A stretch of DNA of 64,000 bases from the NCBI GenBank assembly GCA_963402885.1, contig OY727097.1:18042001-18106000 (forward strand). The letters run 5' to 3'. Position numbers and translations under genes: made by a program. Every line of letters begins with the position of its first letter. Within the stretch, counting starts at the first letter, position 1. This document shows positions 1-64,000 of the stretch, piece after piece. The notes beneath the pieces are model-generated. The model was not told the DNA's origin. It did not search any database and saw only the letters and a list, made by a program, of their open reading frames with translations. Origin of the DNA: Antedon bifida. Lineage: Eukaryota; Echinodermata; Crinoidea; Comatulida; Antedonidae.

Positions 1-1701
1 GGTTGTTAAAGATTATGGGAGCTGCTATATTTTCGAACAGATAGGTACCAAACATGACGTGATTTGGGTTAGCGATTTGTTTAAATTATGTCAACTTTCG
101 AGTAAAAAAAAATACAATTTCCTCAATATATTTCAATGGAAATTACTTAAATAATTGAAAAATACACACTTATATTTTTCCATGAACAAAAGTGTTTATA
201 GCATCATTTTTATTAAAACCTCAAAATTAGGCTGCTTTGTGAACTTCAAGACATAACTCGATAGTTGAGATTGCACCACTTTTGAGATGGACTGCTTCAT
301 ATAACCATGGACCTATGGTCTATGATATAACAATATACAATTGATAAAACTTTGTTTCAATTTCTGTCAGCATTTGTTTGATTATTGACAAATTTGCCCC
401 AATTTGATTAGATAATTTATACATTTGCAAGTTAAATGACCGAGCGGTTAAGGCAGGGTCGCCGGTCCAGTGTACACAGTTATAACCCGTGTGCACTTTA
501 TTAGGCCCACTTAGATTAGGCCCATTGATTGGCTGTGCTGTGGATGACATAACACTAGCCAATCACCAGGCACTACAATTTAAATATAATCACTTCGATA
601 ATTAAGGAGATTCATGAAGAAACAATGCTTATAGCCATATACTAAAAACACGTTTGTTGTACTGCACACCATTGCACACGGTAACGACATACATGGTCAA
701 ATGCATAATTTAATATTCTATAGATTAATGCAATTTTTGATTTCAGTATGTTGGAGGACAATATGATAATACAAATATAAAAATTGCATATTTTATTAAC
801 ATTACCAACTACTTAAAATTATGGTCATAAGAAAGTGAACTTTTCGTAGTCTGATTGTGATGAAATTAAAACAAATTGCTCAGCAATATCTTGTTAATCA
901 TCGACGCAGACATATCAATAGAAAAATCAGTTTGCGCATACGATTTCTACATGGCTACATTTTGTTCTAAAAAAAATGTAACAGTTGATTCGCAGCGTTC
1001 TATAGAGGGCTGCGGTTAGAGACACTGAGTTCAAAGAGCGTGTTTGTTTGATTGGCAGCAGTGCTTTAGTATAGGCGAGCGCGTTGGAAAATTGTTTGAT
1101 GCCAACGTCGATACGTATCCTTCTATACATTAATCCATGGTATGAGTAGTAGGAGGTTACCCCGGTGAACTGGTTCACAAAATAGCCCCTGTGTCAGGAG
1201 GATTACCACCTATCTGATAGGACAGTGATTAATTTACTACTGTATTGGTAATCCTTGGCCAAATGTGCTTAAAGACATAAAATATTTCAGTATATTAACA
1301 GGCAGGTAGAATTAATGTTCTATGCCTAATGTGTTTATTAATATATTACAAAATATTGCCTTAATAACTACATTATATTCCATAACATTTTCAATTTTAG
1401 GCTCAAGGTTAAAGTAAAATTTTGTACTAGAAGCAGCCATTACATATCATATACATATCGATAAATGCTTTTTTTCATATTAAATAAGATTATTTTAAAA
1501 ATCTGGGCACTCCAATATAAAAAAAATCAATGTTTTACAACTGATAATATTCTGTGAAGTTGGAGATACATTTTGGATATGTACATATATATTATCTATA
1601 TTATAAATATAACCGTTTTTTGTATCATTAGAAATAATGTAATCAAAAATAAGCTGTCAGTGCATGAATTTGATGTTATTTTATGGACTTTAATTACTTA
1701 C
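1..1701. other. Left-edge non-coding stretch, presumably MIPEP intron 10
   Basis: AT-rich sequence with no MIPEP-like exon on the minus strand. A tRNA A-box-like word (TGACCGAGCGGTTAAGGC) occurs at 437-454 without a clear B box, so at most a SINE remnant. An 83-codon minus-strand frame at 927-1178 has no family I recognise. The word AGAATTAATGTTCTATGCCT at about 1308 recurs, with small changes, near 7226 and 24090, marking a dispersed repeat. Confidence 0.6.
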
Positions 1702-1741
1702 TCCATGTGTTAGTAGCGCTGGTGCTCCAGAATGAGCTGGT
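1702..1741 (-). CDS. MIPEP: MIPEP exon 10 (last in window)
   Basis: A 40-nt exon between TTTCAG and GTAAGT encoding [13 protein letters not shown], the counterpart of RSSPTLLTPS just before the catalytic HEMGH of MIPEP. I found no HExxH coding sequence between 1 and 1700, so the next exon is outside the window. Confidence 0.85.
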
Positions 1742-4700
1742 CTGAAATAACAACAAATAAGTCAATGATTGATGATAACACAATTATGACCTTTAGTATA
1801 GACTAGAATATAATAAAATTATTTTTTAAATACTTACATACAAGTACAGACTAACACAACACGTGGCAGTTGATAAGAACCATCTTCCAAAACGCGTCCT
1901 CCACGTATCGTAAAATGACAATCATGAGGAGGTTTACTTGGACGATCATAGAAGTCACAATATATGTATCCTAATAAACCTTCAGTTTCATGCATAACTC
2001 CCTATAGGAAAGTAATAAAACCAATATTTCAATAATCAACCATTTCACAATAAAACCTCTACACAACATAAGCCACAGAACTGTGTGCCAGAATAAACAG
2101 GGAATACTATTACCATGCCAGTTTGGTTTCTGTCAAAATGGGTCAATACAATGACTTAATTTAATTGCCAATATTGTATCAAATGCAATTTTTAGAATTT
2201 AATTCATCACCATTTATAACAGAAAAATAAGGGCGCCCTCAATAATATACTATTTGATTAGATATATCTCGACCTTTCTCACTGAAAGTTGGTAAATACT
2301 GATTATAGATGCAAATAGTTATATACCAATAAGAACCATTAACGATGTAGAATTTTGCCAGCACATCTGTGAGAAAGCACCTATAGAATTATTCAGGTAT
2401 TCCATGCACTAGCATGGCATATGCCGATGTACTGTACAATGTGGGAAATTAGTTTTTTAAAAATGCCTATAAATTACAGCCTAAATGGTAAATTATGAAC
2501 TATCGGGATGTTTTTTATATTCAAAACAATCAAGAGAAATAGTGGGAGGCGGTACATTTGAAATATTGGAAAACTTGCACGATTTTCGAGGAGTTGGGAG
2601 GTCTGATTGAAACTCCCCTGATCAAAATCTGAAACCTGTGGGATACCAATGTTTTACTATATTAACCGATTCTTAATCTACAACCACAAAAAGGGTGGAG
2701 AAAAATAATAATATACAACATTGGTTAATCTTGTATGCCATTCAAATAAAATAACTATATAGTGCACTGTCGAGACATCTACTCCCCAAGGACATCTAAA
2801 TAGTGAATTGAATCAGACTGGTTTCAATATAGTAAAAAAAAAACTAACCAATTTTTTTACATCCGGAGCCCACGTTTCACCATAATGTGGTTCCACATTG
2901 GCTAGGCTAATACCATAGAGGCAATTGAATATCATGTTTAGTCCATCCATGCATGATCCAAGGGAAAAATACTGTGATAAATCTACACTGTCAACATCAT
3001 ACCTAGGTATATGTACAAAAAAATGTTTTAGATATTTAGATTAGATTTTATTATTTTTACAGTAAATGATCACGTTTGATAATAAATGAAACAAACATAA
3101 ATCATTCAAAAAGAAAACATCTTACTGTTATACTAGTCAGTAATTATTTTGCTTCAATTGAGTTTCTGAATATACAACACAAAGAAAACCTTGGATTTTT
3201 TCTGAATTTGGAAGTAAAGCCAGCATAATGAATTTGGGGGTATTTCTGGAAGTTGATTGGTCAGGAGAGAGAGAGGGGAAGAAAGACGATGTAGAAGGCA
3301 GCAGAAAGCAGGGAGTAGGTTAGCAGGAGCAGTAGAGAGCAGACGTGTGTAGCCAGACGAGAAATAATATTAGAGATAGAGATAAGAATAGAGCAAGAGA
3401 AATCATTTGTATTGAATAAAGGAATTGGGAAATTTAAGAGACGTAAGTAGTATTGTTTTTTTTGGGTCGTTTCCTTAGAGGAAACTGTAAAACAGTGAAG
3501 CGTGGTAGGAGATAAGCCGGGAGTCACATTATTTATGCACTGGTGGTTACATAGTTAGCCGGTGGTTATACTTTGACTGAGCATTACTTATTCACTGGTG
3601 ATTACACAGTTAGCCGGTGGTTGCACCTTGACTGATGAGTACTTGATTCACTGGTGGTTACATAGTTAGCCGGTGGTTGCACCTTGACTGATGAGTAGCC
3701 GGTGGTTGCACCTTAACTGAGGAGTACTTGTGGTGGTTACAGAGTTAGCCAGTAGTTGCACCTTGACTGATGAGCACTGGATTCACTGGTGGTTACAGAG
3801 TTAGCCGGTGGTTGCACCCTGACTGATGTGCACTGGATTCACTGGTGGTTACAGAGTTAGCCGGTGGTTGCACCTTGACTGATGAGTACTTGTTTCACTG
3901 GAGGTTACAGAGTTAGCCGGTGGTTGCACCTTAACTGAGGAGTACTTGATTCACTGGAGGTTACAGAGTTAGCCAGTGGTTGCACCTTGACTGAGGAGTA
4001 CTTGATTCACTGGTGGTTACAGAGTTAGCCGGTGGTTGCACCTTGACTGATGAGTACTTGATTCACTGGAGGTGACAGAATTAGCCGGTGGTTGCACCTT
4101 AACTGAGGAGTACTTGATTCACTGGTGGTTTACAGAGTTAGCCGGTGGTTATGCTTCAACTCAGGATTACTTATTCACTAATGGTTACGTAGTTAGCCAG
4201 TGGTTGCACCTTGACAGAGTTCTCCGACAGTTTTACTTGCTGTTTCATTTATTTACATTGTCGAGAGGTTTAGCCTTAGACTTAGACGAACCATGACAGA
4301 CAAAGATGACAAATTTATTACAATATAATATATAAAAATCTGACTCACATTTGTTTTTTTGTTGTACTCATATAATACGAGCAATCCCATGGTTTAAGTT
4401 CCTGTAATAATACAAATACTGCATTATAGGTCACATACATTAACAAGAAATAAAATTTAAATAGTTTTCTTTTGAAGCAAAAAAGTATATCTGCATGTCT
4501 TCAATATCCAAAATATCTGTATTGAAAATTGATCTACATGTCAACAATTAATTTTGTATTGGGATGTAAAATTGTTTATATAAACGGTCGATAAAAATTG
4601 TATTTGTATTTTATACGTACATTGCTATTAGTACTATATTTGTTGTTAACTTTCTTGACACTATTTAGTGGCTGAATTTCCTCCTTAGCCATAGGTTGTA

Positions 4701-7700
4701 GACGAACAGCCAAGTGCTTAAGAAATTCCATGACATTCTTAGGACTCTGAGCCATCGTACCACGTAGAGCTCGATGTGCGAATGTTGGAAATCCCACAAG
4801 ATTTGCTAATCTATGTCTTGATTCAAGAAGTTTGTCCAAACAGGAAATTTGGGTTTGGTTTGGATACAAATATACCTTATATGCAGTCTCTCTAACCTAC
4901 AAATAACAAATACAATAATAACAAATTCATCAGCTAATCAAAAACAGTCACCTACTTTGTAATTAGAAAAGAATCCTGGTCAAAATTTTAAATAATTGAC
5001 AAATTTATGTGGTCATCCCTCAAATGAGAAATACAGTATAATAGAGTGTGGTTTGCCATATCAATTTAATATAAAACTAACTCCAAATAACAAGATGCAA
5101 GACATGATTCAACGTTTCGATCTTTATTTGATCATCATCAGGAAGAAACAATAATTCCAAAGGCAGACAATAACTACAGTCTATTCATAAGTATGTAAAT
5201 GAGATATAAACAATTAGCCATGCAGGGTGTTAGAAAGAACATTTGTTAGGAGTACTGTCCTTATGTTAGTGAAGTAAGACATTCTCTAGTAATCCATTTA
5301 TAGCACATTTATTTTGACAATGTCATACAAATAAAATATTGATTTTAAGGATAAAAATCAGATTATCATTATCATAATATCCCCCTTAGGGTTAATTATT
5401 ATATTGAAATTGAAAGTGTATGTAACTAATAAATGCATTAAAAGTAGACGAATTCCAATACATTTTTAGCCCTCTATTATAGTTTCTCTTTTGCTGCTCC
5501 GTAGAAACACAAAAATATTCTTTCACTTCAACATTCAGTATGCGAACAGGGTGCAAGAAACATGTCATGTAAAAGCATTAAAGGATTTATTTGTTACTTT
5601 TTTATGCGATTGAACTTCATAAATGTATTTATAGACCTAATTCAGAGGTGTGCTATTCATGATTAAAAGTTAGTTAACAAATTTGGAGCTGAAATACAAG
5701 AACTAGCGCAAAAATTGATGTGTTTATAAAAGGAATCTGGAATCAATATTGTAGAAGAAACACTTACAAGTTCACTGTGATGATCTGAATGTAATGAACT
5801 AATCATAACATTATTACCATCAACTGTGAAACCGTTGCGGATATGTTCTGGAAGCTGATTTTTGTGTAAAGCTGTTGGCATCTGGGTCCCTTGCATGAAT
5901 TGACTACCAAGAAGTAGAATATCTTCATTCAGTTTTACAGCCTCTAATCTCTATTTATGATAAATTCATTTTATAAAAAAATTGTTATAACAAGATTTGT
6001 GATATACAGTAGGTAATAAACAAAATTTCACTGGCAAGAAATTGTTGGCAGTATGCATTGATTACCAATTATCAAAAAAACTATAGTACACAAATACAGC
6101 TTACGTCACAGTATTTGGACTCTAGATATATTATTATTATTATTATTTATTGCCAAAAACCAGTCACAAACAAACAAAAACACAGAAACTAAGGGAGTAG
6201 GCAGGAACCTAAAAGTGAACCTAATCACTATAACAAGAGTTCAGGTTCCGTACTCCCAAAGTAACAACAATGATATAAAATAAACTATATAAAATATTTA
6301 AATAACAAATAGACGAATCAACAGTGTCAATATAAAATATATCCAGGTAGCAGTATTTGTTTGTAGTGTGCAGTAGGTATGCAAGATTACATAAATTTGT
6401 TATGAATATCATACAGCATCAATGAGTATACAGTGCAAATAAGGGGATGTATGATATACACAAAAACATTACCATGGATTGAAATAGACATACTGTAGAT
6501 TATACAAGATGATGCTTTAAATCAAAAAACCTTCAATTTAAATTTAGTTCATTAGTTAGTTTCAATAATGATTCACCTTTGTTTCATCTAAGTGTATTCC
6601 ACTTTGCTCAAAATCAAACAAGAACAACTGAGCAACTTTTTTTGATTCTTCATCCATTGAGTCCATGGCGTCTTTGCAATCTAACAACCTTTTAATTGAC
6701 TGGTGTAATTCAACATTTGTATTTAACCTTGATAAGATTATAAATAAACTTGTTTTATTTCTCATTGCACCATTTCATGCCGAATAACAGTATTTGAAAA
6801 TATATATATTTTTAAATAATAGTTATATTTGCTATTTAAGCTTGTGCTTAAACAGCTTTTGAAAATTGTCCTGTTGCCAAGAAATTGGGGGTAATTTTAC
6901 ACAGACAATAACAGATTATTTTTTTCACAGCAGAAACAAGCTCATTTTCAAACTATTTGAAACTTGCAAAGATTTACATACTGTACAAATAAGGCTCAGC
7001 AGATTAAGGTAATATGTATGCAATGTAATACACATGTTTCAAAGGGTAACCGTTTCAAAGACATGCTTACTACAGTTGAATTTGTCTAAAATCTTTTGTC
7101 ATCAAATATTATACACATTATAGTAGATGATTTAAGTCCAGCAGCCAAATGCCTATTTTTTCCATAACTTTGCAATGTTTTCTATAGCTTTTTTTTTTTA
7201 TGGATTTTGATTCTCGATACCATCAGAATTAATGTTCTATGCCTGATGTGTTTATATACACTGTATATATTCAATCTAATTGATTATACTATTTGAAAAA
7301 TTACAAGTGTATTAATGCTTTGAAATCCTGTACATAAGAGCCGAGCGGGGTGGATTTTAATTCAAAGAGGTGGGGGTGCTGGTCTGTGTACAGGCAACTT
7401 TTTCCTGTATGGGCTAGCCTATTGGGACTAAATGTTTGACCCATTTCCATTACAGTGCTGGTGGTCCATAGAGAACAGAAAAGATCCCATATTAGTCTAA
7501 GAGATGAGTCCATTTAGTGCACAATTTTTACCATTGGTCTTAATATGATTTTTGTGTGAGACATACGTTGTTACATCTGAAAACCTAATTCTTAAGCGAT
7601 TCTGGTGATGCACTTTTGGGTCAGAGGTCAATGACCTATATTTTCACAAAATTTTACCAATATCTTTATTTTATGGCACAGTATTTGATGAAATACATCA

Positions 7701-10700
7701 ATTCTCTTGAAATTAGGCTCAATTCAAAGCAGATGAATAATACTACACATTGATTATCATGAAAAGTCATTTGAGTCATTATTTTACAAAATTTATGGAA
7801 AATAATCTCATTTTTTCAATTTTTTTTGAAAAATCTCATTTTTCTTATTTCAATGAATAACAAATATTTTTGTAACATATGCTTGATTTTTTTTTTCAAA
7901 CAACTTTTAAAAACTGCCCTAACTATATGGGAGTGGATATCAAAAAGAAATTTTAAATTTGCATTACAGTTATAGCTTGTATATGTAAAATACACCCATT
8001 GTCAGCTGTAATAATTACAAATATTGCATCACTGAAAATTAGATACCGGTGCATGTTCATTTTATCTATATAAGTGAGAGAGTTTGTACGTCTGTCCGTT
8101 TGTTTGTTCGTTCGTTATACAAATTTTTGTTACTGCACATAATCTTACATATGGGGTATCAAAATGACCGCAATTGTACTGGGAACATCATCCGCCATCT
8201 AGTATCCAAGTTAGGGGCCAAAATGTGGTGAAAATGGCCCACTTTTCCCCACTTTCGATGTTTGTTCAATATACAAATTTCTGTTTCTGCATGTAACCAT
8301 ACATATGGTGTATCAAAATGATCGCAATTGTACCGGGAAGGTTTTAAACTACATTTTAAAAAGTCCGCGGATTTGGTGGGAGAGGAGGATTGGGAGATAA
8401 GGTGAGAGTTGGGGTTCAGGGGATAGTGGGATTTTGCTTAGGCTAGGGGTAGTAGGCTATCAAATTGACCAGAATTGTGGTAGGAAATTGTTAAAGTATT
8501 TTAATTATCACTGGCAAAGGGCTGGGAGTTTGGGGTGGGGATGTAGGGCCATTCACCATGACTGAAACTGTACTGGGAATGTTTTAAACTACATTTGAAA
8601 ACTGCCACTGAACACATCACCCAGTATCTGGGGTGTGTTGGGAGGGAGGAGGGGGAGCGGAAATACTGGCGTAATGAAGTATGTGATTGAAATTTGTACT
8701 AGGAAAAGTTACTATATTTGAACTGTCCAGGGGAGGAGTTAAGGTTTGTTGATTGTGTCTGGGATGGTGAGAGGAGAAAGAAGGCTGGGGGACCACAGTA
8801 TCTAAATTAGATATTTTAATTATCAGCCAATATGACACCTATTCATTTACACAGTTTACAACGTACTTAAACCATTATTAGGCCTATCATAACTATGTAT
8901 ACTCCTCTCATTTTGAAGCTGAAGTTGAATTTGTCCTGGGAAGAATTTGTTTTTTAAAAAAAGAGTGTGGGGTGTTATTGAAGAGGGGTGGGAGATTGGG
9001 TGTGGTAGTTGGGGTTCAGAAGATAGTGGGGATGAAAACTGCCACTGAGGGATTATGGGTTGGGAGTGATGGCTAACATAATTTTTACTGGAACATTCTT
9101 CAACACATCACCCAGTATATGGGGTGTGTTTGAAGGGGGAGGAGGAGGAGCAGCGAAAATACTGGCGTAATGAAGTAGCCTATATGTTTGGAATTGTAAT
9201 AGGAAAAGTTACTACATTTGAACTGTCCAGGGAAGGAGCTAAGTTTTGTTAATTGTGGCTTGGATGGTGAGAAGAGAAAGAAGGCTGGGGGCCCGCAGTA
9301 TCAAAATTAGATATTTTAATTATCAGCCAATATGACACCTATTCATTTACACAGTTTACAACGTACTTAAACCATAGGCCTATCGTAGCTATGTATACCA
9401 CTCTCATTTTGAAGCTGAAGTTGTCCTGGGAAGAATTTTTTTTAAAAAAAAGTGTGGTGTTTTATTGAAGAGGGGTGGGGGTTGATGAGTATAGGGAGAT
9501 ACTGGAGTCGGGTGTTATGTACTGAGAAGGCTTTAAACTAATTTTGAAACCCGCCCTGGGGCGGGTATAATTGCTAGTATTACAATAAATAATCTAATTA
9601 GTTATGGCGGAAAATCGGTCAAAGGTCAAAATTTCTAAAAGTGGGGTTCTGGTCAATTTTACCAAAAAAAATTCTGTTACAGCTAATATTTACATTGTGA
9701 ACACCAAAATTAACTCAATATGTCCAGTAAATCCAGAGATATAGCATGTTTGTATGAAAATAGCGGCCATTTTGTTTACACAAATTGCTTAATGCTGACA
9801 GCCATCCAGTAACAATATTCTGATGATATCGAGATTCAAAATCCATAAAAAAAAAACTATAGAAAACATTGCAAGGTTAAACTCCTACTCAAGCAAATGT
9901 CATAATACAACTGAGTAAGTTCTCAAATTTGGCAGTTGACGTGCCAGTCGACACACACTACGTCATAGAGTATCAGTCGACATGGTGGACATGCAAATCA
10001 AAAATTCCCTAATATTTGTCTACCTTTCTACCAGTGCACTTATTGACATACAGGTATCTTCAGCTGCTTGAGCAAACTTAGTATTAGGATGAGCCAGTCG
10101 AATAAAATCTGCCTAAGAAATCCAAATATAAAATAAATTTTTTGTTTAAAAATGAATAATATACACTTTTAATCTATTATATGACTTGCACTGAGGAAGG
10201 GCTAGTGTTATCGAAAGCTCTGTAAATTCTGGCCGTTTACAGTACTTCAACATTTGGATTTTGCTCTTTGCTTATATTATTTGTTTCCATTAATATCCAG
10301 CAACTGCATTGTCATTTTTTAAGTTCGCCTTTTGATTTATATTTAATATATAATGTATGTTTCTGTTTAGGCTTGCTGTATGCTTATTACATGCTCTTGG
10401 AATGTTTACCGAATATTATTATTAATGCATGAATGAAGTTTATAGTTTTGTGATAGAACATTTAGATATTTCTGTTAGTTAAATTATCTCAATATTTACT
10501 TTTTAAATAATTTTGATATTGAAAATGTGTGTAGTTGGTCGCTTTCTTGTAGATGCTTTAATTGTAGAACGTAATATTATTTATTTATTTATCTCTTTAT
10601 TTCTGTGCTCTGTATGTTCTGGGTTGACCAACTAGCATAGGTATTTAGTACCTGTTTGGTCTTTCCTTGCCCCCTTTTATAATTGTTTTGTCTTCTTTGT

Positions 10701-11594
10701 ATTGTATATGGCAGAAATTGAATAAATAATGTAAATAATAACAAGAAGATTATACTAAATATTATATGCCAATATAATGTGTAAGTTTTTTAGGAGTGAG
10801 CGTGATATAGAGTTGTTAGATAAGATGGTGACCAGCTTTAATTAACAATTGTACATGAAAAATAACAAGGTTGTAGTTGAATTTCTAAAGTTTCAATTGA
10901 ACTTGGGGTAAATACTACCCTGTTTTGGTACAGTGTATGTATACATTGGTACTTTCAACTTACCAGATCAGCTACACAGCACAGGGTATCAGATAACTTG
11001 TCAAATATAGACACAATGTGGGGAGTTGTGGGAGCATTTATAGCTTCTAGTACAAGTTCCTCAGCCTCCATAATGCATTTTTGCTGTGCGTTTTGGAATC
11101 CTGATGGTGAAGAAAGTTCTGGCATTTCAAATAAGCCCTTAAATTAATGAAAAAAGTGTAATGAATGTTAAACCGGTAATATTGAAAGTACTGTAGTTTT
11201 CTATTCCAGCCTGCAATCAAGGAATTTTATTTGTATGGGGGAGGGGGAGGGGAATATGTACATTTTGCGTGGGTAGCCAGGAACAACAATAGGCTGAAGT
11301 AAGGGTGGAAAAAATGTGTACGCACCAAACACACTCACCCCTAGATATGGGCCTGCTATTAAATGGATTTCTTTCTCTATAAACAGTGAACAAAATATGA
11401 AGTTTGTTTCATACCACTTTTGACTTTCCCAAGTTAATTTTCCATTTTGTTTTCAAATTAAAAGCTGATGCAAGAGGTGACCACGTAACCACACTTCTAC
11501 TTTTTCTAGTACATCTTCCTACTAAATATGTGTGCCAAATATGTTTTTCAAAGCATCTTAGACTGGGAAAAAATAGTCTATTTGATGACATCAT
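1702..11594 (-). CDS. MIPEP: Mitochondrial intermediate peptidase, exons 1-10 (3' part outside window)
   Basis: Family knowledge: MIPEP is an M3-family zinc metallopeptidase of the mitochondrial matrix that removes an octapeptide from imported precursors after the main processing peptidase has cut. Seen here: ten minus-strand exons with GT-AG borders and compatible phases give about 488 residues that align along the N-terminal two thirds of animal MIPEP (human about 713). Landmarks in order are [118 protein letters not shown] and APALLTHG. The next expected segment, with the catalytic HExxH, is not in the window and must lie beyond base 1. Coding order runs from 11594 downward. The start is ATGATG with an in-frame TAG seven codons upstream. 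No frame disruption is seen, so the gene looks functional. Confidence 0.96.
1838..2001 (-). CDS. MIPEP: MIPEP exon 9
   Basis: 164 nt beginning [20 protein letters not shown] and continuing [14 protein letters not shown] ... [12 protein letters not shown]. Near-identical to [15 protein letters not shown] ... [12 protein letters not shown] in vertebrate MIPEP. The donor is GTAAGT, phase 2. Confidence 0.96.
2849..3002 (-). CDS. MIPEP: MIPEP exon 8
   Basis: 154 nt, encoding [20 protein letters not shown], then [13 protein letters not shown] and [20 protein letters not shown] ... LLGISL is a hallmark of the peptidase domain entrance in MIPEP. The frame is interrupted by no stop between CTAG acceptor and GTTAGT donor. 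Confidence 0.95.
3535..4225. repeat. Minisatellite, about 57-bp unit, in MIPEP intron 7
   Basis: About a dozen tandem units built on CACTGGTGGTTACAGAGTT, AGCCGGTGGTTGCACCTTGA and CTGATGAGTACTTGATT. Some units are shortened to about 35 bp. The plus-strand open frame across it comes from the repeat and is not a gene. Confidence 0.93.
4349..4401 (-). CDS. MIPEP: MIPEP exon 7 (short)
   Basis: Only 53 nt, too short for a usual open-frame scan. It encodes [17 protein letters not shown] and ends mid-codon (AT), completed to ATG by exon 8. PWDxxYY is the conserved MIPEP motif. Borders are TTACAG before it and GTGAGT after it. Confidence 0.92.
4621..4896 (-). CDS. MIPEP: MIPEP exon 6
   Basis: Ninety-two codons, phase 0 at both ends, donor GTACGT. 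It starts [13 protein letters not shown] and includes [20 protein letters not shown], both close to vertebrate MIPEP ([33 protein letters not shown]). This is the largest exon seen. Confidence 0.96.
5085..5160 (-). repeat. Possible Penelope-like retroelement remnant
   Basis: On the minus strand the words CCTGATGATGATC and GATCGAAACGTTG follow each other, a spacing often seen near Penelope-like element ends. Related words are at 10190-10240 (GAGGAAGGGC ... ATCGAAAGCTC) and about 18715-18745. No coding part is present. Confidence 0.25.
5768..5950 (-). CDS. MIPEP: MIPEP exon 5
   Basis: Sixty-one codons, phase 0 at both ends, donor GTAAGTG. It encodes [19 protein letters not shown] and then [19 protein letters not shown], equivalent to the KRAVDLNVKIL ... 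LPEHIRRNFT region of vertebrate MIPEP. Confidence 0.95.
6121..6260 (-). repeat. Likely LINE 3' tail in a MIPEP intron
   Basis: Read on the minus strand, unique-looking sequence ends in an (AATAAT)n tail of the kind left by CR1/L2-type retrotransposons. It contains a short inverted pair (GGGAGTA ... TACTCCC). No reverse transcriptase coding part is seen. Confidence 0.3.
6577..6727 (-). CDS. MIPEP: MIPEP exon 4
   Basis: 151 nt. The first base completes the codon split from exon 3; the rest reads [16 protein letters not shown] ... [29 protein letters not shown] and ELFMFDFEISGIHLD are strongly conserved MIPEP landmarks. The donor is GTGAAT. The open frame continues past the acceptor upstream, but that part has no MIPEP similarity and is intron. 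Confidence 0.94.
7165..9885. mobile_element. Element bounded by ~57-bp inverted repeats, with a Helitron inside
   Basis: The block at 7168-7225 (TTGCAATGTTTTCTATAG ... T-tract ... ATGGATTTTGATTCTCGAT ... CATCAG) recurs inverted at about 9823-9880 with few changes. The 2.7 kb between them, in MIPEP intron 3, holds no recognisable transposase. It could be a non-autonomous DNA transposon, or two oppositely oriented copies of one repeat. Confidence 0.5.
8065..9577 (+). mobile_element. Non-autonomous Helitron with canonical ends
   Basis: It begins TCTATATAAGTGAGAGAG directly after an A and ends CTAG directly before a T, the A^T insertion site and 5'-TC / CTRR-3' ends that define Helitrons. A perfect 8-bp stem, ACCCGCCC-TG-GGGCGGGT (9549-9566), lies 7 nt before CTAG. 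There is no target duplication, no terminal inverted repeat and no Rep/helicase coding. Internally a block around 8560-8880 is repeated around 9050-9400. Confidence 0.85.
10024..10112 (-). CDS. MIPEP: MIPEP exon 3
   Basis: 89 nt, phase 0 at the start and 2 at the end. It encodes [13 protein letters not shown] and then [14 protein letters not shown], matching the ADFVKIAHPEPAF ... ACRSIGTMVEKLN stretch of vertebrate MIPEP. The split Arg codon is completed by the first base of exon 4. Confidence 0.93.
10964..11137 (-). CDS. MIPEP: MIPEP exon 2
   Basis: Fifty-eight codons, phase 0 at both ends, GTAAGT donor. It begins [14 protein letters not shown] and ends DTLCCVADL, matching the GLFGVPELSAPEGF ... 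DSLCRVADL block that follows the presequence in vertebrate MIPEP. This is the start of the helical N-terminal domain. Confidence 0.95.
11415..11594 (-). CDS. MIPEP: MIPEP exon 1: start codon and mitochondrial presequence
   Basis: Sixty codons, ending at a GTATGA donor in phase 0. The first 40 or so residues are rich in Arg, Lys, Ser and hydrophobics with few acidic residues, as expected for a matrix-targeting presequence. The stretch [12 protein letters not shown] matches the conserved SWSPVGAAFNVK region of vertebrate MIPEP and fixes the identity. A TAG lies in frame upstream of the double ATG, so translation starts here. The open frame on the opposite strand is only its shadow. Confidence 0.9.
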
Positions 11595-11637
11595 AATTGG
11601 ATCAAGTTTCTTCTATTACCTGGAATAAAAGTAAAAG

Positions 11638-12069
11638 ATTCTAAAAATCACAAACAAACATGAGTTATCTATGTAGCTAGCAATAAATGTTGTAATTTGT
11701 AATTTTCACTTTCATTTCTCTTCAAAACTGAATTTACTTCTTGAGTTTGAGGGGTCAAGGTGTCTTTATTACAATTGGTTTCTACAGGATGTATACAGTA
11801 CTGTACAACACCTTCGGGACCGCATACTAATCTACGCCTGGTAATCACTTGGTAGGGATGTTATTAACATGCTTTAATTAGGTGGTAAATTTAACTTAAA
11901 TATATATTTTTATTTCCAGAAGTTAAAAATGGGTAAAATATTTTTACTTTTTATTCTAAAACATGTCAATCGTCAGCTTCACAAAACATCACTTATCACA
12001 GAGGGTGGTCTTCACTTTCGGAATAAACCTAATCAGAATTTTGACTTAAATTAACTTTAAATATTAAAA
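11638..12069. other. Non-coding stretch upstream of MIPEP
   Basis: Presumed promoter and 5' UTR side of MIPEP. AT-rich; I see no CpG-rich block or other element that I can name. Confidence 0.4.
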
Positions 12070-12690
12070 CTAGAAAGGCACTCCGAGAATGCATACCTCC
12101 AAATTTGTTTATTAGTAATTACCTATTTTCCATAAATTCAAAATGGCTGCCATTTGAAAACTTTGTCCCTAATTATGTTTTTTGTAAAGAATGTTTTAAA
12201 TACATATTTAAACATTATCCTTAAGATTCAGATTCTCTGGAATAACTAATGTTATTTTGCCTTTGGAGTCTAGGTCAAAGGTCAATTTATTGCACTATAT
12301 AAAATTATTTTATATCTTAAACTTGAGTATTTTGAATAAGAATGTATTAGGTACAAAGCTTTAAAATAACATTTAATCTGTGCTTTCTTCTGGAGACACA
12401 AGGATAAAGGTCAAAGGCTTAAATGACCCCCGACCCCACACTTTTTTTTATTATTGAATAAGCTATTTTAATGTCATAATGATGAAAACGAAAAATTATT
12501 TAAACTAATAAAATCATAATTTTAAAAAAGAGTAGTAGACATTGTCTGAAATTCAATGGGTTTGTATTTGATTTACTGTTTTTTTATTTATTTTTTAAGA
12601 GTTAAATCATTATTTGTTAAATAACCTGATTAAAACTAATTTTAGTATTCTTTATTTTTTGCATAAAAAAAGAAAGGACTGTAAATTATA
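12070..12690 (-). mobile_element. Helitron 3' end (minus strand), 5' limit unclear
   Basis: On the minus strand the sequence ends GCATTCTCGGAGTGCCTTT then CTAG (12070-12073) followed by T. The GCATTC/GAGTGC stem with TCGG loop just before CTAG is the Helitron 3' layout. A separate Helitron-like 3' end starts at 12698, so the 5' part may have been interrupted. Confidence 0.5.
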
Positions 12691-12697
12691 AACGTAA

Positions 12698-15600
12698 CTA
12701 GATTTGAACTCGTCACTTTGACGAGTTAGTTATCCGCACGACAAGCGCCACGCGCACGTCATACGTTGGAATATTGCACACAGAAAAGATCATGGCATTT
12801 ATTACCTTATATCAAAACGAAGAGTGCCAGAGACCTACTAGGTCCCTGGATAAGTGTTTTACCAAAATTTAGTGAGTAGTTTTTACACGAATAGTAAAAT
12901 AGCCAATCAGAACCTAGTCTTATTTGGCCTGCTACATTATAGAAATAGGTAGGAAATAAATGATTTGGGCTATACCATTCCGTTACAGTCAGTATAACCA
13001 GTAAAATCTTTATACATATATTACATACAGTGTAGAATAGGTGAAATTACGGGACCTGCCATTTATTCCAATTTTTAACATGGCGACGGTATCAAAATGA
13101 AAAATAAAAGATAGCAATTTCGGAAGGATATTATCTCAGCAACAACATGTTAACGTGAAGAAGAAATTTGGATACGTAAAATATAGATGCGCGCTCTTTT
13201 AAATGTGATGAACTATGACGCAAAATATGAAAATACGACTTTTTTTATTCAACTGGCCATATAATGACGTCACAACGTCGGATTGGAAAAATGTTCACAT
13301 GAATTCGTATCTACAATACAATAGCTTCCAGGAAACGTTTTAATCATGATTATCACTTTTTATTCTGACGAGCTATAACAGATTGAAATTTACTGTAAAG
13401 ATGAAAATAAGTGACCCACGTTATTTACGTTTTTAGACATGATGACGTAATAAAAATTAAAATATTTTTAACTCATGCGAAAGATAGTTGATTGTCCTAG
13501 ACAATATCAAAATCGGGGTGAAAATGGAAAACGGATAAGTAGAGATGCGCTCTATTAAATGTGATGAGCTATGACGAAAGATACAAAAATCCTAAATTTT
13601 ATATTCGCGTGGCCATACGATGACGTCACAATGTCCGCTTAGCCATATTAATACACGATCCGATATCTACAACTCATCAACTTCAAGAATATGTCATCCA
13701 CAAAAAGTTGACCGTCCAGTTTAGAAATTACGACTGTTTAAAAAAAGGCATAATTTTGACGAATTTTTAAACTTTTTCATCAAAAACTCGCGAAAATTAT
13801 CCCATTCTACGTGCCCGTATGACGTGAGTTTAGGTCGAAATTGTTTAAAAGTTTGTAAAATTACTAGAAAAGGCTGGAAAAACATAAATCACGTGGAAAG
13901 TTTTTTGCGCTACGTGCGCACGCGTGCGTAACAAATTTGCGCGCGCCTGGGAATTTTTGACATGCTTAAAATGACATGAAACGCGTACAAAGTTGATTAG
14001 AAATTGATTTTTCGCATTATGAAATTTTAAACGCGCGTGCGCGCGTAACTTCGTGTGAAACATGTCATTTTTTTCCACAGTCAGTTAGCGCATGATATAA
14101 ATTAAACTTTTGCTAAGTTTCATTTGAAATTGTTATATGGTTTTCGATCTATGTTAAATACGCGAAAAACGTAAAAATGCGCGTAAGTCACGGTGCGCAA
14201 CTCTGACATCATTCACAATAAGAGGTGCACAACTTCATGTGAATACCTATATGTTGACAAAGTTATGAAATGTTATGTTTACATCCGCACGACAAACGCC
14301 ACGTGCACGTCATACGTTGGAATATTGCACACAGAAAAAGATTATGGCATTATGACCTGAACTGAAGAATATGATATGTTTTTATTGCTGAATTCTGTTA
14401 TTTTGTGTCATATCGTATACACAGTATAATCTGTATACATAGCACATACAGTGTAGAATAGGTGAAATTACGGGACTCGCTATTTATTCCAATTTTTAAC
14501 ATGTTAACGGATTCAAGATGAAATGAAACGCAAAGGCAGCAATTTTGGAAGGAAATTATCTCAACAACAAAATATTAACGTGTAGAAGAAATTTGAATAC
14601 GTGAAATATTGATGCGCGCTCTTTTAAATGTAATGAACTATGACGCAAAAGATGAAAATACGACTTTTTTAAGTCAAGTGGCCATATGATGACGTCACAA
14701 TATCCGATTGGCAAAATGTTAACATGAATTCGTATCTGCAATCCAATAGCTTCCAGAAAATGTTTTAATCGTGATTATCACATTTTATTCTTACTAGCTA
14801 TTACAGATTAAAATTAAAAAGATGAAATTAATGACCCACATAATTTAAATTTTTAGGCATGATGACGTCATAAAAATTAAAATATTTTTATCTCATGCAA
14901 AAAATAATTGATTGACCTAGACAATATTAAAATCTCGGAGAAAAAAGAATACAGATAAGCGTGATGCGCTACATTGAATGTGATGAGCAATAACGAAAGA
15001 GACAAAAATCCTATATTTTATATTCGGGTGGCCATACGATGACATCAGAATGTTTTTTTAGCCTTATTGATGCATGATCCGATATCTACAACTCATCAAC
15101 TTCTAGATTTTGTAATAAAAATAAACAGTTCACGGTTTACTTTAGAAACTATGACTGTTTTAAAAAAGACATTATTTTGACGATTTTTTAAGCTTTTTCA
15201 TTAAAAACGCGCGAATTGTCTAATTCGACGTGTTCGTATGGCGTTATTTAAAGTGGAAAAGGTCTAGATTGTTTTCAAAATTACTAGGAAAGGCTTGAAA
15301 AATATAATTCAAGAGAAAAAACATGTTTTTCATACTCCGTGCGCACCTTACGCATAAAATTTTTCGCGCACGCTGGAATTTTTGACATGTTCAAAATGTC
15401 ATGATCAGCGTTGATTAGAAATTAATTTTAAAATTTTAAATGCGCGTGCGCGCGTAACTTCTTGTGAAACATGCCATTTTTAATCCGTAGAAAGTTTGAC
15501 CTTGATATGACTTAAATTTTTATGAAGTGTCAATACAAAATGACTTTTGGTTTATAATCTATGACCTATCATTGAAATTCATAAAATTGCGCGTAACTTA

Positions 15601-15875
15601 CGCTGCGCGACTCTAACGTCATTAAAAATATGGAGGTGCACAACTTCAGGTAAATGTCCATATAATGACAAAGTTATACAAAAGATATATTCACAAGCAA
15701 TAGGGGATATGCTGTAGACAAAAATCCGGGAAAGAAAGAAGAATAACAAAGAAGATGAAAAAGATATTTACAATCACAAGGTAGGTAGGAAGGTATCCTG
15801 CAACTAAGTTGCGGATAACCAAAAAGAAGATAAACAGGACAGTTCCAAGGAGTTATCCGCTGAATGCGGATAACT
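12698..15875 (-). mobile_element. Two fused Helitron-like copies, minus strand
   Basis: On the minus strand the 3' end is a stem AACTCGTCA/TGACGAGTT then CTAG (12698-12701), preceded by GCGGATAACT. The 5' palindrome AGTTATCCGC ... GCGGATAACT lies at 15851-15875. A second, inner 5' palindrome of the GGTTATCC type is at 15792-15820. A block at 12732-12800 is repeated at 14282-14347, showing two tandem bodies; the second lacks its own CTAG end. Both bodies carry TGACGTCA palindromes and are diverged from the copies in the receptor intron. Confidence 0.75.
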
Positions 15876-16027
15876 AATTATCCTTTATAGTATCCGATTA
15901 GATCATATTTCAAGAATTTAGATTTTCACTCTGATGAAGTACATGGTGACTGAGTTGTTCCATCCAATCCAATATATTTATAGAAAAGACAACTTCAAAG
16001 AAATGCCACCTAGAAGGGATGTTGAAC

Positions 16028-16240
16028 CCACAAATGTGAAACGGCCACAAATGTGAAAACGACCACAAATGTGAAAACGTATCACCCACAAATGTGAAAA
16101 CGACCACAAATGTGAAAACGCATCACCCACAAATGTGAAAACAACCACAAATGTGAAAACGAATCACCCACAAATGTAATAAACAGCGCCCACAAATGTG
16201 AAAACAACCATCGCCCACAAATGTGATAACGCCCACAAAT
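16028..16240. repeat. Tandem repeat of CACAAATGTG(AAAAC)
   Basis: About a dozen head-to-tail copies of a 17-26-bp unit centred on the palindrome CACAAATGTG followed by AAAACG or AAAACAAC, linked by CCAC or CATCACC. The minus-strand open frame overlapping it (reading FTFVGDTFSHLW) is produced by the repeat. Confidence 0.9.
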
Positions 16241-16561
16241 GTAAAAAAAATAAAAAAATCAAATCAAATTTAGTGCTAGACTCAAACAATTTTGATCGAG
16301 TTAATATATCATGATTATATTGAGTTGTTTCAATACTTGTGTGTTCACGATACGTCTGTTAGGGTCGTCGTTAAAGTGTTGGATTATTACTATTTTGTTG
16401 CTCATTCGCGCGATATTTGCATTGTTAACTCGTTGGTTTAATGTACGTAATAGTACGATATTTGTTATTTTCTGCGCGCGTGCACGAAAACTTCTAAATC
16501 AAGGCCATATTATATCATTATTGCTTGCAGTGTGTGGTTGTTAACTTGTTGACTTACTATT

Positions 16562-17909
16562 CAGGGGCGCAGCCAGCAAAGAAATAAAGGGGGGGTCAAC
16601 TAATATGTGAGTATTTTGCGAGCGAAGCGAGCAACAATGGGCTGGGGGCCAGGGGGCCGCCAAGGGCCCCCCAAGGGCCCCCTGGAAGCTTTGGCGGTCT
16701 AGGGCAATCTAGATCATTTGAATCGGTTTACGAACACACAAATATGACAATGTTAACACTAATAAACTGCAACAAAGAAAACAAAAAACAACTCTCATTT
16801 TCGTACAGAACATTTTTATATTCCAGGCTGCCACAGATAGCCTACAAACACTTTTTTTCTTGCTTGTTTGCTGATTTGGGTAGAGAAGCTGTAAACTCAG
16901 AGGAGGAATTATTTGAATTCCTCCCTTTTCACCAATACAAAAGTTGCATGAAATGAACGTAGAGATGCAAAAGTTTGAAAAAAGAAATTAGAATGATAGC
17001 ATGGAGTGATATCATTAAATGACAACCGTAAGGTTAGAGTTCATACACTGTAGTCCAAGTCCAAGAAGCTATCTTGGCTCCGTGTGTATGTGAGACACAT
17101 ATCATACCCATCCGTATATACGCATTACACTAACATATTTATCGCCTGTACATACAATATTTTGTTTAAAAATATACCTATTTTGTTCGAATGTATAGTA
17201 TAGGTGATAGCTTATACATAATTCTAATAACTAACTTCTAAATTATTATCATACATTTTACGTTAGTTACTATAACGGCGCTCTAGACATCGCGTGATGC
17301 GTCTTTAAACAATAAGTTTGGAACATTCTTCTTGGCTTTTGGAGACAGAATTCGCGAATGACATTCGTATTAATTTTCATGTTAAAGTGTATGTTCATGA
17401 GGCACAATCCCGAAAGCTGCTCATAAGACATGTGATTTCGCAAACAGGTTTTCGTTTTTGAAATACTCCCCTCAGCTTCAGCAGACGTTACGGGCAGTAT
17501 GCCTACACATGCGATTAGAAGAAATGCATGCACATTCGGGAACACATCAGGATTCGCTAATTTTACACAGTCGCTTCCATCACTGAAGCTTGGAATGAAG
17601 ATGTTCCGTGTCTTGGCAGATCATCGTACCAAATTCAAGTTCCTTGAACACTTCTTCAACATTACACTTCAATATAGACTCGGGTGCTACGCCAAATATT
17701 TTAAAGCATGGCCTGTTTTCAGCAGAAAAACGGGGTTTTAACTCAGTTTGTAAATGATCAAGAAGTTGAATTGGTAATACTGCTCGGTAGTAATCTTCCA
17801 CAGTGTCTCCAGGATGATTTGATCTGTATTGTTGTCTCATGTTTTTATTTTTTTTTCTAAAAAAGGGGGGATCAGGACCCCCGTGACCCCCCCACTGGCT
17901 GTGCCCCTG
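16562..17909 (-). mobile_element. Decayed hAT DNA transposon
   Basis: The ends are CAGGGGCGCAGCCAG (16562-16576) and its imperfect complement CTGGCTGTGCCCCTG (17895-17909), typical of hAT elements. Both flanks carry CTATT, shorter than the usual 8-bp hAT target duplication, perhaps through decay. Inside, on the minus strand, are remnants of a hAT transposase C-terminus. G/C-rich words (GGGGGCCAGGGGGCCGCC) follow the left end. Confidence 0.75.
17270..17840 (-). pseudogene. hAT transposase C-terminal fragment, frameshifted
   Basis: The first segment (17840-17580) contains YYRAVLPIQLLDHLQTEL and FGVAPESIL, resembling the region before the dimerisation domain in hAT transposases of the DUF4371 / zinc-finger-MYM-like group. 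The second segment (17545-17270), in another frame, reads FPNVHAFLLIACVGILPVTS, then AEAEGSISKTKTCLRN and YEQLSGLCLMNIH. This matches the hAT dimerisation domain (LPVTSAEAERSFS ... RLSGLALMHIH). The DNA-binding and catalytic N-terminal parts are missing. The frameshift and truncation indicate a dead gene. Confidence 0.85.
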
Positions 17910-18196
17910 CTATTATGTACGTATAGTTCTAAGTCGATGTGCGATGTTTTTGTGTGCGCTCACGATACTACAAGATCAAGGTTAAATTGCTACTTGTATG
18001 TAGTGTTTGGTTGTTAACTCGTAGGCTTATTGTTATGTAGGCATAACTACAGATGTTTCTCTGCGGCCCGACACGATCTTGACTAAGGTCAACGACGTCA
18101 ATTTTTTCTCAACTTTCGTAAGAGACGTAAGAAACGTATGAAACGCAAGAATCGTTGCAAAATTCGACTTCTTACGTCGACAGGAAACCAGGCTAA

Positions 18197-18233
18197 AGAC
18201 GATCGGGCCCGCAAAATGAGTGCCCGATCGTCT
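18197..18233. repeat. GC-rich hairpin with CGATCG words
   Basis: A perfect 12-bp stem AGACGATCGGGC / GCCCGATCGTCT with a 13-nt loop, followed by GGGCCCGATCGTCC and GGTCCCGATCGTCTG up to about 18265. A related arrangement occurs at 38525-38570. Confidence 0.7.
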
Positions 18234-18274
18234 TGGGCCCGATCGTCCGTGGTCCCGATCGTCTGTTCCCCTTA

Positions 18275-18412
18275 GCTAGGCTAGGCCTAGCTAGGCTAGT
18301 AGTAGTGTAGTTAGTGGCGCTCCTCTAGGCCTATCTAGGCCTAGCTAGGCTAGTAGTAGTGTAGTTAGTGGCGCTCCTATACTATAGGCCTAGGTAGCCT
18401 AGCTAGTGTTAA
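18275..18412. repeat. TAGGCCTA / CTAGGC-rich cluster, two tandem units
   Basis: Two units of about 70 bp, each with CTAGGCCTAGCTAGGCTAG then TAGTAGTGTAGTTAGTGGCG. Similar TAGGCCTA clusters are at 36950-36985, 44625-44790 and 56440-56490, and the motif also enters receptor exon 1. Confidence 0.85.
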
Positions 18413-18734
18413 GAAACTTTATCCTGAATACCACACCTTAGAATTAGACCTCATAAGTACTTTTACGATGGAGAATCACAGAAAAAGTAACAAATAAATC
18501 CTTTAAATTGATTAATTTACAGACGTGTTTCTCGCACACGGTTTGTGAATTTCGCATAGGCTAGTCCTACTCCTTGTTCAATATTGACGTTTCTATGGAG
18601 CGCCAAAAGAGCAACTATAATAGAGGGCTAAAAAGTCAGTGGATGATGCGTAAGCAACGATCAGGTATATAAATATATACTGTATATATATATATCCAAT
18701 CTGCAGACAGTACTGTTTCGATCTTATTAGATCT

Positions 18735-19368
18735 CGTCAGTATAAACTTTATTGAACATGTAGCGGATATTTGTAAAAGAGCTAATAAGAAACTAGGAAT
18801 GATTTATAGATCTTTTAAATTCTTGAATAAAGATGGATTTTTGAAGCTGTATAAGTCTATTTGTCAGGCCAAGCCAACGCTTGAATATTGTAACACTGTT
18901 TATAATCCTATTACAAAACGAGATCAGGATGAAATAAAGAAGGTCCAGCAAAGAGCAACAAGGTTGATTCCTAGGTACCGAAATATCCCTTATGAACAAC
19001 GTTTGAGAATTCTTGGTCTTCCTACCATGAGATATCGAAGGCAGAGAGCGGATATTATCCAAGTTTTTAGGATTGTTAAAGGTTTCGATCGTATTTCGAT
19101 CAACACATTTTTTTAATTTGATCTAGAATCTCGGACCCGTGGACACCCATATATTTATAAACTCAAGTTTAAAAGCCCTCGTCTTAATATTAGGAGGGAC
19201 ACGTTCTCCAGGAGAGTTATTCTCTTATGGAATGCTCTGCCTACGGATGTAGTTTCATGTGCTACGGTGAACTTGTTCAAAGCAAAACTTAACGTCGCAT
19301 GGTCTAACCACCCGCTGAAGTTTTCACCCTATATAGAATATGATTTTATTGCTAAGAGGGGCTTTTAA
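18735..19368 (+). pseudogene. LINE reverse-transcriptase C-terminal fragment (CR1/Jockey type)
   Basis: The frame 18799-19116 reads FLNKDGFLKLYKSICQ, then PTLEYCNTVYNP, KKVQQRATRLIP and YEQRLRILGLPTMRYRR. These are the conserved post-reverse-transcriptase motifs of CR1/Jockey-like non-LTR retrotransposons. After a frameshift near 19110 the protein continues RGHPYIYKLKFKSPRLN ... VILLWNALPTDVV ... NLFKAKLN to a stop near 19366. Endonuclease and catalytic RT domains are absent (5' truncation), so it is a dead copy. Confidence 0.85.
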
Positions 19369-19676
19369 GCACTGAGTGCGTAGACGAAAGTGTACGGGAA
19401 ACAAGTAAACAAGTAAGTAAATAAGCCTTTAAATCGGCGGCACACGTTCTTCTGGACATACATTACATACATTATGTTAGCCTGAAGGCTAAATAAAAGT
19501 ATAAAGAGAAAATAAAAGAAAAAACATTTATAAGAAAGGAAACGGATTGTACAAAAAAGAAACTAAAGAGCAAAAAAGTACAATACTTAACTTTGATTGA
19601 GTGTTATTATTAGGTTATATGCATGATATGCATATAACCTCTTGATTCTGTCAGGATCTTTATTTATTTATTTATT

Positions 19677-21301
19677 GGTTATCCGCCTCAAGCGGATAAG
19701 CCCTTGGAATTGTAGTGTTACTTTTTTTTTTCTTTTTTTTTATTATTCTTCTTTCTTTCTCAGATTTTGTGCACGCGTTTTCTCTTCAACGTGTTAACAT
19801 AACATGTTGTAACTTGGTCAACATTTAGACATTTAACTGAAGATGTTCAGCCAAGCTTTTGGACGCTGTCAGATCCGCGTAGCGTAAGTCACGCGCGATT
19901 TTCTGAAAATCTTAAATCGGTCATAACTTCGAAACCAATAAATATTTTTTAACGAAATTTTCAGCCACGTTTTCTTCACATCAATGGCTAACTTTTGGAA
20001 TGTTTAACAAATTTTTGGAGACTAGAAAGTTTTCGCGTAAATTGCGTTTGAAATATTTTACTCTTCTTATTTTGTGCACGCTGTTTCTCTTCAACGTGTA
20101 AACATAATATGTTGTAACTTGTTCAGCATTTAGACATTTTACTGAAGTTGTCCAGCCAAGCTTTTTGACGAAGTCAGAGCCGCGTAGCGTAAGTTACGCG
20201 TGATTTTCTGAAAATCTTAAATTGGTTATAACTTCGAAACAAACGAATATTTTTTAACGTCATTTTCAGCCACGTTTGCTTCACATCAATAGTTAACTTT
20301 TTTAACGCTACCGCAATTTGTAACATTAGAAAGTGCGCGCGTAAACGGCGTTTGAAATTTTAAAATGCTTCAAATCAATTTCTGATTAAATTAGAGCACG
20401 ATTCAGGTCATTTTAAGCGTTTAAAAAATTGCCACTGGTGCGCACATTTTTACGCGCGCACGGCGCAGGGAACACGTATGAGCATTTCTTTTACACGATT
20501 TGTGTTTTTAAATCTTCGGTTAACAATTTTACGTTATTTTATTCACTTTTCAACTTGAAATGGCGTTCTACGAGCACGTTAAACATAACAGGTTGCGCAC
20601 GAAAACGTCAACAAATTGTGAAAATGTTGCAAAATATGTCTACTTTTAAAAATGAAACAGTTCACCAGAATGCAAGGTTACCCCCATTTTTTATTTTATT
20701 TTCTTGCAGTGTATGAATCATAGGTCTAATTTATAATAGTCTTGAATGTTAAAAAGTGTTTGATGGCAACATTATTTGCATATTAAATGTAATTTTTGAA
20801 ATAATTATCATCAAACAAACATAAACATATTCAAAGAGTAAAACAATAAACATAACGTTTATCTTTTTTCTTTACATGTTAATATATAAAACTTGAAAGT
20901 ATGCACTTTCATAATATGTGACTGTTTAAAATTTGTGAAGATTTCATCATAGTAAAAATTATGATTTAAGTTCGATATGTAATAATCAACTTGCATCGAG
21001 GGGGTTCACGACATACCGAATGAACGAGGATTCTTTCTTCGGATTTTCTTCACCAGGTGCTCATATGGCTCGATGTGTAGTGCAACCGGCTTTGGTATCA
21101 GAGGTACCGGGTTCGAATCCCATCACGGGAAAACAATCAATTAACAGGATTTATTAGGTTATTACACTGAAAGGGCAGTTTTAATTTTGAATAGGCTACT
21201 TTTTTGGAAAAGTCATGATTGAAAAGTACTTGAATGCGCAAGATACGTTTGTTGCGGGCGGATAACCAAACTCGTCCTCAAGTGACGAGTTTCAGATCTA
21301 G
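19677..21301 (+). mobile_element. Inner Helitron-like element (GGTTATCCGC family)
   Basis: The 5' palindrome GGTTATCCGC CTCAA GCGGATAAGCC starts at 19677. The 3' end has GGCGGATAACC, the stem AACTCGTC ... GACGAGTT and CTAG (21298-21301), followed by T. Internally two blocks (about 19780 and 20075) repeat one another. A tRNA-like module with a good B box is at 21060-21131. No long open frame is seen, so it is non-autonomous. Confidence 0.8.
21060..21131 (+). tRNA. tRNA-like module within a Helitron-like element
   Basis: A-box-like TGGCTCGATGTGTAGTGC and the B box GGTTCGAATCC at about 21110-21120 lie 40-odd nt apart, as in tRNA genes. The cloverleaf is imperfect and I cannot assign an anticodon safely. 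It is more likely a tRNA-derived module of the repeat than a working tRNA. Confidence 0.4.
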
Positions 21302-22300
21302 TTTATTTATTCTTTCCTTAGCACTATTTTGTCCGTGAATTATCTTGGCATCAGTTTCATCTAGCTAAGTCAATTTTTCAGAGTATATTCCTTATGGCCA
21401 GGAATCGATGTGGTCATGTTTTCACGGTGCGCAATCATAAATTACGCGGTCTACGCGCGATTTAATGAAATCACGTTTGTAATCATATCTTCACAAGCAT
21501 GAATCACTTTTAAACAAAATTTGGTACTCATAAATTTCAGGTCATATTTCATCATATGGCAATATAATTACGTGCGTAGCGCATATAACGCATGCGTACG
21601 CGCGCTTAAAAGTTTTAAAATTGTCAAAATTTATTTTCGATGAAATTAGAGTACGTTTCAGGCAATTTTAAGCGTTTAAAAAATTGCCACGAGTGCGCAG
21701 AATTTTGCACGCGCACTGCGCGTTAAACGTTAATGCGCACTCTTTTTGCCCGATTTCTGTTTTACAATCTTTCTTTAATAATATCATCATATTTGATTCA
21801 CTTTTCAACTCGAAATTGCGTTATACAAGCACGTCAAAAGTGACAGGCTACGCACGTATAAGTTAACAAAATAGTGAAAATATGCTAAATTTTAAAATTA
21901 ATATATATCGTCAGAATGCTGGGGAACACCTATTTTTTATTTCATTTTCTTGAAGTGTATGTATCATATGTATGATTTATTATCAAATTAAGAGAACAAA
22001 AGTTGATTAAGTCATCATTAATTGCATATTGAATTAAAAAAAATTAATTTCGACAATCAAACAAATTTTGACATTTTCTTAGGCCGAAATAACAAACTTA
22101 ACATTAACTTTCTTTCTTAAGAATTTCATATATTAAAGTTAAAAGTATATAGTTTGACAGTGCATCATTTTTTTAAATTTTTAAAGATGTCATCATAGTA
22201 ATAAAATATAATTCATTGCGGTATGTAATAATCTATCTGCACCAAAGTGGCTACTGAATAGTAAATACACGGAGGAATCATTCTACATGTTTTAGTAAGT

Positions 22301-22371
22301 TGCGTATGGCTCGGTGGTCTGTGCTCGTGTCTATAGCATTCAAGGTACCGAGATCGAGCCTCACCTTGGGT
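22301..22371 (+). tRNA. tRNA-like module, second Helitron-like family
   Basis: TGGCTCGGTGGTCTGTGC (A-box-like) and GATCGAGCC (degenerate B box) at tRNA spacing, in a similar position relative to the element's 3' end as the module at 21060. A minus-strand copy is at about 39411-39475 in receptor intron 2. Confidence 0.35.
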
Positions 22372-22716
22372 AACGAAACGAAATAAGATTTTTTTTTATT
22401 ATTTGTATTGTTTGTTCAATTTTATTTCTTAGTGTATAGATTATACACATGATTTATAATGAAATCTAGATAAAAAGAAACTTATGTCTTTATTATTATG
22501 TAACAAATGTGGTTTATGACATTATACGCAGAGGGATCTTTGATAGGATTGCGATACCGGCTATTGTATTTGCGTTAGTAAGATCCTAGCATATATTATA
22601 AATAATTAAAGATTCTGAGAAAATCAATCAATCAATATATCTTTTACAAATCAATTATCTTTATTTTAATCAATGCATATAACCTATAATTCGTCATAGT
22701 GACGAATTAAATCTAG

Positions 22717-23330
22717 TTTATTATTAGTATTATTATCAATGTTATTAATATGTTATTTTTTAAAGAAAATATTATTAGACCTATTTATATTAAAGATGTC
22801 ATTTAATTTAAATACTATATTGTTTATTATTATTTTATTATTTATGTTCTTGTTAATACTGTATAAATTATATGAGTTATGATCTTTATTTGTTATTTAG
22901 TTAAAGTGGTATTATTTTTTATTATTATTTCAATTTTACTAATTTTAATATTTAATCTTATTTTTAGTGTTTTATTAACCATTTTACCTCAAATTATAAT
23001 CCTGATTTAATTGTGTTTTGAAAGTTTATTAAATATAAATTTAAAGTTTCCACCATGCAGCAGTTAGGCCTAAATGTCGTTTACAACGATGATACAAAAT
23101 ACAGATAAAAAGGCCTAAAATGAACAGAAATTTATATTTGCAAAATTAACAAATTACTATACATTATAATGTTAAACATAAGAAATAAATAAATGACAAT
23201 GCATTTTAAAATCAACTGATATAGTAAAAAAAACAAACAGAAATTTACACTATGCTAGTTTTACACTGCAATACAGAACTGAAATCTGGTACAATCTCAG
23301 ATCTATTAATTGATAATTACGGAGCGCTTT
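22717..23330. other. AT-rich non-coding stretch
   Basis: Very AT-rich; contains many TTATTATT words but no gene or element end that I recognise. Confidence 0.5.
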
Positions 23331-23373
23331 TTCCATGCTCTTTTGTCATATATTTTGCAAAATGTATCAAGTA

Positions 23374-23720
23374 TTAGATGGGTTTCTTTACTGAATACAT
23401 GATAGTGTTAGGTGTATTAGAGTTTATGAATAAGTGCCAAATATGATTAAGGTTAGAAGATTGCAATTGTAGTTTTAATCTCATGGTTTCTTCTTTTCTA
23501 ATGTCGTCGTAAGCAGGACATTCAAATAGGAAGTGTGTTACGTTTTCTATACGTTTCATATTGCAAAAACTATACATAAACCATCACTTTCAGGTAGCCA
23601 ATTGTATTTTCTACCTTCTAATGGCAGAGTATTTGTGCGCAGCTTAAATTTGATGATTACCCCTTCAAAATCTGTTTTGTCCAGAAGGACTTAACTCTTG
23701 GCTCCAATTAGCAATTGATA
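23374..23720 (-). pseudogene. LINE C-terminal fragment with zinc-knuckle-like motif
   Basis: The minus-strand frame ending at 23374 reads CNMKRIENVTHFLFECPAYD, the CxxC...HFLxxCP motif at the C-terminus of many non-LTR retrotransposon reverse transcriptases (zf-RVT). Upstream on the same strand, in another frame, RTNTLPLEGRKYNWLPESDG fits the segment that normally precedes it. It is a 5'-truncated, frameshifted remnant. Confidence 0.7.
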
Positions 23721-23940
23721 AATCGAAGAGAGATTGTTTAAGAGGGCACACCCAATGTGAATTAATAATTTGTTTGTTTTTACGAATATATTCAAATATA
23801 TCATTATTTGAATAGATGAGGGCGTATCAATTTTATCTCTGGTGCGCGTGCGTACAATTGAGGACTAGTGCTGTTCCGCCGTACCACGCCGAGAATGTTA
23901 AAGAGTCACTATCCAATCGAGTTTGAACAATACCACGAAA

Positions 23941-24011
23941 ACCCCAGTGGTCTAATGGTTAGGACAACTGCATATCAAGCAGAGGGTCCGAGTTCGAGTC
24001 TCAGTTGGGGC
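23941..24011 (+). tRNA. tRNA-like gene, apparent anticodon ATC
   Basis: The D-arm TGGTCTAATGGTTAGGAC is that of tRNA-Glu/His-type genes, and the B box is GAGTTCGAGTC. A CTGC/GCAG stem holds the seven-base loop ATATCAA (anticodon ATC). CCCCAG pairs with TTGGGG as acceptor, and TTTT follows at about 24015 as a possible pol III terminator. The T stem has one mismatch. ATC is unusual for an animal tRNA-Asp, so this may be a pseudogene or SINE head. Confidence 0.5.
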
Positions 24012-24129
24012 GACCTTTTCTCATTCTCACAGATTTCCTCATCTTTACCGTTTCAAATTAATTAATTAAACTTCAGTATATCACCGGGCGGTTTAGAATT
24101 AATGTTCTTTGCCTGATGTGTTCAAATTA

Positions 24130-24800
24130 TATCATTATTGATATAAATCGACTTTTAAAAGTGAAATAACCCTAATATTTGTAGATAAATATAAAGTGAA
24201 CACGTACATATGTTGATGAGTATATTGATATAAATCGACATTTAAAAGTGAAATAACACTATTGATTGTACATGAATAAGACGTGAATTGCGCGTACCGT
24301 ACTTATCTTGATGAGTATATTGATATAAATCTAAAAGGAAATAACAAGTGAAGAAAACAGTGAAATAACACTAATAATAAAAGTAAAATAACACTAATGA
24401 CTGTAGATGATATGACATTTATGTTGATGTATATATTTTTGTTTTTAAATTTTATTTTTATTTTATATGAACACTATTTAATGAGGGTGATCTATCCAGC
24501 ATAAGCTGATCATTAGGGACCCTCAAACAATACAAACAATAAATAAATAAATTTACTATAAAAATACAAAATTAACATTATAATATGCACACGTACATGT
24601 TGATGGATATTGATATAAATAGACTTTTAAAAGTACAGTAATAAAAACTTATATTTGTAAATGAATATGACATGGACACGTTGCAATAAATACTATCGTT
24701 ATATCGTATACATGTTGATGAGTATTGATATATATCGATAACACTAAAATGTATAGATGGATATGGCCTCAACAATGTATCTGTATATTGATAGACAAGA
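24130..24800. repeat. Diverged tandem repeat, interrupted by a LINE-like tail
   Basis: The words TGTTGATGAGTATATTGATA, ATAAATCGAC and TTTTAAAAGTGAAATAACA recur at roughly 90-150-bp intervals. At about 24465-24555 the array is interrupted by sequence with TGATCTATCCAGC and GATCATTAGGGACCCTC, ending in (AATA)n, which looks like a CR1-type LINE 3' tail. Confidence 0.6.
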
Positions 24801-25149
24801 ATTGTGTTTGATTCTAATAGTATTCTACTAATAATCTTGGTTTGTGAAGGAGGCATGCAAAATCCAAACGCATAGCAAGGGGAGGGGTTGGAGTTTCGAA
24901 CAAACCCCCCTGTCCCCGTCCTACGTTTTTGTGTACTTTTTAGTGGCGCGCAAACGCGACTCTACAGCTCACTATGTCGGTCGGTTGGTCGGTCGGTAAA
25001 CACTAACTCAAATTTGAGCACGCGACTGCAGCCATGTTATGGCCTTGTTAAACAAGAAATCAACAGTGAAAGTATATGTAAATAAGTATGCTTTAATAGA
25101 ATTTGTTTGTTTTTTTCATTTAATAAAAAGTATTAACGTTTACCTTATT

Positions 25150-25650
25150 CTTTATCTGTGCTTAATTATACACAAATGACTATAGTTAAAAACAGTATCG
25201 TACATTAATGTTATTTGCTGTTTATTCGAAGTTTATCCTATTCTTTACACTGTGCTCAAGTATACCAAAATGACTATAGTTGAGAACAGTGTTAAACTGG
25301 ATCGTACATTAATGTTATTTGTTGAATATTGTTAAGTTTATTCTATTCTTTATGATCGCACACAATGTTATTTGTATATTGTTAAGTTCACCCTATTCTT
25401 TATCACTGTGCTCAAGTATAGCCTACCAAAATGACTATAGTTGAGAACAGTGTTAAACTGGATCGTACAATAATGTTATTTGTTGAATATTGTTAAGTTT
25501 ATTCTATTCTTTATGATCGCACACAATGTTATTTGTATATTGTTAAGTTCACCCTATTCTTTATCACTTTGCTCAAGTATACCAAAATGACTATAGTTGA
25601 GAACAGTGTTAAACGGGATCGTACATTTATGTTATTTGTTGTACAGTATA
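25150..25650. repeat. Tandem repeat, about 185-bp unit
   Basis: Three to four units share CAAAATGACTATAGTTGAGA, ACAGTGTTAAACTGGATCGT and GTTATTTGTATATTGTTAAG. Two internal units are almost identical over more than 150 bp. No coding capacity is evident. Confidence 0.85.
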
Positions 25651-25924
25651 TTGAGTTTAACCTTTGCTTTACTGTGCTTTGATTTGCTGAGCAAGTTTGG
25701 CTGCCCCGCCCCCATATTCTGCCTACTAATTAGGATTCCCCAGCTTAGTACCCACAATCCACGTTATACGGAAGTCATAGTCTTGTGAAATACAGACACA
25801 ACACTTTTATCGTAATATATGAGGTATATTCAGAGCGTCATTCTGACGACTGGAGCATTCTCTACTTCCCTACGCCATTTATGCCTTTATTAACTTCAAT
25901 AATAGAAATAATACTACGGTAACT

Positions 25925-26425
25925 GCTCAAGTGGACCCAATTTAGCACCAGGGGAGCACAGTGATATAAAATAAAAATAAAGTCACGTTTAAGATTCAAT
26001 ATTTTCGTATTAATACACTGTGCTCAAGGGGACCAAATTTGGCGCCAGTGGAGCACAGTGATATAAAATAGAAATAAAGTCACTTAATTTTAATATCTTT
26101 TAGTATGTTAATACACTGTGCTCAAGTGTACCCAATTTTGCGTCAATGGAGCACAGTGATATAAAATAGAAATAAAGTCACTTAAGTTTCAATATCTTTT
26201 CGTATGTTAATACACTGTACTCAAATGGACCTAATTTGAAGTCACTTAAGTTTCAATATCTTTTCGTATGTTAATACACTGTGCTCAAGCGGAGCACAGT
26301 GATATAAAATAGAAATAAGTCACTGAATGTTAATATCTTTTCGTATGTTAATACACTGTGCCCGAGTGGACCCAATTAAGTTTAATATATTTTCGTATGT
26401 TAATACATTGTGCTCCAGTGGATCC
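25925..26425. repeat. Subterminal tandem repeat, left arm
   Basis: About five units of 85-115 bp with GTGCTCAAGTGGACCCAATT, TGGCGCCAGTGGAGCACAGT, GATATAAAATAGAAATAAAG and CAATATCTTTTCGTATGTTA. Unit-to-unit deletions are common. The flanking GTGCTC / GAGCAC words make each unit partly self-complementary. Confidence 0.85.
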
Positions 26426-27517
26426 AATTTGGCGCCAGTGGTGGAGCACAGCGAAATAGTCACATACAAAAACATCCAGAAAAAATACTTCTGGAATTCA
26501 AGAATATTTCAAACTTGGTATATATGTTCAATGTCGGTTACTCCATCCGTAATGCAAAAGAAAAATTTGTTTCAAGCCATATCAGTGATTTTAATAACTT
26601 GCGTTTGTCTAAGATAAATACTTATTTAGTGTCCCCGGAAAGTGCACCTATTGATTCATTGAAATATGAAATTAAATATGAAGTCTCCAGTACTAGCCCA
26701 CCATGGTTGGAAAATAGAACCCAGAATTGCACTTATACTTATACTTATTACTATACATAATCACCTATGATATTTATGATATTTGTTAAAAATTCAACTA
26801 TCCAGATGCGACTTCAAAATTTTAGGTGGAGTTTTCTACTTTAAAAACTCGACTTCGTATATGCCTAAGGCCTAGCCCGGCGGCGGAATTAGTCTAAGCT
26901 TTGAAATCGGTCTGGAAATCGGCATCTTTGCAAATGTTCTATATTTGATCTTATTTCACTCTCCATTAACCCCATACAAAAATCATCGGAGACAAACTTT
27001 CTGTTTAAAACGTGTTTATTCTACCATAAACGTTTATTCATAACATATTACAATACAATATCTTGCATGAATCGGACATTTCGCTACCAATGTAGCAACA
27101 TTGATTAACAAAATCAAAAATCAACAGTGTGGCGTGTTGACCGCGAATTACTAACAATACCATCTTTCCCACTACACCTGCACAAACTCATTTGCATAAC
27201 AACGAACGGCATATCAAACTACGGTGAGACATACATATACGTAACGAAGATAATTAATTTCTTTTTTTACATTAAAATTGAGGGCGCTAAACATTAAGTT
27301 TACGAGATCAAATACATGTAGCGAAAGCCAAAAAAAAGAGTAAAAAATGTGCTCTCCCTGCCTCAGCACAAGGCCCTGCCACAGCCTTGGGGTCGTTTCC
27401 ACCACATCATCACCAGATGCATTGCTAGTGCCTTCTCAAGATGTGTGGTGGAAAGGGGGACGTATAATTCTGTGAACCCCAAACACAGTTGGTCACAGTT
27501 AGTAACTCTATTCCACC

Positions 27518-27589
27518 GACCAGCGTGGGAATCGAACCCACGACATACGTGTTGTCAACACGACGCTCAGTCGCATGAGCTAACTGGTC
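27518..27589 (-). tRNA. tRNA-Val(GAC)-like cloverleaf, copy 1
   Basis: A full 72-nt cloverleaf: acceptor GACCAGT/GCTGGTC, D stem GCTC/GAGC, loop TTGACAA with anticodon GAC, T stem GTGGG/CCCAC with TTCGATT loop. Only the first anticodon-stem pair (T-T) is wrong. It lies in a repeated arm, and GAC is not a usual animal valine anticodon, so a tRNA-derived repeat module is more likely than a housekeeping tRNA. CCA is not encoded. Confidence 0.6.
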
Positions 27590-27693
27590 ATTTTGGTTTT
27601 AACAAGGTTAATATGATATTTATGACGTAATGATGAATTACGTAATACACGTATAAATAGACTATTATCAACTGTTCGGTCGTGTACTACTTT

Positions 27694-27757
27694 ATGGCGT
27701 AACGGGTAATGCTCAGGTTTGAGTGCTCTCAGTATTGGGTTCGAACCTCTACGGATA
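27694..27757 (+). tRNA. Second tRNA-like module of the inverted-repeat element
   Basis: TGGCGTAACGGGTAATGC (A-box-like) and GGGTTCGAACC (B box) at tRNA spacing. Minus-strand copies occur at about 28966-29028, 29219-29280, 31477-31538 and 31728-31789, each next to a poly-A or poly-T tract and the word TGTTTAGGCCTGACA. This arrangement looks like a tRNA-derived SINE that was multiplied with the arms. Confidence 0.45.
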
Positions 27758-28282
27758 TTGTTTTTGAAATTGAGATATTTTGAGGGTTGTAACTGTCAGG
27801 CCTAAACAAGTGGACCTTTTTTAAAATCAGAAACAAAGTTGCATGGCATTATTTTTCATTGATTCATCATTCATTTCATATAAATAGACTATTATCAGCT
27901 CTTCAGCAATGTACAGATTTGGACTTGGATTTGGAGAAACTAGGACTGAGGGACTAAAGAAACATCACCTAAAATGTCTCTAAAAAGCGAGCGGACATTT
28001 CATCCTTTCCTCCTTACCATGGGAAACAAAAGTGCGATATCTTCACACGTGTTTTCGCTCTTTAAACAAACGTCCGCGCCACTTAGAAGTGGTAATGGTT
28101 CAAATTCAGTTTCAAATTTATTTTTCCTATTTCAAAACATTAGATAACTGTCTGATGAGCCACTGTCAATAGAAAATGCAAAAAAAAAAAACAACAATTA
28201 ATTGTAATTTTATTTCGATTTGGGATTTTATTAATATTGTTCTATATAAGTATCATAAAAAGTGTTTTAAAATAAATTCGAC

Positions 28283-28515
28283 AATATGTCCTATGTCGAC
28301 GAAATAGTTATCGGCGAAATGTCTTGTCGGCCAGTTGTCTGTCGTCCAATTGTCTGTCGACGAAATAGTTGTCGGCAAAATGTCTTGTCGGCGAATTGTC
28401 CTGTCGGCGAAATGTCCAGTCGGCGAAATGTCCTGTCGGCGGAATGTCCTGTCGACCAAATATCCTGTCGACTAAATGTCCGGTCGGCTAAATGTCTTTC
28501 GGCTAAATGTCCTAG
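28283..28515. repeat. Minisatellite, ~17-bp unit GTCGGCGAAATGTCCT
   Basis: About a dozen tandem variants of TGTCGGCGAAATGTCC (also GTCGACCAAAT, GTCGGCTAAATG). Because the unit has few stops, long frames are open on both strands (for example TFRRQDISPTGHFADRT); these are repeat artefacts, not proteins. Confidence 0.92.
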
Positions 28516-29384
28516 TACCATTTTCGGGGACCTTGCAGCTCTATTTTAAACAGTTTGGTATGCCGTCGTGGTTGTTAAGCAAATGAGTGAGTGTATTATG
28601 GGGAAGATAATATGTTAGTCATTCGCGGTCAACACGCCACACTGTTATATGTTGATGCTGTTTACATTAGAAGATTGTTCAAATCATGTAAATAAAACAT
28701 TTTCCGGGCGGGAACCCAGCAGCTCTCGAAAAGAACTCAAGGTGGAAAAGAAGCCCACCCATGAGTACTGAAAATGAAGGAGCACGTGGACTTCTTTTCG
28801 AGGCTTTATGGCAGTCTAATTAATAAAAAATAATGCCATGCAATTTTGTTTCTGATTTTAAAAAAGCTCCACTTGTTTAGGCCTGACATTTACAACCCTC
28901 AAAATATCTCACTTTCAAAAACAATATTTATTTTCAATTAAAAAAAAAAATAAAATACAAATATCCGTAGAGGTTCGAACCCAATGCTGAGAGCACTCAA
29001 ACCTGAGCATTACCCGTTACGCCACACATCAGTACATTGCTGAGGAGCTGATAATAGTCTAATTATATGAAATGAATGATGAATCAATGAAAAATAATGC
29101 CATGCAACTTTGTTTCTGATTTTAAAAAAGGTCCACTTGTTTAGGCCTGACATTTACAACCCTCAAAATATCTCACTTTCGAAAACAATTTTTATTTTCA
29201 ATTAAAAAAAAATATATATCCGTAGAGGTTCGAACCCAATACTGAGAGCACTGAAACCTGAGCATTACCCGTTACGCCATAAAGTAGTACACGACCGAAC
29301 AGTTGATAATAGTCTATTTATACGTGTATTACGTAATTCATCATTACGTCATAAATATCATATTAACCTTGTTAAAACCATAAT

Positions 29385-29456
29385 GACCAGTTAGCTCAGG
29401 CGACTGAGCGTCGTGTTGACAACACGTATGTCGTGGGTTCGATTCCCACGCTGGTC
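29385..29456 (+). tRNA. tRNA-Val(GAC)-like cloverleaf, copy 2
   Basis: Same 72-nt cloverleaf as the copy at 27518, differing at one base in the D loop; anticodon GAC and B box GGTTCGATTCC intact. It belongs to the internal direct copy of the right arm. Confidence 0.6.
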
Positions 29457-29863
29457 GGTGGAATAGAGTTAAAGGTATGCGACCAACTGTGTTTGGGGTT
29501 CACAGAATTATACGTCCCCCTTTCCACCACACATCTTGAGAAGGCACTAGCAATGCATCTGGTGATGATGTGGTGGAAACGACCCCAAGGCTGTGGCAGG
29601 GCCTTAGTGCTGAGGCAGGGAGAGCACATTTTTTACTCTTTTTTTTTGGCTTTCGCTACATGTATTTGATCTCGTAAATTTTATGTTTAGCACCCTCAAT
29701 TTTAATGTAAAAAAGAAATTAATTTTCTTCGTTACGTGTTTAGAAGAGAATGTGTGTCTCAACGTAGTTTGATATTCCGTTCGTTGTTATGCAAATGAGT
29801 TTGTGCAGGTGTAGTGGGAAAGATGGTATTATTCATGCAAGATATTGTATTGTAATATGTTAC

Positions 29864-30388
29864 CGATTTTAAAAAACGAAGTCTGTCTTATCGTGGAGCA
29901 ATTATATGGAATAGTCTCAATGTTGATACCCTTCCAAATTCAGTTAAGTTGTTTAAAACGTATCTGAAAAATGCATTGTAAAACATAATGGTATGGTAAT
30001 CTACGATGGTGTACATCCAACTTTTAAAATGGCTAAATATCATGTAAAATGTGTGTTTTATCACTATTATTTTAAGGTAAATGAAATCAAAAAGATTTAT
30101 TATGTATTACAGTAGAATCCCCATAAATTATACACTTCGATAAGGGTTCCCGTTTACACGGGAAGTACCGGTATGGTGTACCCTAAATAGAGGTGTCAGA
30201 TGAAGGGGATTCTGCTGTAATTTTGTTTCTTTTCAATTTCAATTTTTTCGTTTCTTTCGTATTTATATGGTGTTGGTTTTTTTTTGTAATACAGTATCAC
30301 GAACTTGTGTAAAAACAATCAATGTTGATTGAACGAGTTGTGCTGTACATCAGTCTCGTGTCTAAATAAAGTTTATATATATATATAT
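29864..30388 (+). mobile_element. LINE 3'-end insertion with empty-site reference
   Basis: The sequence around 32430 reads GTAATATGTTATGAATAAACG without interruption. The sister copy has 525 extra bases between GTAATATGTTA and TGAATAAACG. The insert starts with a reading frame KKRSLSYRGAIIWNSL ... SVKLFKTYLKNAL ending in TAA at 29981, typical of LINE ORF2 termini. It ends in a (TA)n tract, so it is a 5'-truncated retrotransposon insertion. A small MITE sits inside it. Confidence 0.75.
30110..30217. mobile_element. 108-bp MITE with TA target duplication
   Basis: Inverted ends CAGTAGAATCCCC and GGGGATTCTGCTG, flanked on both sides by TA. Ends and target site fit a pogo/Tc1-mariner-type MITE. 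It lies within the 3' part of the LINE insertion. Confidence 0.75.
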
Positions 30389-31893
30389 ATGAATAAACGT
30401 TTATGATAGTTGGTGTGTATGGCCGCACCGTCCCAGAATAAACATGTTTTAAACAGATAGTTTGTCTCCGATGATTTTTGTATGGGGTTAATGGAGATTG
30501 AAATAAGATCAAATATAGAACATTTGCAAAGATGCCGATTTTCAGACCGATTTCAAAGCTTAGACTAATTCCGCCGCCGGGCTAGGCCTTAGGCATATAC
30601 GAAGTCGAGTTTTTAAAATAGAAAACTCCACCTAAAATTTTGAAGTCGCATCTGGATAGTTGAATTTTTAACAAATATCATAAGTATCATAGGTGATTAT
30701 GTATAGTAATAAGTATAAGTATAAGTGTAATTCTGGGCTCTATTTTCATTATTAGCTCTGCCCCAACCATGGTGGGCTAGTACTGGAGACTTAATATTTA
30801 ATTTCATATTTCAATGAATAGGTGCACTTTCCGCAGACAAGCTCTATTGTCCTGGTGAGTCTTATATAGTTTGTTTCACATAATTTCAAATCATGTAAAG
30901 TGCCATTTTTCGGGCGGGAATCTATGTAGCTCTATTTTTCAAAATTGTCTTTGCTCAGCCCCAAGCATGGTGGGGTACTGAAGATTCTTATGCATGTTGT
31001 TTGAAAAAATAATAGATGTCATTTTCGGGGACCTTGCAGCTCTATTTTCAACAGTTTGGTATGCCGTCGTGGTTGTTATGCAAATGAGTTTGTGCACGTG
31101 TATTATGGGGAACATAATATGTTAGTCATTCGCGGTCAACACGCCACACTGTTAAATTTTGATGCTGTTAATCTTTACATTAGAAGATTGTTCAAATCAT
31201 GTAAATAAAACATTTTCCGGGCGGGAACCCAGCAGCTCTCGAAAAGAACTCAAGGTGGAAAAGAAGCCCACCCATGAGTACTAAAAATGAAGGAGCACAT
31301 GGGCTTCTTTTCAAGGCTTTATGGCAGTCTATTTAATGAAAAATAATGCCATGCAATTTTGTTTCTGATTTTAAAAAAGCTCCACTTGTTTAGGCCTGAC
31401 ATTTACAACCTTCAAAATATCTCACTTTCAAAAACAATATTTATTTTGAATTAAAAAAAAAAAAAATACAAATATCCGTAGAGGTTCGAACCCAATGCTG
31501 AGAGCACTCAAACCTGAGCATTACCCGTTACTCCACAGATCAGTACATTGCTGAAGAGCTGATAATAGTCTATTTATATGAAATGAATGATGAATCAATG
31601 AAAAATAATGCCATGCAACTTTGTTTCTGATTTTAAAAAAGGTCCACTTGTTTAGGCCTGACATTTACAACCTTCAAAATATCTCACTTTCAAAACAATA
31701 TTTATTTTCAATTAAAAAAAAAAAATATCCGTAGAGGTTCGAACCCAATACTGAGAGCACTGAAACCTGAGCATTACCCGTTACGCCATAAAGTAGTACA
31801 CGACCGAACAGTTGATAATAGTCTATTTATACGTGTATTACGTAATTCATCATTACGTCATAAATATCATATTAACCTTGTTAAAACCAAAAT

Positions 31894-31956
31894 GACCAGG
31901 CGACTGAGCGTCGTGTTGGCAACACGTATGTCGTGGGTTCGATTCCCACGCTGGTT
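31894..31956 (+). pseudogene. tRNA-Val-like copy 3, D-arm deleted
   Basis: Lacks nine bases of the D arm (deletion between two CAG words) and has GGC in place of GAC in the anticodon loop; the acceptor 3' side is also changed to CTGGTT. The A box is destroyed, so it is unlikely to be transcribed by pol III. Confidence 0.7.
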
Positions 31957-33069
31957 GGTGGAATAGAGTTAAAGGTATGCGACCAACTGTGTTTGGGGTT
32001 CACAGAATTATACGTCCCCCTTTCCACCACACATCTTGAGAAGGCACTAGCAATGCATCTGGTGATGATGTGGTGGAAACGACCCCAAGGCTGTGGCAGG
32101 GCCTTAGTGCTGAGGCAGGGAGAGCACATTTTTTTTGGCTTTCGCTACATGTATTTGATCTCGTAAATTTTATGTTTAGTGCCCTCAATTTTAATGTAAA
32201 AAAGAAATTAATTATCTTCGTTCCGTGTTTAGAAGAGAATGTATGTCTCACCGTAGTTTGGTATGCCGTTCGTTGTTATGCAAATGAGTTTGTGCAGGTG
32301 TAGTGAGAAAGATGGTGTTGCTAGTAATTCGCGGTCAACACGCCCTCACTGTTGAATTTTGATTTTGCTAATCAATGTTGCTACATTGGTAGCGAAATGT
32401 CCAATTCATGCAAGATATTGTATTGTAATATGTTATGAATAAACGTTTATGGTAGTTGGTGTGTCCCAGAATAAACACGTTTTAAACAGATAGTTTGTCT
32501 CCGATGATATTTGTATGGGATTAATGGAGAGTGAAATAAGATCAAATATAGAACATTTGCAAAGATGCCGATTTCCAGACCGATTTCGAAGCTTAGACTA
32601 ATTCCGCCGCCGGGCTAGGCCTTAGGCATATACGAAGTCGAGGTTTTTAAAGTAGAAAACTCCACCTAAAATTTTGAAGTCGCGTCTGGATAGTTGAATT
32701 TTTAACAAATATCATAAATATCATAGGTGATTATGTATAGTATAATAAGTATAAGTATAAGTGCAATTCTGGGCTCTATTTTCATTATTAGCTCTGCCCC
32801 AACCATGGTGGGCTAGTACTGGAGACTTCATATTTAATTTCATATTTCAATGAATCGATAGGTGCACTTTCCGGGGAAACTAAATAAGTATTTATCTTAG
32901 ACAAACGCAAGTAATTAAAATCACTGATATGGCTTGAAACAAATTTTTCTTTTGCATTACGTATTATATGGAGTAACCGACATTGAACATATATACCAAG
33001 TTTGAAATATTCTTGAATTCCAGAAGTATTTTTTCTGGATGTTTTTGTATGTGACTATTTCGCTGTGCT

Positions 33070-33500
33070 CCACCACTGGCGCCAAATTGGATCTACTGGA
33101 GCACAATGTATTAACATACGAAAATATATTGAAACTTAATTGGGTCCACTCGGGCACAGTGTATTAACATACGAAAAGATATTGAAACTTAAGTGACTTC
33201 AAATTAGTTCCACTTGAGCACAGTGTATTAACATACGAAAAGATTTATTTCTATTTTATATCACTGTGCTCCACTGGCGCCAAATTGGGTCCACTTGAGC
33301 ACAGTGTATTAACATACTAAAAGATATTAAAATTAAGTGACTTTATTTCTATTTTATATCACTGTGCTCCCCTGGTGCCAAATTGTGTCCACTTGAGCAC
33401 AGTGTTTTAACATACGAAAAGATATTATAATTTAGTGACTTTATTTCTATTTTATATCTGTGCTACCCTGGTGCTAAATTGGGTCCACTTGAGCAGTTAC
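33070..33500. repeat. Subterminal tandem repeat, right arm
   Basis: The inverted counterpart of the array at 25925, about four to five units with TGGCGCCAAATTGGGTCCAC and TTGAGCACAGTGTATTAACA. Its unit number and internal deletions differ from the left arm, so the arms have drifted separately. Confidence 0.85.
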
Positions 33501-33694
33501 CGTAGTATTATTTCTATTATTGAAGTTGATAAAGGCATAAATGGCGCTCCGTAGGGAAGTAGAGAATGCTCCAGTCGTCAGAATGACGCTCTGAATATAC
33601 CTCAATATAATTGTAAATAACTAAAATGAGTGAATGTATGCAAGTGTTCATAAATGTCACTACTGTTTAGTATTAATACAATTTGGATTAGAAC

Positions 33695-36600
33695 GGGTGT
33701 GTCGAAAGCGAAGACCTCGAAAGCGAAGATCGAAGACCGAAGACCTCGAAAGCGAAGACCTACGAAATGGTAGTGTGCACAAAATCCGACCAAAATCGTG
33801 ATAACACCTTGAATTTACAGATCCTGAAAAAAAATTTCGATTTTAATCGTTATATTTATATCAAAAATCATGACTTTATCTATGAACAAGCTCACGCGTT
33901 TTCGCCAATGGAGTTAATATGTGATATGGTTTTACGAACAAACACATCGCGCTATTTGCAAGGCGACGGACGCACAAGAAGTACATCGTACAGAGCATTG
34001 AATTGAATGCAATATTAAGTCACTTGTTCCGATAACTTTGTAGCACACGTCGCCTACAATTTAAAACCATAGCCAATTGTATAGAAAAGTATAGAAAAGT
34101 AAAGGATGGCTATAGGCTTATTTAGGCTTATTTTAGAGCCTATATAAAAAGTGTCCGTATTTTGATTTTACACTTAAAATGTTACGTGTGAATACAACTT
34201 ACAGAGATCTTTTTTGCATTTAAATATGTTGCTATGTGTTTTTTATCTACAATATTTGCCTATTTCTATTGTTTATTATCTAAATGTATGAATAAATACA
34301 ACAAGATATTCATTTTCCTGTATTGTATTTAAACTTTTACATTTTCCCCATTGTAGCAAAGATCTTATATATCTTAGTATATAAGATCTTTGATTCATAT
34401 TGTATACTATTGCTATTTTACTTAATCGCCAGTTTCAAAATGTTTTCTAATGTAGGCCTATTCATAATAGACAAATAATATATCAGTATCAGAATATTTA
34501 GTGTGGTTGGAGAAGCGACAGTACAGTACTATGTAAAGAAAAATGTAAAAAGGAAAATAAATATTTCACCACTAAACAAAAAAAAATCTGCCGCAACGTT
34601 CACGCGCGCAACAGAAAATCTATCTATCCACCTTCTATCTATTTTGCATCCCCTCTTACGATCGTATGATGAACGTAATAAAGCAGAAACGGTGTTGAAC
34701 ACATCGGTTCCCACTTGTGATGACACGCAAGGTTATTTCCTTACGGCGCACTTTGCTTCGATCTGAAAACCAATTTCAGCTCTTAAAATATTTCCCGGGC
34801 CAATGACAGTTCGTCCCAAGAGCTTACCGTGAACTAACGGAACTTTATTTTATATCTTTGTATTGTCAAAGTCAAAAATATAGATAGACATCACCCTCTG
34901 AAAATTTTGCTTGATCGTTAACCCGTTATAATAGTATGATTCTGTTAGATTTGTTTGTGTAGTGTCAATTCTATATTAAATGGTCATTATACACAACCGG
35001 TAACCTGTTTCTTTAATTTTTTAAAATTTATATTTTCTTTTGTTAATGGAGACTCATGGCAGGGATGCAAACATTTAGAAGCGGGACGTCGACAATCGGG
35101 AGACTGTTGAATAGTCGTCTCATCCACAAGCCTGTGAGATAGAAGGTTGGGGGTTAGAGTGGTTAAGCCCGATAAACATTCACCATCACTTAATAAAGAT
35201 TTATAGAGAGTATCTCTTTTTGTATTCACCACGGGCAATGCTTGAAAACTTATTCTTATTCGATGATGAGGACAATTGTGGTTGGCGGAACTGGGACTTC
35301 ATTAAACATGTCTTTTGACAGTGTCGGTAAACGTAATACCGATTTGAATAAACACCCGTTTTAATCTTGAAAAATATATTAAACGTGAACACACTATCGT
35401 CACTAATCACATTGCAACCGTAACAAAATCGGCAACTTTATTTTGGAACGAATATTTTGTATTTCAATCTTTGATTTGAATGGCTTTTGTCTTTGTGAAC
35501 GTTGACATAATGGCTTAATTAAATGTTATTCGGAATTATGGAAGCTGTGAAACTGATGATATGTCGCAGGAAACGATCGATTTATAACCAAAATTTGCAG
35601 AACGCGGATGCCATCGTTCGTTCTTTTTAGCTTTTTGTCAAATCATAATTTGAATATATTCTGTCAAATTTTGCCCGGGAAATATTTTAAGAGCTGGAAT
35701 TAGTTTCCAGATCGACGCAAAGTGCAAACTTGCGTGTCATCACAAGTGGGAACCGACGTGTTCAACACCGTTTCTGCTTTACGTTCATCATGATTCTCAT
35801 CGTAAGAGGGAATGCAAAATAGATAGAAGAGTATTTTCTTAACCTTATGTTGCGCGCGTCAATACGATACGTTGCGGCAGGATGTTTTCGTTTAGTAGTT
35901 CATACGTTGGTTAATGAAATATTTATTTTACGTTTTACATTTTTTTTCTTTACATAGTACTGTCGCTTCACCAACCACACTAACCGATACTGATAATATT
36001 ATTTGTCCATTATGAATACATTAGAAAAAACATTTTTAAACTGGCGAATAATTAAATCAGTAATACTGACTACAATGGGGAAAATGTAAAAGTTTTAAAT
36101 ACTATACAGGATAACTAAAGGAAAATAAATATATTATTGTATTTATTCATACATTTAGACAATAGGCAAATATTATAGATAATAAACATACATCAACATA
36201 ATAATATTTAAATGCCAAAAAAAATGGATCTCCAAGTTGTATTCATGCGTATAACATTTTTAAAAACAAGTGTAAAATCTATGATACGGACACTTTTTAT
36301 AGGCTTATAGGCTCTAAAATAAGCCTAAATAGGCCTATCGCCATCCTTTACTTCTTACAATTTACTTACTGTAGTTTATTTCTATACTTTTATACAATTG
36401 GCTATGGTTTAAAATTGTAGGCGACGTGTGCTACAAAGTTATCGGAACAAGTGACTTAATATTGCATTCAATTCAATGCTCTGTGCGATGTCCTTCTTGT
36501 GCGTCCGTCGCCTTGCAAATAGCGTGATGTGTTTGTTCGTAAATCCCATATTAACTCCATATTGGCGAAAACAAGTGAGCTTGTTCATATATAAAGTCAT

Positions 36601-36791
36601 GTTTTTTGATAACATAACGATTAAAATCGAAATATTTTTTTATAATCTGTAAATTCAAGGTGTTATCATCGATTTTGTGTGATTTTGGTCGAATTTTGTG
36701 TACACTACCATTTCGGGGTAGGTAGGGTCTTCGCTTTCGAGGTCTTCGGTCTTCGATCTTCGCTTTCGAGGTCTTCGCTTTCGACACACCC
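33695..36791. mobile_element. 3.1-kb foldback transposon with 10-bp target duplication
   Basis: The element starts GGGTGTGTCGAAAGCGAAGA and ends with the complement, CGACACACCC. It is flanked by GGATTAGAAC at 33685-33694 and 36792-36801, an exact 10-bp direct repeat. Inverted arms of about 1.1 kb (33695-34800 and 35673-36791) surround a 0.87-kb single-copy centre. The terminal 50 bp contain CGAAAGCGAAGACCT repeats. No transposase is recognisable. A target duplication of 8-10 bp would suit hAT- or Mutator-like mobilisation, but the ends alone do not decide. Confidence 0.88.
34987..35410 (-). other. Unrecognised open frames in the centre of the foldback transposon
   Basis: Two overlapping minus-strand frames, 83 codons (35238-34987) and 69 codons (35410-35201), fill the non-repeated centre. 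The first contains SGLTTLTPNLLSHRLVDETT and a Cys-containing stretch CRRPASKCLHPCHE. A splice-acceptor-like CTTCTATCTCACAG lies within it. They may be captured host exons, transposon coding remnants or chance; I do not recognise them. Confidence 0.2.
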
Positions 36792-37037
36792 GGATTAGAA
36801 CATTTAAAAAACATAAAACCTTTGAGAATTCTCAACCAGAATTAGCAGCCTGAAATGTCTTTCTCATTTTTGGAGCAGCTATAATAATACAACGGCGCAA
36901 AACGTCACAAACAAGCTAGGCGAATCGACCTGGCTGGCGGCTAGTACTAACTAGCCTATAGGCCTAGGACCTAGGCCTAGCTAGGCGTTTTTTTTTTGTA
37001 TACAGTATTTCTAAGGACACGAGGAAAAGATTAAGAG

Positions 37038-37706
37038 ATGTTTTTGTTAAATGTGTTCTTGCTCCCAGTGTTACTACACAGTTGTGTTGTTTTTGTTATA
37101 GGAATTGATTTTATTAGGCAAAACAATGACACTCTTACTCGGTCTAGGCCTAATAATAGCCTAAGCGTTAGTAATAATAGGCCTAGCCTGATTAATTTGA
37201 GGGCTTCACCTTCGCCGCCCCTACCTATTACTATTAAAAAGTATACTAAACAGAGAGACCAAAATTTAGGCCTACATGCAATTGACAAGAAGAAGGATCC
37301 AACAGTGAGCCTAGATGAGGGCATAATTTCTGTTAATGTTTCATTTTCTTCAAAATATCACACCAACAAAGTGATTCACGAACACTTCAAAACTAAAAGG
37401 AGTCCCATAATACTAGCTAAAAATAAAAGTAAACAAATATTAATAAAGGAAATGGAGGATAGAACTAGTAGTAGTAGTAGTAGTAGGGCATATGCTAGAG
37501 GAGATGTGATCATTGGAGGACTTTTTCCGGTGCATCTAACTGATAATGAAATTCAATGTGGGAAGATTCAAATACGTTCGGGCTTGTGGACAGAAAGTAT
37601 GATTTATGCAATAAAAGTTGTTAATAACAATGATAGTGTGTTGCCAAGTACTACTCTTGGGTATGACATTCGTGATGATTGTTCAGATACAAGCCGAGCA
37701 TTACAG
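37038..37706 (+). CDS. Receptor exon 1: signal peptide, extension, start of flytrap domain
   Basis: 223 codons, donor CAG|GTGAGT in phase 0. Residues 1-22 are a hydrophobic signal peptide (MFLLNVFLLPVLLHSCVVFV). Residues about 25-154 are a low-similarity linker partly built from TAGGCCTA repeat DNA (37140-37195). It has a dibasic KTKR|S site at residues 118-122 and a run of six Ser from an (AGT)n repeat at 37465-37486. The flytrap domain begins at GDVIIGGLF, residue 155. Confidence 0.92.
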
Positions 37707-40700
37707 GTGAGTAGCCGCAATTTTATGAATTTAAATGATTGATCATAGATTAAAAACAAAACGTCATTTTGTATTGACACTTCCATATCAATAGTCAACT
37801 ATCTGTGGATTAAAAATGGCATGTTTCATGCGCATTCAAAATTTTAAAATGCGCAAAATTATTTTTTTATATACGTTTCAGGACTTTTTGAGCATTTCAA
37901 AATTTTCATTTTTTTTGCGTTGCGCAGTACATGCATAGAAATGCCGTTTTTGCAATTGATTTTTGTTCTTCATGCCTTCTGTGATAGATTTCATTCATTT
38001 TTATGAATTTTAATTCCAGAATAATGATGCATGTGCACGTTGAACTTTAAAAAACCGTGCGCTTAAAAATACAAATTCAATGCAAATTTATGAAAAAATA
38101 TGCCTATTTTAAATCTATTATACCACTTCAGGAAGACCGTTGACTCACCATTATTTCAACTTATTTTGAAAGCTAATGAGTAATAGATATGAATTCATGT
38201 AACTTTGTTGCTTGACAAGTTGTCTGACGTCATCATTATGGCCACTCAAAATGGAAAAAAATGGATTTTTGTCATTCGCATTTTCTAGCGTTTATGTTGT
38301 GCGGATAACTAACCTGTCAAAGTGACGAGTTCAAATCTAGTTTAGAGTAGAGTATGCTTCACTTCTTTTTAATGAATTGTTTCTCCTGAAAATGTCAACC
38401 AATTTGGTTACTCAAATCCAGTGTCAAAACGTGTACTGTTATCCTTCTAGCAGCTGCTCTCGTGTGTGTGACTACTGACTACTGTATGTAAAAATCAAAT
38501 AAACTTTTCTCTATTAGGTTGTCAGACGATCGGGATCAGGAAATAAGGTCCCGATCATCTTACGGTAAGTGTTTGGCCTGAGTATCGTCTGATGTGTTCA
38601 AAATCATATTGGTCCCGATTGTGACATTTAAACAATCCATGCAAGCCGGTAAATGTCACCACTACCCTCTCCTGTTATGCCACTGGTTTTTGCTTTTAAT
38701 ACTTGTGTATATTTAAGTGTTTCAAAAAGAAAATAATAATATTACAGGTCATGGGCTCTTCTCTGTATCATTGATAATGATTTTGCATAATGTCAAAACG
38801 TATTTTCTCTCAATTTAGCAAACACTAGATTTTATAGATGCAAATTCTGATGAAGGTTCTGAAACATGTTCAAATGAAGTAAAAACTGTGGGAGTTGTTG
38901 GAACAGGCAAGAGTTCTACATCAAAAGTGGTTTCTGATCTGCTCAGTAAGTTAATAGATTATAAGGGCTTCAGATACGAGTCATATAAAAAAAAAAATTA
39001 TTTTTTAAACTAATCTGTTATGTAAAATATGATAAGTACTCAAGTTTAGTTTATTTTCAGCCAGCTGAAAATAAACTAAACTTTGAAATAGTCACTATGA
39101 CGAATTATAGGTTATATGCATTGATTTAAATAAAGATAATTGATTTTAAAAGATATGTTGATTGATTTTCTCAGAATCTTTAATTATTTATAATATATGA
39201 TAGGATCTTGCTAACGCAAATACAATAGCCAGTTTTACAATCCGATCAAAGATCCCTCTGCGATGTCATAAACCACATTTGTTACATTAATAATAAAGAC
39301 ATAAGTTACTTTTTATCTAGATTTCATTATAAATCATGTGTATAATCTATACACTAAGAAATAAAATTGAACAAACAAAACGGATACAAAAAAAAATCTT
39401 ATTTTGTTTCCCAAGGTGAGACTCGATCTCGGTACCTTGAATGCCATAGACACGAGCACAGACCACCGAGCGATACACTACAAGTTGTAGAAAGATTCCT
39501 CCTTGTATTTACTATGTAGTAACCACTTTGGTGCAGATAGATTATTACATACCACAATGAATTATAATTTTTTGCTATGATAACATCTTATAAAATATTA
39601 AAAAATGATGAAATGTCAAACTATATACTTTTAACTTCAATATATAAACATTTTAAGAAAGAAAGTTAATGTTACGTTTGTTATTTCGGCCTAAGAAAAT
39701 GCCATAATTTGTTTGATTGTCGAAATTGATTTTTTAAAATTTAATATGCAATTAATGATGACTTAATTAACTTTTGTTCTCTTATTTTCATAATAAATCA
39801 TACATATGATACATACACTTCAAGAAAATGAAATGAAAAATAGGTGTTCCCGAGCAGTATAGACTATAGACTACAAATATGTGGTTTTAAAAATCATTTT
39901 GCGTTTCTTTTATTTAACAATAACATTATTTATGGGCGGAAGGTATATACAGCACCCTCCGCTATTCCTATCCAGCATGCAACCAGGCCCATCATTGCTT
40001 AACTTCAGTGATCTGACGAGAACCAGTGTTTCAACACAGTATGGCTGTGGGAATGTTTAATTTCCCACAATTTTTGTTTAATCATGTACAATATTTTCAG
40101 AGAGTAACAGTAACACCTAACATTCTATTACATTTACTACTTATGTACAGTACTTGATACGACGATTAGTTGAGTTTGTTATCAGTATAGTATCAAGAGT
40201 GTGATTATTAATATGATATTGGAAAATAATATTCAATTTTTCAAGCTAATATTCAAAATTTTACATTTCTTAACACTAATAAGCATACCCCAAGTTTCAC
40301 ACCAATTGCAAAACGCATCAAAATCTGTCCGAAGTCGATGGGAATCTTCAATACTGGTAATCTGCCAAAATGAGTTTCATGTTATGGGCTATAAAGCAAG
40401 CATTGTGAAATAAGATTAAGTGGGAGGTCATTATAAGTTAAAATACAATGCAAATGTCCTCATATCTTTCCATGGATTCTAGGTACTCCTGCACTACTAT
40501 TATTGAACTAATAATAATATCTTGTTTGTTATTTCAGCTTTGTTTAAAATTCCTCAAATAAGTTATTCAGCTACAGCCGCAGAATTCAGCAAAAAATCAC
40601 GATTTCCTTATTTCTTTCGAACTGTCCCTTCTGACAAGCACCAAGCCCATGTTATGTGTGAAATAGCCAAGAAGTACAAATGGAATCTTGTTGATATAAT

Positions 40701-43700
40701 TTACTCCAATGATAATTATGGTATTGAAGGTCGAGAAGAATTAGAAAAGAATTTCCGAAAGGCTGATATATGTGTTGGTCAGAGTCTGATTATAAAGGAT
40801 AAGCAAAATGCAGAACAAGAAATAGTAACAAAGTTAAAGGAAAGCAAATCTGAGGTAGGGTTACAATTTTTATGATAAATAAATTTCAAGCCATTATAGA
40901 TCAGGTGAGAGAGTTTATTTTTGTAGCCACAAAGGGTTTGATGGGCTGATTATGTAGATGGATTATAAAAAATGGATTTAATCATGTGAAAAGCCACACA
41001 GAAAAAAGTTGTTCATTCATTCATTCATTCATTCATTCAATGACAGCAACTTTATCCTGTAAGTTGCCCGAGAAAGTGACCATTTAAAAATTATGTTATT
41101 CATGTCAAGAGCCACACAGCTAATTCATTTTTCATTGTAACTGTTACACATTGGGATGCACAAAAATAGGGTAATATTTACAATGCAAAAGGAATTAGAC
41201 TTTAATGGCTCTTCGAGTCTTGTAGGGGGCGGAATCAGAATTTTTGGGCTACTGTCTGTGGCAACTTACAGGATAAATTTTCTGTAAATTGTATTTTGTG
41301 CATCCCAATGTGTAACAGTTACAATGCAAAAGGAATTAGCTGTGTGGCTCTTGACATAATTATTATTTTTTAGTGGTATCCTGGGTCTACTGTCTCGGGC
41401 AACTTACAGGATAAAGTAACATTGGATACACATTATGGGGACGATGTCTAATAACTTTATCTTTTCACATGATTAAATCCATTTTTTACCCTAATTGTCT
41501 CCAGGGTAAACTTACAGGATAGGAACCGGCAGCAATATTGATTATTGAATCTTGGTCATATATCTACATAATCAGCCCATCAAACCTTTTGTGGTTTTTC
41601 ACATGAATAAACTCTCTGGCCGCCCGTTCTATTACTGTATTTCCAGATAAATAAAGTTTGTTCTGATTTAATTTAATTAATTAAAAAAAAACTGTCTAAA
41701 TACTGTAGTACTTGTTACTATTTTAGGTCATCTTCACATTTTGTGGAAAAAATTACATTTCTAAAATTCTTAAAGAAGCGGATAAACAAAACATGACAAA
41801 TAAAACCTGGATTGCTTGTGATTCGTGGGCTAATAGTAATCAAGTGATAAACAATTATGAACATGTTGTACATGGAATGCTGGGAGTTATTCCTATGTCT
41901 GGTGTAGATCAAGAATTCAATGAGTAAGTACTTTTAACTAACGCTGTGTGTGGGGGGTGGGGGTGTGATAAGACAAATAAATTGCAAATTTGTTTTGAAT
42001 TTATATTAAAATAAATAACTTTTAAATATAATTACCAAAATCAAAGCATCTCATTCTTATACATGTTTCTTATTTTGCAGATACTTGTTAAAAATTAATC
42101 CATATACAAATACAAACCCTTTCTACAAACAAACATTAGAAAAACTGCACAATTGCTCATTATCAAATTCTGAAAAACGACAATGTACAAGTAACGATAC
42201 CTTCAAGGATATCATTGATATTGATATTTGGTCTGCATTTGTTATGGACTCTGTGTACGCATTTGCATATGCATTGGATGACTTGTATAGAAACCATGGT
42301 AAGTACATTTATTATGTCTGATATCAAATGTCATATTTTTTGTAAATAATTTTATTCATAAAAACACTAAATAGTACAAACAGAAGGCAGCCAACAGCTG
42401 AAAAATTCTGCAAACAACGTACAAAATAAAAATTCAAAAGAATCTAACAACAATATTATATGTAAAAGTACACAGTAAATCAAATCATTAAAAATAGTTA
42501 TAAAAGCACAATGACCTTTTGCTAGTCATACAGTGCCACAAAATAAATAATTTAGAATGTTAATTTAATTCAATGTGAAAAAGTAGCATGTATTTCTAAT
42601 GGTAATGGAAACATGATTGCTAAACGAGCATACCTCTTCCTGATCCCTGCCACCACTGTATCAGGATACTATAATATAAAAAATATCCACCTTAAATATG
42701 TTACTATACAATGAGTATACTGTTTTAAAATATATGATTAATATTACGATTATTACCTTTTTTTAGGAGACTACAACAATTATGCAGATTACATTAAGAA
42801 TGTGTCATTTAAAGGTGTGACCAAGGAAAGGTTTGGTTTTGACAATAATGGTGATCCTTATGCTAGATACAAAATATTCAACTTACAGGTAAAATGTACA
42901 TTGCCTTTTATAAAAGTCCCATCAAACCACCACCTCTCTATTCCTATATTACAATTTGAGTTGTTTTTATTTTTAATGTAAACAGAAATCTAACAAGTTT
43001 GAAAAGGTAATGGAATGGGATCCAGATGAAGGTTTTACTGTTCAAAATACCCAGACTCAATGGAAAAATGGATTGAATCCACCTATAGGAAGATGCTCTG
43101 AATCGTGTCCATCTGGAACATACCAGAAGGTGGAAAAACTTGCCTGCTGTTGGTTATGTGAACCTTGCCAAGGTGATCACTTTTTTTCTGTTTATAAACC
43201 AAGTACAACTTTGAATGAAAAGGAAGTCATGATTCAATATGTTGGTAGTTTTTTATATATCAAGATCAACTAAAATATTGACTTGATTATAAATATTCAA
43301 AAAATCCGATTTCATGCTATATCATCTATCTATCTTTAATTCTACGTAGTGTTAAAGGCCAGGTACGGGTAAAAAATGTCTATTGATCATATGTGTACAG
43401 CCACATCAAAACCAGGCACTTGGTGAAATATTTTTTTTTTTAGTTATTACTATAATTATATTACTCACAATATATCCTTCAAAATGGTGTTTGGATCATT
43501 TAAATCAAGCAAATATTCCCAGAGTTATAGCAATAAATGTATATAGCATTTATACAACAATTTACTTTTAATTACTGAGTAATTAACAGTCAAAGTTTAA
43601 TGACAAATCAGACAGGAAGTTGCCCCATGCTGTTACAGATTGAACAATTAACACCTTAGCAACACTACCTTCTTGATAAACAATCATTCTGAAATTTGGC

Positions 43701-46700
43701 ACACCTGTTCAATATAGTGTTTTCTGATATTCCTGAAAATTTCATCAAAATCCGAGGTGGTTATCATAGTTAATTATGACGATTACAAAATACCACTAAT
43801 TTACGTAAAATCTGTCAAATTCATTTATAATAGTGTAGTGTAAGAATAATACAGTAGGCCTACTAGTAGGTATTCAGAAGATTTCCTTAGCTTATTATTA
43901 GTTCTGAACAAATTTTAAAAAAAACAGCAAACATTTTATTAATGAACTTTATTCAATTTTATTTCTCTTTTTACTTTATTTTATCTGCTTTTTATTCAAA
44001 ATGGCGCAGGGCACACAATGTCTCTCGTTTCTGGTCGGCAAAATTCAGTTACCAGTATTTTATTTGTGAGTGATTTGTATTGCACTTGTTTTTACTGTGA
44101 ATGTTATGTAATACATCTATTGTTGAACCAGCACCTGGCCTGATCATGACAGATAGCCACACCCGATAGCTTGAACAATGTTTTTAAGCATGATGAATAA
44201 CGTAAAATTTAGCCAAGGTACCAGTATTTTATTTGTGAGGGATTTGTATTGTACTTGTTTTTACTGTTGTTAATGTTATGTAATACATCTATTGTTGAAC
44301 CAGCACCTGGCCTGATCATGACAGGTAGCCACACCCGTTAGCTTGAACAATGTTTTTAAGCATGATGAATAACGTGAAATTTAGCCAAGGTACCAGTATT
44401 TTATTTGTGAGGGATTTGTATTGTACTTGTTTTTACTGTTTATGTTTCGCAAAATATCCATTTATTGACAGGTACACACAATCCCCACACACCCGGCCCA
44501 TCATTGGCATTTTAAGCATAATGAAATTTAACCAAATTAAAATAAATAAAATAGCCTAGTAAGTAAAGCATTGCAGGAGGCTTATTATACTATAGAGATG
44601 AAAATTCTATCTTATTTAAATTGGGCTAGGCCTAGGCCTTGTTGTTGTTATTACTAGCTAGCTAGGCCTATGCCATGCAGCCTATCTAGGCTAGTAGCCC
44701 AACGTAGTAGTACTGTAGTAGGCCTAGGCCTAGGCTTATTAGTAGAGTCAGGTCTAGCCTAGGCCTAGTCAACTCTTAGTCTTACGATAAATAACTTAGC
44801 TAGGCCCTTTACTTTAGTATGTTTATAACTTATTGTTAGCAAGTATGCGTCAGTACACGTCACTTTAGTATTACTGTGTACAGTACTTAGATGAACTAAA
44901 AATATATTTTCCTCGACGAGCGTGTACTAGCATAAGATTTTGTTGACCTGGAATTTTCCATGCTGGATGGGTCATGTGACAAAATTAAACCAATCAAATC
45001 GCTTCTTTCAGCGTGTTCGTAGCAACAAGGCCGTTTTTGTTTACACTAAAGGGTTCTATAAAATCGGTTTTTATTGGTCTATATCGTACAATCTGTGACA
45101 TCATTCGTTTATTTTTAGATTCATGAAAAAAATACCTATCGAATGATACCAAGCTTTCAGGGGTTATCTACAAAACTACGGCATAGGAATGACGAAAATA
45201 ACTGCTTTTTTGTAACGAATTACCTCGTTCTTTCAATCGAAACACGAGGATAGAGGTTCAGATTTATGTAATTTTTACCACCTTTCCATTTGAATTAGTT
45301 AATAAGGCATATATTTTTGAAATCTACGGTAAATTTCCTATCAGATAATGGTAAAAAAACAAAATGGTCAAAATATGAGTTTCACACATTCAAATGCATT
45401 TTACACAAATCCCTATCTAGCGACAAGCGCCTGGTTTTGATGTGGCTGTACACATATATTCCAATAATTATCGATCTATAGTTTCTCCTTAGTTTCATAA
45501 TTTTTGGGATTTTATTTGTGTTACACGAGCTTGTTGAAAATAAGCACTTTCTTATCAGTGGGGGGATAAGTTCAAATTACACAGTAAAATATCTATTCTT
45601 TTGTACACAAATGTTGTAAATAGAGAGGCATTTTTCAAAAACTATGAAAAATAAACGGTGTGGTAAAAAATGATTTCTCTTACAAATATTTGAATTATGT
45701 ACAATTAACCAGATATTATTAGGTGATCATTTAGAATAAAATGATCACCTATTGTTATTGTACAAAATCTTTATTGTTGTTTTTGTTATTAGGTGATCAT
45801 TTAGAATAAAATGATCACCTATTGTTATTGTAGGAAATCTTTATTTATTTTTTGGTTATCCGCAACTTAGTTGCGGATAACCCTTGTGATTGTAAATATC
45901 TTTTTTTTTTTCATCTTTATTCTTCTTTCTTTCCCGGAATTTTGTTGCAGCTATATCTCAAATATTTGTAGACATAACCTTTTATAACTTTGTCATAAGA
46001 TTGACCTGTAGCTGTAGATGTGCAGGAAACTTCGTTATAAGACGTTAGAGTCGCGCAGCGTAAGTTACGCGCGATTTTATGAATTTCAATGATTGATCGT
46101 AGATTATAAACCAAAAGTCATTTTGTATTGACACTTAGTGAAAATTTAAGTCATATCAAGGGCAAACTTTCTATGGATTAAAAATGGCATGTTTCACAAA
46201 AAGTTACGCGCGCACGCGCATTTAAAATTTCAAAATGCGCAAAATTAATTTCTAATCAACTTTCTACGCTGATCATGATATTTTGAGCATGTCAAAAATT
46301 CCCACGCGCGCGAAAAAAATTACGCGTAAGGTGAGCACGGAGCATGAAAATCATGTGTTTTTTTCTTGAATTATGATTTTACAACCTTTCTTAGTCATTT
46401 TAAAAAAGATTTACATCATTTCAAATTAAAATGACGTCATACGAACACGTTGATTTAGACCATTTGCGCGCGTTTTAGTTGCAAAAGTGACAACATATTG
46501 TCAAAATTAGGCCTATTTTTAATCTATTATAGCTCCTCAGGATCATCCACGACCCCCAATTTTTTTAATTTAATATGTAAGCAGATATGTTGTAGATATG
46601 AATTCATGCAGAACCTTTACCACTCGGATGTTATGACGTCATCGTATGGCCACACGATTGTAAAATATAGGATTTTTTACTCTTTCGTTATTGCTTATCA

Positions 46701-49700
46701 CATTCAACAAAGCGCATCTCGCTTATACGTATTCCATTTCCTCCAAAACGTCAATCAACTATCTTTCGCATGAATTAAAAATATTTTAATTTTTATGACG
46801 TCATCATGTCTAAAAACGTAAATAACGTGGGTCACTTATTTTCATCTTTACAGTAAATTTCAATCTGTTATAGCTCGTCAGAATAAAAAGTGATAATCAT
46901 GATTAAAACGTTTTCTGAAAGCTATTGGATTGTAGATACGAATTCATGTGAACATTTTGCCAATCAGATGTTGTGACGTCATCATATGGCCAGTTTAATT
47001 CAAAAAGTCATATTTTCATCTCTTGCGTAAATGTTCATTGCGTTTAAATGAGAGCGCATCTCTTTTTACGTGCTCAAAATTTTTAAAATTTGTATTAATG
47101 TGATTATTTAGATAATTATCTTCTAAAATTGTTATCTTTATATGTCAATTTGATGACGTCATCGTGTTAATAATTGGATTTAAAAGATGGGTCTCATAAT
47201 TTCGTCTATGCTACACTGTATATAACATACAGTGTATTCTGTAAATATACTGTAATATGCTGTATGCTACAAAATAGGTACAATTCAGCACTTTAAACAT
47301 AATTAATTCATGTCATAGGATGGCATAATAATTGTCGAAGTTCATATAGTTTAAAGTATGTGCATGTTGCGTTTGCGCGGATAACCCGAACTCGTCAAAG
47401 TGACGAGTTCAAATCTAGTTTTTTTATTGGTTTTCCGCAACGAAGTTGCAGGAAAACCTCTTGTGATTGTACGAAATCATCATCATCATCATCATCTTCT
47501 TTTTTGTCATCTTCTTTCTTTCTGTATGATTTTTGTGTAACGCTTTTCTCTAAAACTTGCAAACATAACATTTTTTTTAACTATGTTGACATTTTGACAT
47601 TTATGTAACGTCGTCAAGCGAAGCTTTTCATGATGCTTACAATTGCGCAACGTGACGTACGCGCGATTTAACGATTTTCTCGTATTTAACATAGCTCGAC
47701 AACCAAATAACATTTCAACTTGAAACTTTGCAAAAGTTTAATTTATATTATGCGCTAACTTTCTGTGGAAAAAAAATTGCGTGTTTTACACAAAGTTACG
47801 CGCGCACGCGCATTTAAAATTTAAAAATGCGCAAAATTAATTTATAATCAACTTTCTACGCGTTTCATGTCGTTTTAAGCATGTCAAAAATTCCCACGCG
47901 TGCGCACATTTTTACGTGTGCGGTGCGCACGTAGCATTGAAAACGTATTTTTTTCGCGTGATTTATGTTTTTCCAGCCTTTTCTAGTAATTTTACCAAAT
48001 TTTAAACAATTTCGACTTAAAGATACGTCATATGAGCACGTCGAATTGGACAATTTGCGCGCGTTTTTTATGAAAAGGTTAAAAAATTCGTTTAAAATAT
48101 GCCTTTTTTTAAACAGTCGTAATTTCTAAACTAGACGGTCAACTTTTTGTGGATGGCATATTCTGGAAGTAGATGAGTTGTAGATATCGTATCAGGTATT
48201 ATTATGGCTAACCGGACATTGTGACGTCATTGTATGGCCACGCGAATATAAAATTTAGGATTTTTGTATCTTTCGTCATAGCTTACCACATTGAATAGAG
48301 CGCATCTCCACTTATCCGTTTTCCATTTTCACCCCGATTTTGATATTGTCTAGGTCAATCAACTATCTTTCGCAGGAGTTAAAAATATTTTAATTTTTTT
48401 GACGTCATCATGCCTAAAAATGTAAATCACGTGTGGCATTAATTTCATCTTTACAGTAAATTTTAATCTGTTATAGCTCGTAAGAATAAAATGTGATAAT
48501 CACGATTAAAACTTTTTCTGGAAGCTATTGGATTGTAGATACGGAAATATGTAAAAATGTTGCCAATCGGATGTTGTGACGTCATCAAATGGCCAGTTAA
48601 ATAAAAAAGGTCGTATTTTCATCTTTTGCGTCATAATTCATTACATTTAAAAGAGCGCGCATCAATATTTCACGTATTCAAATTTCTTCTACACGCTGAT
48701 ACGTTGTTGCTGAGATAATTTCCTTTCGGAAATGCTACCTTCGCGTTTCATTTTAAAACCGTCAACATGTTAAAAATTGCAATAAATATCGGGTCCCGTA
48801 ATTTCACCTATTCTACACTGTATGTGATATGGATACAGATTATGCTGTGTATACTATATATGAATTTAAATAATAAAATTCAGCAATAACAACATATCAT
48901 ATTCTTCAGTTCAGGTCATAATGCCAACGTGAACACTTCCTTTTGTCCTCAACCTATCCCCTTAATGTTAATGTTGCACCACTTGCGCGGCGGAAAACCA
49001 AACTCGTCAAAGTGACGAGTTACATGTCTAGTTTTTTTAGGTGATCATTTAGAATAAAATGATCACCTATTGTTATTGTATGAAATCTTTATTAGGTGAT
49101 CATTTAGAATAAAATGATCACCTATTGTTATTGTATGAAATCTTTATTTATTTTTTTTTTTATTTTTTTTTTTTTTATTCTTTCTGTACACTTTTTGTGT
49201 AACAAATATCTCAAAAAGTTGAATGGCAATGATCACAAAAATTACACAATGTCTTTCAAATACTTTAACTTAGACATAATAAGCTTTTCAGCGTGATCAC
49301 TCATCCGTGACGTCATTTATACGCCATTTTGTGAAATCACAATATCAATCATATCTTTACTATTCATTATCACATATTAATGAAATTCACTACAAGTAAA
49401 CTTCAGGTCAAGGTAAAAATATTAGAAAATAAAAACTTGCGCGTTTCAAGGCCATGCGCGTGAAATCGCGCGTTAAAAATTTAAAAAGCCCAAAATTAAG
49501 TTTTGATTAATTTAGAGCATGAATCAGGCCATTTGCGTGTTTCAAAAAATTACTGCGCAAAAAAAATATTTTGCGCGCGCAATACTTAAAAAGCGTAAAA
49601 AATGCGAATTTTTTTTACAAATCGCATTCTACTCACCATCCTTAGTACATTCACCAAATTTGAGTGAGTTCCGACTTAAAATAACGCTATACGAGCAGGA

Positions 49701-52700
49701 TAAAAATGACAAAATGCGCAAATTAATTGCATCAAAGTGCTGAAAATGGTGAAAAATAATGCATTTTTAAAATGAAAATAATTCTTTAGAATGCAAGATG
49801 ACCCCCAATTTTTTTAACTTATTCTGGAAGCCATTAAGTTGTAGATATGAATTCATGTACACATTTTACGTACAAAATGTTTTGACGTCATCAAATGGCC
49901 ACTTGAATTTAAAAATTAGGATTTTTTATCTTTTTGTGTAGAATATCACATTCAACAGAGCGCATCTTGTTTATGTGTGCTCGAATTTTGCACAAATTTC
50001 AGTATGTGCTTGCTTAATTAATTATCTTTATCATGAGTTGACACTATTTTCTTTTTGATGACGTCATCATGCGTAAAAACTTGAATAACGTAGGCCGTGT
50101 AATTTCACCTTCGCAGTAAATTTGAATATCTTACAGCTCTTCAGAATTGAAGGTTACTTTGATGATTATAATTTGTTATGAAAGCTGATGAAATGTAGAT
50201 ATGAATTCATATAAAAATCAAGCCTATCGGATGTTGTGACGTTAACATATGGCCAGTTGATGTGAAAAAGTAGTTTTTTCATATTTTTCGTCAAAGTAAT
50301 ACACATTTCAAAGAGCGCGCACAGCGCTTCTACGTGCCAAATTTTTTTCCAAATCTTATATTTTTTTGCTCAATTAATTATCTTTCGAAATTGTCATCTT
50401 AAAGTTTTGTTTGATAACGCCATCATTCGAAAAAATTAGAACATGATGTGTGTCCCGTAATTTCACCTATGCTACACTGTATATAGATATACAGTATATA
50501 CTGTACATATTGTATATGGCATATAGGCACAACTCAGCACTATAAGCGTATAATAGGATGGCATACATCAACATTTTCCGATCGTATGTTAACGTACGTG
50601 CATGTTTAAAAAAAATTAATTTCAGTAAAATGATAAAAATGATCACCTATAATTCGTCAAAGTGACGAATTAAATTCTAGTGAGAAATTGTTTTTGTAAA
50701 ACAAAAAATGTTTCTTCGCAATTTCTTTCTGTACAGATTTTGTGTAACAAATATCTCAAAAAGTTTAATGTCAATGATTACCAAAATTTCTGAATGTCTT
50801 TCAAATACTTTAACTTAGTCCTAATAAGCTTTTCAGCGTGATCACTCATCCGTGACGTCATTTAGACGCCATTTTGTGAAATCACATTATCAATCATATC
50901 TCCATAATTCATTATCACATATTAATGAAATTCACTACACGTAAACTTTAGGTCAAGGGTAAAAATATTAACAAATAAAAACGCGCGCACACGTAGGGTC
51001 ATGCGCGTGAAATCGCGCGTTAAAAATTTAAAAAGCTCAAAATTAAGTTTTGATCAATTTAGAGCATGAATTAGGCCATTTGCGTGTTTCAAAAAATTAC
51101 TGCGCAAAAACACGTTTTTGCGCGTGCGTACATAGGAAGCGTAAAAAATAAAATTGTTTTGTACAAATTGCATTCTACTCATCTTCCTTAATACATTCAC
51201 CAAATTTGAGTCCATTCCGACTTAAAATAACGCTATATGAGCACGTTAAAAATGACAAAATGCGCACATTAATTGTACCAAAGTGCTGAAAATGGTGAAA
51301 AATAAGGCCTTTTGAAAATGAATATAAATCTTCAGAATGACAGGTGACCCCTAATTTTTTTAACTTATTCGGGAAGCCATTGGGTTGTAGATACATATTC
51401 ATGTACACATTAGACGTACAAAATGGTATGACGTCATCAAATGGCCACTTGAATTTAAAAATTAGTAATTTTTATCTTTTTGTGTGGGTTATCACATTCA
51501 ATAGAGCGCATCTCCGTTATTTGAGCCCGATTTTCGCAAAAATTTTAGAATGTGCTTGCTGAATTGATTATCTTTCTCATGGGTTGTAAACATTTTTATT
51601 TTGATGACGTCATCACGCGTAAAAACTTGAATAACCTAGGTCATGTAATTTTAGCTACACCATACATTTGAATATCTAATAGCTCTTCAGAATTAAAGGT
51701 GACCTTGAAGATTATAACTTATTATGAAAGCTGTTGAAATGTAGATATGAATTCATATAAAAATTAAGCCTATCGGATGTTGTGATGTTATCATATGGCC
51801 AGTTGAAGTTAAAACGTAGTTTTTAGATTTCTTTAGTCGAAGTTATACAAATTTCAATGAGCGCGCATTGCGCTTCTACGTATCAAATTTTCTTCCAATC
51901 CTTATATTTATTTGCTCAATTCATTATCTTTCGAAATTGTCATCTTCGAGTTTATTTTGATAATTCCATCATACCAACAAATTTGAACATGATGTGGGTT
52001 CCATAATTTCACCTATGCTACACTGTATATAGATATACAGTATATACTGTACATATTGTATATGACACATAAGAGGTACAACTCAGCACTATAAGTGTAT
52101 ATGCATCATGTCATAGGATGGCGTACATCAGCTTTTTACGATCGTATGTTAACGTATGTGCATGTTAAAAAATGTTAATTTCATTAAAATGATAAAAATG
52201 ATCACCTATAATTCGTCAAAGTGACGAATTAAATTCTAGTTTATTTTTTTTTTTATTTTTTTTATTCTTTCTGTACACTTTTTGTGTAACAAATATCTCA
52301 AAAAGTTGAATGGCAATGATCACAAACATTACACAATGTCTTTCAAATACTTTAACTTAGACATAATAAGCTTTTCAGCGTGATCACTCATCCGTGACGT
52401 CATTTATATGCCATTTTGTGAAATCACAATATCAATCATATCTTTACTATTCATTATCACATATTAATGAAATTCACTACAAGTAAACTTCAGGTCAAGG
52501 TAAAAATATTAGAAAATAAAAACTTGCGCGTTTCAAGGTCATGCGCGTGAAATCGCGCGTTAAAAATTTAAAAAGCCCAAAATTAAGTTTTGATCAATTT
52601 AGAGCATGAATCAGGCCATTTGCGTGTTTCAAAAAATTACTGCGCAAAAACACGTTTTTGCGCGTGCGTACATAGAATGCGTAAAAAATACAATTTTTTT

Positions 52701-55700
52701 GTACAAATTGCATTCTACTCATCTTCCTTAGTACATTCACTAAATTTGAGTCCATTCAGACTTAAAATAACGCTATACGAGCACGTTAAAAATGACAAAA
52801 TGCGCACATTAATTGTACAAAAGTGCTAAAAATGGTAAAAAATAAGGCCTTTTTAAAATGAATATAACTCTTCAGAATGGAAGATGACCCCCATTTTTTT
52901 TAACTTATTATGGAAGTTAATGAGTTGTAGATATAAATGTATATACCTATTAGACGTACAAAATGGTATGACGTCATCATTTGGCCACATGAATTTTTAA
53001 AATAGGGTTTTTTCCCATTTTGTCATAGACCACCATATTCAACAGAGCGTAACTCGCTTATCTGTGCTCGATTTTTTTTAAATTTTTAATATATTCTACC
53101 TCAACCAATTATGTTACTCATGAGTTGCCAATATTTTCATTTCGATGACGTCATCACATCTTAAAATTTGAATAACGGGGGTTACGTAATTTCACCTACA
53201 ACGTATAGTTGAATACCTTACATCTCTTCTGAATTAAAGTTGACCTTGATGTTTATAACTTATTATGAGAGCTGGTGAAATGTAGATATGAATGCATATA
53301 AAAATTAAGCCTATCGAATGTTATGAAGTTACCATATGGCCAGTTGAAGTTAAAAAGTAGTTTTTTCATCTCTTTCGTCAAAGTTATACACATTTTGAAG
53401 AGCGCGCACCGCGCTTCTACGTGCCAAATTTTCTTCTAATTGTTATATTTTATTGCTCAATTCATTATCTTTCGATATTGGTATCCACAAGTTTATTTTG
53501 ATAATGTCATCAGTGCAAAAAACTTAGAACATGATGTGTGTCCGTAATTTCACCAATGCTACACTGTATATAGATATACAGTATACTGTACATAATGTGA
53601 TATGACATATAATAGGCACAACTAAGCACTATAAGCGTATAATAGGATGGCATACATCAACATTTTCCGATCGTATGTTAACATACGTGCATGTTTAAAA
53701 AATATTAATGTCAATAAATTTATAAAAATGATCACCTATAATTCGTCAAAGTGACGAATTAAATTCTAGTTTTTTATTCTTTCTGTACACTTTTTGTGTA
53801 ACAAATATCTCAAAAAGTTGAATGGCAATGATCACAAAAATTACACAATGTCTTTCAAATACTTTAACTTAGACATAATAAGCTTTTCAGCGTGATCACT
53901 CATCCGTGACGTCATTTATACGCCATTTTGTGAAATCACAATATCAATCATATCTTTACTATTCATTATCACATATTAATGAAATTCACTACAAGTAAAC
54001 TTCAGGTCAAGGTAAAAATATTAGAAAATAAAAACTTGCGCGTTTCAAGGTCATGCGCGTGAAATCACGCGTTAAAAATTTAAAAAGCCCAAAATTAAGT
54101 TTTGATCAATTTAGAGCATGAATCAGGCCATTTGCGTGTTTCAAAAAATTACTGCGCAAAAAAAATATTTTGCGCGCGCAATACTTAAAAAGCGTAAAAA
54201 ATGCGAAATTTTTTTACAAATCGCATTCTACTCACCATCCTTAGTACATTCACCAAATTTGAGTGAGTTCCGACTTAAAATAACGCTATACGAGCAGGAT
54301 AAAAATGACAAAATGCGCAAATGAATTGCATCAAAGTGCTGAAAATGGTGAAAAATAATGCATTTTTAAAATGAAAATAATTCTTTAGAATGCAAGATGA
54401 CGCCCAATTTTTTTAACTTATTCTGGAAGCCATTAAGTTGTAGATATGAATTCATGTACACATTTTACGTACAAAATGTTTTGACGTCATCAAATGGCCA
54501 CTTGAATTTAAAAATTAGGATTTTTTATCTTTTTGTGTAGAATATCACATTCAACAGAGCGCATCTTGTTTATGTGTGCTCGAATTTCGCACAAATTTCA
54601 GTATGTGCTTGCTTAATTAATTATCTTTATCATGAGTTGACACTATTTTCTTTTTGATGACGTCATCATGCGTAAAAACTTGAATAACGTAGGCCGTGTA
54701 ATTTTACCTTCGCAGTAAATTTGAATATCTTACAGCTCTTCAGAATTGAAGGTTACCTTGATGATTATAATTTGTTATGAAAGCTGATGAAATGTAGATA
54801 TGAATTCATATAAAAATCAAGCCTATCGGATGTTGTGACGTTAACATATGGCCAGTTGAAGTGAAAAAGTAGTTTTTTCATATTTTTCGTCAAAATAATA
54901 TACATTTCAAAGAGCGCGCGCAGCGCTTCTACGTGCCAAATTTTTTTCCAAATCTTATATTTTTTGCTCAATTAATTATCTTTCGAAATTGTCATCTTAA
55001 AGTTTTGTTTGATAACGCCATCATTCGAAAAAATTAGAACATGATGTGTGTCCCGTAATTTCACCTATGCTACACTGTATATAGATATACAGTATATACT
55101 GTACATATTGTATATGGCATATAGGCACAACTCAGCACTATAAGCGTATAATAGGATGGCATACATCAACATTTTCCGATCGTATGTTAACGTACATGCA
55201 TGTTTAAAAAAAATTAATTTCAGTAAAATGATAAAAATGATCACCTATAATTCGTCAAAGTGACGAATTAAATTCTAGTTGTTATTAGGTGATCATTTAG
55301 AATAAAATGATCACCTATTGTTATTGTATAAAATCTTTATTATTTTTTTAGGTGATCATTTAGAATAAAATGATCACCTATTGTTATTGTATAAAATCTT
55401 TATTGGTTATCCGCAACTTAGTTGCAGGATAACCCATGTGATTGTAAATATCTTTTTTTTTTTCATCTTCTTTGTTATTCTTCTTTCTTTCCCGGATTTT
55501 TGTGTGTCGCATATCCCCTATTGCTTGTGAACGTAACTTTGTATAACTTTGTCAAAAGATTGGCCTGTAGCTGTAGATGTGCAAGAAACTTCGTTATATG
55601 ACGTTAGAGTCACGCAGCGTAAGTTACGTGCGATTTAATGAATTTCAATGATTGATCATAGATTATAAACCAAAAGTCATTTTGTATTGACACTTACTGA

Positions 55701-58700
55701 AAATTTAAGTCATATCAAGCGCAAACTTTCTATGGATTAAAAATGGCATGTTTCACAAGAAGTTACGCGCGCACGCGCATTTAAAATTTTAAAATGCGCA
55801 AAATTAATTTCTAATCAACTTTCTACGCTGATCATGACATTTTGAGCATGTCAAAAATTCCCACGCGCGCGAAAACATTTACGCGTAAGGTGCGCACGGA
55901 GCATGAAAATCATGTGTTTTTCTCTTGAATTATGATTTTCCAGCCTTTCCTAGTCATTTTAAAAAAGATTGACATCATTTCAAATTAAAATGATGTCATA
56001 CGAACACGTTGATTTAGACAATTTGCGTGCGTTTTAGTTGCAAAAGTGACAAAATATTGTCAAAATTATGCCTACTTTAAATCTATTATAGCTCCTCAGG
56101 ATCAACCGTTACCCCCAATTTTTTTAATTTAATATGTAAGCAGATATGTTGTAGATATGAATTCATGCAGAATCTTTACCCCTCGGATATTATGACGTCA
56201 TCGTATGGCCACACGAATGTAAAATATTGGATTTTTGACTGTTTCGTTATTGCTCATTACATTAAAGACCCCTTCCCTGCAATTTTGGACGTTTTTTGGA
56301 AAATAATACATATATATCACTTTAAAAACATTAAACCATGTCATTCCTTGTCTTAAATGTACGTTTTATGGTAAATTATGATAAAAGTGAGAAACAATGC
56401 ACTACCTAAGTAGCTCGCAGCGATCGACCTCTCGTGGACGGTCTTAGGCCTAGCCTAGCTAGGCTTAGTTTTGTAGGCCTAGCTGGTAAACATCGGTAAC
56501 GTACGAACATCGTACGCTAGCTATATACCTAGCCTGACGTTGTATAGTTGCTGTATTAATTGTCTTTCTATTTTTGCCAGACTCTGTTGATACAAATTGG
56601 GGAAAACCCGGTATTTTCGCTGAAAAGTTAGGAGTCTTCCATTTGTTTTGGCCTCACGATCGATCGAAAAGTGGGCGAATTACAGGTGAAAAACAAAAAT
56701 ATCAATCCGCGCGCAATGCATTTTGGGATTTATAGCGGGCCGCTATAATTATTAGAATCGACTTATTTTTCACATTATTAACCGTTTAAAGACGAAAAAA
56801 GTTATCGCAATAGGACCATATAGTATTATTTTTACATTAAATATAGTTTGTGATCTTAAATTAGATCTAAAAAACGTAGGGAAGGGGGCTTTAAATAGAG
56901 CGCATCTCACTTATACGTATTCCATTTCCTCATATATTTTAATACTGTCTAGGTCAATCAACTATCTTTCGCATGAGTTAAAAATATTTTAATTTTTATG
57001 ACGTCATCATGTCTAAAAATGTAAATAACCTGGTTCACCTATTTTCATCTTTACAGTAAATTTCAATCTGTTATAGCTCGTCAGAATAAAAAGTGATAAT
57101 CATGATTAAAACGTTTTCTGGAAGCTATTGGATTGTAGATACAAATTCATGTGAATATTTTGCCAATCAGATGTTGTGACGTCATTATATAGGCAGTTGA
57201 ATTCAAAAGGTCATATTTTCATCTCTTGCGTAAAAGTTCATTGCGTTTAAACGAGAGCGCATCTCTCTTTTACGTGCCCAAAATTCATCAAATTTGTATT
57301 AATGTAATTATTTAGATAATTATCTTAATATAAAATATCTTTATATGTCAATTTGATGATGTCATCGTGTTAATAATTGGATTTAAAAGATGGGTCTCGT
57401 AATTTCGTCTATGCTACACTGTATATAACATACAATGTATTCTGTAAATACTGTAATATGCTGTATGCTACAAAATAGGTACAATTCAACACTGTAAACA
57501 TACTTAATTTATGTCACAGGATGGCATAACAATTTTCGAAGTTCATATAGTTTAAAGTATGTGCATGTTGCATTTGCGCGGATAACCCGAACTCGTCAAA
57601 GTGACGAGTTCAAATCTAGTTCTTCTTCTTCTTCTTCTTTCTGTACACTTTTTGTGTAACAAATATCTCAAAAAGCTAAATGTCAATGATTACCAAAATT
57701 TCACAATGTCTTTCAAATACTGTAACTTAGTCCTAATAAGCTTTTCAGCGTGATCACTCATCCGTGACGTCACGTATACGCTATTTTGTGAAATCACATT
57801 ATCAATCATATCTCCATAATTCATTATCACGTATTATTGAAATTCACTACACGTAAACTTCAGGTCAAGGTAAAAAATATTAATAAATAAAAACTTGCGC
57901 GTTTCAAGGTCATGCGCGTAAAATCGAGCGTTAACATTTTAAAAAGCTCAAAATTAAGTTTTGATCAATTTAGAGCATGAATTAGACCATTTGCATGTTT
58001 CAAAAAATTACTGCGCAAAAACACGTTTTTGCGTACGCAATTCTTAAAAAGCGTAAAAAATAAAATTTGATGTATACATCACATTCTACTCACAATCCTT
58101 AGTACATTCTTCGACTTTGAGTCCATTCCGACTTAAAATAACGCTATACGAGCATGTTAAAAATGACAAAATGCGCACATTAATTGTACAAAAGTGCTAA
58201 AAATGGAATGGAAGGTGACCCCCAATTTTTTTAACTTAATATGGAAGCCAATAAGTTGTAGATATAAATGTATACACACATTAGACGTACAAAATGGTAT
58301 GACGTCATCAAATGGCCACTTGAATTTAAAAATTAGGAATTTTTATCTTTTTGTGTAGATTATCACATTCAATAGAGCGCATCTCCGTTATTTGAGCCCG
58401 ATTTTTGCACAAATTTCAGTATGTGCTTGCTTAATTATTTAACTTTCTCATGAGTTGTCAGCGTTTTCATTTTGATGACGTCATCACGTGTAAAAACTTG
58501 AATAACCTGAGTCGTGTAATTTCACCTACACCATACAGTTGAATATCTTACAGCTTTTCAGAATTAAAAGTGACCTTGAAAATTTTAACTTATTTAGAAA
58601 GCTGATGAAATGTAGATATGAATTCATATAAAAATTAAGCCAAACAAATGTTGTGATGTTTTCATATAGCCAGTTGAAGTTAAAAAGTAGTTTTTAAATT

Positions 58701-61700
58701 TCTTTTGTCAAAGTTATACAAATTTCAAAGAGCGCGCATTGCGCTTCTACGTATCAAATTCTCTTCCAATTCTTATATTTATTTGCTCAATTCATTATCT
58801 TTCGAAATTGTCATCTTCGAGTTTATTTTGATAATTCCATCATACCAAAAAATTTGAACATGATGTGGGTTCCATAATTTCACCTATGCTACACTGTATA
58901 TAGATATACAGTATATACTGTACATATTGTATATGGCATATAATAGGCACAGCTCAACACTATAAGCATATAATAGGATGGAATACATCATCATTTTCTG
59001 ATCGTATGTTAACGTACGTGCATGTTTAAAAAAAATAATTTCGGTAATTAATTAATCAATTAATGTCAATAAAATGATAAAAATGATCACCTATAATTCG
59101 TCAAAGTGACGAATTAAATTCTAGTTTCTTTTTATTCTTTCTGTACACTTTTTGTGTAACAAATATCTCAAAAAGTTTAATGTCAATGATTACCAAAATT
59201 TCACAATGTCCTTTAAATACTTTAACTTAGCCATAATAAGCTTTTCAGCGTGATCACTCATCCGTGACGTCATTTATACGCCATTTTGCGAAATCACATT
59301 ATCAATCATATCTCCATAATTCATTATCACATATTAATGAAATTCACTAAACGTAAACTTCAGGTCAAGGGTAAAAATATTAGCAAATAAAAACACTCGC
59401 GCACGTAGGGTCATGCGCGTGAAATCGCGCGTTAAAAATTTAAAACGCTCAAAATTAAGTTTTGATCAATTTAGAGCATGAATTAGGCCATTTGCGTGTT
59501 TCAAAAAATTACTGCGCAAAAACACGTTTTTGCGCGTGCGTACATAGGAAGCGTAAAAAATAAAATTGTTTTGTACAAATTGCATTCTACTCATCTTCCT
59601 TAATACATTCACCAAATTTGAGTCCATTCCAACTTAAAATAACGCTATATGAGCACGTTAAAAATAACAAAATGCGCACATTAATTGTACCAAAGTGCTA
59701 AAAAAGGGTAAAAATAAGGTCTTTTTAAAATGACCCCCATTTTTTTAAACTTATTATGGAAGTTAATGAGTTGTAGATATAAATGTATATACACATTAGA
59801 CGTACAAAATGGTATGACGTCATCATTTGGCCACATGAATTTTTAAAATAGGGTTTTTTCCCACTTTGTCATAGACCACCATATTCAATAGAGCGCAAGT
59901 AGCTTATCTGTGCTCAATTTTTTTTAAATTTTTAATATATTCTACCTCAACCAATTATGTTACTCATGAGTTGCCAATATTTTCATTTCGATGACGTCAT
60001 CCCGTCTTAAAATTTGAATAACGGTGGTTCCGTAATTTCACCTACAATGTATAGTTGAATACCTTACAGTTCTTCTGAATTAAAGTTGACCTTGATGTTT
60101 ATAACTTATTATGATAGCTGGTGAAATGTAGATATGAATGCATATAAAAATTAAGCCTATCGAATGTTATGAAGTTACCATATGGCCAGTTGAAGTTAAA
60201 AAGTAGTTTTTTCATCTCTTTCGTCAAAGTTATACACATGTTGAAGAGCGCGCACCGCGCTTCTACGTGCCAAATTTTCTTCTAATTGTTATATTTTATT
60301 GCTCAATTCATTATCTTTCGATATTGGTATCCACAAGTTTATTTTGATAATGTCATCAGTGCCAAAAACTTAGAACATGATGTGTGTCCGTAATTTCACC
60401 AATGCTACACTGTATATAGATATACAGTATATACTGTATATAATGTATATGGCATATAATAGGCACAACTAAGCACTATCAGCGTATAATAGGATGGCAT
60501 ACATCAACATTTTCCGATTGTATGTTAACATACGTGCATGTTTAAAAAATATTAATGTCAATAAATTTATAAAAATGATCACCTATAATTCGTCAAAGTG
60601 ACGAATTAAATTCTAGTTATTCTTCTTTCTGTACACTTTTTGTGTAACAATTATCTCAAAAAGTTGAATAGCAATGATCACAAAAATTTTACAATGTCTT
60701 TCAAATACTTTAACTTAACCATAATAAGCTTTTCAGTGTGATCACTCAACCGTGACGTCATTAATACGCGATTTTGTGAAATCACACTATCAATCATATC
60801 TCCATAACTCTTTATCACATATCAATGAAATTCACTACACGTAAACTTCAGGTCAAGGGTAAAAATATTAGCAAATAAAAACTTACGCGTTTCAAGGTCA
60901 TGCACGTGAAATTGCGCGTTAAAAATTTAAAAAGCTTCAAATTAAGTTTTGATCAATTTAGAGCATGAATTAGGTCATTTGCGTGTTTCAAAAAATTACT
61001 GCGCAAAAACATGTTTTTGCGCGCGCGATACTTAAAAAGCGTAAAAAATACGAATTTTTTGTACAAATCGCATTTTACCCACCATCCTTAGTACATTCAC
61101 CAAATTTGAGTCCGTTCCGACTTAAAATAACGCTATACGAGCAGGTTAAAAATGACAAAATGCGCACATTAATTGCATCAAAGTGCTGAAAATGGTGGAA
61201 AATAGGTCTTTTTTAAAATGAAAATAACTTTTCAGAATGCAAGATGACCCCTAATTTTTTTAACTTATTCGGGAAGCCATTGAGTTGTAGATATGAATTC
61301 ATGTACATATTTGACGTACAAAATGTTGTGACCTCATCAAATGGCCACTTGAATTTAAAAATTAGGATTTTTTAACTTTTTGTGTAGTTTATCACATTCA
61401 ACAGAGCGCATCTCGGTTATTTGTGCTCGAATTTCTCAAAAATTTTAGTATGTGCTTGTTTAATTATTTATCTTTCTCATGAGTTGTCGGCGTTTTCATC
61501 TTGATGACGTCATCATGCGTACAGATTTGAATAACGTAGGTCGTGTAATTTCACCTACACCATACATTTGAATATCTTACAGCTCTTCAGAATTAAAGGT
61601 GACCTTGAAGATCATAACTTATTAAAAAAGCTGATGAAATCTAGATAATAAAAAATAAGCCTATCGGATGTTGAGATGTTATCATATGGCCAGTTGAAGT

Positions 61701-64000
61701 TAAAAAGTAGTTTTTAAATTTCTTTAGTCAAAGTTATACAAATTTGAAAGAGCGCGCATTGCGCTTCTACGTGCCAAATTTTCTTCCAATTCTTATATTT
61801 ATTTGCTTAATTCATTATATTTCGAAAGGTGTCAACTTCAAGTTTATTTTGATAATTCCATCATACCAAAAAATTAGAACATGATGTGTGTCCCGTAATT
61901 TCACCTATGCTACACTGTATATAGATATACAGTATATACTGTACATATTGTATATGGCATATAATAGGCACAACTCAGCAGCACTATAAGCGTATAATAG
62001 GATGGCATACATTACATCAACATTTTCCGATCGTATGTTAACATACGTGTATGTTTAAAAAAAATTAATTTCGGTAAAATGATAAAAATGATCACCTATA
62101 ATTCGTCAAAGTGACGAATTAAATTCTAGTTGTTGTTTTTGTTATTATTCTTTCTGTACACTTTTGTGTAACAATTATCTCAAAAAGTTGAATAGCAATG
62201 ATCACAAAAATTGTACAATGTCTTTCAAATACTTTAACTTAACCATAATAAGCTTTTCAGTGTGATCACTCAACCGTGACGAAAATAATACGCGATTTTG
62301 TGAAATCACACTATCAACCATATCTCCATAATTCATTATCACATATCAATGAAATTCACTACACGTAAACTTCATGCCAAGGGTAAAAATATAAGCAAAT
62401 AAAAACTTGCGTGTTTCAAGGTCATGCGCGTGAAATCACGCATTAAAAATTTAAAAAGCTCAAAATTGAGTTTTGATCAAATTAGAGCATGAATTAGGCC
62501 ATTTGCGTGTTACAAAAAATTACTGCGCAAAAACACGTTTTTGCGCACACAAATTTTAAAAAGCATAAAAAATAAAATTTGATGTATACATCACATTCTA
62601 CTCAAGATCCTTAGTACATTCACCGATTTTGAGTCCATTCCGACTTAAAATAACGCTATACGAGCACATTAAAAATGACAAAATGCGCACATTAATTTCA
62701 CAAAAGTTCTGAAAATGGTGAAAAATAGGTCTTTTTTAAAATGAAAATAACTCTTCAGAATGCAAGATGACCCCCAATTTTGTTATCTTATTCGGGAAGC
62801 CATTGAGTTGTAGATATGAATTCATGTACACATTTGACGTACAAAATGTTGTGACGTCATCAAATGGCCACTTGAATTTAAAATTAAGTTTTTTTCTCTT
62901 TCGTCATATAATTATCACATTCAATAGAACGCATCTCTGTTATTTTGTGCCTGATTTTTGCTCAAATTTTAGTATGTGATTTCTCAAATAATTGGCTTTC
63001 TCATGACTTGCCACTATTTTCATTTTGATAACGTCATCACGCGTAAAACTTTGAATAACGTAGGTCGTGTAATTTTAACTTTGCTGTGAATTTAAATATC
63101 TTACAGCTGTTCAGAATTGAAGGTTACCTTGATTATTATAATTTATTATGAAAGCTAATGAAATGTAGATATGGATTCATATAAAAATCAAGCCTATCGG
63201 ATGTTGTGACTTTAACATATGGCCAGATGAAGTTAAAAAGTAGTTTTTTCATCTTTTTCGTCAAAGTTATACAAATTTCAAAGAGCGCACACAGCGCTTC
63301 TACGTGCCAGATTCTCTTCCAATTCTTATATTTATTTGCTCAATTCATAATCTTTCGAAATTGCCATTTTCGAATTTATTTTGATAATTCCATCATACGA
63401 AAAAAATTAGAACATGATATGTGTCCCGTGATTTCACCTATGCTACACTGTATATAGATATACAGTATATACTGTACATATTGTATATGGCATATAATAG
63501 GCACAACTCAGCACTATAAGCGTATAATAGGATGGTATACATCAACATTTTCTGATCGTATGTTAACGTACGTGCATGTTTAAAAAAAAATTAATTTCAG
63601 TAAAATGATCACCTATAATTCGTCAAAGTGACGAATTAAATTCTAGTATTTAAAATTGTACCTGTATCTGAACTTTAAAAATCTACTCTTGTATGGCCAA
63701 CAACTGTTTTCAATTGTTTTTTTCTTTTATAAGCAGATAGATGGTACACTACTACAGGTGATGAAAAGGCATGCCTATTGTGCGAGAAAGGATTTAGTGT
63801 TAATCCTGAACAAACAGACTGCTTGCAAAATGATATTGTTTACCTTGAATGGTCTTCATCGGCTACAATTTTACTAATTGTGTTTGTGATACTAGGAATG
63901 ATATTGGCCATAGGTTGTCTAACAGTATATATCAGGTATCGTAATACACCCACAATCAAAGCTACAAGTACTGAGCTAAGCTATGTCCTTGGTATCGGAG
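37038..64000 (+). CDS. Class C G-protein-coupled receptor, exons 1-8 (continues past window)
   Basis: Eight exons with matching phases encode about 693 residues: signal peptide (about 1-22), an atypical extension to about residue 154, then a venus-flytrap ligand-binding domain, a cysteine-rich domain and the first transmembrane helix. Matches include GDVIIGGLFPVH, LGYDIRDDCSDTSRAL, IPQISYSATAAEFS, PYFFRTVPSDKHQA, YGIEGREELE, TWIACDSWA, CPSGTYQK, CCWLCEPC and RYRNTPTIKATSTELSYVL. Residues that bind the amino-acid head group in metabotropic glutamate receptors appear kept (Ser in GKSS, Thr in YSAT, Tyr in NYGIEG, Asp in ACDSW). The distal glutamate-binding Arg and Lys do not. The MIYAI/LGY region aligns best with calcium-sensing receptors, so the ligand is probably an amino acid or cation other than glutamate; this is inference. 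The start ATG at 37038 has TAA in frame two codons upstream. The remaining six helices lie beyond 64000. Confidence 0.95.
37712..38340 (+). mobile_element. Truncated Helitron-like copy abutting the exon 1 donor
   Basis: Similarity to the element at 45854 (its inside, near 46070) begins about 6-12 bp after the exon 1 splice site, with ATTTTATGAATTT and TTGTATTGACACTT. It ends with GCGGATAACT, an imperfect TGTCA/TGACGAG stem and CTAG at 38337-38340. The 5' palindrome is missing and much of the middle is deleted. Confidence 0.7.
38525..38600. repeat. CGATCGGGA-type inverted words in receptor intron 1
   Basis: AGACGATCGGGA and TCCCGATCATCTTAC form an imperfect hairpin, followed by GTATCGTCTGATG and GGTCCCGATTGTGAC. 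It is related to the GC-rich hairpin at 18197. Confidence 0.5.
38819..38945 (+). CDS. Receptor exon 2
   Basis: 127 nt, phase 0 in and 1 out. Encodes QTLDFIDANSDEG ... VKTVGVVGTGKSSTSK ... VVSDLL, the ligand-pocket loop that is GPGSSS in mGluR1 and GATGSG in CaSR. Acceptor TTTAG, donor GTAAGT. Confidence 0.92.
39042..39083. repeat. 42-bp perfect palindrome, 2-nt loop
   Basis: AAGTTTAGTTTATTTTCAGC (39042-39061), CA, then its exact complement to 39083. It sits exactly at the 3' end of a minus-strand Helitron-like copy in receptor intron 2. Confidence 0.95.
39064..39850 (-). mobile_element. Inverted, decayed copy of the TATGCA-family Helitron-like element
   Basis: Read on the minus strand it matches about 21900-22716: tRNA-like module at 39411-39475, then TGCATATAACCTATAATTCG and a stem whose second arm is mutated (GTGACTATT), ending TTAG instead of CTAG. 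The 5' half is absent. Confidence 0.7.
40538..40854 (+). CDS. Receptor exon 3
   Basis: 317 nt, phase 1 in and 0 out. Encodes LFKIPQISYSATAAEFSKKS, PYFFRTVPSDKHQAHVM and KKYKWNLVDIIYSNDNYGIE, conserved lobe-1/lobe-2 hinge segments. The Thr (YSAT) and Tyr (NYG) that contact the amino-acid moiety in related receptors are present. Confidence 0.95.
40903..41622. mobile_element. Foldback MITE in receptor intron 3
   Basis: Nested inverted blocks: GAGAGAGTTTATT ... GATGGGCTGATTATGTAGAT (40907-40962) against its complement at 41563-41618, and TCAAGAGCCACACAGCTAAT (from 41106) against its complement ending about 41354. Nearly the whole 720 bp can fold on itself. A (CATT)n microsatellite at 41013-41040 lies in the left arm. 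No target duplication is clear. Confidence 0.8.
41727..41923 (+). CDS. Receptor exon 4
   Basis: 197 nt, phase 0 in and 2 out. Encodes VIFTFCGKNYISKILKEADK, TNKTWIACDSWANS and VVHGMLGVIPMSG; the Asp of ACDSW corresponds to the ligand-contacting Asp of mGluRs. The reverse open frame is a shadow. Confidence 0.94.
42081..42298 (+). CDS. Receptor exon 5
   Basis: 218 nt, phase 2 in and 1 out. Encodes YLLKINPYTNTNPFYKQTLE ... CSLSNSEKRQC and DIWSAFVMDSVYAFAYALDD. This helix carries a Lys (K409) that binds the glutamate side chain in mGluR1; here the aligned position is Trp, so glutamate itself is a less likely ligand. Confidence 0.94.
42299..42766. other. Receptor intron 5
   Basis: AT-rich intron sequence; no repeat end, RNA gene or second exon is apparent. 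Confidence 0.6.
42767..42888 (+). CDS. Receptor exon 6
   Basis: 122 nt, phase 1 in and 0 out. Encodes YIKNVSFKGVTKERFGFDNN and GDPYARYKIFNLQ, the conserved end of the flytrap domain (F..G..V.FD..GD....Y.I.N.Q). Confidence 0.94.
42986..43172 (+). CDS. Receptor exon 7: start of cysteine-rich domain
   Basis: 187 nt, phase 0 in and 1 out. Contains GRCSESCPSGTYQ and ACCWLCEPCQ, the first half of the nine-cysteine domain that couples the flytrap to the membrane bundle. The donor is CCAAG|GTGATC. The open frame reading past it is intron. It is followed by the 20.6-kb intron 7. Confidence 0.94.
43389..45457. repeat. 2-kb segment bounded by 29-bp inverted repeats
   Basis: ATATGTGTACAGCCACATCA plus AAACCAGGC at 43389-43417 is repeated inverted at 45429-45457. 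The interior holds a tandem repeat (about 44035-44430, unit near 175 bp, with GGTACCAGTATTTTATTTGT and GTTGAACCAGCACCTGGCCT). It also holds a TAGGCCTA cluster. It may be a non-autonomous DNA element whose true ends I could not fix. Confidence 0.45.
44625..44795. repeat. TAGGCCTA cluster in receptor intron 7
   Basis: Dense CTAGGCCTAGGCC, CTAGCTAGCTAGGCCTA and TAGTAGGCCTAGGCC words. Low-complexity and self-complementary, as at 18275. Confidence 0.8.
45854..47418 (+). mobile_element. Helitron-like element, GGTTATCC family
   Basis: 5' palindrome GGTTATCCGCAAC TTA GTTGCGGATAACC (45854-45882). The 3' end has GCGGATAACCC, the stem AACTCGTCA/TGACGAGTT and CTAG at 47415-47418. Sits in the T-rich tract behind the GATCACC palindrome at 45791. 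Confidence 0.85.
47429..49031 (+). mobile_element. Helitron-like element, GGTTTTCC family
   Basis: 5' palindrome GGTTTTCCGCAAC GAA GTTGCAGGAAAACC from 47429. The 3' end has GGCGGAAAACC, the stem AACTCGTCA/TGACGAGTT and CTAG at 49028-49031. The body resembles the minus-strand copy at 12698. A (CATCAT)n tract is at about 47480. Confidence 0.85.
49039..50680 (+). mobile_element. GATCACC-family element a, with two stacked 5' palindromes
   Basis: AGGTGATCATTTAG ... TGATCACCT occurs at 49039-49068 and again at 49094-49123, then the body and a CTAG end at 50677-50680. TGACGTCA lies at 49308, 49883 and 50059. The body is nearly identical to that at 53775-55278. Confidence 0.82.
50681..52239 (+). mobile_element. 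GATCACC-family element b, body and 3' end
   Basis: Follows the previous CTAG directly, without its own 5' palindrome; body begins near CTTTCTGTACAG. Its first half (ACGTAGGGTCATGCGCG) is shared with the copy ending at 60616. Confidence 0.78.
52240..53769 (+). mobile_element. GATCACC-family element c, body and 3' end
   Basis: Starts in a long T tract then CTTTCTGTACAC. The second half (GGAAGTTAATGAGTTG, CAAAATGGTATGACGTCATC, ACGGGGGTTACG) is shared with the second half of the copy ending at 60616. Confidence 0.78.
53770..55278 (+). mobile_element. GATCACC-family element d, near-duplicate of a
   Basis: Matches the body 49170-50680 almost base for base, including the word GCGCAAAAAAAATATTTTGC, at an offset of about 4.6 kb. 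It points to a recent duplication. Confidence 0.8.
55405..57619 (+). mobile_element. GGTTATCC-family element interrupted by a TTAA MITE
   Basis: 5' palindrome GGTTATCCGCAAC TTA GTTGCAGGATAACC from 55405, after two GATCACC palindromes (55287, 55350). The 3' end has GCGGATAACCC, the stem and CTAG at 57616-57619. Closely related to the element at 45854. A 625-bp MITE occupies 56266-56890. Confidence 0.83.
56266..56890. mobile_element. 625-bp MITE with TTAA target duplication
   Basis: Inverted ends AGACCCCTTCCCT and AGGGAAGGGGGCT, flanked by TTAA at 56262-56265 and 56891-56894. The paralogous element near 46700 is uninterrupted at this point, giving an empty-site reference. A TTAA target suggests piggyBac-type mobilisation; no transposase is encoded. 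It contains a TAGGCCTA cluster at about 56447-56480. Confidence 0.85.
57620..59124 (+). mobile_element. GATCACC-family element e, body and 3' end
   Basis: Begins after a CTTCTT tract. Shares GATGTATACATCACATTCTA with the last copy of the nest. CTAG end at 59121-59124. Confidence 0.78.
59125..60616 (+). mobile_element. GATCACC-family element f, mosaic copy
   Basis: The first half follows element b (50681) and the second half follows element c (52240). The changeover is near 59720-59740, where about 30 bp are also missing. CTAG end at 60613-60616. Confidence 0.78.
60617..62129 (+). mobile_element. GATCACC-family element g, body and 3' end
   Basis: No 5' palindrome of its own. CTAG end at 62126-62129. 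Chance open frames within it recur in sister copies. Confidence 0.78.
62130..63646 (+). mobile_element. GATCACC-family element h, last of the nest
   Basis: CTAG end at 63643-63646, only 111 bp before receptor exon 8. One of its CRE-type palindromes is degraded (GTGACGAAAATAA at about 62275). Confidence 0.78.
63758..64000 (+). CDS. Receptor exon 8 (partial): end of cysteine-rich domain and helix 1
   Basis: Acceptor CTACAG at 63752-63757, phase 1. Encodes DEKACLLCEKGFSVNPEQTD C, then helix 1 (ATILLIVFVILGMILAIGC) and the first intracellular loop RYRNTPTIKATSTELSYVL. Relative to mGluR1 about four residues are missing at the exon 7/8 junction of the cysteine-rich domain, though all expected cysteines are present. 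The exon runs off the window. Confidence 0.94.

Follow-up and report, generated by a model that had tools for sequence, protein, structure and literature searches.

Background

Why do several families of Helitron-like repeats, each with its own short word at both ends, lie side by side in one locus of the crinoid Antedon bifida, and do the two words of an element have to match? The locus is a stretch of 64,000 nucleotides (C10:18042001-18106000), here called the window. An earlier, sequence-only reading of it had noted that the 5' and 3' words change together from family to family, and had proposed that matching ends are needed for mobilization. It missed the cause of the clustering of families, which is nested self-insertion.

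The repeats are HINEs (non-autonomous Helentrons) about 1.6 kb in length. We consider it very probable that the locus is best explained by HINEs with family-specific words that insert, in the same direction, into a T-rich tract of one another, giving arrays whose ends match in last-in-first-out order. The data establish the anatomy of the ends, the match of their words, the landing site, the near-uniform orientation and the bracket order of the arrays.

Anatomy and classification of the elements

The thirteen exact-pattern hairpin ends in the window (12 on the plus strand and one on the minus strand) share one plan at the 3' end: a family word, 0-3 nt, AAYTCGTCA, 3 nt, TGACGARTT, 4-6 nt and CTAG|T. 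An exception among the 3' ends of the window is that at 21272, which has a longer loop. The 3' word stands 30-35 nt ahead of the element's 3' end, before the common hairpin and CTAG. The 5' end opens with a hairpin straight after TT; the word forms its first arm, and the second arm is identical to the 3' word. The words that the sequence-only reading had listed are present in the window within one base of where it placed them, and the stem of the 3' hairpin is indeed of two types, with AATTCGTCA accompanying the A and F words and AACTCGTCA the B, C and D words. Families and features of the window are collected in Table 1; in additional hairpin forms, the C loop is joined to either the D or the B word.

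As marks of a canonical Helitron (Helitron1), we used a 5' TC start, the lack of inverted repeats and insertion between A and T. The elements described here begin with AGG, AGT or GGT after TT and carry matched words at both ends, and their likeness to Helitron1 is limited to the 3' CTAG, which is consistent with CTRR. HINEs are marked by subterminal inverted repeats of about 12-15 bp, with a palindromic 5' copy, by a stem-loop near the 3' end, by insertion into TT or T-rich sequence with no duplication of the target and by the absence of coding capacity. With the 3' hairpin as the sole criterion, we chose 20 regions. A 5' hairpin lies 1.4-1.7 kb upstream in 15 of them; in the other five there is none in range. 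In all 15 regions with a hairpin, its second arm is identical to the 3' word over 10-12 nt. The 3' stem-loop AAYTCGTCA-NNN-TGACGARTT, 4-6 nt ahead of CTAG, has a folding energy of -7.2 and -8.0 kcal/mol, and four 5' hairpins folded as DNA give -10.3 to -14.9 kcal/mol. The Helentron-like character first assigned to these elements is supported. Stop-to-stop frames of at least 150 aa are absent from the arrays of the window, and the sole such frame within the window is a receptor exon. TT precedes and TT follows the element in 15/15 cases, where the search patterns already demanded one T per side; no empty site was recovered.

The receptor exon belongs to the surroundings of the arrays. An exon-like frame with an ANF_receptor match lies at 37035-37742 (+), and further plus-strand frames at 40507-40875, 42019-42321 and 42977-43273 may form one class C receptor gene together with it; this gene would then extend through 43273. 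Two inverted-repeat pairs are also present, at 25816-27921 and 31536-33609 (87% alike) and at 33694-34809 and 35661-36792 (76% alike), both with short tandem repeats inside.

Table 1. End words of the families and features of the window. Capital letters are 5' hairpins and small letters are 3' ends; hairpins were paired with distant 3' words by bracket order.
Feature	Positions	Strand	Remarks
Family A			5' word AGGTGATCATTT; 3' word TGATCACC, tail AAATTCTAG
Family B			5' word GGTTATCC; 3' word GGATAACC
Family C			5' word GGTTTTCC; 3' word GGAAAACC; loop GCAACGAAGTTGCA
Family D			5' word AGTTATCCGC; 3' word GCGGATAACT
Family F			5' word AGGTTATATGCAT; 3' word TGCATATAACCT; both ends also present in locus L037
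Family D element	12698..15875	-	AGTTATCCGC ... GCGGATAACT; 15875(-) pairs with word at 12728(-)
Decayed GGTTATCC element inside the D element			hairpin 15820, broken 3' end near 14283
Nest of two	19612..22716	+	outer family F, AGGTTATATGCAT ... TGCATATAACCT; 19612 pairs with 22674
Inner GGTTATCC element in T-rich tract of F	19677-21301	+	19677 pairs with 21260
Decayed family D 3' end	38301..38341	+	no 5' hairpin detected upstream
Array 1	45721..55278	+	A A B b C c A A a a a a; balanced nest, 6 elements
Family A 5' hairpin, outermost element	45721..45750	+	word AGGTGATCATTT; partner 3' word 55238
Family A 5' hairpin	45791..45820	+	partner 3' word 53729
Family B element	45854..47418	+	GGTTATCC ... 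GGATAACC; 45854 pairs with 47379
Family C element	47429..49031	+	GGTTTTCC ... GGAAAACC; 47429 pairs with 48992
Family A 5' hairpin	49039..49068	+	partner 3' word 52199
Innermost family A element	49094..50680	+	unbroken from hairpin to CTAG; 49094 pairs with 50640
Family A body and 3' end	50681..52239	+	host 5' hairpin at 49039
Family A body and 3' end	52240..53769	+	host 5' hairpin at 45791
Family A body and 3' end	53770..55278	+	host 5' hairpin at 45721
Array 2	55287..63646	+	A A B b a a a a; two A hairpins against four A 3' ends (2 surplus bodies)
Family B element within array 2	55405..57619	+
Four family A bodies	57620..63646	+	3' ends 59124, 60616, 62129, 63646

The words of the two ends change together

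In the 315.6-Mb genome, the 3' end pattern has 2231 + 2229 exact matches (0 + 0 for the reversed-pattern control), and three 5' patterns have 628+750, 711+616 and 729+652 (0 for all controls). Genome-wide exact-pattern totals are 1378 5' and 1610 3' for family A, 1381 and 1358 for family D, and 1327 and 986 for families B plus C, but the 5' and 3' patterns are unequally inclusive, so these figures are no balance sheet of 5' and 3' words. The B/C 5' pattern missed one B variant, which a separate variant search recovered.

Arrays were parsed on contig C1 up to 19.1 Mb and in the window. Coordinate lists for C1 hold exact pattern matches only, among the matches listed, and decayed ends escape them; up to 19.1 Mb they comprise 250 hairpins and 217 3' ends. 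Tokens past 19.1 Mb and 6 duplicate hairpins were left out. The 5' hairpin detector demanded a conserved stretch behind the hairpin and one preceding T. From the window we dropped chance hairpins, such as that at 44623, and wrong-strand readings of the palindromic 3' hairpin.

Among neighbouring 5'-3' pairs spaced by 0.8-1.8 kb in the first 19.1 Mb of C1, 120/124 carry the same word (A 41, B 25, C 10 and D 44), against 37.3±5.0 when labels were shuffled (maximum 56 in 10,000 shuffles). The four mismatches are one B-D, one D-B and two A-B pairs. Without the missed hairpin variant, 107/118 pairs match; the variant search placed hairpins where 7 of the 11 earlier mismatches required them, and the other 4 stay unexplained. 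Simple two-token clusters are word-matched in 55/55 cases, and 20 hairpins and 19 3' ends stand alone, with no partner among the C1 matches listed. The covariation that the sequence-only reading suggested looking for is therefore present in the C1 pairs, in the simple clusters and in the 15 sampled copies with a hairpin, and the many unmatched copies that would have counted against it are not seen (4/124 and 0/55). The data support the view that 5' and 3' words change together far beyond chance, which would fit a requirement for matching ends.

The match might also reflect shared descent only, both ends diverging with their family while matching itself is not needed. Words are largely fixed per family, so ancestry does give a match in any single copy. 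The hairpins themselves make this account unlikely. Hairpins of three different words, whose second arms differ accordingly, share the loop GCAACGAAGTTGCA. A list of 100 of the 1,327 B/C hairpins contains 21 with this type of loop that read GGTTTTCC/GGAAAACC, one of them with a one-base loop change, and 12 that read GGTTATCC/GGATAACC; among 100 listed hairpins of another search, whose pattern leaves out the first base, 4 read AGTTATCC/GGATAACT with the same loop. The fifth base is complementary to its partner in all 100 listed B/C hairpins (21 T/A and 79 A/T). Since C-loop hairpins carry three different words, each with a matching second arm, the change of the word while the remainder of the hairpin stays would argue for constraint rather than mere descent. 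The 3' words also follow the 5' words in the C1 pairs, and for three separate stretches to change together more than once requires constraint or repeated exchange of ends.

Many arrays read as nests in bracket order

Within the arrays of the window, 5' hairpins that precede an element often belong to another, outer element. The hairpins at 45721 and 45791, for example, are foreign to the element starting at 45854. That reading would have yielded to evidence that the 5' palindromes are separate insertions: the extra hairpins are indeed foreign to the adjoining element, but they are the starts of outer elements that close further downstream.

An example on C1 is a 20-kb array at C1:9946172-9965231, which reads A A a C A C D d c D D d C c d a D d D B b d c a. 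This string consists of 12 perfectly nested pairs with four end words, and the coordinates alone give the same string. If the hairpins are kept in place, the 3' labels can be arranged in 110,880 ways, of which one fits by our own count. The C loop is present in the second D hairpin of this array, and ACATG, the common tail of C elements, stands at the 3' end paired with it. This agrees further with nesting, though ACATG is also found on another D element (L063). Because such nests interleave, the four words were active in overlapping times. A smaller case, locus L048, is a nest of two.

The C1 sequence up to 19.1 Mb holds 30 multi-element clusters, each with at least 2 hairpins and at least 2 3' ends. 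In these, the innermost open hairpin matches 102/126 3' ends; for 22 others no hairpin of the right word is open, and 2 cross. Of the 30 clusters, 14 are balanced; 25 hairpins remain unclosed. When 3' labels were shuffled within clusters, there were 64.7±4.4 matches (maximum 80 in 5,000 shuffles), 16.5±2.1 crossings (minimum 9) and 8.5 balanced clusters (maximum 13). Two B 3' ends outside the exact pattern account for one of the observed crossings (C1:17905437).

Order is most complete below 15 Mb of C1, where 45/46 3' ends match, none cross and 11/12 clusters are balanced, 9 of them truly nested. From 15 to 19.1 Mb, 57/80 3' ends match and 3/18 clusters are balanced; this part holds 21 of the 22 3' ends without an open hairpin and all 25 unclosed hairpins. 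The densest stretches of listed hairpins and 3' ends on C1 lie at 15.2-15.46 Mb and 18.5-20.8 Mb, and bracket order is eroded in their parsed part (to 19.1 Mb).

The first 10 kb of one array (C1:17905380-17915379) led us to expect b, d, d and a as the next 3' ends; this expectation, put in writing as the letters were first read, chose four small windows. From C1:17905380 onward, b, d, d, an extra d and then an A body with its 3' end listed at 17922079 were found, and there was one extra b too. Elsewhere on C1, four D hairpins (14027907-14028099) are followed by four D 3' ends, and six A hairpins (19291231-19291571) by at least 7 A 3' ends, one above the model's count. Nesting also predicts an order of age, and here it finds no support: in a comparison by likeness to eight A and six D solo copies, which is confounded by subfamily structure, deeper, presumably younger, copies were closer to the solo copies in 16/42 pairs, so that older hosts are unsupported.

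Surplus bodies and other routes to tandem arrays

A process besides nesting acts at sites with surplus bodies, because surplus bodies and open hairpins occur at 15-19.1 Mb of C1, array 2 of the window has two surplus bodies, and A bodies three units apart in the window are more alike than next neighbours (a1/a4 99.1% and a3/a6 95.4% identical, against 86-89% for next neighbours in both runs). Loss of tandem stubs and unequal exchange are candidates, and the likeness of bodies three units apart suggests some unequal exchange, judging from sequence identity. Satellite-like unequal crossing-over, starting from one or two elements, might accordingly be held to have built the arrays as a whole, and both the identities and the surplus bodies would suit it. 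Such exchange cannot, however, put four word families in bracket order or stack hairpin stubs that are cut after TT in the landing tract. We regard it as quite improbable as the origin of the arrays; it may have acted on top of nesting. The hairpin repeats with periods of 55, 63 and 70 were also considered as simple slippage, which we set aside, as hairpins stacked from different families are spaced and cut in a similar way, though slippage may still add identical stubs or remove them.

The arrays are scarcely credible as rolling-circle concatemers, in which replication passed the 3' terminator and copied an element several times head-to-tail: tandem Helitron arrays have been ascribed to bypassed termination or rolling-circle multimers in the accounts available to us (PMC4067079, PMC5876387, PMC12628747), and same-family runs with surplus bodies do exist, but a concatemer should read hairpin-body-hairpin-body of one family, whereas these arrays stack hairpins, close their 3' ends in reverse and mix families of different words, and first-in-first-out pairing fits 60/126 3' ends against 102 for the nest. 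For mixed arrays, the reverse-order closing and the mixing of families largely refute it.

Landing site and proposed mechanism

In 22 cases of one hairpin standing behind another (the window and sampled arrays), the stub of the host ends 25-50 nt behind its hairpin, in the T-rich tract, after TT. Of the 22 stubs, 7 end at one identical point, CTTTATT|, 25 nt behind the hairpin of the host. For all 22, the detector had asked for one preceding T. On the far side of the guest stand CTAG, then T, then the remaining tract and the body of the host. Orientation is nearly uniform: neighbouring 3' ends less than 2.6 kb apart on C1 share a strand in 97/100 cases. Among hairpins on C1 that follow a same-strand token within 2.6 kb, 117/133 do so at less than 200 nt and 16/133 stand further off. 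A bodies at 50681-50740 of the window and around 2016 of L062 start with GAGAAATTGTTTTTGTAAAA in place of the T-rich tract, a variant common to both.

A simple series of steps would account for these arrangements. A Helentron Rep/helicase would nick between TT and the 5' word and unwind the element, and termination would take place at the CTAG behind the cognate word and hairpin. We infer that a matching word is needed for mobilization. The copy would then enter a T|T site, with its orientation set by the T-rich strand. Elements bring their target with them: a T-rich tract that lies 25-50 nt behind the 5' hairpin. Guests of the host's own family or of others land there in the same direction, splitting the host into a short 5' hairpin stub and a body with the 3' end. 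Repeated landing produces head-to-tail arrays whose hairpins and 3' ends pair like brackets, in last-in-first-out order. A T-strand-specific target within the element would explain the common direction, the stacks of hairpins and the scarcity of guests inside bodies. This is why the families lie side by side: newcomers enter older elements just behind the 5' hairpin and in the orientation of the host. We propose that the surplus bodies at 15-19 Mb of C1 arose by loss of tandem hairpin stubs or by gain of bodies through recombination.

Candidate machinery and the role of the word

An autonomous Helentron would be expected to encode a Rep/helicase with an AP endonuclease fused at its C terminus, and to have end words in common with the HINEs. 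Autonomous partners were sought through the Helitron Rep domain (PF14214), which has 39 matches in the genome, 38 above the cut-off. Open frames of 1,377-3,182 aa contain 25 of the 39, one of them with a stop. An OTU domain lies 2.2-3.0 kb upstream on the same strand for 23/39 Rep matches; because the same frame length is listed for both domains in 20 of these 23, OTU and Rep probably share one frame. Long open frames in which Rep and OTU domains occur are numerous on contigs C7-C16 and reach 3,182 aa, which suggests Helentrons with recent or continuing movement. No long frame was found in a 700-base stretch downstream of one Rep copy (L068, C8:19821500-19822199), whose three-frame translation contains an apparent direct repeat. 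The sequence-only reading had called for a Rep-helicase partner for each end type; the Rep part is present, in counts that apply to the genome as a whole rather than to each end word.

One Rep could bind the matching words as its site at either end of the element, or the words could serve a strand-pairing test of the 5' arm against the 3' word; the C-loop hairpins with three words agree with both. In a more specific version, the machinery would test the pairing of 5' arm and 3' word on the displaced strand, and not the word itself. This pairing code is a tentative suggestion, and we think it somewhat doubtful. If it were true, one Helentron would mobilize many word families without cross-talk, running through non-cognate 3' ends and halting at none but the cognate one. 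Mixed-end elements are scarce in the C1 pairs and clusters although nests give many chances for them. This scarcity and the interleaving of four words in one nest would agree with the pairing code, and equally with a separate Rep for each word.

The nested arrays offer a way to ask which features mark a Helentron 3' end as the correct one. The families jumped into each other, so that a host that later moved with a guest inside would pass a complete non-cognate 3' end. The distinct end words also act as natural bar codes: tandem Helitron arrays can be nests, and an intact array records the order of insertion.

Comparison with known systems

Palindromic subterminal repeats that match at both ends and carry family-specific words have been published as a hallmark of HINEs, according to the parts of the literature available to us (PMC4067079, PMC2374699, PMC7492417). 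The view that matched words, or several word families in one genome, are unusual is not upheld, as both have been published for HINEs in the consulted parts of two of these accounts (PMC4067079, PMC2374699). Matched words at both ends and multiple word families per genome were already known; what is unexpected is the array. No description of last-in-first-out Helentron arrays was found in the portions of the literature searched.

A close likeness is to the HINEs and Helentrons of the mite Metaseiulus occidentalis, which have palindromic 12-15-bp subTIRs, a 3' stem-loop, a TT or T-rich target and several families per genome, in the sections consulted (PMC4067079). HINE-Mo-1 to 7 carry palindromic subTIRs (Thomas et al. 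2014, PMC4067079), and the 3' subTIR lies 38-60 bp from the end. The same sections name OTU proteins as Helentron cargo, ascribe tandem Helitron clusters to bypassed termination and call a similar pattern possible for Helentrons; unlike the arrays reported here, nested arrays of readable order are not described in them.

As in Drosophila DINE-1, subTIRs are present at both ends and vary, there between species, with the structure kept (Yang and Barbash 2008, PMC2374699), and the sections consulted also describe a 3' hairpin, a TT target and a simple-sequence tract near the 5' end. Unlike DINE-1, for which the table rows consulted give one word per species, one genome here holds several words. 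Crassostrea gigas Cg_HINE likewise has 11 HINE types in one genome, subTIRs, a 5' inverted repeat, a 3' palindrome and T-rich targets, but is organized around internal tandem repeats in the parts of the account available (PMC7492417), unlike the self-insertion behind the 5' hairpin found here.

FoHeli of Fusarium oxysporum shares Helitron2-type inverted repeats and hairpins that vary by subgroup, as far as the sections consulted go (PMC5148889). Some FoHeli copies have several short 5' termini and one 3' terminus, ascribed there to self-insertion, and one tandem case is left between insertion into the 5' end and rolling circle. Unlike FoHeli, for which those sections describe few cases, several word families share one array here, and a bracket order separates both readings.
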